A stretch of DNA of 64,000 nucleotides from Capitulum mitella (taxonomy: Eukaryota; Arthropoda; Thecostraca; Pollicipedomorpha; Pollicipedidae): assembly GCA_030062745.1 (NCBI GenBank), contig CP099839.1:45396796-45460795 (forward strand). The letters are read 5' to 3'. Positions within the stretch are counted from its first letter, which is position 1, and each line of letters begins with the position of its first letter. The translations under genes were made by a program, and so were the position numbers. This document shows, piece after piece, positions 1-64,000 of the stretch. The notes beneath the pieces were generated by a model. That model ran no database searches, was not told the origin of the DNA, and saw only the letters and a list, made by a program, of their open reading frames with translations.

Positions 1-2565
1 ACTTGGCGAACGGTGCCCAACAGTCGTCTGTTTGAAGAGCATCGCATTAACGGCGTGGGCTGAAAATAATGAAACTGAATACTGAAGAAAGCAGGCAAAT
101 GAGGCGGCGTGGCATGCCCCGGAGATCTGCAGTCAGACGCCCACACAGTGTCACCGCGCGAGGTCGACAGTGCTCTGTGCCTGACAGACGTCTGCAGTCA
201 GACACCCACATGGCGGCGCCGTACGACCGACGGTCGGCAGTGCGCTGCGTCTGACAGAGACGGCAGCTCGTCACGGCGCCGCGGGGCTGTTGGTCCCGAT
301 CCCCGGGGGCCATAATTCCAGCAGAGCGGTGCTGCGTCCTCCCCGCGGCGCCGTAAAGCCGCGGACGCGCCCGGTCGTCGGGAGACGCGCCCGGTCGGGA
401 GGCGGCGGCCGCCGGCGGACGCCGGTCGCCGATAACAGAGTGACGCGCCGTCAGACCGGGCCCTAACTCTGTCAGGCCTGGCCCGGCCGACGGACGTCAG
501 AGACCAGCGCCGCCGCCGCCTCCGCCGTCGACGCTCCGTCCGGCCGGCGCAGGGACTTCCGTCCCGACTTGGGCGGCTGTGATGACGGCAGTTGGCTCAG
601 CGAGGAAGGCGCAAAGCTGTCGCAGATCGAGGGTGGAGAAAAGTGTCTCGTGATTTATCCCGATATTGCCGGAGGCCTGGCGACGCCATGGCTCTTGGAA
701 CAGAGGCTTTCTATGCCGTTACCGAAGCGCAGGGTATAGTATGAACGCAGCAGCCAATGACAAGTGAAGGCATTATCTTCCTCCGACGCAACGTAAATCG
801 ACGTTTCATAGGGGTCTTGGTCTGGTAGACAAATGATTGAACGTGTGGAAATATGGAGATAAGATTGGCATCAATCAGCTGCCGGCACATGTAACCCGTG
901 TACCGCCGGGACGGAGCCAACGAATGGAACCTTGGGACAGTAAAATCAGGCATTTAGTCTCCTGCCCACAGCGAGTTGTGCTCCTGTTACTCAGAAAATG
1001 GCGGTCGTTTGGTCGTCATGGTGAGCATGAAAAGCCATGCAAGGCTTCAAAGAGAGCTTTTGCCTCCATTTGTTTCTAATCTTTTCTCTGTCGACATCAC
1101 CAGCAGCCTTTGAAATCACATTTTTAACCTTCGCCAGTATTCGTCAGCTGAACATCTCCGACAGTACAGGGAGCTTTTAGGTACGACCCCACCCCAGCCA
1201 TTTCAAAACCTCAGACGAGATAGAACAATGGAACGGAAACCGGCGCGTTGTTTGGTTTTTTGGCTGCACGGTGATACCTAGTTTGGTCATTTCAACTCAT
1301 ACAGTGGCCTTACAGGTGTCAACATCAAACGAGGTCATAGCAGTGGATTCTGGCTTCCATTGGACTTCTTATGGGAGGTACTTCAGGGCATTTTTAAAGA
1401 CCTAGAACAACTTCTGAGGGTTAAAAGGGATCGAGATCACTGTTGCTATACAAAACACCATTCCTATTTACGTCATGACCCGTCCGAGATCACTGAAAGG
1501 CCAGAAAGGTCAGTGACCTCAATGCACGATTTGAGTCTTAGATGACTGAGCTAAGTCAGAATTCAAGACGTGAAGGTCACTGACATTATGGACATCATCT
1601 GTGCATGACATTGAGTAAGACTGCACATAGTGGAACAATGAAAACGTCTGTTATACATGTTATCAGGCCATTCAAAAACCTCTTAGATCAGCGGTTTTGG
1701 GCAGATGATAGTCAAGTAGAGCACAGAATGTAATCAAGTCTACTGGGCGTCTAATAATGTAAGTTTATTTGGGTTTTTAAACCTCTCAAAGAGAAGATAA
1801 ATATTTGTATTTTGCGCGCGTTTTTCCTTGTTGTTGTCCAGCTGCAATGCTTTCCCATTAGCCAGGACCAAAAGACCCTGGTTGTCTCTTTGCGCAGCTG
1901 TCAACAACCATTTTCTGCAATCTGGTCGAGCCGGTGATTGGTAAGCCTCATATTTTTCCACAGAAAACACCGTAGATTTCCCAGTCAATCGGTAATGAAG
2001 AAATAGTCATGCTCCGTACATTCAGCGTTTATATACTAAAGCGAGGAGATGTGTGACATTTTCATCCTGATATTTATTACACAAGCGCTGATGGTCTGTT
2101 CTGTGAACCTGTAGACTGTGGAATACCGTCCTCTTCACAACACAACAGCAACTGTCCAGCATCCACAGCTGTTCGCTACACTTAATCGGATCAACAACGG
2201 CAAAAGAGCTGAGCTGCCCTGTAACACGCCGCAATGACTTCCGCTGGCTTTCATAAGGTACGCAACATCCCGAGACGACGAGGGGCGAACGAGAGGCTCG
2301 GCAAAGAGCTCGACGTTATGTGGGGGTTTAGTTAAATGGTGCTTTGGAGCAGTGTGAACCGCTGTTTGTTCTTCGTCGGCCGGATCGTCCTGTCTCGCAG
2401 CACTCGTTTACTCGTGTGAAAGAAGCAGTTGCTTCTAGTGTAAACAATCCTGAAAATAGCCCCAAGTCGTCCAAAACAACCGCTTTTAGGCAAAGATATA
2501 TCCATTTACTGCATTGTTTTTTGAAGGGACTGCCTTGCCTCGAACAGGAACCCTAGCTCGCCTGT
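1..2565. other. No gene recognised
   Basis: The first 600 bp are very GC-rich with degenerate repeats of CTGCAGTCAGAC and CTGACAGA. The rest is AT-richer intergenic or intronic sequence. Frames are all short and show no protein family I recognise. Confidence 0.6.
1507..1519. promoter_or_regulatory. Perfect IR-1 nuclear-receptor palindrome
   Basis: AGGTCAGTGACCT is two AGGTCA half-sites inverted with a one-base spacer, the canonical ecdysone-receptor/USP (and FXR-type) response element. It lies in an AT-rich stretch with no gene identified nearby, so any target is unknown. Sequence match only. Confidence 0.35.
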
Positions 2566-3784
2566 TTAACCCGCCCCCGACTGGGGGGGCTGTTGACAGC
2601 CCCCCTGAGGCTTTTCTGGGATTGCGAAAAAAACGAACAAACACAGAGCCATGAAACTTTGTGTACCTTTTCCTTCATCATTTTTACATCTTGTTTCAAA
2701 GTTTTGAACTCAGGTCAGGTCCGGTGCCTGACCTAGGCCAGGTCAAACGGACCTGTGTCGAAAAAAGTTTAGCGCTCTGTAACGTTTTCGGAAAACAAGA
2801 TATTTCAATAATACTTCCAGGAATTAGTGACCCTGATAGATGCAACAAAGCTCCTATCTCATATTTTTCGGAATTTTCCGTGTCATTGACCTAAGGTCAA
2901 GCCCATTTTTAACACATGTCGTCGTTTTTTCGGAAATTGACGGAATATTTTATAACATTTTTGGTGTGGAGTGAAGCAGACATCTCGTTACCGTCATTGG
3001 GCAAAGTATCAATGACTTCCAGCCATTGACCTGAGGTCAGGTCGCGAATAACTGTAGTGAGCCAAAATGTACCATCGTCAAAATCGGCGATGAATTTCTC
3101 AGAATGGGTAGAAAATGGCAGAACTAGCTTGCACAGACGTAAGTAATACCAAAAACCTCAAAAAAATTTAAAAAATAGCATATTCTGAAAATAAACAGGC
3201 TCTCGCGAATAAAGCTCCGCCAATTGTGTAAATTGGTAGCTAATGAATTTTCCCAAAATTTAAGCGTGGAAAACCATCACAAGAACCAATAAGATCAACA
3301 AAATTTACATGGATAGGCTTTTTTCGCGAAAATAAAGGAATGCTAAAATTAGCTCCCGTCACTTTGTTACTGCATACGGCTGCGGCGCACGCCGACAACC
3401 GGCGCGAGAATTGCCGTGTCTTTAACTCGACGTTTCGTATATATTTAACAGATCTGAGAAATAAGATGTGTATCTGCATTTGCGGACCTTTACTTGTGCG
3501 TTGGTGCCTTTATTTATGCGTTGTTAGTCACAGCCCTTGAGATTCAGGCCATTTCTCGGTCTCGTGCAGTCGGCTATGAGAAACATATATAGGGCGTAAA
3601 TTGCTTACATATTATTTAAAACTAAAAATGAGACCAGTTTCGAGCTCTACTCGTCAGAAGCTTTCCAACTGTGTGCCTATTTTTATCATGCGGCCAACCG
3701 TTCGCGAGTTAGAGAGGGGCTCCCAACAGCCCCCCCCCCCAGTCGCGCATGATCGTAACGGACCGACGGTCGTGCGCGGGTTAA
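2566..3784. mobile_element. piggyBac-like non-autonomous element (family B)
   Basis: This 1.2-kb element is bounded by TTAA at 2,566-2,569 and 3,781-3,784 with termini CCCGC. The inner hairpin GGGGGGCTGTTGACAGCCCC lies close to the left end and, slightly changed, about 30 bp further in at the right end. The interior shares the AT-richness and TGACCT/AGGTCA motifs of the element at 3,979, but little of its sequence. No transposase is encoded. Confidence 0.75.
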
Positions 3785-3978
3785 GTTAATGCACAGGTAG
3801 CTGGAGCGCTGTATCGAGCAGAGGTACCTGGAGCTCTGTATCAACCACAGGTGGCTAGCGATACAGAGCAGAGGATACTCGTAGTGCTGCATGGAGCTGG
3901 AGATAAACATCTCGCAAGAACCGTCGTCTTCTGCGAGATGCCCTTGTTTTCGTCTTCATCTGCGTACAGCATCTGGCA

Positions 3979-5182
3979 TTAACCCTATTCCCGGCAGGGG
4001 GGCTGAATCCCCCCTCGGGTTTTTTGCTTGCCAATTCCAGGCTTTCTAACGCAGCTTCACAAAACTTGCTGACTTTTCCTAGCTATTCTTTCTACGTGCT
4101 GTGACAAAATTTCAAAATTCTATATTGTTCAGGGGCGGAGCCAGGCAACGTTTTTGGGAGGCACCTCAGGCCATTTTTGGCCATGTTGGGGGTAAAAGGG
4201 AAATGTCTGCAAAAACAGCGTTTTTAGGACAGAACCTAAAACTTTATATGGATGTATAGCTAAATAGTTGTGCAATGTGCATATATAATTTTGTTCATCT
4301 GAGGTCACTTTACAAGGTCAGGACAGGCCAAAAGTCAAAATTTGATTTTATTGAGACAATTTCGGCGCTGTTTTTTTTCAAATACCAAGCCCGGAATGAA
4401 AATGACGTAGAAAAGTATCAGCTACTTGTGTATCAAGTTTCAGCTTGATATCAGGTCGGGTCACGGAGCTATGACCTAAAATGTCCGTGCGCGTGCCCTA
4501 TATTGCAATAGCCATAAAATGATTTTTTTTAAATGGACTAAATTGAAATGACTGAAATCGTTTCCAGATAATCTTAAATGCATACGAGATCATTCCAAGT
4601 GGCTCTAAGGTCACTGGGGGTCAGTTAAGGTCAAAGGTCATACGTTGATCTGAAGAACATATGACCATAACAGCTCCCCCTTTTTCATGTCCCTGGCACC
4701 GCTTATGCCAACATTATATGAACATTGTAATACGATTTGTACTTCTTTAGCATCACATGACCAGCAGAAGCCAAGAAGATGCGTTTGTCTTTTTTGTTCA
4801 TTCCACTGTTGAAAAAATAATCCTTCTATTTTGAAATCCTGTGAACGCCAATGATTTTTTTCAGAATTTCAGATATGTGTACCAGTGGTAAAGTTTCGTC
4901 CATAATCTCTCGATTCATGCCATTTTCATCGAAATCGGTCCAAAAACAGTGGAGTTATAAGAAGTCCAAAACACCCCTGATTTTGACATTTTTGCCCCCT
5001 TTATCCACACCTTTCAAAATTTTGAAAACTTTATAAAAATGTAGTTTACGGCATGGCAAATCGATTGCCGTTTGTTGCGATGAAATCGGATGTGTAGTTC
5101 TCGAGATCTCAGGGGGGGGGGGGGAATCCGTCCCCCTGCCGGGAATCGACCATACCGTCTAGCCCTCCGGGAATAGGGTTAA
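3979..5182. mobile_element. piggyBac-like non-autonomous element (family A)
   Basis: The ends are TTAA-CCCTATTCCCGG and its inverse, including the TTAA target-site duplication typical of piggyBac. A second, inner repeat (AGGGGG..CCCCC hairpin) sits about 10 bp from the left terminus. At the right end a spacer of about 30 bp separates it from the terminus. The known piggyBac terminal layout is also asymmetric (3-bp versus 31-bp spacer). There is no transposase frame; the interior is AT-rich with many AGGTCA hexamers. Confidence 0.8.
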
Positions 5183-5339
5183 GGCCACTCGATGTCCATT
5201 TTTTTCTTTCAAATGTATAAAGGCGAATTCTGCTTCTGAACGGCGTGCCTAGTGCATAGTGCATAGCACAGGAAAGATACCACTTTCCGAAGATGACCAC
5301 CATCACGGAGATCTACCAGCTTCCAGAATACAAACTCGG

Positions 5340-5572
5340 TCAGACGGGTCCCCGTCAGGGTCAGGAGAGTCACGGGCAGGGTCAGTAGGGTCCCCGGCAG
5401 GGTCAGTAGAGTCCCCGGCAGGGTCAGGAAGTTCCCGGCATAATCAGTAGAGTCCCCGGCAGGGTCAATAGAGTTACTGGCAGGGCCAGTAGAGTCCCCG
5501 GCAGGGTCAGTAGAGCTATCGGTAGGGTCAATAAAGTCCCCGGCAGGGTCAGTAGAGTCCCCGGCAGGCAAG
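5340..5572. repeat. 21-bp minisatellite
   Basis: About eleven copies of GGTCAGTAGAGTCCCCGGCA plus G, with point variants. Because 21 is a multiple of three, it creates long repetitive frames on the minus strand (Leu-Pro-Gly-Thr-type) that I do not regard as genes. No exon was identified beside it. Confidence 0.85.
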
Positions 5573-6057
5573 CCGGCGAGCCGGCGCCGTCGTCGCGGCA
5601 ACCGTCGGCGTCGACGACAGCGGCAGCGCCGAATGAAAGGCGGACGTGCCTGGGTTGTGGAAATTCCATTAGCCAAACAGAGAGGGGTGGCTGTGTGATT
5701 TCATCAGGAGCTCGCCAGTCGTCCGCGGGGAGTGGCCCTGTTGACGGCAGCCGGCGGCCGCCGGTCCCGCGTGAGCCCGCAGAGCACGACCGTCAGCCGG
5801 CGCTGCCAGGAGGCCTGAGGGCAGAACCGCCATCACTGCGCAAACACAACAGTTGCGTGCTTCGCCAAACGGTCACTGGACCAGCCGAACACACTTGGCG
5901 GACTGCTGTCTCGAGTTTTGTTTGCTAGGTGATATTTGGCAAACTTAGACTTTTCTCTGGATGGCCGACGTTAATTTTGGTGACGGCGGCTATCATGGAG
6001 ATGAATTTTTTGGTTCTAATGTTTTTGTCGACAACTTTTGTAGTTAGTAAATGTATG

Positions 6058-6063
<6 letters not shown>

Positions 6064-6103
<40 letters not shown>
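6064..6103. repeat. (TA)n microsatellite
   Basis: A run of about 20 uninterrupted TA dinucleotides, preceded by GTATGTATGTG. Confidence 0.97.
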
Positions 6104-6104
<1 letters not shown>

Positions 6105-7039
6105 CGTCGATTATTGATACCCTCACGAATCAGTAGGAACAATTAAATCTTCAACATTGGAACTTCTTTACTTTTTGTTAGATGAGTGTTCCTGAGGGGT
6201 GCGCTGATCTGTTTTTTTTTTTTTTGTTACATTGTCTGTCTAGCACAAGCATTTCCATTTTTGGAGGGTTTTACACTGTATGACGTAGTTTTGTCAACAT
6301 GTGTGTCGCAGTTCATAGGACAGGTAAGGCAGCGACGCTACCAACTTTGCGGCGACGCTGCCAGTTTTGAGTAATTTGAACAATAGCTCCCTGGTGTTGC
6401 ATGGAAAGAAGCTGTCGAAACATGGACCTGAAGCCGACAACTTTAAAAATGCTCTTACACCAATGGTCAGCAGCAAAATCCAACTCTAATTTCTTAAGCC
6501 GACACCTGAAATAATCAGCTCAGGACGACAAAAATAGAGAAACCTTTGTAGAAATGGGGGGAACAAACGTGATTTTTGCCTCGTTTCTTCCCATGCACCG
6601 CCATATGATTAATGTTAAAAGCTGCTCAAAGTAGGGAGGGCAGCGCTGTCACCCCTCCCCCTCCATCCCCGGTTCCTACGCCTCTGCAGGGTGATGTTCG
6701 GTCCGAGATCGTTTTATCTCTTACGCCATCTGAACCGACTCTCAGGAGCTTGCTGTCTCTACACCGTTCCACAGTCCTCGCATTTTCCCAGCAGTTTTGT
6801 CGGCCCCAGTTTTTCTGTCCGCCGCAGATTAACCCGGCCGTAATATCTTCCGTTCGAAGTTTGGTTCAGTCGGTTGGTTGCGTCCAATCGGCCTCGGTCC
6901 TCCCCTGCCTGTTTCATGCGACAGGACCGACCGACACCCCTTCCCTCGCGATTCTTCCAGGTAGTCTCCTGGCCTGCTGTGGGCGGCTTGTTCGAGCCTA
7001 CGTCCATCAGCCGGGTCTCCCGCCGTTCGCCGGTCCGCG

Positions 7040-7430
7040 GCGCCGCCACTACCAGCCGCCACTACCAGCCACCACTGAGCGGCGCCGCCACTATCAGCCG
7101 CCACTGAGCGGCGCCGCCACTATCAGCCGCCACTGAGCGGCGCCGCCACTACCAGCCACCACTGAGCGGCGCCGCCACTACCAGCCACCACTGAGCGGCG
7201 CCGCCACTACCAGCCGCCACTGAGCGGCGCCGCCACTACCAGCCACCACTGAGCGGCGCCGCCACTACCAGCCACCACTGAGCGGCGCCACCACTACCAG
7301 CACTGAGCGGCGCCGCCACTACCAGCCACCACTGAGCGGCGCCGCCACTACCAGCCGCCACTGAGCGGCGCCACCACTACCAGCCACCATTGAGCGGCAC
7401 CACTACTTCCAGCCACCATTGAGCGGCGCC
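7040..7430. repeat. 29-bp GC-rich minisatellite
   Basis: About twelve copies of GAGCGGCGCCGCCACTACCA plus GCCACCACT, slightly degenerate toward 7,430. The core GCGGCGCCGC is self-complementary. No neighbouring gene was identified. Confidence 0.88.
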
Positions 7431-7816
7431 ACACTCCGGATCAAGCGACGCCGAGCCGTGCCGAGCCGGCTATTCTGGCCCGGCTTTTGTTTCCGCTTTT
7501 TGCCGCCGCCGCCTGGCCGTTTGCATAGCTGAGACGGCTCGGTTCGGCCCGAGTCGCAGAGGCAGCCGCGGCGGCGGCGGCGGCGGCAGCTGTCGCCGAC
7601 AGGTGTCGCACGCAGCCGGCCGCCGCCGCCGGCCCGGCCGGCCCGGACCAGCCGTGCGGTACAAACCGGCCGCCGGGAGCCGACGCGAACAGGCACGGTC
7701 ACCGGTCCGGCCGAGCATCTGACACATCTCCCATTGGCTGGAATTTCGTGTTAAGTATCAACGCCTCTACAGTGAAAAAGAAGTTTCCGTGTTCTTACTT
7801 CTTTCTCCGTTGGGAT

Positions 7817-7982
<166 letters not shown>

Positions 7983-10338
7983 TTTATCTTTTATGTGCAC
8001 GTTCGTGCAGTTTCCAATTTCCCTTATGGTAACCACTTTTGCTGCTGGTCTGTCATTTTGTGGAGTTAGTTTGGTCTTCCGACTTAGTTCACTTCGGTTA
8101 GTTCACAAGTCTTCCGACCTGTGAAATCCCGCAAGGTTCATAAATTCAACGCGATTCATATTTCATGTTTTACGCATCTCCCCAGGTCGCGGTGGACGCC
8201 AATCGCACGCCAGGGAGCTGGCACATTTAAAACGTGCGATCCCCGGGTAGAGGACTCACGCTACCATGGGCAGCCGTCCGAAATTTGGCGGGTGCACTCG
8301 GACAAAATTATCCCGGGCTGCACGGTGCCGCATTTCGTGCCCGACGCCGGCCAACGTCCGGTGGTCTCGACCGACGCCAGCCTGCGCCGGCGGTGCGATG
8401 GAGCGTTCGCTTGCTCAGCAGCAGCACAGTCATTGACGTGCCGGTCACGTGATCGGCAGAGATTTGGAAGCGCGGCGGCGGATCAGGGCGCCAAAGTCGG
8501 CCGTCATCTGCCGTCGTGAGAAAAACAAACCCATCAAACGGTCGCCTCCCCCCCCCTCCGTCTCCCTCTCCGACCGTCGTGGGTATGGGAAAGAGCAGGG
8601 AACCAGCACCTACTGGTGTCCCTGACGACCGACGCTGAGTTGCAGGGTTCCGCATCAGATCAAACCAAAACAAAATCCGAGCAAAGCCGTGAAGCCCAAC
8701 ATGTCATCTGTTCTGTGCAGCAGCCCACGGACAGGTATAGGGCAGCGGCTCTGTCAATTTGGCGACGGCCTGCTGACTTTGAATAAGTGTGGTTTTAGCT
8801 CTGCGGTGGTGCATGAAACCATTTGCCAAGAACAGCCTTGTTCCTAGCGACACTGAAAGCTCTCCTAGGCTAATGACGTGAGCATTTCAAAGGTCTGTTC
8901 GGCAGTCCTCGTGGCAGCCCTTGAGTTTCCTGCTACATCGGGAAGAAATTAATTACTCTGATGTAGTTGTTCGGGAGACTTGACAATTAAATATATGAAA
9001 CCCAATGGCATATTAAGAGCAGCTTGATGCGCGAACAGGGTGCTTTAGATAACCGCTGTTATTTTTGTTTGTCATTCTTGCACATAGACAAATGTCCGCA
9101 TCAAGAACAGCATATAACCTTTGTTAATGTGTTTATGTGTGTCACAGACATTATGCACTTAAATGTGGATGGTTTTTTACACCTAGAGACATGATTACTG
9201 ACTCTGACACACTGCCCTGGGCATTCTTCAGATTATTTTTCGATGCCAGATGTCAGTACAACGGATGCAAAAGAACCAATGTTTGTTTTTCTTTGCGAAA
9301 ATGATATGCAGTTATTAGATAACTGGCTGTCACTGATATCTTGCATAACTAAAGCAAAAAGAGAAAAATCAGAAGCTCACAGATTGCTTTCAACAGTGCA
9401 GACCAGATATCGGTAAAACGGCAACAAACGGTTGACATTCAAAGTCGCATTGCAAATGCCTGTTTGTGAAGACGAATGTATGTTTGTTAATGAAGAAACA
9501 TCTTCTCGCGGATTTTGCGGGCCACCCGTGTTATTTCAGTCTCCTTGTAACCCTGGTCCTGATATGAACAGCAAGTGTTTTCAGTACCTGAGTACATGTA
9601 GGTATATGAAATGCAATTCCAGATCTTCGCTACCTTGTTTGCCATCGCTAACAAAGCGACTTTAGAACGATCCATTAGAAGGGGGTTAGGTCATATAGCA
9701 GTCACCCAACAAACGGATTTGCACACCACCGCCTAAGCAGTGGCTGTAAATTGCATTGATAGCATCTTTGCATCCAGTAAGTAGTGTTGCTATTTGTAGC
9801 CTCATCAGGTAGGTGCTAGAGTGCTGCGTCTCCCCCCCCCCTTCCCATGAACAGATCAATTGAACATGAACCCATGGCGTTTATAGTCAAGAAATGGCCT
9901 GAAGATTGTTCATACCCTCCCCTCACTGAACCGGAAGTCCCGTCGCCAATGGACCTTACCTTCTGTTAGACCCACCAAGGAGTCTAGCTACCGTGCAAAT
10001 TGCCCCAATTGTTGTTGACCACCGAACCGGGGTATAGGTGGTCGACCCGGAAATGTCCGGCTCGTATCGACCCCACTCACCCCCCCCCCCGTTGCCCCCC
10101 TCCTCGTTGACACACCTACGCTGCCGCCTGGGGAGGGGGGCACAGGTGAATCAATGTGTGGCTCGGCTGTGAAGGCAGCGGGCGTGTGGCTGTCCGCTGT
10201 CGGCCGGCGGCGGCGTGCGGTGTTGCCCGGACGGGAGTGACTCTGTGCAGTTCCGGCTGGTGTCGTCTCTCTCGCTCACTCTCGCTGGTCGGCTGGATCG
10301 ACGGCCGGCAGCCGGCCGTCGCTGCGCCGGTGGCCGTG

Positions 10339-11235
10339 ATGGCGGCGCCGGTAGTGCGCCTGGCCAGCGCGCTGCTGGCCGCCATGCTGGCCGGTCCGTC
10401 GCCGGCCGACGGCCAGGCGGGCGAGTCCTACTCGTTCTTCGAGTCGGGCTCCGTGCTGCGCCGACCGTACGTGCTGCGCGAGCAGCGGCCGCACGTGATG
10501 CTCGTCTGCACCGAGAACACGGTCATCGCCGAGGTGAATGGTGGGGTGGGACGGTCCTCGGCCAGCCGGCCTTTCGTTCTTTTGTTTGTGTGTTTGCTCT
10601 GACGGACGCCGTCTCATTAGAGCTGCTGCGTCCCTTCGTGTCATGGTGTGAGCTTAAATGCGGCAATTCAGTAAGTTTCCGAGTCTAAATTGGGTGCATG
10701 ATTGGTTCTAAGGGCATGGCAGAGATGTTTCCTTCCCCTTCAGGTGGCCCAAATTGATTGATTGAGAAAGTGTGGTATAACGCGCCGCATCTACGAGATC
10801 ACATTAGCATTTGGCGGTCAAAAGTTCAGTAACCTTAGCTTTTCCAACATCAACGTTTAGTTCCAATGTGAAACCCAGCATTCCGTCTTCCATTCCAGAA
10901 AGTCACTTCGGAAGTTCCTTTCGTTCATAGCACGGACAACGAACGAGTCGTGAGTGGTCAACTCCGGTTATCATCTGGTGGCCCCTTCTCGCTTCCCTTT
11001 TCCTGTCCTTACATCACTAACCCGTGTTTTCCAGCTGCAGTACAGCGTGGCGTCATCATCCCCGGAGGCAGGGCCGGCGCCGCCGGTCACGTACCGCCTC
11101 TTCGGCGCCGACGAGAGCGACGGGACGGCGGCGGGCGCCTGTCCGACGCTGCGCCGCTGCCTCGGCCGGCGAGCCTGCACCTTCCGCCTCGGGAACGAGT
11201 TCTGCGGCACCGACCCGTACCCCGGCTGGCGGAAG
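10339..11235 (+). CDS. oxt: oxt exons 1-2: signal peptide and SUEL/Gal-lectin-like module
   Basis: Exons 10339..10533 and 11035..11235, joined in phase 0. Residues 1 to about 27 form a hydrophobic signal sequence (LASALLAAMLAG) with a plausible cleavage after ADGQA. The rest resembles an SUEL-type rhamnose-binding lectin domain. In exon 2 the spacing CPTLRRCLGRRACTFRLGNE and then FCGTDPYPGWRK matches the second half of that fold (V-RC-G-C-F-N-FG-DP-G-K), continuing into HLEYRSL of exon 3. Insect Oxt is known to carry a WSC carbohydrate-binding domain here instead. A 5'UTR probably occupies the GC-rich sequence just upstream. Confidence 0.72.
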
Positions 11236-14200
11236 GTGGGCCTTGACTTGTACCGCGGCTGGAGGAAGGTGATTCCTTGACCTGTACTCCGGCTGGAGGA
11301 AGGCGGTACCCTGATCCGTACCCCTCTGGAGGAAGGTGCGAGTAGACCCTACTATTGGCCGAGGAAAGATGTTGCGGTTGCTTGAAAAGTTTGGCCTGCC
11401 GTAATAGGCAGGCGGGTGGCGGCGGGCCATTGTGAAGGTTTATCGACTTCCGGGACCAGCGGTGTGATGGGACGTGACAACCCAGGCTTGTGAAGCAAAA
11501 GCAATCATCCTGTTGCCGCGACATACAAAGAGACGGATTCTGCATTGCCACCAAGCTGAGTACCCAGATTAAAGTAACACTGGCGCGGCGTTTCCGCTTT
11601 TGAAGTGGGCCTTTGTTTTGGTGAATGAAGTGGACTTCTTATGTTGATTGCTTCACTACTTCCCAGCGCATTCGGATGAGATCGGAAAAGAGAACAGCCA
11701 AAGGGACAAGGGGTTATGCCCCACTCCCCTTTGGGGTTGGAAATTTGGCATTTCTTTCCTCATCAAAAACGAAAATAAACGGAAATTTCAGGAACTCTGA
11801 CATAAGGTGGCCGAAAGCCGAGGGGTTTTCAGTTTTGATGGCGTAAGTTTGTCCTCACCACTGAATTGGCGAAATCGTGGCTGTCCCTGATTCGGATTGT
11901 GCCGTAGATCATGATCGCAAGAATTGCCTCATGTGGTATCAATCACTGTACTGTAGCCATGGCTGTAACAATCACAATATCTGGCACTCGCTCCCATATG
12001 TTGTGCCTGTCTGACGATGACTTGCTTTCAGACAATGCATGTGATGACGACATGCTTCGAAGACAGCAAATACTCGGACGCTTCCGTAAGTCACATGTTA
12101 CCGCAGTGTCCCATCTCCCTCACGCTTTTAAGTGCGTTCGCCACTTTGCCAGGGAAGGTCTCACGCATACTTTTCAGTTCAGTGGCTTGGCCAGGTGGGG
12201 CGAAAGAGGCCATGCCCCCTCCCCTGGAGGCCAGACGGGCTCCCCTGGCAGCCGAGCGGCCCCCCTAGGGCTTTTGATCCCAGGTCCCCAGTGCTTTAGA
12301 TAGTGTGAGGCGCCCGCAGGGCTCCTTGCACTGTCCTAAAGAGATAGTTAAAGTAGAAAGAGGATATTTTGCGCATTGCAAAAGGCTTATGAACATAACA
12401 AACTGTACTCCAAACATACAGGAGGGCTATGTGCGGTATGAAGAGAGGCCCATAGTACAAATGGGCGTTTAGGGCTCCATGCTAGCTTGTAGGGGGTCAC
12501 TGCTTGTCTAGAGAGAGCCCCCTTGCCGGCCCATAAAGGGCTCCTGTCGGCTTTTGGAGGGCCCTCCTTTCGGTCTGTAAGAAGGCCCCTGCTGACCAGC
12601 AAAGAGACTCCCCGCCGGCTTGTAAAGGGGCTCTGCTGAAGGGTAAAGGGTATCTGCATTTGCCTGTAAAACCGTTCCTGCCGACCTCGCCGGCGCCCCT
12701 CACAGTCGTCGCTTTTTTCCATCATGAACCGTCGTTTTACGCCATGACATGATTTTAACCACAAGAGCTCCCATTGGTTACGAGGGCCCCAGTGGTTACA
12801 AGGCCCTCCCCCATCCCATTTGGCCCCCTCCTGGACGAAATTTGAACTACGCCTCGGTTTTACTTATCCAAATTGTTGGATATATCTGAGCTGAGATCCA
12901 TGTCGATCAACGTGTTTGGCTTTCTGTGTGTCATCCTGATAGCAGTCTGAGAGTGGCACTTTGAGAGAGAGGAAAGTTATTGGGTTGGCGCGAAATTGTG
13001 TGTATGCTATGGCACCGAGGCAGCAGAATCATCCAAGATGTTTTAATTCTATTTCAAAAAATTTCATGGAACGATTGCATAGCTGGATGCATAGCTGGAG
13101 AGGGCTTTTCAACCGCGGCTCTTAGGTCGGACCGTTTACATCATCTATAGAGGACGAAGAAAACCCCGAGGAACCCGTTCGCAGTCAGTTGGATGTCAGC
13201 TATCGGGTCGGCCCGAAACTGTGAACGAGACAGATCGTTTGAGGCTAATGCGGCGACCGGCTGCGACCTGACAAACGATCGTGCCGCCCGGTCTCTGCCT
13301 TCAAAACGTTTTTTAGGCCGGTCCGCGAACAGTGGCTTTGCCGTGCGTCCACTGCCTCAGGTGGTGCACCTGGAGTACCGGTCTCTGCTGGAGTCGGGCG
13401 TGCGGAACTACTCGGCCGTGCGCGTGTTTGAGCGGACCGAACCGGCCGAGCGTGTGTTCGGCCTGACCTGCCCTGACCGGGCGGCGGCGCGGGCGGCCGG
13501 GTACCGCGGCCGCTGCGGCGAGGCCGCCACCGACCCGCTGCAGCTCAGGGACAGGGCAGGCTTCATCCTGTCCAAGTGAGTCACAGCCAGACGCTTGGTT
13601 GATGCCAGACGTGCGCGCGAGCAGAGAGCGGTCAGGAAATGAGCCGTGGGGTATACGAAGTGCCATCAGGAACACAGGCTAATGTCGTTTAATGATGATG
13701 TAACAGCCGATCACGTGCTAGGGTGAAAGGACCAGACCGTTTTTTTTTGTCACCAGATCCACCTCTGGCGGCAGCTGTCCCGCGTGCGTCCAGTGAACGC
13801 TGAGTTCGGTGCAGACACTAGGACGGCGCGTCCTATACGACGACCACTCCGAGCTGCGGGTCTCTCCGCTACCTCCCACCCCACCCCGGCTCCTCACGGC
13901 CGTCTGTGAGCGGACCGGCCTGCCGCTACCGGCAGGGTGCACACGGAGCAGTGCCGCCGCCAGATGAGCGAGATGCTGTGCGCGCTCGAGTACAGCGCCA
14001 GCGCCGAGTGTCTGCCGCCGTTCATGTGGGCCGGCGACGGCGAGCAGCCCGGTCTCAGCCCTCTGGTGACACCGGCAGTCGGCGAGCGGCCGGCTGGCCG
14101 GCCGCACCAGCGTGAGTGCTCGCTGAGCCACCACGGCACTGGCGAGTAACACCGGAACCACACTGGGGTCAGCACTGGGGTCAGCCTTCAGCTCTTCTCG

Positions 14201-17200
14201 GACCTCACACGGAAGCATGGTCGGGAGCGGGAGAGTCTTGGGGGCGTCAAGGAGACCGGAGGTGACAGCAATGAACCGTGCTTTAAACTCCGGTAGCCGG
14301 GCGGAACACAAAGCAACGTGCGGCTTCATCGTCGGGGCCCATTCGTAATTTATCGCCCTTGATCCCTTCTTCTACTCTTCTTGATCCCTTCTTCTACCCT
14401 TGAGCCTCTGCGAGAGCAACAGTGCGCTGCAAGACTGACCCGATCATGATCGCTGCCTCCGAGAGAGGCCCTGCGTGGCCGGAGCGAGTCCGGCCTTCAG
14501 CACGCCCAGCCTTTGATGGGGCGGATTACCGCCGGCTGTTGTCGGCGCACGGCTTTAACAGCCGCCAGGATCAATGTTTAGTGCACTGACCCGCTGCCCT
14601 GCGCCCTAGTCTGAAGGCCGCCTCGCTTCACCTGGGCGTTCTGAACTTTACGACCCGGCCAAGGCATCTGAAACTCCGAGGTCCGAACAGAGGTTACGTT
14701 TACGTCGGTTCCAGGCATGTCTCGAAGAAGATCGGTTTTAGTTTGATATTTGTTTCTCAGGGGTTGATTGGTTGGTTGGTCACAAGTATCCTCTCTTATC
14801 AGAATGGATGCTTAGCTCATCCTGGGTGTCTGGAATTTGGAAGAACCCTGTAAAAAGTGCAGTGCGTTTTTTTTAGTAAATTTGCTCGTGAGGAAGCTGT
14901 ACATAAATGGTGATTAAACAGACGGCTTTCATGATGCGTTTAAATGTCGCCGTGAAACCAACTGCAAGCTAATTTTTCTGCAGACGCTCACATTAATGAC
15001 ACAACTATTTTATGGAACAATCGGCAGCATCTCCACGTGTGGTCATTTGTTCGGTGCGTGCTGAAAATTAACTCTGCATGGACATGTTCTCTGTGAGAAG
15101 ACCCATGCGTCCGAGGGTCGTCCAAAATACGAAGAACTGCGGACACCGGCACTCGCGGGTCCAGACAGAAGCCGTGGAGGCCATTGCTCCCTTTTTTTAA
15201 AGAAACCTATGACTAACATGTCTTTTTGCGTGCCGTTTTTCGATGGTGATGGTAAGGAATTGTTTCCAGGACAGAAACTGATTTACATAAATGCCGATGT
15301 TGAAACATGCCAAGCCATTGGCTGAAATTCGACGAGATTTCAGCATTTCGTTAAGCTTGGTTTAGTTTATTCGACGTGATTTCGGATTTCAGCATCTTAT
15401 GAAAAGAACAGGTTTCACAGATAAAGACTTCGTCCTCTCTTCGAACAGGGTGTCTAGATTCGTTGTAGTGGTTACCTAGGATCATAGGCACGGGAACGGG
15501 GGCGAAGAGGCTATGGTCATTTTACTTTTGGGGACATTTTACACCAGCCCTATGGGTGATAACGTCGTTGCCCTTCCCCCCCCCCATTCCCACATACACA
15601 CACTTTTTGGGGATGCTCCTACGCTCCTGCCAAAGGTGAATCCAAGTCATATCAGGAACGGAACCCGAATACAATCTCTGTCTTGCCAGAGGTTGATGGA
15701 TAAGGCCGGCAACTTAAACTGAACTAGACTGGCAAGAACTCAGCGTTCCAACCTTGTGACCCACGATGGAGATTCTGATCTCGGTGATTTATTGAGCACG
15801 GCGATATATCCTGTGGAAAGGCTAGCCTATTTCAGTCAATAAGTCGAAGCTTTCTTGGTTGATTTAATTCGGCATTGGCAGTAGTTCCGGTGAGACGGTA
15901 TTTTTCGCATCAGGAACTCGAATTTTTCCTTGCTTGAGAATATTGGTTTAGGTGCAGCACTAAAACCATTTGTAATGCTGTTTTTCATACGGATGGGTTG
16001 TGGTTGTTCGAAATCCACCACTGCGTTTGATCTCTGTATGTCTCTCTGGAGTCTAAAGAACAAAAAGAGACTTTCATTGAAAACATTCCGCGGTCGTCTT
16101 TCGCCCTGGTAACTTCGGCCGCTCCGTACTCCTCAGCGCTGCATCCGTCACTGGTGCCGGCGAAAATCGGCTTCTACATACTGGTGCACACCGATTTCGA
16201 GGCCTTGGTAAGTACCTGCCGGATGTTTCTTCAGAACGAAACCTTGGGCTCTATCGTCAGATCTCAGCTCCAGAGAGGGAACTTTTTTACAATGTCATTC
16301 AAAACAGTGTTATAAGGGAACGTAATTTCCACACGATATCTGCTCCGTCGAAGATGGAAAAACGTTGTGCTCGGCAGGCGACGAGCGCAAACGTTTGGAT
16401 TCCTTAACGGACACAGCACTCAGGTGAACGAACGCTGAGGGTCGCACCGGACCTGCTGAGTGGCCACCAGGAATCCGGCCTGGTCCCCTACGCCGTCAGA
16501 TGGAGCTGCTCGGTCTGATGTACGACCCGGCGCACCTGTACGTCATCCACGTGGACCGGCGCGGGACGGAGATGCGCCGGCGGCTGGAGCTGGCGCTGGA
16601 CGACAGCTACCCGGACCGCAGCCGGCTGCGGCTGCTGGAAGAGCGGCGCTCGGTCGCCGCCTACTGGGGCTCCGACCGGATTTTGCGCGCTGAGCTGGAG
16701 GTGCGCTACGAGGTCCGGGGGGTGGTGGGGGGTGGGGGCACAAAACACAGCCGGGGCGAAGTGGAAACGTGGAATTGGGTCGGGTGGGTGATGAGGGCGT
16801 TTCTCTTACGGGACCACAGTGGGAACGGCAGTGAGCTGGGTGGCTTTGTGGAGACATAGCACGAACGCTCATTTTGCCGCTTTCATGTTTTACGGACCGT
16901 TTCCTTGATCGCTCGCCAAGCATATCCGGCTGCTGAGGATGGGGTTGAACGTATGACCATAGGTGGGCATCGTTACTAAAAAATGTAACTTCGTTACTCG
17001 TTACTCCGTTACTCAGAAAAGCCAGTCCGTTACTCGTTACTCCGTTACTCTGCCTTAAAAAGTAACGGAAGTTACCGTTACTCCGTTATTCCGTTACTTT
17101 TGAAATGCAGTGAAAACCGAGCGAACGCGGGTTTTAAGTCTTTTATGCTGCTTTGTGGTTGTAAAACGCATTCCATATACAAAGGGAAGAAACAAAAAGC

Positions 17201-20200
17201 GCTTACCCCAAACACTCCGCTAGCTGCCCACTGACCTCACCAGCCGTTGTAGAGTCGGCGGCGCCGGGACAACAGCCGCGGCGGGTATTCTACCACTGTG
17301 TTAGCCACAGTGTTCAAACCAACGAATTCCTTTCATTGCCCGCGGCGCCGACGGAGCGGGAACAACCGGCGCTGGAGCGGACGCATGCAAAATGCGACGA
17401 ACAGCGGACATCTATCGACTGGGTTTGATCAACAATGCCTCTCGAAGTATCCGCCCTGAACATAATGGTCTCCGTACAGAGCTCGTTTCGGTCTCGCGAA
17501 CTTCCTGTTTTGTTTTGAAATTATGTGTGTGTATTAGTTTGTGTACGTGCGCGTGCGTGGAGGTAAGATTCCTGATACCCCTGACGTTTTTTTAATACCA
17601 CACGACGAAGGACTCAAAAAAACGTGACTGATATGGATTTTATTATTGTGAAATAAAAGACTAACAAAGGTGCTTTAGTACCTCTTCAGCACCCTTGAAA
17701 AGACAAATTAGCTATAAAAACATGGTCATAAGTAAGATGCAACGGAGGATGTTAGCCGTTCACAAGTGGAACATTTTGGAACGATGACGTGACCTGACCT
17801 GACCCCTGTGAAAAGCCAAAATTGATATCAATGAATTCGCTATTGTCTTACGGTTCAGTATATGTCGCTTAAGTTCAGCTTTTTAGGGACAAGGTATTGT
17901 GTCTATTTACCTAATTTCAAGGACGTGTTTTGACCTTTCATGGCGTCTGGTGGCCTCAAAATTGATCTGAGGTCAAAACTCTTGAATGTTTTCGTCTCAG
18001 TTTGACAAAACCTTTCCGCCGGTGTTTTCCTTTTTTCCGTGCGATATATGGGAGCCGAGATCCTGGGAGGTGCGGAAATCCGCGCCCCCCACCTCCGGCC
18101 GGGAAAAGGGCATTCTGAGCCCGGCCGGAGAAGGGTTAAAAACACTTCATTTAACCCTATTCCCTGTGGGGGGGGGGCAGATTCTGCTACCCGTGTCTTT
18201 TTGCTTGTCGCTCCCACACTGTTTGCCGCAGCGCCACAAGATTTTCTGGCATTTCATGGAATTGATACACACGTGTTTTGTCAACATTTAAAAAAAAAAT
18301 CGGTCCCGAAGAGGCGGTTCCAAGCCTCCGTTTTCGGCGGTAATGTGCTGTACGTGAAGCTGCAAAGTTGTGCGGTTCACTATCGTGACATTTTGAGTAG
18401 AAATAAAGATCACTGACTGATTTATAAAGTCATACACATCCTAAACAATGCGTATGCACACACATTTTCAGGCGAACGCACACCCAGGTACTGAAAAAAT
18501 GGGGGAGCACACTATTGTGCTTATGGTGCCCTTCCAATTTTGTTTACCTGGATCCACCTCTGCGCTACATATAAACTTAAACTGGCTTGCTAGTTGTACA
18601 TCTGATGTTTATATCACCCAAAACAAACAAAAACAAAGGAAATTTCTTATTTCAAAAATCACCCTTCTTGCCCTCCCTGGAACTGCCTATGGTTTTGTAT
18701 TTTAAATTTCAGCTTTCGGTATATAAAAGACTTGACATTCCAAGCTGAACCGTGTTATTCCCATGAAAATTGGTTGGTAAACACGGCCGCAGTGACCTTT
18801 CAAAAATCCCCAAAATTTTGGAGTTTGTTTGCCCCACGCGCTATTTTCGCAATTTTCGAATTTTTGGGGACCGGAATTGGAGATCTCGTTGAAACATATT
18901 AAATGGCATTCATCCCATCAACATTGGACGAATGAATCTCGAGATCTCTGGGAGGGCGGGGAGCGGAGGGAGCAGAATTGGTAATCTTCAACTTTCGGCC
19001 AATGCATATTTTTCGAAGGTGCAAAAGTGACAACGGCTCATATCATGTTTGAGTTTGGGTCCTCACTTCTGCGTCTACAAAAAATAATGTGTCAGCCGAA
19101 AGGTGTTTCGGCCAGTTGATATTTTTTTTCGGGAACGCAGAAGTGGTAACTCGAATCGCATGGACAATGTAGCCTGTCCTCCAAGTTAAAAATGATTTAA
19201 CCTAACCTAACCTAAAACCTACTGTATGGTTGCAGGGATTGCCCTAGATGGGCATGTAAAGCTAATTTTTTGTTAGGTTCAATTTGCCTTTTTTTTTTTT
19301 GTTTGGTTAGCTCGTATTGGTTGAAGGCAAACATGTGTCACCTGAATCAAAATTCAGGAGTTACCTAACCAAGTCAGTTTACACATCCAGTAGGGGCCAG
19401 TGCTTAGAAAAATACCTGAATGGGCTAAATTGTTCACACAACTTGTGTTGCCACTTCCGCGTCTCCAAAAATTACGCGTAAGCGTCGGCCGAAAGGTAGA
19501 TTACCGCAGATCTGCCCCCCCCCCCAGGGTAATGTGAATCTCACTGCCTGCAGAGAATATGGTTAAGGCAAATAGTCCAAGCAATAGTCGACAAGCTTCA
19601 TAACTATGCTTCACTACTGACAACTTATTGTGCACATTCTTTTCTCACCTGGAAATACCGTAAATAATGCTTCCTCTTGATATGTGCCTTTAGTTTGAAA
19701 GGCTACTCTTGTGACCCTTGATTATAACCTCTTTCGGTCGGCACAGGACATACGTAAAAATGGCGTTTTTCCCCTCCTCCTTAAACTCAAAGTACGTTTC
19801 TAGATGTGGCCATGGGTGACCCAGACCGGGCTCGTCCTCTGTCTTCAAAGCTGAGGCACCGTCGGACTCGGAGTCAAGGTTTTCGACCTCTAGTGGCGGC
19901 GTAAAGACGCCTTGATGAGACATTTTAGTGTCAGGTAGTTAAAATTTCAGGCCAGTCAAGAATCAGTCACCACTCCATCGCCCCATGGACATCACATATC
20001 CAAGGCCATGGCGGCAGTAATCATGTGCTCAACAGCCTTGAGTGATCTTGGCGGGGAACCGTGTGGCGGTGGTAAGCAATCCGTGACTGACTTGAGACAA
20101 CATTGAAAACTGCCGTCAACTGGCTGATCCAGTATAAATGACAATAACTTTGATATCTTTTAGCCTGAAAAATGACGACTGGTTAATTTCTCATTTTAAG

Positions 20201-23200
20201 TCATATCAAACTTACGCATAATTTAATACTTTTGTCCCAAAAGAGACCAAAGTCAGCTGGCCTTTACACTGAACCATTGCCGCCAGCTTGCCGTCAACGT
20301 TTATCAGCTGACGAATATTGTCAACAAGTCGACTCCGCGGTTGTCAGCTGAGTGCGCGCCCAGCCGCGCTTGTATCGCCGCACGCTATTGGGTGTTGGCT
20401 ATTCAAGTAGCCAATGGGTGTGCCGATGCAAATGAAGCCGGGCGTTGTCTATAAGGAGTTTAAAAAGTAACGGAGTAACGGAGTAACGGACCAAAAAGTA
20501 ACGGAGTAACGGACCACAAAAGTAACTTCCGTTACTCAGTCCGTTACAGTGAAATAAAAGTAACGGGTCCGTTACTCCGTTACTCGAAAAAGTAACTTCG
20601 TTAGTAACGGAGTAACGGAGTAACGGACCAGTGCCCACCTATGCGTATGACAACGTGTCTGCGTGACTGGACGCGTCTTCAGTATCCGGACATGTCTGCA
20701 GTGTCTGGAGGAGCTGATGACGATGGGGTTGAACGCGTGACAGCGTGGCTGCGTGACTGGACGTGTCTTCAGTATCCGGACGTGTCTGCAGTGTCTGGAG
20801 GAGCTCCTGCGTATGGGCCACTGGGATTTTGCGGTGCCGCTGAGTGGTCGCGACTTGCCGCTGAGGCCCGTCTGGGAGCTGGCCGCCGCCTTAGCGCCGT
20901 ACCGCGGCAGAAATCTGCTCCAGCCGGCAGAGCGCAAGTTCATGCGGCCAGGCGAGGTGGACAGAGTCTTTTCCATGTGAGTCTGATAACTGGGCCTCTC
21001 TCGTCAGGGCCTGTGGGACCTGTCACCAACAGTTTAGCTGGCCAGGAACGTCATGCCTGTGATCCTGGTCTGTGGTCTGTGGTCTGTGGTCTGTGGTCTG
21101 TGGTCTGTGGGTCTGTGGTCTGTGGTCTGTGGTCTGGTCTGTGGGTCCACTCGTCTGCGGAACTACATTATGCTTTTTCATCAGAAATGTTTTTTTATTG
21201 GGTACCTATATGGAACGTTCAGTGAGTCAGCAAAGATATAGCCGGAATAGATGACTGGTGACCCTAATTGGACGTATCTGTAGCCCCAAAACGCCTTTGC
21301 GTCTAAGACCGTGAAGTCTTTTTGACTTATTCTTGACCCCTTCATTATGGCGGTTATTGTTACTTGCGCATGTCACATGTTCTGCTTGTTTCATTGCGTT
21401 TTTCCTGATCGACGGCAGGTACGGCTGTGAAGGTTTCATCTTTAACGCCTCTCGCCCTAGCAACAAAACGCTTCGGCCGAATATTCCCGTCTACGGACAG
21501 TAAGTCAGTAATCGATGCACGCCAAAAGTCAACGACCAATGAATTGATAAAAAGCAAGAAGAGTTACTGCTGCATCGTCATGTTTCATTCTGTCTAAATT
21601 TTGCTAGCATGTGCTTAGCTTCCCACTACCAAATTGACAAATAATGACTTGATTAAACCCAATACCAAATGACATTACCAAAGAAGACATAATGTCACAT
21701 CTGAATCCGGTATGAGATGCCACTGGCGGCCGCAGTTGTAATCATCCAGTGGCACAGATTGTTTGTGCAACTCCCGGGCTAATCCTTCCGGGTTCGCAAA
21801 ATGCCCAGACTGATAGCAGGGGATAGCTGCAGCCGTGCCTCACTATAAGAGCTCGGACAGTCGTCCATGCTGTGTGTGGACCACCTCAGTGGCCAACTGC
21901 AGCCGTACTTCACTATGAGTTTGGACGGTCGTCCCTGCTGTGTGGGACCGTGTGACTAAGATCTGACGTCGGCAGCTCCACCTGGAAGGCGCTGGACCGC
22001 CGGTTCGCCGAGTTTATCATCTCGGAGGTGCCGCTGTCGCCGCTTAAGTGGTCCAGTCTGCTGCTGCGGATCATCATCATCCCGGACGAGCACGCCTTCG
22101 CCACGCTGCTGATGAACTCCCCGCTCAAGTGAGGCCGGCGTGGGCGCTGTGCTGGTCTAGGCAGGCTTCTGGTGTCGCGGCCTGCTGCGCAGGACTCCAG
22201 CAGTGGACGCTAGGAGCAGGGCTGGGTACTTGACACACCGCTCGCCCGGAGAGTCCTCCATAGTCCAGAGGAGCCTTTGCGCCTGACGTGTTTTGCTGCG
22301 ACGCCACTCGCAGACATGTGGCTCGTTTTGTCCGCCCGGTTTTGTCAAGCCGTATGAAATGCGAGCGCATTTCAGCACGTCAAAAACACACGCGGTGAGC
22401 GAATCAGACCACGCATGAAATTCAGCGCGCTCAGCGGCCTCTCACAGCCTCAGACGGAGCTGCATAATCTGCCTATCGCCATCGCGTCTCGCTCGGCCCG
22501 CCCTGGACAGCTGAGCTCACACAGAGCCCTGTTTCTCCCGACGGCTCGCTCGCTTCCCATGCAGCCCGTTCGGCGGCCGACTTCCCGTCCGCCCTCAGCC
22601 AGACCCTGCTCCAGGCCAAGCTGCACCATCCCAAGCGGTTCGTGGGCGAGAACCAGGACCGACTGTGCCGACACCAGGACGACGTGGAGTTCTGTGGCCG
22701 GGTGAGACGCCGCGAAGGCCGGCGTCCTCTGCTGGCATGGCCGGCCGGCGGCGTTTAATTGCATTCCTCGTCGGCCTCTCTCCTGGGCTCTGTTAATTAG
22801 CCTAGAATAGGGCCGACTTAATTCATTTTCAAATTGGCCGGCCGGGAAGTGGGAGAAATGGCGCGGGCACAGGAGGCGAGACTTGAAGTGTGGCCAGAGT
22901 GTTTTGTCCGTCATGTTGTGTTAAGGCGGCCGGCGCTGCAAAGGCTCAACGGAAATGTTGGCGTCGGTCGGGTTTCAGTGATTTGGCTACGAAATGATTG
23001 CATTCGATCGGTATTTAAGCGGATTTATCATACGGGAAGACGAGACGCGTTCAGAAAATACAGAACGATCGTCGCTTTCCTTTTTTGTTGTTGTTGTAGT
23101 CGCCGTGAACTGCGGCCCGAAAATACCGTGTGAGACCAAATCGACCTGCGTTTGTTGACGGCACGGCTTTCTGCGTCCAGGGTCCGGCCACTGTGGAGAA

Positions 23201-26200
23201 GAAGGACTTGGACCATTTGCGGAGTTCCTCGGGACGGTTCTTTTTCGCCCGCAAATTCCCGGCGAAAATGGACGATCCCGTCCGGGAGGAATATCGCGCC
23301 GTCTTCGGCCGTCCGTATTATGACAGCATCCTGCACGTGTTCACAACGTGGCTGGTGAGGTCAGTACGGACGGCGCACCGCGCCCAGAGACGCAACCAGA
23401 GCAGCGGCCAGAAATGCTTAACGAGAGAGTTTTGTCAGTACATTAAGGGAGTAGTAAAAGATCGGTACAGCATGCATCTGCAGGGGCGCAGACGGAATTT
23501 TCTTAAGGAGGGAGAGGGCGGAGCTCAGAGTGAACTGAAATCATACGAAAACCATCTGCCGGGAAGACGTTGTGCAATGGTTTTTACGAAAAATGCGGGC
23601 CTAAGGGGCTGCGCCTCTGCGCACCTGGATGACTCCTCAGCAAAATTAAAAGTCGCATACCGATGCAATGGTCTCTTTCCGTGCAGTACTGACACTGAAA
23701 TCTGACGTATTCCTGCGGTACATAAGCATCCCTTTATGTCTGTTATTTAGTAAAGTTTATTTACTTTCCGTTTTTTAGATATATGGCCAAGATTAGTATA
23801 GTGTGGATGAAGCTAGGTAACAGCTCTCAAGAGGAGGACATCGTGACCAAACCGCTGCAGGTATTTACAACCTCTAGTTAGTGCTCTTACTTAAGCATTT
23901 GCATATAGTTGGTGTTCTCATGATCTGAAATGTTTGTTTCAGCCTGCTCATATGTGTTCGTCCTCTTCTGTGGTTTCTTCCCGAACTGGTGCTCATAGAT
24001 GTTGCCGAGTGAAGCTTGATTTGAAGAGTGAGATTTAATTACAAATATGAAAGATGACTTTCACAAAAGCTGAAGAACGTAGGTGAATGATTGGATAGGG
24101 ATTTCAGGACTCACTCATCTTGCCAAAGCGACATTGGCAATAGGCTGGGAGCCTGCTGAATAACATGTGATTCGTCTCCCTGGCACACTGGACGTGGTCG
24201 TCATTATCCGTCAGTGGGTGATGTACCACTTATGGATGATGGATATAAAAACAGCACAGAGTGACTACGGGTACCTCTTTCAGATATTCATCAAAAACGT
24301 TACCCTCCTTAAAAAAAACGACAAAAATTGACGTGGTGCCGATTCGCCTACGCCTGTTTTGCGTCCCTATGAATCCGGAAACAAATGGTATGAAAAATAT
24401 GGTGTCAAAAATGCACTTAATTGCTGATTTGCGTTTGCCTCATTCCGTTCACAACGAGATAACTTAAGTTGGCCTTTCCAGGTTTATCCCAGGTTCGAGC
24501 CGTTATCAGAATGCTGCAATGTGCTGCACATGAGGGAAAACCAGGCCATCTTCTCATACGCATACATCGTGGATTTCGCCGCGGTAAGAATATAACCAGA
24601 TGGCAAGTGATGTGAACCAACTCCATTGCTTTGGGAGTAGGTAGCTTTCATTATTTGGAGAGACTGTGGTAATGAATGGGTATAAAATGAAGGCACTTGC
24701 TAATAAATCTGAATACGTGATTGCCAAATGCTACGTTTCACCAGACACCAAGTGCTTTTTGTTTGACAGTGGACAGAATTCTGCAACAGACGAACACAAA
24801 AATTCGCATAAAAAGACACATAGGAAGACAACAGGTGGATAACACTAACAGCAGGCGAAAAGCTATCTCATTATTGTCCCTGTCCGTAGTATCGACCCTT
24901 CCCCTCATCCCTTTTGGTCAGTTTCCCATTCTCTGGCCACTGGAGCCGACTCAAACCGGTCCTGCCCCATGGCCTGGTGACAGTGCCGCGTGCGGTCGCC
25001 GGCAGGGCGGCACGTGGTACCGGTCCCGCGTGCTGGTGACGCCGCCGGTGCGTTGTTTCCCGGCGGGCCACCTGCGCAGTGTCCGGGTCACCACCAGCCC
25101 CGCGCCGTACCGCGGCCGCCTCGGCGGCCAGATGAACGCCCCGGTGCCGTACCTGCCGGCCGGCGCGGCGCCGCTGCTCGTCGAGCTGTGGTTCCACGTC
25201 CCGGAACGGCACACGGCGGCTGCGTACGACGTCTGCGACCGGCAGCGCCACAGGCAGACGGTCCGGTTCCCGCGAATGAACGTCACCGCCAGGACGGCCG
25301 ACCCGGTCCGGCTCAGCATCCAGCTCTGGGAGGGGCACACCCTGAGGTGAGGGGTCCAGCTCTGGGAGGGGCGCACCCTGAGGTGAGGGGTCCAGCTCTG
25401 GGAGGGGCACACCCTGAGGTGAAGGATCCAGCTCTGAGAGGGGCACACCTGAAGTGAGGGGTCCAGCTCTGGGAGGGGCGCACCCTGAGGTGAGGGGTCC
25501 AGCTCTGAGAGGGGCACACCTGAAGTGAGGGGTCCATCTGTGGGAGGGGCACACACTGACGTGAGAGGTTCAGCTCTGCGGACACACCCGAGTGAGAGGC
25601 CCAGCTCTGGGGGGACACACCCTGAGGCGAGATAGAGAAGGGTCCAGGACTGGAAAATCTTGATACAGCTATGAAACAGGCATGTGGAAGTGGCGCGGCA
25701 AAAGGTGAATCTCTCCGACGAACTCATGGTCGAGCGAAACCAATTATACTACATGCAAAAACGCCGTCCTGTATCGTTGGTTTGATGGCCATTTAAATAT
25801 TGCAGATGCCACCGCAGCAAACCAATCCAAAGCAATCACGGCGCACCAGGCGGTGGTGGATCCCGCTTGTTCGGAAATCGAGCGCTACTGACATGAAGCT
25901 GGGGAGTTTCGCCGACCGCCAGCGATTTTCAGCAGCCGTACGTTCCGTCCGCCGTCAGGTGTTCAACCACGAAAGAGATCGAGTGGAGCGTGTCGCCACC
26001 ACGGCGCGGGTCGTCGCCCTGGGCCCGCTCGGACCTCGCCATGGCAGCCAACGTCACGCTGCCGTGCGGAGACCTGTCGCCTGGCCAGCGGCTGCTGCTG
26101 CTGCACGACGTGAGCAGCGCGCCCGTAGGCGCGGGACGTGATGGTACCCCCAACGGTGGCTTTGGTTCTACCGGAAGACGGCATTGACTTACTGTCCTGG

Positions 26201-27664
26201 CAAAATTAAGGGTACTTCTTCAAACCTCGCCGGGCCAGCTTTCGGATCTACCTCCACCGGGACGGGGTTCATGAGAACCTCCGCCCTTCTCCAAGATCTC
26301 GAGAACAATAAGCAGCACAAAAGAAAATGTAAAAACACCGTTTGGAAGGCCTTCGCGAACTAGACGATGGCGCTCAGTCCGACCAGGTTAATACTGCGGT
26401 CACCAGAGGTCGTCTTAAATCAAGTGACCTGTTGACATTCTTGGCGGAAAACTGTAACAATCAAGCTGTTTAAGTGGCTCCAAAGAGGTTAGACGTAAAA
26501 AATGTCTGATGACCTTGTCTGGTGCAGTAAAAGTGCGCCTGAGGTCAAATTTGGTCATTCCCTGCAAAAATGAAAATAAAGGAAAAATTCCATTATTTTG
26601 CCAAGGCAATAGTCGCGTATTTTCATTGCAGAGGACTGTGTTTGGACTAGATTGCGTCGTAAATGCGTTCAGGATGCATAGCAACCATTATATTACCGCC
26701 GCACAAGGTTAACCCAGGTCAAACTTCTGGCGCACAAAATCGGGGGCTTCTGGTGTCTGTCGTACCATCTGCCTCGTCGTCATTGATCAAACACAGCGCG
26801 ACATAAAACCCCACAACCCCACAACAATGGTTCACTCAATATTCCTTCTACATCATGAGCTCATGCACCAAACCATTTTTTCATGTAAGTTACACAGACA
26901 CCTTAGCACTTTTCGATTTCCTCCAACCGCAGGAGGACGCAACCGAGCCGCATTCGTACGAGGTGTCACTGCTGTTCGTCAGCTGGGAGATGGAGCCAGA
27001 GGGCAGCACCGACGAGTTCTGGCAGGTGGAGGACGTCGCCCGGCTGGAGGATCTTGCTCTGACCCGGCAGCCGTCAGCGAGGCGAGTCGAAGGACCCAGC
27101 CATGAACACTTTTCATAGAAACTCACTTGCTAGTGCACCGTGTTCACAATGACATCCTTGTTCACGAGAGCCATCTTCATTAGAGGCGGGAGGGGTAAGG
27201 CGCCAGTGTTGTTTTCACTAACGTAAGCTACAAACGCATCATTATTATGTTAGACGTCATCGATCCGGTATGGTGTGTTACGTTGTACTGCAGCTAACCC
27301 CGGCCTCGGAGGCACACCTTGTGACTGAGAGCGCGGTCTGCGACAGGGCGAACCACTGGCGGGCGCAGGACGAGCTGTGAGTGTAAGGCCGGCGCCGGCA
27401 AGAGAGACTGTTGCAGGCTCCGTCCTTCGCAGTGGTCAGCTCGCACCGTCACAGACATCCCACCCTGGACAAAGACGAGGCTCGTGTGAGGTCTAAAATA
27501 GCCACCCCGCTGAGGGATCAGACTCGCTTGGAACGCATCACCCGAGTGCCTTTGGCGTTTGAGCTTCTGACCTCGGCGCACGTGATCCAGTGGCCGTGCT
27601 AAGTGTTACGAATCGTGTTCTGTGCAGCGCCTCCGAGTGGTCCAGGGGCCATGGTTCTGAATAG
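10339..27664 (+). CDS. oxt: Peptide O-xylosyltransferase homologue with N-terminal SUEL-lectin-like module
   Basis: The family (GT14, XYLT/oxt) transfers xylose from UDP-xylose to serine of proteoglycan core proteins, the first step of chondroitin and heparan sulfate synthesis, in the ER-Golgi lumen. Eighteen phase-consistent exons give 2,649 nt (882 aa plus stop), close to the usual family length of roughly 865-960 aa. Seen in order: signal peptide; SUEL-like module; the Cys-rich EQCRRQMSEMLC block; KIGFYILVH; HLYVIHVDRR; WGSDRILRAEL; HWDFAVPLSGRDLPLRP; RRFAEFI and FATLLMNSP; FFFARKF; and a C-terminal XYLT domain (LLVELWFHVPERHTAAAYDV). The donor-substrate motif DGGSDW of vertebrate XYLTs is replaced by VYGHSTW, so activity is not certain. 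The start ATG at 10,339 was chosen because a signal peptide follows directly. The last three exons are the least certain. Confidence 0.85.
11203..11340 (+). repeat. 33-34-bp minisatellite spanning the donor of oxt exon 2
   Basis: Four units end in GGCTGG(A/C)GGAAG. The first is the real exon end (CCCGGCTGGCGGAAG/GTGGGC), and three further copies follow in the intron at about 33-34-bp spacing, three of the four followed by GTG. Each unit therefore repeats the coding end PxxGWRK and a splice donor. Confidence 0.85.
13361..14111 (+). CDS. oxt: oxt exons 3-4: end of lectin module and Cys-rich stem
   Basis: Exons 13361..13575 (phase 0 to 2) and 13936..14111 (phase 2 to 1). Exon 3 begins VVHLEYRSLLESG and has a potential glycosylation site NYS. 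Exon 4 reads EQCRRQMSEMLCALEY, equivalent to the CKQQI..xxC helix that precedes the catalytic domain in XYLT1/2. It then has a Pro/Gly-rich linker of about 40 residues before exon 5. Confidence 0.78.
16137..16700 (+). CDS. oxt: oxt exons 5-6: start of the GT14 catalytic domain
   Basis: Exons 16137..16207 (phase 1 to 0) and 16500..16700 (phase 0). They read KIGFYILVHTDFEAL, MELLGLMYDPAHLYVIHVD, RRRLELALDDSY, and then WGSDRILRAELE. These match the GT14 opening strand-helix pattern (IxFxxLVH ... YxIHVD ... WGGxSLL). The IHVD aspartate and the tryptophan of the WG motif are present; the second glycine of WGG is serine here. The phase match of exon 4 to exon 5 (C plus CG gives proline) supports the short 71-nt exon. 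Confidence 0.88.
18061..18138. mobile_element. Solo right end of another piggyBac-like element
   Basis: The sequence up to GGGTTAA (18,132-18,138), read on the minus strand, gives TTAACCC, then the outer CTCCGGCCGG, a spacer and an inner CCGGCCGGAGGTGGGGGGCG hairpin block. That is the same architecture as the right ends of the other elements. I found no left end upstream inside the hAT element, so it is probably a deleted or solo terminus. Confidence 0.4.
18151..19566. mobile_element. piggyBac-like non-autonomous element nested in the hAT-like element
   Basis: Its left end is TTAA-CCCTATTCCCTG (18,151) and its right end is the inverse CAGAGAATATGG-TTAA (19,563-19,566). The inner motif GGGGGGGGCAGAT recurs at both ends, with the longer spacer on the right. 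Length is 1,416 bp with no transposase frame. Its position inside the hAT element shows that it inserted later. Confidence 0.65.
20652..20813 (+). repeat. 90-bp tandem duplication spanning the acceptor of oxt exon 7
   Basis: CTGCGTGACTGGACG begins at 20,659 and again at 20,749. Both copies continue through the acceptor TGTCTGCAG and the exon start TGTCTGGAGGAGCT before diverging. The start of a further unit (GATGGGGTTGAACG) lies at 16,939, on the other side of the hAT insertion. So the transposon landed inside this repeat. Confidence 0.85.
20792..22701 (+). CDS. oxt: oxt exons 7-10: catalytic core
   Basis: Exons 20792..20976, 21419..21499, 21976..22128 and 22599..22701, phases 0-2-2-2-0. Exon 7 has HWDFAVPLSGRDLPLRPVWE, the WDFFINLSxxDYPIRT block of the family. 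Exon 8 (YGCEGFIFNASRPSNK) replaces the ECDxHMWRLGD region. Exon 9 has TWKALDRRFAEFI and DEHAFATLLMNSPL, which match the SDWFxLxRRFVEY and ESFFHTVLENS blocks. Exon 10 ends DDVEFCGR at the position of the DWCGCSPND motif. For exon 10 the acceptor CCCTCAG at 22,598 fits the phase; the GCAG at 22,564 does not. Confidence 0.84.
21063..21146. repeat. 7-bp minisatellite GGTCTGT
   Basis: About eleven copies of GGTCTGT with two irregular units, in the oxt intron between exons 7 and 8. Confidence 0.9.
21826..21955. repeat. Diverged tandem duplication of about 68 bp before oxt exon 9
   Basis: CTGCAGCCGTGCCTCACTAT (about 21,828) and CTGCAGCCGTACTTCACTAT (about 21,896) begin two copies that both continue through GGAC(A/G)GTCGTCC and GCTGTGTG. 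The second copy ends shortly before the exon 9 acceptor. Confidence 0.7.
23181..24583 (+). CDS. oxt: oxt exons 11-13: end of catalytic domain
   Basis: Exons 23181..23359, 23779..23860 and 24482..24583. Exon 11 holds FFFARKF, the basic signature that contacts the nucleotide sugar in XYLTs. It leaves by a GTCAGT donor: the GTGAGG five bases upstream looks stronger but gives a phase that no reading frame in exon 12 accepts. Exon 12 has a potential N-glycosylation site (NSS). Exon 13 reads ECCNVLHMRENQAIFSYAYI, matching the Cys-containing strand before the C-terminal domain. Confidence 0.78.
25006..26109 (+). CDS. oxt: oxt exons 14-15: XYLT C-terminal domain
   Basis: Exons 25006..25346 (phase 0 to 2) and 25959..26109 (phase 2 to 0). 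Exon 14 contains RLGGQMNAPVPYL, LLVELWFHVPERHTAAAYDV and VRLSIQLWEGHTLR. These correspond to the FGGLLGPMDEP, VIWVDP..AATYDI and WTVKILHHW stretches of the XYLT C-terminal domain. Exon 15 reads EIEWSVSPPRRGSSP and ANVTLPCGD. The exon 14 donor is repeated about seven times downstream in a 36-bp minisatellite. Confidence 0.78.
25311..25627 (+). repeat. 36-bp minisatellite spanning the donor of oxt exon 14
   Basis: About eight units of CCAGCTCTGGGAGGGGCACA followed by CCTGAGGTGAGGGGT. The first unit is the last 30 nt of exon 14 plus its donor CTGAG/GTGAGG. Donor-like GTGAGG or GTGAAG recurs at 25,383, 25,419, 25,454, 25,490, 25,525 and 25,561. Confidence 0.9.
26933..27664 (+). CDS. oxt: oxt exons 16-18: predicted C-terminus
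   Basis: Exons 26933..27025, 27294..27376 and 27628..27664. Exon 16 reads YEVSLLFVSWEMEPEG and ends at FWQ with a weak GTGGAG donor. Its frame stays open to a TAG at 27,116, so the protein could instead end there. Exon 17 reads SAVCDRANHWRAQDE and has a strong GTGAGT donor inside the CTG before an apparent TGA. Exon 18 restores the frame (LASEWSRGHGSE) and stops with TAG at 27,662-27,664. XYLTs also end in a Cys/Trp/Ser-rich tail, which fits, but similarity is slight. Confidence 0.5.
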
Positions 27665-30406
27665 CTGAGCTGGTTCTGAGCGCCTTACGCCTGGCCAGGG
27701 ATCTTTGAACGTGGACGCCACAGCCCGAAGTGTCGTCCTGACTTAGGGTCTCAACACCTCGTAAGAGTGCCACTTTTGTGTCAAATCGCGTGCCTGAAAG
27801 CGTTGCGGGCCCGACCGAGCGAACCAATCAGGTTCACGAACGTCACAGACGAAACTGTCTGCTGCAGACCTGTGCCCAGTACCTCAGCATCAGTGCTAGT
27901 AGCCGCGTTTAGGATCTCCGTTGCTGCGCTTTTCAGCGTCGGACGGAATAGGCCGCAACGTTCAGGTTAGTGCAGTTCTCAGCGCCCCCGCGATCGTTCT
28001 GGCGTCTGCGGCGGTCCTGTCACCTGTTGACCGATGTGCCTCATTAGACATTTCGCGTGTGTAAACAAGCCTGTGGAACCTTGTCCTCACGTCTAATCTG
28101 TCTATGCAGCCGAACGCGGGCAGTTTTCACCACAGATGCAGAAGCAGGGGTGTGGTTTCCTATCTCTCTGTGGGTGCCGGGCGCCCACAAAATGGAAATG
28201 AGCACCGGCAATAGGACTTGGGTACCCACAACTTAAAGTATGTTTAAATACTTGAATATAGTTATATTTTCAGGCCCATGTCGTTACCCACCTAAAATCA
28301 GCTTTATCAACAATAATCAGAACTTATTTACTCCATTGTCACCCACTTATTGCTTTTTCCCTCACTCTTCAAGTAAAATTGGCAAGCTGGGTCCTGGACC
28401 AAGGTCCTCCATTACAGCGAATGTATCTAGTCAAATCGTGATTTTTAACTGTACACATGCGATTAAAGAGGGCATTTTTATAAATCGAAGCGTAAGTACC
28501 ATTCATTCTTGCCAACTCGTTCTCGTAAGCTCATATTTTATTAGGTTAAGTACGCTGGCTACCAGCCTAAGGTTTATCTATTTATCAGTTTCTTTTCAGC
28601 ACTGAAATCACCGACAAAACGTGTAAGCGTATCGTTAGTCTTAGCGATGTCGAAGCTGACAGCAGCTGACGAACATCGGAACTGTGATTGTGGTAATCAT
28701 GTATTCATGTAAGCACCGCCGCACTTTCGCAAACTGAATTTCCCACGCAGGCATGCATTACGTCAATAGGCCGAAATACGTTGGTGTTTGTCAAAACAAT
28801 CGTCGTTGCCGTTTATAACTGTGTCTGGTATATAGCAAGGCAGTGCTGGGTACGCATCGGGTGCGTCCAAGGTTTACCTTCGTATGTGTTTTCTGCTCTC
28901 TGATTGGTTCCTTTCTCCAGCACTGCCTTATTGTATTTCGAGTACCGATAGCACCGTCGATAAATGCAATAACTAGAATGCGTGAAATATTGGCCTAGGA
29001 TGACCATAATGCATTCCATTTTATTATCCATTATTCCAAAATACGTTCCATTCACATAATTCGTAAACAGTTATAAATATTCGCCGGAGTCTGTTTTTGA
29101 GGTAACGGAAAAACAGACCCTTTAAAAAACCCTTTAATGATGTTGCCGCCATACAGGCATCCATGATTTACGTAACATATCCTTCTGCAATTTACCTCCC
29201 GTAATACCTTTTCAAATTCATTTCTCTGAGCTTCAGGCATAGACGCCTGTCACGACCGACCTCCCCCTCCCCCGTCCACTCCGCGATACGCAAGATACGG
29301 ATGTCCCCACCATATGCCTTTTGGGCACCCACAATCATTTTCCAAACACCACACCCGTGTGCAGAAGTTATACACGTCACGAATTTTTTACTCAAAGAAT
29401 GAAGTTCACCCGCCCTCGGGACATGTGTGATCACAACAGCTTTTCCAAAACAGACGTAAAGTTTATTTCAACAAGACAACGAAGACAACAATACGGCCGT
29501 TGGCAGCAGGTTCTCAACCCAGTACATCCGTAAAGGCTCAGAACAAAAGCATTAAATAGTGAAACATTGCTAATATCCGAACCTGTTCGCTCTATACTAG
29601 TGGAAAATATTTCTTCAGGGAGAAAAATAAGCGCTGTTAGCACTCTCCATACGCAACTCCTGCTACGAGCACTAGTATGAACATATTTACCACCTCTGCA
29701 CAACCTTACTACACGGCGTAACATGTCAACAAATTCTGGCACAAAAAGAACTAGAGATACGATCTGAAATAACAACGCTGCCGGCGGCCGGGTGGCCACT
29801 TCTCATTTCCTCCGCCGCGGACGTAGCAGCTCAACAAAGGGCTGCGCGGCACGAGGCCGAAGACAACCCGGCCGCCCGGCCCATCCCGCCCCGCACAACA
29901 GTCTGCATCACTGCCCGGCCGGCCGCCACCGGGTAACAGCCGGCCCGGCCTTGTCTGGGCGCTCACCACGCCCCGTTGATCGGTTGTACCTGCTGGAAGT
30001 TACGGCGCGGCGCCGACGCCGGCTCGGCGGCCGGCCCCGGGAGGCCGCCGGCCGGCGTCCGCCCGCCCGCTCACTGCTTCTCTCTCTCCGTCTCTCGCAC
30101 GCACCGGCCGCGTGCTGTGTTGTTCGCCGCGCGCTCACCATCACACGGTGCGCACAGGGTGTCCACGGCCAGCCGCCGACCGGCTGACGGTTCAGCTGCC
30201 AAGCGCACAGGTCTCTGTCTCTCGACCAGAAGGCGGTGCTCTTTCCGAAGGCCCCCCCCCCCGGCCCGCCGCGGTGCTCAGATCCGGACCAGGCCGGCCG
30301 CTCCGCGTTCAGACGCCGTCCTGAGCCGGGGTGAGCCGGCCGCAGCCGCCGTCCCGCTGGAGCCGGCCGCCGGCGGCGCGGCGCGACACAGGGTCAGCAG
30401 CAGGCT
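27665..30406. other. Intergenic and 3'-UTR space between convergent oxt and Itpr
   Basis: oxt (+) and Itpr (-) face each other tail to tail here. Candidate Itpr polyadenylation signals (AATAAA on the minus strand) are at about 29,463-29,468 and 29,022-29,027. A possible oxt signal, ATTAAA, is near 28,464. The block 29,770-30,400 is unusually GC-rich with CpG and would be the start of the Itpr 3'UTR. No further coding exon was recognised. Confidence 0.5.
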
Positions 30407-31974
30407 CTAGAGGTGATTGGCGGCGTCGTTCGGGTGCGGCGCGTGGCCCGGCTGCAGCAGGTCGAAACGTTGCTTCTGTTTGCGCTGCTCGCTCATCTGT
30501 CGGCAGGGGAGCGGGCGCCGCGGGCGGTCAGGGCCCGGCCGGACCATCACACTCCGCGGGCCAGGCCCAGCCGCCGGTCGGCAGTGCGCCGTCCCGGGCA
30601 GCGGCACAAAACTGTACAGCACTACACGACTGGAAAACATCTACTGGGGGTTAATATTTCAAAGAATTGTCTTTCATTCTATGCTGTTATTGCTCAGCTC
30701 TATGTTGTGATTCTTCAGACTGGATGCCATAACGCTGCCATTGTGAAAAAGTTTGTCGCAATTCACTGTCATCGGTAACTGAGAACATTTTCAGCTTTTT
30801 TATAAAAGCCGCGAGTTGTCCCCACCCCATCTGTCTATGAACGGAGCACACAAGCTAGCCATTCATCTTGGGGTCCAAAGCGGCGCCTTTTTCGAGTTAC
30901 TCGCTGCTGCGAGGTCCCAATCCTGACCTGCGCATGTGTTTTCGATCCACGGCCATTTCCAGCCCACTCAAAGCCGATTCGCGGACGTCCCAAGGTAACA
31001 TCGCCCCAATCTATGGTCACCCTCAGCGCACCCGGTCCCGATCCACGGCCGTTCCCTGCTCACCTGGTCCTCATCCGCGGTCCTCCCCAGCTCACCTGGT
31101 CCTCATCCGCGGTCGTCCCCAGCTCACCTGGTCCCGATCCACGGTCATCCCCAGCTCACCTGGTCCCGATCCACGGCCGTTCCCTGCTCACCTGGTCCCG
31201 ATCCGAGGTCGTCCCCGGCTCACCTGGTCTCGCAGCTCGGCCAGCTGGTCGGACAGCGTTTTCACCAGGCCCATGGTGGTGTCGAGCTTGTGCTGCAGAC
31301 TGCGCAGGTCGTTCTGTTCGCCCTCTGCCTCGCCCGTGGTCAGCGACATGGCGCGCATACGCGGGAACCAGTCCAGGTTCTTCTCCTGCGGCCGGCGGCG
31401 CGCGCGCCCGGGGTCAGGGCTGGCTCTCCTCCCACTCACAACGGATCCGGAGAGGCCGGAATAGATCCGATTTGGCGCCAATTTCACGCACCGGAGCGTG
31501 CTTCTCACGGGTCAGCGACAATCCGTGGTCGGCGGTAAGTTTAGAGCCGAGTCTACAGTCCGCTGCAAGGCTCTTGCACTGCAGGGGCTACGGCTACGGA
31601 TTCAGCATTACGTTTGAAAAATGCAACTAAAACTAAACGAGGTATAGCTAAAATGTTCCCAACATTCAAAGAAACCCTCCTGACTTCACAACGTATCTTT
31701 CCCCGGTAAAAACGGCATCAACAGGCTAAATGTGGAGTCTCGCGCGCCATGGAGCGCGCGAGACTCCACAAACTGAGCCCCGCGTTAAGCAGGTGACGGC
31801 AGTTGCGCAGTACCTGGACCATGTTGTGGACGTAGCTCTCGGGTCCAGTGAACTCTGTCGACACCTTCACCTTGATCAGCACGATAAAGTACAGGTAATG
31901 CCACATGTTGTGCTCGTTCTTGACGTGTTCCTCAAATGTGACCGATTTATTGTCGAAGTCACTCCGCTGCAGTC
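30407..31974 (-). CDS. Itpr: Itpr exons 34-36: C-terminal cytosolic domain
   Basis: Exons 31814..31974, 31224..31385 and 30407..30496. Exon 34 completes the zinc-binding module (two Cys in exon 33; EEH..NEH here) and reads [14 protein letters not shown] and TGPESYV. Exon 35 encodes the C-terminal coiled coil ([13 protein letters not shown], then [13 protein letters not shown]). The terminal exon reads [14 protein letters not shown], ends NDAANHL and stops with TAG. The exon 35 donor CAG/GTGAGC is repeated five more times downstream in a 32-bp minisatellite. Confidence 0.95.
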
Positions 31975-34900
31975 CTGCGCAACGAAAAGCAAAAATACTC
32001 TCAGATCATCGCAGCTGCTCGTCCACGGTCACAAACCAAACTACTGCTACATAACAATACAGTTTTACAAAGCACAAAAAACATTACAACAGCAGCAAGA
32101 CATGCTTTGAAACGAGACGAAAGCAGTTTACGCGGCGCCATGAACTTCCTACTATTACTGAAAAAGGACGAAACAGACTCCATTCTAAGAGCTGATACGT
32201 ATGGCTGATATTCTTTCAGTTTGGACAAGCAGTAGACTGAACAGCGAGCTGATCAGTCACCAGCGGCGACCACCTGCGAGGTCACATACAAAGGAACGAC
32301 CAAAGGAGTCCCAAAACTCACAGTCTCTGAGCTACCACTCAGGAATGTATGTCAGGAAGCCCAACTCGTAGAGGTTGAGGCATTAACAGATAAAAATCCC
32401 CCTACTGCGCGAAACCATATGACCACATTCAGTTCAATCCATCCAAAACGGGCGTCACCCACCGCAGACGAAGCACGAGTTCTTGAGGATCTCTTCCTTC
32501 TGCTGCTTGTCGCTTCTGAGATCAGCGAAAGTGTCAATGATGACACCGAAGATGAGGTTCAGGACGATGATGATGACGATGAAGAAGAAGAGCAGGTCGT
32601 ATATCACACGGGCCGCGAAGAGTGGGTCCTGCCGGCAGCGGGCAAGGGCGGCGTCACACGGGCGGCTCACCGCCACACCACAACCAGCCACACCCCACTG
32701 TTGAAATGACGCCGTCCTGTGGCAAACGAGGGCCAGTGCACGTTCAAAATGAGACCGATGTCTTGATTTTCATATCTCTGAGTTTATTACAGACGGCAAA
32801 GCAGCCGTTCCGCCATGACGGCGGATCAGAGGCTTATTTATCGCAATCAAGCACAGTCAATAATGGGACGATGCGGAATACAGAAGTCAGAAGAAACCTC
32901 AACCGGCCTCAATGACGCAGCCCGCGCACAAAGGTGCCAACGGCCGCCACACTGTACCGGACAGAGCACCGTCCTGCTGCGGCCGACGGCGGCCACGCCG
33001 GGCCTGGGTGCTCCGCACCTTGCTGCTAGGGGAACGGAGAACGTCGCCGATGCCGCCGCCGTTCCGCAGGCCCTGGTTCAGCGTGGTGACGATGCACATC
33101 ATGAGCGTCTCGCAGGCCCGCTCCCGCAGCTCCAGCTCCTCGCCGACCACGGCAGCAGCCGTCTGCGGACTGGCAGCTGCTGCCGGGCAGGCCAGGTCAG
33201 GTCACGTCACAAGTCACGCTAATGCTGATCAAGTCAGGTCAGGACAGGCTAGATCAGACCGCCCTGCCTGCAGCCAATGTACCTGCTGACAGTCGCTCAA
33301 AGGGCCGCTCCGACCGCCCAGATGCAGACGGGACAGTGACGTCACAGTCCGAACAGCAGACTGCCATCCCGCCCGCTCGCATGCAGGGACGACCTGGTTC
33401 CTTTTTCATCCATAGTCTGCGGGAGGGGCTCTGGGACTAGGCGCCTGGCTAGGAATGCAATATACGGCAATTCCGGCTGCCCGATTGCGTCTTAAATGAA
33501 ATTACCCACAAGTTAAGGAAGCCGGGAAAATTAAGACCTCTCACACCAGCAATCCGCCAAACAATCGCCACGTGTTTTCAAGTGTTGCAAACACGATTCA
33601 AATACGGAACATTAACACGCGAACTTTGGAGAAGAAAGTCCCGCAAAAGGGCAGCACTAGTCCGGATCATCTTTTTCGCCGTGGCCGGTAGCTCGGGAAG
33701 CACGGCGCTGCTCTTCCCGCCCTGTCAAGACCGGCTCGAGTCACCTCGGCCCTGGTTAGTCTGCCTCACAGTCAGCTGCCAGTCAGCCAAGAGAAGGTCG
33801 TGCGGACTACCACACGGTCGTGTCAATCTTGACGAAACGGAAAACTCTCGTCATAAAATCTGCCGTTTCCCCGGAACTGCGTTACCAGACGCGAGGTTCA
33901 AATGCCCTGCAAGCTCTGACCGACAAGGACTGTCTCGTAAAAAATCCCGACGCAAATTAGTGGGATTCAATGAGTAAAACATCGGAATTAAAACAAACTG
34001 AAAAAGGAAGCAAGCAACGACTAAGTAAAAAACACATTTATTCCAACACAAACATATCTCTACGTTACTGCAGCGGTAATTCAAATTTCATTTCCAACTT
34101 GTTTTTTTCTGCTCCCGCAGCAGAGGCATTCGCCGAGCCCCTTTTATGTCACGAACTTTCATAGAAAATTAATGAGAATACAGAATACTGAAAATCAAGG
34201 TCCTCGAAAAGAAAAACAAACGCCAAGTTGAAAAATATTCCAATGGCATGCCACTAGAACACAACACACAGTGAGACATTAAAGCAGCACTTATTTCCAC
34301 ATTGCAGAAGTGTTCAGCCACCTCGCCGACCTGTAATTCTCACAAGAGCAAAGGAAAGATGTTCGTTACGTAAATTTACTACTGAGCTTATACATTAGGT
34401 ATCTCTCAACCCCTGAGTACCCCAAGCCTCTCACACTCACTGAAAAAGACCCTGAAAACGAAAGAAAACATGGAAACGACAACCCCTCAGCCCTCACTAT
34501 CCCTCTGCCCTCGTCCTCTATCCTTGGGTCTTGTGCAATCCCAGTCTCACTCTATCTCTGCCCCAGTCCGCCTATACGTCTCCGTCTTGCTCTAACCCTC
34601 CGTTTCGCTTTTCAACATATCTCCCTGTCCCGCGTTATGCCTCTGTTCCGCTCTGGCTCCGTTCCGCTCCGCCCCTCTGCCCTGCCGCGGTACTCACGGC
34701 GGCTGTACTTGAGGGCCGGGTTGCTCTCTGCCTGGCACGCCTCGCTGGCGTCACACCAGCCGGAGCCGCTGCCGGCCGCCGCCTCCAGCACCTCTTCTGC
34801 CACTTCTGAGGCACGCAGACGGACTCAGAACCACACACGACACACAACACACCGCACGGAGGAGATGCACTTCGAGTGAGACTCCACGGTCCGTCTCCAC

Positions 34901-37900
34901 AGGTGACGACACCCCGTCTGCTGTGGACATCTGGTCCCAATTTACCGACAATGGCAGAACAGGCACAGTATACTGGCCAAAAGGGGGAAGCACTTGGGCG
35001 GACACTGTAGTTCTGAAACACAAAGTCACAAAATCTGCACAAGGCACTCTTCGTTTCGGTTAGACGCATTATTCCGAAAAGCTTACAAAGAATGTGAGTG
35101 ACAAGGGAGGGCTACATCACGTGATCAAATCGCACCTTCGGCAAGCATCGTCAAAGGATTTAAGGCTGAATGATCAAGAGGCAGTACAGCCAGTCAACCT
35201 TACCCGGAGCGTCACAGCGTATTTGATCGAGACATGTCTGTTTGAAGTCGCACACAAGTTCGTGCGCCCCGGCCATCCGAACTCACCTGCCCGCGGACTG
35301 ATGCTGACCGGAACCACGAAGTCGTCCTGGAAGAAGATGAAGCCAATGATGGAGAAGAGGTAGACCAGGATGAGCGCCAGCAAGGCCGTCAGCAGGATCG
35401 AGCGGCCGTTCTTGGTGACCGACTTCATGACGTTCAGCAGCGTCTCCTCCCGGTACACGACGTCAAAGAGCAGCACCGAGTAGAAGAAGCAGTGCGACAG
35501 ACCGAACACGCACACCACGAAGTAGCCGAAGTGGTAGAGCAGTTCGTAGTCGGAGACGCGTTGCCGGAAGGTCTTCTCGAACGAGCCTTTGTTGCCCATG
35601 ATACTAGCCACGTGAATACCTTTGAACACCAGCTGAAAACAGGGCAAAACCGCACGTAAGACCCGCGCCGCATTAACAGAAATGAAGGCAAGGCACATGT
35701 TACTAGCTTACACGGCAGGGGTGGGATCGCCGAAGAGCACTCCCTCATTTACATCTGGAACATGAAAATCTGTCATGGTCTCAAAAAGTTCAACACCATG
35801 TTCCGCGGGATTATGAACATTCACAAGATTGCAGCATTAACATCGTATCAGCGACACGAACACGTCCGTCCCGCTGCTTTACATCACCACGAGGCTGCCA
35901 CCACGCAGCGAAACACCTCCGGACAGGACCCCGAGGACCAGGCGGGCCACTCACGTTGATGAGGCCGACGATAAAGATCACCGACTCCAGCCCGGCTGTG
36001 AAGATGAAGATGCCCAGCACGCAGAGGAACAGCAGCATGAACGAGACGGCGCCCGGGAACCAGAAGGCTCCGGCGGCGGCCACGAACGTCGCCGCCCAGG
36101 TGAACGTCATCCAGCTGCCGACATCTGTAACACGGCCAGGTGAACGTCATCCAGCTGCCGACATCTGTAACACGGCCAGGTGAACGTCATCCAGCTGCCG
36201 ACATCTGTAACACGGCCAGGTCAACGTCATCCAGCTGCCGACAACTGTAATACAACCCAAGCGTCATCCAGCTGCCGACATCTGTAACACGGCCAGGTGA
36301 ACGTCATCCAGCTGCCGACATCTGAAACACGGCCAGGTCAACGTCATCCTGCTGCCGACATCTGTAACACGGCCAGGTGGACGTCATCCATCTGCGGATA
36401 TCTGTAACACGGACAGGTCGTCATCCCGCTGCTGACATCTATAAAACGGCCAGATTAACGTCATCCAGCTGCTGACACCTGTATGTTTATACGTGTATGT
36501 ACGGCCAGGTGAGCATCATATATAGCTACCCATATTAGGAATAACACCACATGGGCGAGATGCAGTTGTCGACATCCTTATCCGGCCCGCCGGTCGTCTG
36601 CCCTTACTTGGCCAGTCGTCGGCGAACGGATAGCTGACGGCCACCAACAGGTTGATGATCACCGCCAGGAAGAACAGCACGTGCGACCACAGGCTCATGT
36701 AGTTGCTGATGCGGAACAACAGCGGCTGGCCTGCCGGAAAGGCCAGGAGGAGCGCTGAGTCGCGGGTTAAACGCCAGCCGACTCCGTCCACAGACCGAGT
36801 CTCCGCCGCCGGCACGCTCAGGCACCAGACCGCGTCACCGCCGGGGTTAAACGCCAGCCGACTCCGTCCACAGACCGGGTCTCCGCCGCCGGCACGCTCA
36901 GGCACGAGACCGCGTCACCGCCGGGCGGTCCGTCCCGGCCCGGCCCGCCAGCTCACCTCGCAGCTTCTTCTGCCACTTCATCTCGTCGAAGAGGTAGTCG
37001 CACTGGTCGAAGAAGCCCTGCACCTTGGAGCCCTGCTCGTCGCGCTCGACGGTGGTGTGCACGCGCGTCTGGGTCTCCTTGGTCAGGTACTCGCAGATCT
37101 CCGGGATGGGGAACACAATCTGCTCCATGGTGCGGTCCAGACGCACGATCTGCCGGCAGGGGCGGGTACCCAACGGCTGAAGTCGGATATGGTGGCTCAG
37201 GGTCCACAGGGCAGAGAACCACATATCGCGCGATGTCTGATGACGAATTCATCCAATCCGACAGTAGTGATGCGGTCAAACCCATGACATATACAGCCAA
37301 CCTATTCAATAGCACAGAGAACCTGACTAACAGCCTTCATCAACAAACGGCCGTGACAGGACCCCAGCCGGCTGACGCGGCCGGCTTGTGATCAGCTGGT
37401 CGGCCCAGGCCGGCGACATACCTCGATCTGGGCCGTGTGGGTGCGGTAGTACTCCAGCGCCCGCGCCATCTTCGTGTCGAGATTGTCTGTCTGTCGCAGC
37501 AAGGCCTGGAGCTCGCGGTTATGGTGGGACAGTTGGTGACACAGGATGTAGATGTTGTGCCCCACCTGCCGGCGGAACGCTGGGATCAGGCGGGAGGTCA
37601 ACAATTCAATAGAACATACGCGCACGCGAACACCACGAAAATCTCCGGCCGACTAGCCGTCACATCCTGTCTGAAAGCTGCGTAGAAGGCTCTTCCGCCC
37701 CAATGCTGTCAGACAGTCACCACCAGAGCCCGATCTGGCCACCAGGTGTCGCCGTGTCCGCGAGCAGCGTGGACTTACCTCTCGGGGAGAGACGCCGTCA
37801 TCGCCGTCCGCCGGGTCGTCCTCCGTGTCGTCCACCAGACCGTCCTGGTAGTACGCCCGACACGCCACCTCCAGCTGTCAGGCGATACACACGCAGACAT

Positions 37901-40900
37901 GTCAACACATACAGCGACAGCCATCTCTCGTTGGTACGAACTGAACAGTGGCTTCCGTCACATGCTGCCACAACAAACTACGTTTAATAGTACTCAGGAA
38001 AATATTTCAGTTTTCCAGGTTACTATGGTACAAAAACTGATGCAGAAAATTTGTGACGGAAACTACTTACGAAGAAAGAAAAAAACAGAAGCATCTGCGC
38101 AGACTTCTAGCATTTTTATCGTAATATCAGATCGATCTCAAATGAGGCCTAGCACTTCAAGGCAAGCGGCTCCGCATCACATCATCCACGTACTACTGGG
38201 GCTCCCAATTTTAACGGTGCACCTGAACGCGACAACCAAGACCAGCACAGTCCTCCATGCTCACTGTGGCGTGCGAGCACTGACGGCATGTGATCGAGGA
38301 ACCGTTACAATGAGATCATTGCACGTGCCGGCGAATCGGCGCCGCTCACTGACCAGCTGTTTGGGGTTCATGTTGCTCAGGATGCGCTCGGCGTTCTCGC
38401 TGTCGGCGCGCGACTCCATGATGGCCAGCAGCAGTTTGGAGGCGTTGTTCTTGAGGTCGAGCACCAGGTCCATGCGCGTCTTGCCCAGCGGGTTGATGTC
38501 GTTCAGGATGAGCGCGATGATGATGTCCAGGCCGTTAGACTCGTGCGTGGCGATACAGTTCTGGTTCTCGTGGCACGGGCCCTGAATGGAGAGAACAAGC
38601 ATAGCCGCGTTAAGGAATACCGGTAAATATTTCTGCAATGATTTATGCATCACTCCGTTCTCACTAACATGTTCAATCTCCCAAGTTCCTGGACACGTTG
38701 GCTTATTGACAGGACCGGTGAATACCACTTAACCGTGTGGTCACACCACATGCTCAGAGGCTGCTGCGGACTGCCTCGACCCTTGGCTGCGTGTTGGCAC
38801 AAGCCATGCACTGTCGCGGTTTGCTAGCCTCAGGAGGCAACTGACTCCACATGACGTGGCTGCCGTTACGCCTTGATCCGCCCTCTTCCCTCCCCCGGCC
38901 CTTTGACAGGTCCTCGCACAGCAGCGGCGGCGGCCCACCTGGCAGTACTCGGTCAGCGTTTTGAGCGTCTGCACGATCAGGTGGACGTTGTGCTCGTTGA
39001 TGTAGAGGCCCAGCAGGCCCAGGCCGCCCGTGGTCGAGCCGCAGATGCAGTCCAGGAACATCAGCGTCTCCGACACCAGGTTGTACTTGCTTTTGTTGTT
39101 CAGATCGCGCAAGAAATTCTGCCAACGAGTTTGATCATTTCAGTATGTGAACGGCAATGGATGCTACATGAACAAAATGGCCGAAAGGAATAAAAAGTAC
39201 AGTACCCAACACCAGTCTGCAGCAGAAAGGCTGAACCACGCGCAGACCATTTCTGACGAGGATAATGTGAGTGTCTCTTGATAAAAAGACAGCAGGAATT
39301 AAACAGATCAGATTCGTACGAGGTATTATCTGCGTCTGCATCACTCCTACATCACTCCTACATCGGTTCGACCCGTATTTTGATCTTATCGCCGCTGAAA
39401 GCTTTCAAAACACGTTCAGACACAGAAGACCAGTGCAATGTCATCAGAATCCCGCCCCCTTTACTGGTCTCCCTGGCTCCCCATCCTGGGCCGGTTGGCG
39501 GCGTGCCCGGACGTCGCCCGGGCCGCTGGTGAGCTGCCCACCTGCAGCTGGGCGTTGTGGTTCTCGCAGAGCAGCTGGAGGAAGCGCAGGATCGGGTCCA
39601 TCACCATGACCTTGGTGGAGAGCGCGTTGTCGTCGTGTTTCTCCTTGACGCGGTCGGCCCGCTCGGCCAGCATGTCCACCAGGGCGTCCGACGTGGGCGA
39701 AAGACCACCCTCGCCCTCCTCCCCTGACAGACAAGATACGTCAGCGTCACGTGACTGACCGAGAACACCGAGCCCTCCTCCCCTGACAGACAAGATACGT
39801 CAGCGTCACGTGACTGACCGAGAATATCGGGCCCATCTCCCCTGACAGAGACGATACGTCAAGGTCACGTGACTGACCAAGAACACCGAGCCCTCCTCCC
39901 CTGACAGAGACGATACGTCAAGGTCACGTGACTGACCGAGAATATCGGGCCCGTCTCCCCTGACAGAGACGATACGTCAAGGTCACGTGACTGACCGAGA
40001 ACACCGAGCCCTCCTCCCCTGACAGAGACGATACGTCAAGGTCACGTGACTGACCGAGAACACCGAGCCCTCCTCCCCTGACAGAGACGATACGTCAGCG
40101 TCACGTGACTGACCGAGAGCACCAAGCCCTTCTCCCCTGACAGACAAGATACGTCAGCGTCACGTGACTGACCGAGAGCACCAAGCCCTCCTCCCTGACG
40201 ACACGGCACGTCAGTCACGTGACCGCCCGAGACGGCGGAGCCGGACCGTGTACAGCAGGGGTCACCGGCGGTGCCAGTACCGACACAAACATACCCGGGC
40301 CGTAACAGCACGAACGCGATCTGTTCGTGCTATTACGATTCGCAGAGTGGCTGGACTACCGTCTCCTGTAAACGGCGGCTGAGACTAACCGACATCAGCA
40401 AAAAACAGTCGCACGTCACGCGCAGGACGCCGTGCGATGACCGGTCTCTGGCGCAGCACTGACCCTCCAGCGTGCTGCGCACGTTGTGGTAGGCCTGCTG
40501 GGTGCTGCGCGCCGCGTCGTTGAGCTCGTTGCGTAGCTCCTCGGTCATGGTGAGGCCGTTGGCGCGCGGCGTCAGTCGGCGCGGCTTCTGCTGTTTCTCC
40601 TGCTCCTTGCCCTGCTGGTCCTCGGCCGACTTGGCCGTGATGTCGGCCGTGTTCACCGTCACAGTGTTCTTGATCTCGATCTGGGCGTCCCGCATTTTCT
40701 CCGAGAACACCTGATGGCGGGAGGGGGTCGCCATCAGCTCCGCCCGACTCTCGTAACTGATCCTGGCACGGATCCCTAACAAAACCAACATCAGGCATTA
40801 AAACGGCGCTGCAAATGAACAATAAACTCAGGACCTCAAAGCGCCGAGTGTCCCAGAATTATATACTATTACACACATCCGTCGGCGTCAGCGCAGCCGC

Positions 40901-43900
40901 CTCATCTCCGCGCACCCGTCCGTCCGGACGTCACCTCACCTTGAAGAAGGCCTGCCGGGTGCCCTCCTTGAGCATGAGCGTGCTGTACATGCTGCGCTGG
41001 ATGTCCGGGTTACCGCCCTCCAGCAGGGCGATGCCCAGCTGGACGGCCTCAGTGAAGATCTCGTGGCTGGCGGCTGACCGGGTCACCAGTTCCATCACCA
41101 GCGTGCTGGCGCCCTCCCGGTCCAGGTGGCACTGTACCTCCGACATAGTCATCCCGGCCCGCGGCAGCAGTGTACCTGTACCGCGCCGGTCAAATCCGGT
41201 GAAAACACGCTCAGGTCAGGGTCAGGTCACGCTAGGCCCAGGCCAGGTCACGTCAGGCTTAACACGTCCAGGATAACTGAGGTCAGATCAGCCGGCCGCC
41301 AGACCCCGCTCTCGTCAGCTCGGTCAACCTCCGTGATACGAAGTTTCGTTCCCAGGGCCAAATTCCACAACGACGACTGTCACGCAACAAATCATCGTCA
41401 GTGACACCTATTCGATTTCAAGAACACGCTTCCTTATGGCTAGGTGACCCTTTCCACACACAAGCACGCGAACAGCTGTAGCCACGGCCAGTCTCACCTC
41501 CTGAGGAGGCTCTCTGGGCGGCGGCGGCTGCCTGTCCGCCGGACGGCGAGCCGGAGGACTTGGTGCGCAGGTTACCGAAGTACCGCTCCAGAAGAGACAG
41601 ACGCAGCTTGTCCCCCTGGAGGCCGGACCGGCGGAACTGATCAGCCGGCCAGCGGCCGACGAACGGAACAGACGCTAAGAAACAAGGCAGGCACGACAAT
41701 ATGCCGCTCTTCTGGGCAACGACCACTACAAACAGGGCCAATCACATCGAACCACATCGACTGTTCTTCTCTGGATAATTTGGGTTCCTCAGATTGAGAA
41801 ACTGCCCAGTTCAAAACCAAAGGAGACTGCGATTCCCTGCTCAGCATCTCGCATACATTGAAAAAGCAGGCGTCCGCAAACCAGTACAGTCCGGGTTCGC
41901 CGACGATCAAACGCACGGCGCGGCGTCCGTACCTTCTCTCCGTAGTTGGCATCTTTGGACATCATGGAGCGCAGCGTCTGCAAGACACGAATACACAGGC
42001 CTTCCTCCATGCTGCCCAACAGCTTTTCCGTGTGTCGAATCAGCCTGCAACAGAGCAGCCAACGCTCCGGTACACCGGGTTGCTGACGGACCGAGTGACC
42101 AACTGACCCACGTGCGGCAGCAGCCAGCGGCGACAACAGTCCACATAAGACGCCTCTAAATAAAACGACGCCAGACGATCGCGACTCCAGCCCCACAACG
42201 CATACAATGAAAGAGCAGCATTTCACATTACTCAAGACGGCAGTGAAAAGAAACAGATTAATAACGGCAAAATAACGATGGACAAGAAAACGCCAGGTAC
42301 TTCTTTTGAAGAAACTTCCTGGGCCACAGACGACGGGCATCAGACCTCGACAGCAGCTCTGACGGCCGCCACGCTGGCCAACCCCTCCCAGAGAGGACGG
42401 CACCAGCTGCCGGAGCACCGGCTGCACCAGAGGCGGGGTGGCCACCGAGGGAGCCGCACCAATCCGCGGCCGACGTACCTGGAGATGAAGCCGCCGTCCT
42501 CGCACTTCAGCCGCGCCTCCGTGTTGGGCGGGAAGAGCAGCTCGGGCCGGTACAGGATGTCGACCAGCACCGACAGCTCGGCGTCCACCAGCGGCTTCAG
42601 GTGGTCCTCCAGTGTGGCCACTATATCGTGAAAGCCCTCCAGGATCCTGTGATCCACGCGCGCGTTCAGCTGAAACGGAGAGCGGACAGTCTGAGGCCTG
42701 CTGCGCCGCGCGGAACAGTCTGGCTGGGTGATTAAACGAATCTTGCCGGCCGCCAGAGATGGGTGACAAGGAAGGGCATTGCGATCCGCTCACCCGCTGA
42801 CGTGCATAGATATCGCATGTATCGGCTGAAAAGATAGGACGATGATACTTAGATACGGCACCGATCAGGTTCCTGTTCCACTCCAGAACGAATAAAGCTG
42901 GGGGATCCCCGACAGGTATTAGTACATGGGGCAGTTAAGTACTTCAACATAGCTACGAAACAAGGTGTTCCACCGCAGCGAAACTGTGGTGGTCATCACA
43001 GCCATGACGACCTTTAACTGACTACTGCAAACCAACCTCTACCTCAATTCGCGACCGTCCTGCACCAAAACGTCTCGACTTCTCGCATTATGGCTCCAAT
43101 AAAATAATGGCAGTCCGAAACCAAGGTGTCTGGCTGCAACACTGCACCACCGCAAACGCTTACTCGCAACGTAGTAGGGACCACTCCCGTCTCCCTGTCA
43201 CGAGCTGACGGTCCCGGGGCCTGATTCTCACCTGATGAGAGGACGACTCCCGCTTGGGTCCTCTTATCATCTGAAGCCACTTGTTGGACTGGCGATTTAC
43301 CATGGCCACCCGGGAGAACATGGCCTGCACCTGCACTTCCAGGTCGCTAGGGATGGCGATGCCGCGACTCTTCGCTGCGAAACAGCACGGGGGAACGGTC
43401 ACACGGAATCAGAGCGGACCGGTGGCAAACACACGGCTGATGAAGACGTAAAGGTGACACTGGAAAAAATCACAGAAAGCACATATGAAAAACACCAAAA
43501 AGCTAGACTTTGCTCTAGTTGCGGTTCTATCACTTCTCTCGATCAAGACACGGTCGAGACAGGAAGCGAAACAAAGACCAGCGAAATGTGCGATTAACTG
43601 AAAAAATAGGCTCTAAAGTGAAAAACGGTGAAAACGGACGGGTTTACACTGCTCTATACAGATGGGCATACCAAAAGGGCCGTCATTAGACGTTAATGAG
43701 CGGGCAAGTCCCGTTGACCCCGGCTGTGGGATACAGGACAGTTCTCGGCCTGTCTCTAACGGCCACCGCAGCTCAGCACTCACCGACTTCAGCCAGCGTC
43801 TGGACGCAGGTGTCGACACAATGCCGCTGCTGGGGCTGCAGCCAGCCGACCTGAGACAGCCGGTACACTGCCTGCAGCAGTCTGACGAACACCGGCTGCC

Positions 43901-46900
43901 GGCTCTGGAACACAGACAGGCACAGCAGATAAAGGGTGAACACGGGCTGTCAGTCCGGGGCCGAAATTCACATGCCATTAACCACTATGCCAGCTGACGC
44001 ACGTAGGACACATCAACACTTTAGTGCGGCAGATGCTGGGGCATTTCGCCACTTTCCACTTGCTGGGGAGGGACGTTAGACACTTAGGTCACATGCCACT
44101 CAATAATTCCGCGACCAATGGACTGAAACGTCTTATGGCATCAAACAATTGCGGTATTCAAATGACAATCACTTGCAATCGATAATACGCCCCCAAGTAT
44201 GTCGTATTTTTAGAGCCCGAGATTGTATTTCAGGTCTCAGGTCCCGTCAAGGGCCACTACTCGCGTTAGTAACGGATAATCTTCCTAGGGCTGCCGGAAC
44301 TGGTGTGACGACGTAATCTGACACGAAATGAAAAATGCCAGTCATATAAGTCTGGCCTCTGATGGTCTTGTGTGAAGTCATGAGTGATCTCTACCGGTCT
44401 CTCATGACATGATAACATACTGCACACTACCAGCCATTTCGCACGACCACTCTGTCGACAAAAATGAAGCTGACTCGAAAAACGGCAAAACTGGAAAATA
44501 CTGTCGTCTTACGACGTCACAGTGGAATGGCCTTCCTCGAATTCGACGAAAAACAACACTTGCGCAAATATGGTGTATCGGGGGCGCTAAAAACTTGATG
44601 ACGCTACGCTATTTGGGTACGGAATTACGTGGCAAAGGAAAATATAGGCGCATCTGACCTCCCGCGTTCCAGGAAGTCACGGGTTAACATACAACTGCTG
44701 CCAAGTGCACATCGCAAAATAAGAAAAAAAAATGCCGGGCAGTGAAATCTGAGGAGAGGATCCCTGCAGGCTGTATCGACAAGGCAAAAATCGGGTCGCA
44801 CCGACACAAAAACCGCCTCCAGATAAACGGACATAATGGCACAAATAAATCACTGGACACTAAACCCACACCATACATTTAAGGCGGTAACAGCCTGTTA
44901 TTAACTACAACCATCAAACACAAACAAACACACTCATTACAATCGCGGCACTGCAACAACCGTGTGGCAAAATCGAACGGTCTCCATGCTTATTTGAAGG
45001 TCACAAAGACTGTGTGGTTAAAAAACAGAAATCTCAGCAAAATAAAACAGATCAGAAAATATAAATCCATGTATAAAGAACGGTGCACATATCACAACGC
45101 AGAGCAAAACATTCTTACCGTGACTAGACTTAAACACAGAAAACAAGGTGTGGCGCAGCCAGCAGTCACATCGCACGCAGTCATCTAAGGCGCTGGATGC
45201 GTGCTCAGGTACACTGCCCTTCCGACTTGCTTTTTATGTGTTTGGTCACAAAAACACCGAGTTCTCTACGGAGTCATGACGGTGCATTTACCCATATCCC
45301 ATACCCATATCAGTATCGAGAGAAACCAGAACCAGATTGCCGTCAATATTAGAACATTACAAGCAGCCCCATGACTATCACCACAGATGACCAGAGATGA
45401 CCAGAGATCATTCGCGGAGAAACCCCAATGCAGTGTATTATGGCTGTGACAATGGTGAACGTAAAAGAAAACAGGTACGGCAAGGACGGTCCACCCAAAA
45501 TTTATTGTTTGATATATGGCGAAAAATACAACGAATTCGTCAACGACTGTTTAAGGAAACGCCCGATAACTTCCTTCTTGAAAAATACTGTCTAAATGTA
45601 TCTGATGGGGTTGAACATTCGCTAGCCGGGGGGGGGGGGGGTTAGATGCCATCGCCATGAGCCTTTGTACATTGCTGGTAAACGGCTGGAGTCACACGCC
45701 TTAAATTTACTACATTTCACAACCAGCTTTCAGAGTCTTCCAAAGAAAGTTCGTCCCCGGCTTATGTCCGGTCTCTAAATTAGGACGTCATTTTCAGGGG
45801 TATGTTTCAAGGCTTTCTTAATTGGGGCTACATTTGGTTTTTCCCTCAGTAGCCTCACGAGATGCAGTCGAGTTTTCACACCAGATACTTCATATACGTA
45901 ATTCTAAAAAATAGTCTGTGAAAGGCCAGCACACTTCCCAATGTCAAGTGGAATCAATGATATTGATTGAACTCCACGTCACTTCTGACAGGCCTCCTAG
46001 TGATTTCTACCGCTTATTTCACTTACGTAAATGAGCTTACCTTTCCCCATATGAAAAAAATCGCATTGCATCGACCACAGACGGAATTACGAAAACTATT
46101 GCAACAACGACAACAGACCCCCTCTTTTCCTGGGCCGACAGAGAATTTTCTGGCCCAAAAGGGACAGCTAAATAGCATTAGAATCAACAGGAAGCATGCT
46201 GCATGCTCAGTTTTTCTTTATCGTTCTAATGTGATAAGTACAGAAATGGGTCCCTGTGCTAGTGCTAGTCAGCCCCCACCTGACGCGTAGCGGAAAATCC
46301 TTAAGTACAGCAAAACGCACAATTTGCATGACGAGCACTAGACTGCTATTCCTGCAATGCTGCAAATCGGTAGGTGTGATCCATTTCGGTTCCCGACGTC
46401 TCATCTATGCCTTTATACAAAATCGATTAAATATCAAACTTTCGCCTTCAAGATCACTGCAAATAATTCACTGCTGGGTATCATCCACGCCCTTGTAATG
46501 GGTCCATACATTTTCCAAAAACTGTCTGTTTGTGTCAAACACAAACTATCCACCATTCTACTGACGTCGAGAGAAAAATCAAGCATGACCCAGAGAAAAT
46601 CCCACATACCATACCAACAAACGTGTCTGCGATATCTGGGTGCATCCAACATCAAAACGCATATCAGACGCCGTAACCACGGTAACCACGGCCACAGGCA
46701 GCCTCCATGCGTCACGCGCCGACAGGTAGGTCAGTCCACTGTGCCCCGCTTCACCGCGCAGCTGACCTAACATCTGGCCCCCTCCACTGGATGCAGTTCA
46801 GGCAAAACCAGGCGGGGAGCACAAACGAACAGGAAACGACGGGAGGCGCAACTCGCCCCACGTGACAATGGCGGAAAGTGTAGTTTTGTGCCACCGCCAA

Positions 46901-49900
46901 TAGATGGCAGTAGACGCCAGGCAAGCCAGCAACGGACTTACACCCGGAGCCAGCGCGCCGTCGGCAAGCAGCAGCCAGAAGGTGCCGGCCTCTGCCAGGT
47001 ACCCCTGATCACAGAGGGGACACTTCAGGGGCACCACTGGGCAGCCGACACCAAGCGGCCGCACCACCGCAGACAGCTGACTGCTCCCTCCCCGCGGTAA
47101 ACTAGAGGCGGTAGCGTACACGTAGAGTCCGAGGCGCGCACAAACGGACCACTGATCAACACAAACCACGGCTGAACCATAAAAAGCAAGGTATCCTAGA
47201 CATGGCAAAAAATGCACCAAAGCAAACCCAATGGCGGACACCCATCTTGAAGATTCCAGGAGTTCAAAAAAGGGTCCGAAGAATCCATTTCGCCACCATG
47301 CCAGGTCCACCATATACACTGCTCACCCTACTACAACGCAGCCCGGAATACAAACGTACTGCCTGGACGACTGTATGGAAGACCAGACAGCAATGTCCCC
47401 TCCCTTTCCGAGCCACTGAACGTGATCTCGAAACTGCGAAACTCGAACGACACACGTGGACGTAGTGGGGAATGCGGTCCTCACGAGTCAGTCACACTAT
47501 CTGTGTGACAAGTGTGGGCAATCGACCCAGAGTCCTCCACAAAACCCGCTTTTGGCGACGCGATCCTTTCCCTTGCAAACGTTCTGGGTTCCGCTCATAT
47601 CCCGCGACTCCTCATCCGCCCCGGTCAGCCGGCCATCCACGGCTCGGGAGTCGAACGACCACCGCCGCGGCGATGCGGCGCTGCCAGCAGGCGCCGGGCC
47701 ACCGGCGGCCGGCCCCGACCGTCTCACCTGCACCGTCGTGCTCTGGTCCGAGAACGGACTCTTGAAGAACGTGGTGATGATGTTCATCACGCACGACGTC
47801 ACGTAGTTCACCATCACCTGCGGTCACAAGTCAACTGTTCTCACACGGCGATCACGGGTGAATTCCAGTCCCACAGCGGTCACGGGTGAATTCCATTCAC
47901 ATGCCGACCACGGGCGAATTCCAGTCACACGGCGGTCACGGGTGAATTCCAGTCACACGGCGGCCACGACTGGATTCCAGTCACACGGCGGTCACGGGTA
48001 AATTCCAGTCACACGGAGGCCACGGGTGAATTCCTTTCACATGTCGACCACGCGCGAATTCAGCTCACATAGCCGCCACGGGTGAATCCCGCTAACATAG
48101 CGTCCACGGGAGAATTCGTCCAGATCACATCAGCCAGTATGCGGCGGCTCACCGAGTCTGCGTGCTTCTTGTCGTGCGGCGAGTTGGCCACGATCGCGAC
48201 GTCGACCAGGAACGACTTCTCGAACAGCGTCCAGATGTGGTGCGACGTGTAGATCTCCTTCATCTCCACCTCCGTGTCGATGTAGCAGTGGTTCAGGAAG
48301 TTGATGTACGCCTCCTTCACCTGTGGTAAAACGGTGCCGATGGCCATTATTGCAAACCGTCCCTGATTCGTAAGTCAAGGATCATTAACTGCTTTCTCGC
48401 ACAACAATGCCAGTTCCTCCTCCAGTTCCAGGCGCGGCCATTTGTCTGTTCAATCCCGCGTTGGTTATTTGGTTATTTCTTTGTAGCTTATCAACCCGAT
48501 CCATAACAGCACCTCAGTCAGCTGATAAGCGAGACCTTTCTCCCCCCATCCCCCATCCTCCAAACTCAACCGACCTCCGGTATGCAGTCGCGGTTCTGGA
48601 CCACGGCCACAATGTCGTCGAGCGGCAGCAGGCTGTGGCACTGGATCTCGGTGCTGGCGTTCTTGCCCTCGGTGCAGTTGGAGAGCAGGTTGACCAGCTC
48701 CATGTGGTAGCGCAGCGGGGACGCCTCGTCCAGGCGCTCCCGCTCGGAGCGCATCAGCTCCAGCAGAAGCGCTCGCGACGCCTTGTCGTTGTAGAAGATC
48801 AGCACCTCGTCGCCGACATTCACCAGCTGGCCGACGCAGAAAAACAAACGTGAGCTGCTAGGGCTAAAAGCATAGTTTGCGCGAAAGAAAACGACATGGT
48901 GAACTGCACGAAAAAAAAATAATGGACTGAGGAGACGACGGAATCTGAATGTCGTGCATACACTAGTACCCACAACAAAGGATCAAGTGAACTTCTTTGC
49001 AGCCTTCCACTGATGGTATCTACCCACAGCCCAACTATTCCCGCACGGACCACTGTCACCACAACGGGGCATCACAGGTCCACCAAAGTCGGCCAGCGCT
49101 CCGTCCCGGCCCGGCCCTGGCCCCACCTCCTGCATGACGATGTCCTGGCAGCGGCGGATAAACTGGCCCTCGGCCTTGACGATCGTCTGCAGGAAGCGCA
49201 GGTACTGCGTGTGCCGGCCGTGCGTCTCGATGCAGTTGACGAAGTGCTGGATCACCCGCTCCGACACCTCGTTACACAGAGCCGAGTTGTCCTTGAAGAT
49301 GGCGCACACCGTCTGCGCCTCCAGCAACTGCCGCCGGCACGTGTCGAGGTCAGACAAGGTCAACAAACCGACCTCCCGATTACTCAAGGTCAGCCAGGAC
49401 CAGCCAAGGTCAGCAGGGACGATCAACGATCAGGAGGCCAGACTGTGTTCGCTGTTATCAGCGATGTTATCGCTGTTATGTTAGCGATGTTATCGCTATG
49501 GTCAGGACTGGTCAGGTAAGCTGCAGTCTATTACGATCAACCGAGGTAAATCAGGAACGGCAGGTATCGGTCACGACTCAGGGCCACCCACGGGCTTACG
49601 AGATGAGGTGGGCAGCTCTATCAGAAATTTCACAAACACCGCCTAGCTCAGTGAAACAGCAAAACCATAGACCGCGGCCAAACTGTGTCTGGACGATGAC
49701 ATTCTCTTCACATGTCTGGGAGCGGGGCTGACTGGCTGACGGTCACCTCGCTCACATGCCGCAACCAGGCCGGCGCTGAAGGACAGCTGGACCGCGGCCA
49801 GGCTACGCCCCCCGACGGACACGACATCACGGTGACGTCACCGGAGGAGCGCGGGTCCGGCCGGCAGGTGGAGTCTCCGTGACCCTGCCAGGTCGGAGGG

Positions 49901-52900
49901 GCGGCCCAACTGAGGCCGAGACAGGACCAGGAGAGGCCGCTGCCGTCAGAGGTTCCTGGGTCGGACCTGGACCGATGCAGCGGCACCGCAAACTGGTGGT
50001 CTCCGCAGGCAAACGGGTCGTGCGAGGAGGGTCCGGACACCGGGATCTGGAGGTCTCCGCAGGAGCGGCCGGACGAGCACAGCTCGGAGAAGCCAGTCTC
50101 CTGCACAGACGAAAACACAACGGGCTGACACCAGCAGAAGAATTCCCATCTTCATGCCGATGCCGGGTATTTGTTCTGGTCCTTTCCTTAACCCGGCACC
50201 GCCTGGCATGTTTCTGTACCGGCGACCGCCCGGAGGTGTCAAAAAGGGCGCACCCCGTTGTCTCGGAATCTAACCGTCTACCACCAATCCAAGTCTACCA
50301 CCAACGGTCTACACCAATTGAAAGCCCTCAGTCGTGCGATCAAGATTATACTATGTCAGCCTTGGTCACGTGACTGATGACGTCACAGGTCATGTAAAAT
50401 GCATAATACGACGTTGGAAAAACGGCAACAATGATATAACAGCCTTGAACTGGGTATCAAACAAAAGATCACAATCTTCTGCGTCAGAAACATGCCAAAA
50501 TGTTAAGAACTGTCCAGTCAAGGTCAAGCCAGGTCAGGTGAAATAACGGTCTTACTTTACATGCCAAAGACCGATACTTAATCGTATCGTTTTGATCAAA
50601 CGTGACAAAAACGATGGAGGTGAAACCTTCTGATGGTAAATTTCATTCCGTTTTCCATCCATTCAAGGTCAGCCTAGGTCAGGTCAGATAAGGTTGCACT
50701 ACTCATCCTGGTAAATAGCAATTAGTCTCTCGGATTCTTAGCTGTGTCAAGTGCAAGCCACATCAGGACAGACAGCCATATTTCTTTTTCCGACTAGGAA
50801 CAATAATTGGTCTCTGCTGCTACTGGAAGATCTCCACAGGCAATGTTGTATTTCATTTCGTTTCGACATCTATCTATGACCTGATCTGACATGACCTCAC
50901 GTTGCATTTGATGAACCTTGCTAAAAGACGTAAATGCATTTCCTTGTCTGGCTTGAACGATAAGGAGGGTTAGCGGCAACCACTTCTATCACCCACAATA
51001 CAAATTAATCCAATTATTTTTATGAATGTGACCTAGCATGACCTCTAATATTGGCGTGTCACAGTTCCATATCCTTTTGGGGGGCGCGTCCAACGTACTA
51101 ATCAAATAATTCACGCGTTATATTCGCGAATATTATCAAATATTATCAAAAGAAGAGCATGTTCGCGCCACCGTCCGAAGAGCCGAAAACATACAAGCAA
51201 GATCTCACTTACAACGTCATATCTCCATGACCTGACCTAGCATACAAACGGTTTTGATGACGAAGTATGCAAAAGTGACTGAAGAACAGGTACTAAAAAT
51301 TTGGTTGGGCTCACTTTAACGGCTCCAAAGTTATTCGAGAAAAACCGAGGGGGTGTCCTATTTGACACCCCTCAGGCTGGACAGGTTTAAGTACCAAATA
51401 CAGTCAGCTTTAAAAAGGCTGGTACATTTACATACCGCATGACTTCTGCATCCTAATTTTCGGTTCAAATCAGGTCCTGAGATTGGCACAGCGTTGGCAA
51501 GACCATCCATAACCACCGGACTATAACCATGAAATTTTCTCCACCAAGGACATTTCGAGCCTGCAAAACGACAAACCCTGGCACAACAGCCCTTCTTAAG
51601 CATGCCCGCCTCACCTCGTGCGTGAGGAACAAATCGATGTGTTTGTGCAGCAGCTCCTGGTTCTGGTGGTTGCCCAGGCAGAAGTTCTGCAGGAACTCGT
51701 GCGCCAGCCGGATCAGCTCATTCATCCGCACGTCCTCCTTTTGATCGTATGGAATCTGCGAAAGGCATCAGATTGCACTGCTACTTGCAATAACATCACC
51801 TCGGCGTGTCAAAGACTTAAGACTCGAACCAAAATGAGTTTTTCGAGACTAGTATGTAAAATGCTTTTTCCCAAAGAAGCTCGGTACAAAGGAAGCCACG
51901 AACACGGCAAATGCAAACTCGTGAAAACGACCGTCCACTGCAAAGTAGTCCCGTACGTAAATGCTCACTCTACTACTCGATACACCCATTGCCATGCCAG
52001 GCCGTGCATCTCGCCCTGCCGAGGCTACTGGAGCAGACGCTGACCCTGACCTAACAGGGCACTGACCTGCAGCAGGTCCAGCATCACCCGATGCACCTCC
52101 ATGTTGCGCAGCAGGCGCTGCTCGTCCTTACGCCGGCGCACCTGGCCGCTCGAGTTCTCGATACACAGCTTGTTCATGCGCCGCAGGATCTGAGGAACAC
52201 GCGGGCGGGGCTGCTCAGGTGGCAGACCTCGACATCCACGCCTACACGCACACATGAGCCGGCCGTCACAGGGGGGGGGGGGGACCACGCGGCCCACTCT
52301 CCTCAGCCCGGCCCGGCCACGCCGCCAGTGCGGCACCGCCCGGGCGTCTCACCTGCTGCAGGGTCTTGTAGTTTTTGGCCTGTTCGGCCTCGACCTTGGG
52401 CCCGATGTCGAGGTCGATGGCGGAGCCCTGCCGGTGGGTGTCGCGCAGCATGACCCGCGGCGGCGGCTTGGTCTCGTCCAGCTCCTCCTCCTTGCCGGGG
52501 GGCGCGCCGTCCGACTCGTCGCATTTGGCCTTGTACACCCACAGCTCGGACTTCTCCACCAGCAGCCGGAACGTGTCCAGGTCGGACTTGATCTGCTTGT
52601 AGGACTCGACGTCCGCGTCCGAGACCAGCAGCTGAACCTGCGCCGGCCGAGGCGGCGGTCAGGGAGGTCACCTCCGGCAAGGGGGAGGTCAGATCAGGAG
52701 AGGTCTGGTCCAGACCTGGTGATTCCGACAACATGGCGCGGGCAGGGTCTCAGACAGGAAGCAGACACAATTGGGACGAAAACGCTAGGCGCTGATCTCG
52801 TGACGAAAATGGTGTCAGAACTACTGCTGAGCAGATCCATACCGCACACCTGCAGCCAACCGTCGTCAAACATGGACGAACGGCAGCACTTCGCAGCCAT

Positions 52901-55900
52901 CGTCGACTAACCTTTGACGACTGCTGCCGATGACAGCGCAAAGCAGCCGCACAACTCCAAACTCGCCGGCGCCCCTACCGTAAAGACCATCCGGGCACTG
53001 ACCTGCGTGTACGACTTGAGCACCTCGAGCCGCTGCGAGAAGTGCCTGAAGAGCAAGTGGAGCGCGCCAGAGACCAGCGGCGGGTACTCGTGCATGGTGA
53101 GGTGCAGCAGTACCCGAAGGAAGACTCGGCCGCTCCTGCCGTCCAGGTCCAGCTCGCTGCCGCTCTCCTCGCTGAAAGGTCACCTCAGGTCACCTCAGGT
53201 CACACCAGGCCAGGCTGGGGACACCACGTGGATTGGGACCAGACCCGTTCGAATCAGAACAAAACACCGTGGGGGTTTTTGTTTTAACCCCATCTGAAAC
53301 CCTTCGGCGTTGCATGAATGCCACAAATCGACAAGAAAACAAGAGCCAGCCAATCCGAAACTGAGTTTTGGCGGACAGAAAAGCAGAGGCGCTTGTCTCC
53401 GGCGTACACACCGGCCACCACGTTTCCGCGGACACGCCGAGTCGGAAACGGAGCCCCGACGGACCGAACCTCAGCGGACTCGACATCCACGACAGACAAT
53501 CATTACCCACAGAGAAAGCTTCATTGATCGAACTGAGACCTGCATGCACGACTAAAGACGGATCATTTCCAGCAAGGAAGAGCCCTTTGAAAATTTTGCA
53601 CTCAAGCATTTTTTTTTTCAACTCGGGATTCTCGAAGGAAATATGAACCAGTAGGCGTAATGCGGCGGCGATACTATAAACACGTTCACGGTGCGGCGCG
53701 GCACTGCATCGAGTTCATTCACAGGTGATGGTTTCTAAATGGTGCAAACACCGTTACGAGACGCAATTAGCTGCAGAGTGCGATCATTCATCAGCTAAAA
53801 GCCATAAAACCCACGACGATGCAACGAATTACAGCCGGGGCGCAGATGATAGAAAACTACACTGAATGAGAACTGAGCACGGTGAACAAACCAGACCGTC
53901 GGGCCAGTATACCGTGTACCACAGCAGTGAATGGAGACCACTTCCAGACCTGCTATGAATCAGCACCATCCAACTGCGGACAACTTTGCACTGCATTCAC
54001 TGGCAACCTTACGGGATGCGCAAATCGACCCCTCGCGCTCCACCCATTCATGGGGAAAAGTATCATAATGGTCCAAAAGGTCCACGGAATTAATCGTGTC
54101 ACTGCAGACGGTGCCGAGGTATCGCAGGCGATCATCACGCACAATGGAAATCGATGGAGGCCGAGCCGCGTGTTTACAGGCGTTCACTCGTGTGATGTCC
54201 AACATTTTTTGGGCTGTTTGAACGACCGACGCCGGCCTCGGTGCGCCGGCCGGGAGGACGACACGGCCGGCTCTGTCGGCAGAGGCCAGCCGCGCCCTGA
54301 CGTCGCCATGCCGCGCTGGTGGCGGCTGGCGCTGCTGATGCGCTGGCTGCTGTTCGTCGCGCTGTCCGTCGTAATCGTGCTGCAGACGCGGTACCGGATG
54401 CTGCTGCTGGCCCAGGAGCGCACTACCGTGACGCATTGGCGCGAGCCGCGCGGTCTGCCGCCGCCCATCAGCGTGTGCCTGCGGCCGACCGGCGGCGGGC
54501 GGCTGGCGGCCGCGCTGCCCGGCCGACCGGACGACCTGGCCATCAGCCGGCCGCGGGCCGGCCCGTTTGGCGTGCCGCTGTCCGCCTGGCGCCACTACAA
54601 CTGGAGCCGGCCGCTGGGCCGGCTCTGGCGGCTGGCCGCGCCACCGCTTCGCCAGCTGGTGCTGGCGTGTAACGGCGGCCAGTGCCGGCCGACGGCCGAC
54701 GGACCGCGCACGGCCGTCGGCGTCTGGAGCCGCCAGCTGCTCAGCGGCGCCGTCTGCTTCACGCTGCGTGCCAACAGCTCGCTGCGCCTGCCGCAGCCGG
54801 CCTACCGGCTCACCGAGGAGGGTCCGGTCCTCACGCTCAACGCCAGCGCCGGCGAACTGATGCTCGTGCTGCCCGGCGGCGACTCCCTGCCGCGCGACTA
54901 CACGTTCGAGGCGGTGCCGGCCGGCGCGCTGCTGCTGCGGCCCGGCACCGCCTACACGGTGCGCGTGTCCGAGCGCCGGCTGCAGCTGGTCAGCACGCGG
55001 CGCGCCCCGTGCCGCGCCGGCCGCCGCTACCACCAGCTGCGCTGTCTGGCCCACTGCGGCTGGCGCGCCGCGGCCGCCCGCGCCGGCTGCCGCCTGCCCT
55101 GGATGGAGGTGGCGGCGCGCGAGTGCGCCAGTTTCGCGACGCTGCGGCGCGCGCTGGCGGCGGCCGCGGCCGCGCCGTCGGCCAGCCAGTGTCCGTCCCG
55201 CTGTCCGCCGGCCTGCAGTCAGCGTCGGCTGTGGCTGAGCGTGGCCGACTGGCAGAGGTCGGCCCGGCCGCCGGCCGACCGCACCACGGTCCGCCTCCTC
55301 TGGCGGCCGAACGTCCAGGTCGGCGGCGAGCGGCTCTCGCTCACCTGGAATGAGCTGATCAGCCAGATCGGCGGCTGGATCGGCGTTATGCTGGGCGTCT
55401 CCGTCATCAGCCTGGCGGACGCGTTGCTGGAGACCGTGCGCCGGGTGGTGGGCCGCAGCGTCGACGGAGAGCGGCCGGCCGGCCCGGGCCCGGCCCGGTC
55501 CGACCGAGCCCTCAGCGACACCGTCCGACGCCGGCCGCCACGCGGGAGGGGGAACAAGTCCGCCAAACACACCCCGAAAAGGTCCGCCGACCCGATCTTC
55601 CGCGTCGCCGCCTCGGCCGGGACCTTTAGCTGAACAGCGGGCGCCAGCAGGGCCGGGCGAGCACGGCCGGGGGTGGTTCGTCCACCACCCGCCCGCAACT
55701 CACCAGCCGCCCACACCTCACCAGCCGCCTACAGTTACCCAGAGGCCTCAGCCTGTAGCCCACCGGCCAGCCACAACTCACCAGCCAGCCATAACTCACC
55801 CGCCGCCGAAGATGTCCTCGGCCTGGACGGCGATGCGTTCGTCGACGCGCGGCCCGCGCACCGGCCGGTCACCCTCGAACACGCTGTCCCACTCCTTCTT

Positions 55901-58900
55901 GTAGATGGAGAGCAGGCAGCTGATGCGGTAGTCGAGCCGCACGTCCAGAATAAACTGCGGGTCGTCAGCGGTCACCGGTGTCAGCAGTCCGCGGTACGCG
56001 ACCATCGGTCATCCGTCAGGGGTCAGTGGTCAATGGTCAATAGCCAATGGCCAATGGTCGGCGGTCTGCTGTCAGTGGTCAGCTGGGGCTAGCTGGCAGA
56101 CGAACGGTCACTGTCCAGTGGTCAGTGATCAGCAATCAGCCGTCAGCGGTCAGTGGTCAATGATCAGCGGTCAGCGGTCAGCGGTCGGCGGCCGGCGGCA
56201 CAGGTGCCAATGTTCAGCCCGTAGCCGGCCCGCCCGTCCCGTACTGCCTGGTGTCCAGGTCCACGGGCCGCTGCGCTCACGTGCAGATAAGTCCAGTCGG
56301 TGACTGTCATTCATCTGCCGTCAAAGTGGACAGATGACCGTTGAAGAGAGCGATATTCCTTCGTATAACTGCTTTGCACAATAACCATATAAAACGTCTA
56401 TGACCCTTAGCTGTTCAAAGTAAATGGCACCTTGCAATGAACTCGCAAATACAATAATCGTCGCTTAAATAAATCATAATGGCGACACTCTGCAATTGGT
56501 CGATGCAAATAAGCCATCGAGGTACGATGGCATGCAGTAATGCGCACGCAAGCAGCATGTCAGGTGCTACCTTGAATCAATGATCATTGCTGCTGTTTGA
56601 GCACCGCCACGACTTAAGTTCACGCACGGAACACCCAGCTGCAATTGACCACTATGTCCAGTGCAGCCGCTTGCATTTATGACCGACTTAGCAAGCCATC
56701 CACTATTCGGTAATGCGTAGGGGAAGTGCTGAAACAGTGTGAAGAGCAACTGAGTGTATCCAGTAGTTTTTAAGAATATCTCTAGTACTAGCTTTCGGTA
56801 CAAAAGCTGAATCACAAGACATAACAAAACGAAACCACCGAAGAAACCGTAACGTTCTTTTCCCGCGCCCTCCCATATCCGATCTCTGCGCCCGCCTCAC
56901 CTGCAGGATCTCGATGATCTTGAGCTTGATATCCATGACGAGCGTGTCTTCGCGCTTGCTGGTGGCCTTTCTGAGGCTGCCGCTGCGGGCGGCGCTGCCT
57001 CCCAGCGTCAGCTGCGTCATCACCTGGCCCATGTCCGTCAGCGACTTCAGCACGCCGTTCTTGCCTGTCGGCCGGAGGTCACACGGCCGGGTCAGGCCAG
57101 CTCTCACCGGCGCCGTCCCTGGGCGCAGCAGGGCACCGTGTGCTGGGTCCAGGCCGAGGGTGAAAAGCTACACCGAGATTCTGCGCAGTCAGTTGACGAC
57201 CGCACGATCGACATCAATATGAGAAACAGTGGAAACCAAAACGTTATGATGTCTTGTCTTTCCTGGAGTCCAAGGCAAATTGAAGCCAACTCATCTGCTG
57301 CATTTCAAGAGCACATAACACCGTTGCACATACGCAAGATCGACGACGATCAAAGGAATTCTTGTTTTCAACAACACGAGAACTGTTGCGCATCGACACG
57401 TCCACTACGGAAATACACGTAAAAACATGCTTTCTGACGGAAACGACAAGGGCTCTCAAATACCTGGTTTTCTTTCTTCATGACACAACGGCAAAAGCTG
57501 ATATTTCTGTCGAGGTACAAGGAGACTAAAAACGTTTGTCACCCTGAATAAAATTAAAGACCCACACGACTGGATGTTCGCGAAACTGTAGCAATGGACA
57601 TGTTCAGAAGCTCAATGTGACGACTTCTTTGGCACTGTCATAATTTGTATATCGTTTTCAGCGCGATAGTTGAGGTCAGACTCGTCTTTAGCGCAGTTTG
57701 CTAAGTGAATTTCAATCCCTATTCGATCACGCAATTACGGGCCAACGGCTCATTTTCCGCCACAACTTAAGAAGTTCCGCCACGTACGGGACATGATGGC
57801 AGAGCAGTTACTATGGCGTTCTCCTGTTCAGAGGTGCCCGCTGCCAGCAATGACTATCGGAACACATAGCTAAATACAGCAAAGGAAGGCAAGAAAACTA
57901 CCGGCGACAAACATCCCAACATCCAAACGCCGAATAGTGTGCTGAACACTCATGGTATCACCAGGTCGACTACGTACTTCTCTTCAGAACTAAGCATGAG
58001 ATACAACTGTTTTGCACAGGAACTCCAAGGGGATGTTCGGCACCTTTGCTCCGTCCTCCAACCTTCCAGAATACGCGACAAAATTACAGAAAAACAGCAA
58101 AGAACAACCATCAGCAGCGGGTTGGCACACCATGCGCATGCCACCAGACAACGGTCAAACGGCGTGTCAGCCCCCTAGCGGGCTATGCACGCGCCGTCTT
58201 ACCCTCCTCCAAGTCGAGAGCGTCCTCGTCTGTGAGGAAACAGGGCCAGCAGGTTAACAGGAGAGGTCCCGACCGAAAGAGACAAACAGCCGCCGCGGCT
58301 GCGGTCGGTTAGCCCGGCCCGGCCCAGCAAATCTGGTCCCCGGTGTGTGCCAGTGGCAACATAGTCTCAGGTATGCGTCAGGAGCCACAGAGTCCCGAGT
58401 ACGTGTAGGAGGCCACATAGTCCCGCGCAGGGGTCAGAGACCCGGACACATACCTCCGGATATGTGCCGGATGCAACACAGTTTAATGTATGCGTGAGAA
58501 GGCCCGCACCGACGAAGCCAAGCGCCGCGGTCGAACAAAAACGTTACCCGAGCGCCAGACGAGCGTTTGACCGGTCACCCAGCCGACTGGCTCCACCCAC
58601 CGTTAATCTCGGGTACGCCCGGAGAGTCGCTGCTGTTGAAGCTCTCGGTCGTGCAGTCCAGGATGCTCAGCAGCGTCTTGGTCAGCCGTAGCAAATCACT
58701 GAAGCTGTAGAAGCCGAAGTAGATCAGCTTCCTGGCCAGCTTGACCACCTGAAACATCGCAATGTTGTTAAAAGCTGAAAAGGACTTGCGAGGAAGCATT
58801 TGCACGCATTTGCATTTGCATGCGCAGTTGCCATGCAGTAAGCCATTTGTGTTTTGTTGCAATATATTTCACAGTACGATAAACAAAGTTTTGCAGCATT

Positions 58901-61900
58901 CAGGAAACATTACGTCAACGAAGACCTTATCCTTATGACCCGATAAAAGTTACCAGGACCTAGGACAGCAAAAAAGGTGGATCATAGCTTAACATCCAGC
59001 TGCAAGACGACGCCTCTGAGCAAGTAGAATAAAGCGAAAAGCTGGTGCCGGAACCCGCTCACGACCCACAGCACTGTGCTGACAATTTCTACAAGCACCA
59101 GACGAGGCGTCACAGCCCCCCACCCCGCCGACTGCGGCCTATGTGCACACCTCGAACGTCAGCTTGTTCTGCTCCGGGTCGGAGAAGCTCCACATGCGGT
59201 TGACCACGTTGCAGAGGTAGTCCTCCACAAACTCCATGGTGGCGCCGAAGCGGGCACACACCTCCTCCCGGCTGTCGGACGGCGTCCGGCTGTCGTCGTA
59301 GCTGCGTGACGTCACAAACAGACCCGCTGACGTCAGAGGGGGCGCCGGCGACCGCTCTGATCAGGCAGCCGCCGGTCGGTGTCGAGTGCACCACAGTCGA
59401 GGTAGGCGATGACGCGCTCCGTGGGGCCTAAGAAGAACCGCGCGGCAGGGAGATGCCCAGAAGTGACAGATATCAGAGATGAAAAGATGTCGGGGTTAGT
59501 AGCACGCCAACCGACAAAAAAAGGAATCGGAGAAAAACGCGTCATCACACAGCAAAACAGTGTGTGAGCGCCACGATCCTTTCAGCCAGCCGTGCCGTCT
59601 GTCGCCGGGAGCATCTGTCGCTCCGACCTCCGGCGGCCGCTGAGCCTGGACCGTCCCGAGGAGCGCCGTCTGCCGCTCCGACCTCCGGCGGCCGGCTGAT
59701 CCCCTCCCCTCTCCGTCCCGCAGTCCCGCGGCGGCGACGGCGGCAGGCCGACCCCTCCCCTCTCCGTCCCGCAGTCCCGCGGCGGCGACGGCGGCAGGCC
59801 GACCCCTCCCCTCTCCGTCCCGCAGTCCCGCGGCGGCGGCGGCGGCAGGCGGCTCATCCGGTCAGCAGTGACTGCCCGCCCTATCGGCTATTACCGCTAG
59901 GTATCAAGGGCATTGCAATACAAAACCATAGCCCTCAGCTGAGATCTGATACAAGTGCAGGCGGAAACCCCCTTCTGGGGACGACAGAGCGTAACACCAC
60001 GACACAAGCGCTGCGTCGAAGAAGTTAGGACGTGGAGGACCACACACCATCTAGCAAACTAAAAACGTAGGGGTTTCAATGCAGCAGCGAGCCTGTCACC
60101 AAAAACATTAGCCAAACAAATCACTAAAGTGCATATGAAAATAAAATGCGGCAAAACAGGCAAGACGGGACCAAAATACGGCGGTAGCACGGCAGCCATG
60201 CTCTCAACAACCCCGAGCCGTGCGACGCCGGGGCCAACAGAACCATGCCAGGTTTACCATTTTCGTTAGGCGAAGAAGGAGAGATGAGCCTAAGGAGAAA
60301 ACAGACAGAGATGGTCCAGTCAGACACCGTGAATGATGCGACGAGAGAGACGGCAGACCTCGCCCTGCTGTTCACTTCCAGGAGATAACGAACCCAGTCG
60401 GCTGTGCGTCAGAAAGTTGGCGGGGGTTCTAACTGGGTGACGATCCGGCGGTGCGCTAAACTAGGGCAAATGCTATCTACGAGCAGCTACGTGCAGCGTG
60501 ATTGGATCTGGCCAGTACAAAGAAACGTGGGCGAATGCCACAAAAAGCCTCAGTGAATATCTCTGTGGTGAATATCATTATGCAAAAAATGCTCATGGCC
60601 GCCTGTAGGCGGCATAACAGGATACAAAGAGGACCGAAGAGTGGCCACATATATCCTAAAAGGTTACAAAGAGGCAGCTAAAATGCCCACGACGAGCGCA
60701 CATGTAGCAAATCTGACACACATACCAACACCCAACACTACTCATGTAGATACACCAGACTCAAGAGACATGGACCGCACCTAACTGCCGTGACTCACAA
60801 ATGCCATATTCTCCAACACGTACCGCGGCGCACGAGTGCCACACTTCTACACAGCGCCATGTCACACCGACAGCGATATGTACAGTCCCACATCCTGCAA
60901 CCCCAGACGACAGCCGCCTGGACGTTCGGCGCCTCCTCAGTGCCGTCGCTGTCGAGAGGCCCCGTCACCAGAGCACCTCCAACTTCCGGGCAGGGTACTC
61001 ACTCGCTGATGGACATGGTGGTCTGGATCTCGGACCACAGCCGGGCGTACTTGACGGTGGTCACCTGCTCCTGCGGGTCGCGGTCGGCGTGCATGTGCAG
61101 CATCAGCCGGGTGAACGAGGCCCGCAGCTCGAACGGCAGCGTCTCGTCCGACATGCACCTGGCGGCGGTCACGCGCCGGTCACGCGCCGGTCACGCGCCA
61201 GTCATACGGCTGCAGGCCGGCCGTGTCGCCGACGGTCGGGTCGAGAGCAGACAGGCTCGCGTGTCAGAAGTGCTACAGGGCAAGAGGCATCCCAAAATGT
61301 TACGCGACTGCAATCCTTCCCAAACGGGTACCTACCAACAATACCACTCATTGCACCTACATTTTCACTTCATTTACAGTATATTTATAGCCTCATACCA
61401 TTAGAGGATAGTCAACATACTTGGTCGTCAACACAGGCTAAATCACGCAGGACTGCAATCGACCTTTCCCCTGCCCACCAATCGCCTGGAGCATACTACG
61501 ATCATTCCAAACCAGCACTAGCGTTGCTGGGCACGCGCCCGCACCGGCTGAGGAGCAGGGAGACGAAGCGTTTATTCCCGCACAGCAGTCCTCCACGTCC
61601 CAGCCACATCGCCCTCTCATCCTGGTTAACTCCGATTCTTGTTCTCACAACCTCTTCTCTCCGAGTAAATTATGGGGTCATTCTTACCCTTCTCCTTCAC
61701 CCCGCGGTTCAACACTGCTCGAAAGAACTTTATCCCAAACTCAACCAATCTCACGTCCCAGACAAAAGGGTCGCGACACGGTCGCCGACTGACCGCAGGA
61801 TGAGGTCGATGCCGAGATGCGGAGACAGACTGTTGATGGCCAGGTACTGGCGGTCCAGGCACATGTTGGAGAACAGGTCCAGCTGGTGACGGTAGTACTC

Positions 61901-61969
61901 CAGGATGTGCCGGTCCTCGGCGTTACCCGAGCGCGCGCCGGCCGCCAGCTCGGATATAGCGCGGCAAAA
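30407..61969 (-). CDS. Itpr: Inositol 1,4,5-trisphosphate receptor, partial (5' exons beyond the window)
   Basis: This is the intracellular ligand-gated calcium-release channel of the ER membrane, which works as a homotetramer opened by IP3 and calcium. I rebuilt 36 exons on the minus strand; each has an AG acceptor and GT donor, phases agree at every join, and together they give 5,997 nt (1,998 codons including TAG at 30,407-30,409). The translation follows the animal IP3R family from the RIH domain, about residue 640 of the vertebrate proteins, to the C-terminus. The missing part is the ligand-binding N-terminus, whose exons must lie beyond 64,000. Diagnostic stretches are [23 protein letters not shown]-type helical repeats, the pore motif GGGIGD, the S6 segment ending in [11 protein letters not shown], and the CTD zinc-binding C-x2-C..H-x4-H. 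Pore motif and S6 identify IP3R rather than the related ryanodine receptor. Exon coordinates are given in the segment entries below. The acceptor of exon 20 and donor of exon 25 are the least certain boundaries. Confidence 0.96.
31028..31224 (-). repeat. 32-bp minisatellite spanning the donor of Itpr exon 35
   Basis: CTCACCTGG recurs at 31,059, 31,091, 31,123, 31,155, 31,187 and 31,219, exactly 32 bp apart. On the Itpr strand each reads CCAG/GTGAG. The copy at 31,219 is the real exon 35 donor; the other five are perfect U1-type sites within about 165 bp downstream in the last intron. Confidence 0.92.
31731..31770. other. Perfect 17-bp stem-loop just inside an Itpr intron
   Basis: TGTGGAGTCTCGCGCGC (31,731-31,747) is exactly inverted at 31,754-31,770 around a six-base loop. 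On the Itpr transcript it starts 44 nt downstream of the exon 34 donor, so the pre-mRNA would form a very stable hairpin next to a 5' splice site. Its function is unknown. Confidence 0.9.
32463..33179 (-). CDS. Itpr: Itpr exons 32-33: pore loop and S6
   Basis: Exons 33019..33179 and 32463..32628. Exon 32 carries the luminal turret, [18 protein letters not shown] and the selectivity filter GGGIGD. Exon 33 carries [15 protein letters not shown], the S6 helix and the cytosolic gate extension [14 protein letters not shown], ending at CFVCG. The luminal S5-pore loop is short and Ala/Val-rich, without the acidic stretch seen in vertebrate IP3R1. The filter and gate leave no doubt about the family. 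Confidence 0.97.
35287..37149 (-). CDS. Itpr: Itpr exons 28-31: linker and transmembrane segments S1-S5
   Basis: Exons 36957..37149, 36608..36730, 35955..36124 and 35287..35632. Exon 28 has [20 protein letters not shown] and [13 protein letters not shown]. Exon 29 encodes S1 ([21 protein letters not shown]). Exon 30 encodes S2 and part of S3 and is the most diverged piece, with only hydrophobic pattern retained. Exon 31 gives S4-S5, including [17 protein letters not shown]-type sequence and [19 protein letters not shown]. The exon 30 acceptor (GTTACAG) is followed upstream by about nine tandem copies of itself; the copy at 36,124/36,125 is the one that fits the phase. Confidence 0.93.
36103..36500 (-). 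repeat. 40-bp minisatellite spanning the acceptor of Itpr exon 30
   Basis: About ten units of CCAGCTGCCGACATCTGTAA plus CACGGCCAGGTGAACGTCAT, spaced 40 bp (one 37). On the Itpr strand each copy holds the acceptor GTTACAG and the first 20-odd nt of exon 30. The copy nearest the exon joins in phase. The unit is not a multiple of three, so use of one upstream copy would shift the frame. Confidence 0.92.
36765..36926. repeat. 80-bp tandem duplication in the Itpr intron between exons 28 and 29
   Basis: GGTTAAACGCCAGCCGACTC starts at 36,765 and again at 36,845, and the two 80-bp copies differ at only a few positions. Together they make up most of this 226-bp intron. They do not include either splice site. 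Confidence 0.85.
37422..39723 (-). CDS. Itpr: Itpr exons 23-27: RIH-associated domain
   Basis: Exons 39542..39723, 38939..39118, 38354..38581, 37779..37874 and 37422..37565. They encode the RIH-associated (ARM3/linker) region: [71 protein letters not shown] and [19 protein letters not shown]. The only frame-keeping donor for exon 25 is GTCAGT in phase 0. A better-looking GTGAGC four bases downstream would break the frame. Exon 26 ends in an acidic [12 protein letters not shown] linker. Confidence 0.92.
39713..40198 (-). repeat. 59-bp minisatellite spanning the acceptor of Itpr exon 23
   Basis: TGACAG recurs at 39,725, 39,784, 39,843, 39,902, 39,961, 40,020, 40,079 and 40,138, exactly 59 bp apart, with a degenerate ninth copy. 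On the Itpr strand each unit ends CTGTCAG/GGGAGGAGGGC, that is, the exon 23 acceptor and its first bases. The array fills most of the intron between exons 22 and 23. Confidence 0.92.
40464..43904 (-). CDS. Itpr: Itpr exons 16-22: ARM solenoid to regulatory linker
   Basis: Exons 43784..43904, 43232..43374, 42479..42669, 41933..42044, 41498..41636, 40940..41175 and 40464..40710. Landmarks are [83 protein letters not shown] and [14 protein letters not shown]. For exon 20 the right edge is uncertain: an acceptor at 41,636/41,637 and another at 41,615/41,616 both keep the frame and differ by seven residues. Confidence 0.9.
43905..47727 (-). other. Large Itpr intron (exons 15 to 16), nothing recognised inside
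   Basis: The 3.8-kb intron between exons that join as TTVQ/SRQPVF contains only short frames. One of 173 codons (46,798-47,319, -) is hydrophobic but matches no family I know. A poly-G run lies at 45,630-45,642. Confidence 0.6.
47728..53171 (-). CDS. Itpr: Itpr exons 8-15: central ARM solenoid
   Basis: Exons 53003..53171, 52353..52637, 52067..52189, 51615..51755, 49127..49327, 48575..48826, 48153..48320 and 47728..47817. They encode the helical modulatory domain. Landmarks in order are [120 protein letters not shown] and [14 protein letters not shown]. The intron after exon 14 is filled by a minisatellite, and the intron before exon 12 carries a piggyBac-like element. Confidence 0.95.
47840..48120. 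repeat. About 29-bp minisatellite filling the Itpr intron between exons 14 and 15
   Basis: Roughly ten degenerate copies of CACGGCGGTCACGGGTGAAT ending TTCCAGT occupy nearly all of the 335-bp intron (47818..48152). The only resemblance to the junction is GGTCAC next to the exon 15 acceptor, so I do not count it as junction-spanning. Confidence 0.8.
50188..51390. mobile_element. piggyBac-like non-autonomous element in an Itpr intron
   Basis: TTAA at 50,188-50,191 and 51,387-51,390 bound 1,203 bp. The inner repeat is a hairpin, GGTGTCAAA..GGGCGCACC on the left and GGGTGTCCTATTTGACACCC on the right. Here the long spacer is on the left, so the element lies in the opposite orientation to the others. 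The outer termini match only in the first bases. The interior again has repeated TGACCT/AGGTCA. It sits between Itpr exons 11 and 12. Confidence 0.6.
53675..53720 (+). promoter_or_regulatory. Candidate TATA box and initiator for the nested channel gene
   Basis: TATAAA at 53,675-53,680 is followed about 34 bases later by TTCATTC (53,714-53,720), which resembles an arthropod initiator. This is the spacing expected for a TATA promoter and lies about 170 bp before the first in-frame ATG. The Itpr intron must supply this gene's promoter, so a compact core promoter is expected. It could be chance. Confidence 0.3.
53882..55633 (+). CDS. DEG/ENaC (pickpocket-like) sodium channel subunit, intronless, nested in an Itpr intron
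   Basis: This is a degenerin/epithelial sodium channel family protein, an amiloride-type trimeric cation channel of the plasma membrane. The open frame is 583 codons. The conserved part starts at the internal ATG 54,308 (residue 143), where a short basic N-terminus leads into TM1 ([13 protein letters not shown]), so the likely product has 441 residues. The extracellular domain begins [10 protein letters not shown], a degenerate form of the family's FPxVTxC. It ends in a Cys-rich block ([28 protein letters not shown]) typical of the thumb/palm. TM2 is [24 protein letters not shown], with the selectivity-filter pattern G-x-S (GVS). No N-terminal HG gating motif is visible, so a short upstream exon may exist. 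Codons are extremely GC-rich. The family is clear from TM2 and the cysteine block; the exact relative is not. Confidence 0.85.
   Translation: MNKPDRRASIPCTTAVNGDHFQTCYESAPSNCGQLCTAFTGNLTGCANRPLALHPFMGKSIIMVQKVHGINRVTADGAEVSQAIITHNGNRWRPSRVFTGVHSCDVQHFLGCLNDRRRPRCAGREDDTAGSVGRGQPRPDVAMPRWWRLALLMRWLLFVALSVVIVLQTRYRMLLLAQERTTVTHWREPRGLPPPISVCLRPTGGGRLAAALPGRPDDLAISRPRAGPFGVPLSAWRHYNWSRPLGRLWRLAAPPLRQLVLACNGGQCRPTADGPRTAVGVWSRQLLSGAVCFTLRANSSLRLPQPAYRLTEEGPVLTLNASAGELMLVLPGGDSLPRDYTFEAVPAGALLLRPGTAYTVRVSERRLQLVSTRRAPCRAGRRYHQLRCLAHCGWRAAAARAGCRLPWMEVAARECASFATLRRALAAAAAAPSASQCPSRCPPACSQRRLWLSVADWQRSARPPADRTTVRLLWRPNVQVGGERLSLTWNELISQIGGWIGVMLGVSVISLADALLETVRRVVGRSVDGERPAGPGPARSDRALSDTVRRRPPRGRGNKSAKHTPKRSADPIFRVAASAGTFS
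55800..57064 (-). CDS. Itpr: Itpr exons 6-7: modulatory-region start
   Basis: Exons 56901..57064 and 55800..55954. They encode [17 protein letters not shown], a basic variable linker, [11 protein letters not shown] and [19 protein letters not shown], all conserved family blocks, and end at AEDIFGGG. The exon 7 donor is GTGAGT in phase 2. The following intron (53172..55799) contains the antisense nested channel gene. Confidence 0.92.
58203..58229 (-). CDS. Itpr: Itpr 27-nt microexon
   Basis: This exon (window exon 5) reads DEDALDLEE and is bounded by a TCCTCACAG acceptor and a GTAAGA donor. It joins exon 4 (ending in phase 1 after PEIN) to exon 6 (starting GKNGVLKSL) without a frame break. 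It sits in the acidic, family-variable linker between the RIH helices and the QVMTQ segment. Its length is a multiple of three, so skipping it would remove nine residues and keep the frame. Confidence 0.75.
58601..61969 (-). CDS. Itpr: Itpr exons 1-4 of the window: RIH domain
   Basis: Exons 61794..61969, 61003..61158, 59151..59301 and 58601..58748. They encode the RIH (RyR and IP3R homology) region of the ARM1 solenoid. Recognisable stretches are [47 protein letters not shown] and [19 protein letters not shown]. The first exon opens in phase 0 after a CCGCAG acceptor, so at least one more upstream exon is needed; I found none between 61,970 and 64,000. Donors are GTCAGT, GTGAGT, GTGTGC and GTGGGT. 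Confidence 0.93.
59699..59851. repeat. 51-bp tandem repeat, three copies
   Basis: CTCTCCGTCCCGCAGTCCCG recurs at 59,709, 59,760 and 59,811 (51 bp apart), each followed by a CGGCGG-rich stretch and GGCAGG. It lies in the Itpr intron between window exons 2 and 3. The long frames it generates on both strands are artefacts of the repeat. Confidence 0.85.
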
Positions 61970-64000
61970 CTGCGGAACAGGCCGCCCGCGGGGCGCGTCA
62001 GCGCTCTGCCGGCGGAGACCGGCGCGACTCGCTCACCACGCGGTCACCGGTCCACCTGAGGAGCAGATCGCGACCCCCGACCCTACCAGCAGCTCCATCG
62101 GAGGTGGGAATCGCGACTCCGTCAGAGCAAGACTCCGCTCCATCGGCGGCGGCAGCCACACCTGAGCCGGCCACGGACACAGCGTGTTCTGGCCGGGCGG
62201 CCGCAGAGCCCGGGCCAGCGAGCGGCGCAGCCGGCCGCCGCCGATCCAGGCGACACCCCTGACAAGGCACCGACCGACTTTGTGGCAGGCAGCTTTTGCT
62301 TTGTCTGGCGAAAGCTGCATGACATCTTTGCAACAGAACTCATGGACGTCAAAGAGAACGCTATCCCCGGATGCGGGAAGTGATAAATGGTCTATGGTCA
62401 CTATGGTCCTGAGAATTCCGAGCGGTCCTCGACAAATAAACTGCGCGTGCCCGCCTCCCCTTGACCCAATGGCCGGCCAATGAGCTGTTTAATGACCACT
62501 TTAAAGTGTGGAGGCGCAAGTCAATACACCTACTCCAAAGAAATCGATGGTCCGCACACAGTGATCAGAGAAGTGTGCCACGAAGTGCGCCTGCCTACAA
62601 GCCTAAATTTCATTTAAAACCGGGACATCGACAGCTGGATGACACTCCGACGTTTCAAGTGACATGAACTAACAGTCCTGAGTTCGAATAGGGAGAAAAC
62701 GTTTGCGGCCATTCAACACGACTCTGACAAATGGGCTTTTCTTTATTTCCATTTGCTTCGCGGCAAGCCTTTGCAAAGGCACCAGCCCTACATGAATTTT
62801 ATGAACTAGCAATATAACCTTTACCAAATGGTCTCGCAGTTTCTTTACAATTTTAAACATCACAAAAACAGCAACAAAGCAAAAATGTTGCGAAACACAT
62901 GGAATAATCAATGTGCAATGCGCAACACACATCCGCCATAAATCATACAAAACGTGTTCCACGTCTTGGGTTAAATTAAATAAGCATAAACTCCACATTT
63001 TTGCAGAATTTTACGCGTATATGATACTGTGAGCAAGTGCCGATAAGTGCTTTAACTTTCCACCGTAAGATTCCGCGTTTAAAACCATCCTGGGCCGTGA
63101 CGTCACAGGCCGTAAGGCGCCGGGGTCGATCAGGCGCTCCATGTGTGGACAGTGAATTCTGCCACGTCTGGGTTATCTTAGGCCCATTTAAAATAGGGAA
63201 AAATGCACAATGTCTTACTGACAGTTGAAAGAGTAAAGAAATTTTTACTAATTTGGTAATACAATTTAGCAATACAAAGTTAATAATTTTAAAACGTAAG
63301 TTTGTTATGAACAGTGAAAATTATCTAAAAAGTGCGCTTTAGCGGAAGCAGATATCATGGTTATTTCACCGCCGACGTATAAATGATTCATTCTGCGTCC
63401 GATGGCGTTAATGCCACGTTAGTCTATCCAAAGCTGTAGTGTCTACGACCCGTTGCACATTTGCGGGCGGCCAGCTCGCATACCACCGGGAACCGCTGAG
63501 TGACGCCGGCCGAGGGCCGCTACACCGCGCCGGCTATTCGCAATGAAAGGTGTACAGATCGCGTCGTGCGATGTTTTTGTGGCCTTGTGTTGAATCAGAA
63601 CGGAGGGTGAGATGGCGAGAGATGCAAATGAATAAGAGAGAGCAGCCAGGAGTACGATCGCACTGTCCGCGTCTGACCACCACGGCCACACACCCAGCCA
63701 TCACATCACAACTGGGAGTATTTAGTCACATATGCCGCGCTAGGATGGCTTTTCCTGCAGGTTGTGGCACCATACCTGAAAGAAACGCTGTAGTCTTTTC
63801 TTTAATATTCGACCGAGAACTACCATTTCATAAACATGGCTGCTACAGCTTAAGAAGTGTCAGGCATTTCTGCACCATTTCCCGACATTTTCTCAACCTG
63901 CAGTCCTATAGTTCCGCCAGATGTCCTATTTAATGTTCAGAGATGAGAGACATGTCACGGCGATTTTATCGGAATTCTTGAAAAAAACAGCCATTATTTC
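61970..64000 (-). other. Presumed Itpr intron to window end
   Basis: The first Itpr exon here needs an upstream partner encoding the segment before [12 protein letters not shown] searched the reverse strand for the conserved WLFW..SKSVRELA-type sequence and found none. The interval is a GC-rich stretch to 62,300 followed by AT-rich sequence with no recognised feature. Confidence 0.5.

Follow-up and report, generated by a model that had tools for sequence, protein, structure and literature searches.

The "mirage" minisatellites of amphioxus, reportedly introduced by Canestro in NAR in 2002, have been known for some twenty years. In the available portions of two amphioxus reports, mirages are described in Adh3, the globins BflGb6 and BflGb9, TnC, and PGBD5, with unit lengths ranging from 10 to about 160 bp (PMC3087553, PMC3902484), and RT-PCR performed by the authors of the globin study suggested normal splicing despite the mirages (PMC3087553). 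As far as these portions go, the barnacle arrays analyzed here resemble amphioxus mirages in that (i) the repeat spans the exon-intron boundary, (ii) many, though not all, of the copies carry AG or GT, and (iii) both donors and acceptors of unrelated genes are affected. In the barnacle, donor arrays are located at 11235, 25346, and 31224 and at 26661 of a separate block of contig C1, whereas acceptor arrays are located at 36124 and 39723 and at a homeobox and a UBA-domain exon. The two systems differ in that amphioxus is a cephalochordate, for which RT-PCR and somatic instability are reported in the same portions, whereas the barnacle is an arthropod represented by one assembly, in which the arrays were counted against a null. 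The host genome (477 Mb, 16 contigs) showed matches to Chitin_bind_4 (PF00379), the arthropod cuticle protein family, for 150 of 150 scored candidates, and none were found in 14 control genomes. The host lineage is an arthropod and not a cephalochordate, which makes it the second phylum for mirages. Amphioxus, considered first on account of its published mirages, was also disfavored by the contig number and size, a high GC content, and ITPR wording like that of Drosophila; a search for GFP came back empty, which is uninformative. What is new here is the phylum, together with a count that is set against a null built on seed positions; the kind of array is already known from amphioxus, so the original prediction was mistaken in holding that no such system had been described.

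Human internal tandem repeats with units of about 30 bp have also been found at exon-intron boundaries in segmental duplications, and some of them create introns (PMC2812944). Judging by the accessible part of that article, they belong to recent paralogs and often to alternative transcripts, whereas the barnacle arrays are apparently left in the intron and their genes are not known segmental duplicates. No report of junction arrays was found in the accessible crustacean literature; the available portions of papers on prawn lectin, earthworm metallothionein, telomerase, and Parhyale describe no splice-junction repeats, and those of the barnacle genome papers contain nothing on junction repeats.

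Gene models and junction arrays in the window

The window, i.e., the whole stretch of 64,000 nucleotides that was analyzed, stops 60 kb short of the end of contig C1 (45.52 Mb). Arrays were detected with Tandem Repeats Finder (TRF), while exon edges were rebuilt independently of the repeats, from reading frames and phase-consistent donor/acceptor pairs across introns, with backing from solved ITPR1 and weaker backing from XYLT1. The exon pieces of the minus-strand gene align piecewise, within residues 729-2743, with solved ITPR1, and most of them were joined by phase-consistent pairs. The plus-strand gene showed a weak match to XYLT1 (E 1.5e-16) and a match to Pfam Branch (E 3.5e-8), and is therefore a diverged xylosyltransferase/Core-2/I-branching (GT14) member, for which the name oxt is a reasonable choice. 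The arrays are indeed distributed between two genes on opposite strands, as originally predicted (Table 1).

Several other elements were noted around these genes. A possible nested gene was predicted at 54283-55447 on the plus strand, within an ITPR intron and opposite to ITPR, and part of it showed a weak Pfam match to amiloride-sensitive (ASC/DEG-ENaC) channels (E 6e-5, under the curated cut-off). The region 20000-20400 in an oxt intron contains a portion of a dispersed repeat, probably a young mobile element, for which all 40 scored places, out of 662 candidates on many contigs, were 98-100% identical. A GILT (lysosomal thiol reductase) exon is present on the plus strand outside the window, about 1.7-2.3 kb to its left (Pfam E 8e-22).

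Table 1. Genes, junction arrays, and intronic arrays. Positions refer to the window unless a blind block is named.
Feature	Position	Strand	Unit and copies	Extra copies with GT or AG	Exon edge and basis
oxt, exons found in window	10330..27072	+			XYLT1 and Pfam Branch matches; several exons predicted only
ITPR (IP3 receptor), mid-protein exons to stop codon	30407..61969	-			PDB ITPR1 alignments and exon models; some exons predicted only
oxt exon 2 donor array	11212..11338	+	34 bp x3.8	GT 2/3	exon end 11235, edge predicted; TRF
oxt predicted acceptor duplication	about 20686..20865	+	90 bp x2		acceptor ~20776; absent from TRF list
oxt exon donor array	25319..25631	+	36 bp x8.9	GT 7/8	exon end 25346; TRF
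penultimate ITPR exon donor array	31015..31229	-	32 bp x6.4	GT 6/6	exon end 31224; TRF extent 31024-31229
ITPR transmembrane exon acceptor array	36096..36483	-	40 bp x9.9	AG 9/9	exon start 36124 or 36114; TRF
ITPR exon acceptor array	39713..40232	-	59 bp x8.9	AG 7/7	exon start 39723; TRF
intronic ITPR array	36764..36925	-	80 bp x2		~32 bp from a donor; TRF and exon model
intronic ITPR array	47841..48117	-	28 bp x9		fills most of intron, crosses neither junction
C1 block donor array	26661 of blind block		36 bp		cysteine-rich exon, no Pfam match
homeobox exon acceptor array (C2)	blind block		71 bp		Pfam Homeodomain E 3e-21
UBA-domain exon acceptor array (C2)	blind block		73- and 93-bp units		Pfam E 1.7e-8

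All six arrays were found where they had been predicted, and each repeats an exon edge. Five were returned by TRF, while the 90-bp pair was recognized from the 24-mer around its predicted acceptor, which is matched at 22 of 24 positions 90 bp upstream; since this acceptor scores weak and ambiguous, the pair is the weakest of the six cases. The three donor arrays run downstream into the intron, and the three acceptor arrays run upstream. At oxt 25346 and ITPR 31224, 36124, and 39723, the four edges that were joined to a neighboring exon, the exon-side copy continues the reading frame; the oxt exon ending at 25346, for instance, joins 25959 in frame, and the edge at 31224 was set by ITPR1 alignment across a 14-residue stretch. 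In the transmembrane-exon array, one unit holds two AGs. The claim that the units are local and unrelated held for both arrays that were searched against the whole genome: 25319..25631 and 39713..40232 each occurred at one genomic place in a search that skips very common words, which indicates a local origin rather than derivation from dispersed repeats.

As repeats are difficult to assemble, and since the oxt edges at 11235 and 20776 are prediction-based and lack a join to a neighboring exon, misassembly or wrongly called exon edges might be suspected. We consider this hardly credible, because the ITPR edges are backed by ITPR1 alignment, individual copies inside the arrays differ from each other, and the pattern is seen on other chromosomes.

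The predicted creation of decoy splice sites was borne out: across eight arrays, of which five lie in the window (the 90-bp pair was excluded), 16 of 21 extra donor copies carried GT and 28 of 28 extra acceptor copies carried AG, and most decoys at the ITPR donor 31224 and acceptor 39723 score close to the authentic site. According to the sequence, if the 36-bp oxt array were spliced at its first decoy, the reading frame would immediately meet TGA. Such intact decoys are what one would expect if selection maintained the arrays and the decoy sites acted in buffering, as back-up, or in splicing regulation. Splice dinucleotides, when pooled, showed 5 mismatches in 98 against 219 in 1274 at other positions (p 0.0009), although ungapped matching favors central columns and the copies are non-independent. 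However, exon columns adjacent to the AG in acceptor arrays are conserved about as well as the AG itself, and one donor array has lost GT in 3 of 4 copies. Copy conservation gave no clear signal of selection on the decoys, and we regard this explanation as improbable.

The original prediction went further and proposed, as a rule, that the repeat seed is the splice junction. This is not supported in its strict form. The exon share of the unit in the eight arrays was 0.58, 0.78, 0.19, 0.72, 0.19, 0.21, 0.40, and 0.58, and the position of the junction within the unit was compatible with a uniform distribution (KS p = 0.76). Moreover, the arrays at 36764..36925 and 47841..48117, which adjoin other junctions, are counter-examples to the strict rule: they resemble the junction arrays in unit size and gene but do not include a splice site, and although their introns are largely minisatellite, both splice sites are spared by about 24-36 bp. 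The spread of junction positions, together with these ordinary intronic minisatellites in the same gene, fits random tandem duplication filtered by selection.

The same geometry bears on Rogers-type intron gain, in which exon segments are duplicated in tandem and the present arrays would be what is left of the birth of an intron. The amphioxus authors, in the available portions of their reports, put forward mirages as a route to new introns, and human exon-edge repeats can create introns, according to the accessible part of that study (PMC2812944). In such a case, however, an array running from donor to acceptor is expected, whereas the barnacle arrays stop short of the opposite splice site: 31015 against the exon at 30496, 25631 against 25959, 36483 against the donor at 36608, 40232 against the donor at 40464, and 11338 against the predicted exon at 13361. 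As the arrays fail to reach across their introns, we find intron birth very improbable.

Recurrence outside the window and counts against random seeding

The blind sample consisted of four 50-kb blocks, located at 3.0 Mb on contigs C1-C4 and chosen beforehand, which were analyzed with TRF and with a simple gene finder whose training set was the ITPR and oxt exons of the window. The 13 exons (24 edges) obtained in this way are predicted, and some are possibly false, as in the C3 block, where predictions fall on both strands; three clean junction arrays were found at these edges (cf. Table 1). Of the exons bearing them, we take the homeobox one to be BarH-like and the UBA-domain one to be UBAP1-like. 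A further candidate, at 41393-41444 of the C2 block, consisted of CGG-rich low-complexity sequence and was not counted. What had been predicted as a locus-wide habit thus recurs at three junctions in preselected blocks, and is for this reason not confined to the locus.

Three other samples were negative. No junction arrays were detected at 22 predicted edges in the 20 kb containing the ITPR 5' half or at eight dynein edges, the latter having no arrays of any kind, and none that was clean at 39 nominal edges in 20 cuticle-gene loci (L024-L043). Three nominal overlaps in the cuticle sample were dropped: those in L036 and L030 were in-frame coding repeats, where the gene finder had split a single reading frame, and that in L039, judged without translation, was an 18-bp period within predicted exons. 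A subtelomeric effect was also considered and rejected as an explanation: the density of arrays with a period of at least 20 bp was 25 per 100 kb in the window, 40 in the next 20 kb outwards, and 12-18 in the four interior blocks, so it is higher near the end of C1, yet the interior blocks also carry junction arrays.

The null used for comparison places units (seeds) at random positions outside exons. Shuffling whole array extents instead was rejected, since no array can cross an exon edge unless its first unit already did so, and the null had therefore to be built on unit positions. For the window genes (81 edges, 16 arrays with a period of at least 15 bp), 6 arrays crossed an edge against 0.79 expected (p = 6e-5), a post hoc figure that excludes the 90-bp pair and includes a marginal array at 55761-55804, whose overlap with its predicted exon is about 5 bp and which drops out at a period of at least 20 bp. 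The 90-bp pair was added by hand in the tail calculations only. Under a whole-block null, the blind blocks alone gave 3 clean arrays against 0.28 expected (p 0.003), while addition of the cuticle loci and of the 5' half of ITPR changed this to 3 against 1.07 (p 0.09). With all sets pooled, the seed null gave 8 against 1.86 (p 7e-4).

Arrays with a period of at least 15 bp were additionally assessed near junctions, with the 90-bp pair and the cuticle and dynein loci left out. Within 100 bp of a junction, 9 of 14 arrays were crossing in all sets against 4.5 expected (p 0.01), 6 of 9 in the window against 2.2 (p 0.008, post hoc), and 3 of 5 outside it against 2.3 (p 0.43). Within 1000 bp, the values were 9 of 26 against 2.0 for all sets (p 6e-5) and 3 of 10 against 1.0 outside the window (p 0.07). 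Outside the window, the near-junction nulls therefore gave 3 against 1.0-2.3 (p 0.06-0.43), which is not significant. These tests indicate that arrays concentrate towards exons. A simpler control agreed with this: a nearby intron-side copy of the 24-mer was found for 5 of 77 window junctions, whereas 24-mers taken 30-130 bp into the intron had a nearby copy in 5 to 9 cases, many of them stemming from the same arrays, and exonic 24-mers, 30-70 bp away from the junction, had one in 0 to 1 cases.

The predicted excess of arrays at junctions thus holds for the window, where it is post hoc, and for the blind blocks alone, but outside the window it is not significant once the negative samples or the near-junction nulls are used. 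Within the window, a bias towards junctions of at least about twofold is likely, and elsewhere it is unproved; the excess becomes firm only when the window, which gave rise to the idea, is among the data. These counts also bear on a junction-linked mutational process, in which breaks linked to transcription or R-loops, or a motif prone to repetition that CAG|GTGAG and YCAG|G share, would seed the arrays. The window excess, the pooled counts (8-9 against 1.9-4.5, depending on the null and the period cut-off), and the three arrays at the 24 blind edges are in its favor, whereas the negative samples, the non-significant near-junction counts outside the window, the lack of a fixed register, and the fact that intronic arrays too sit near exons are against it. 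Taken together, we consider such a process rather unlikely. Its broadest form, in which a genome-wide mutational process of this arthropod preferentially makes minisatellites of junctions, a noticeable share of which carries decoy arrays, and amphioxus has independently come to the same, is a possibility that we entertain only tentatively.

Proposed origin of the arrays

The arrays are rather probably mirage-type minisatellites that arose by slippage or end-joining followed by unequal exchange and that are tolerated at junctions. This reading is supported by the arrays themselves, their re-copied splice sites, the local origin of the two arrays that were searched, the recurrence in unrelated genes on other chromosomes, and the lack of a fixed register. 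We infer that a short tandem duplication would start by slippage or end-joining, and that the duplicated tract would then expand via unequal exchange. If the first duplicated segment chanced to span an exon edge, additional copies of the splice site would land in the intron, and the outermost (exon-side) copy would remain the spliced one, leaving the protein unaltered. A junction array would therefore be tolerated as nearly neutral, whereas an equivalent event within an exon would be removed. On top of this, a modest bias, either exon-proximal or linked to junctions, may be at work, because the excess in the window (6 against 0.79), in the pooled near-junction set (9 of 14 against 4.5), and in the blind blocks (3 against 0.28) suggests that a purely random-plus-tolerated model may be too weak.

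Should junction arrays really prove frequent in two animal groups so distant from each other, they would serve as natural experiments on the choice that the spliceosome makes between equal sites; they would also be a source of annotation errors and allow a direct test of whether intron gain is fed by tandem duplication at splice sites. Were they only the tolerated fraction of ordinary minisatellites, they would still show that introns absorb such repeats cheaply.

The dynein heavy-chain matches deserve a separate mention: two of them (C3:21807091 and C1:18870185) lie in intronless open frames of 4720 and 4278 codons, respectively, and at least nine further places contain introns, so the intronless pair perhaps represents retrocopied genes.
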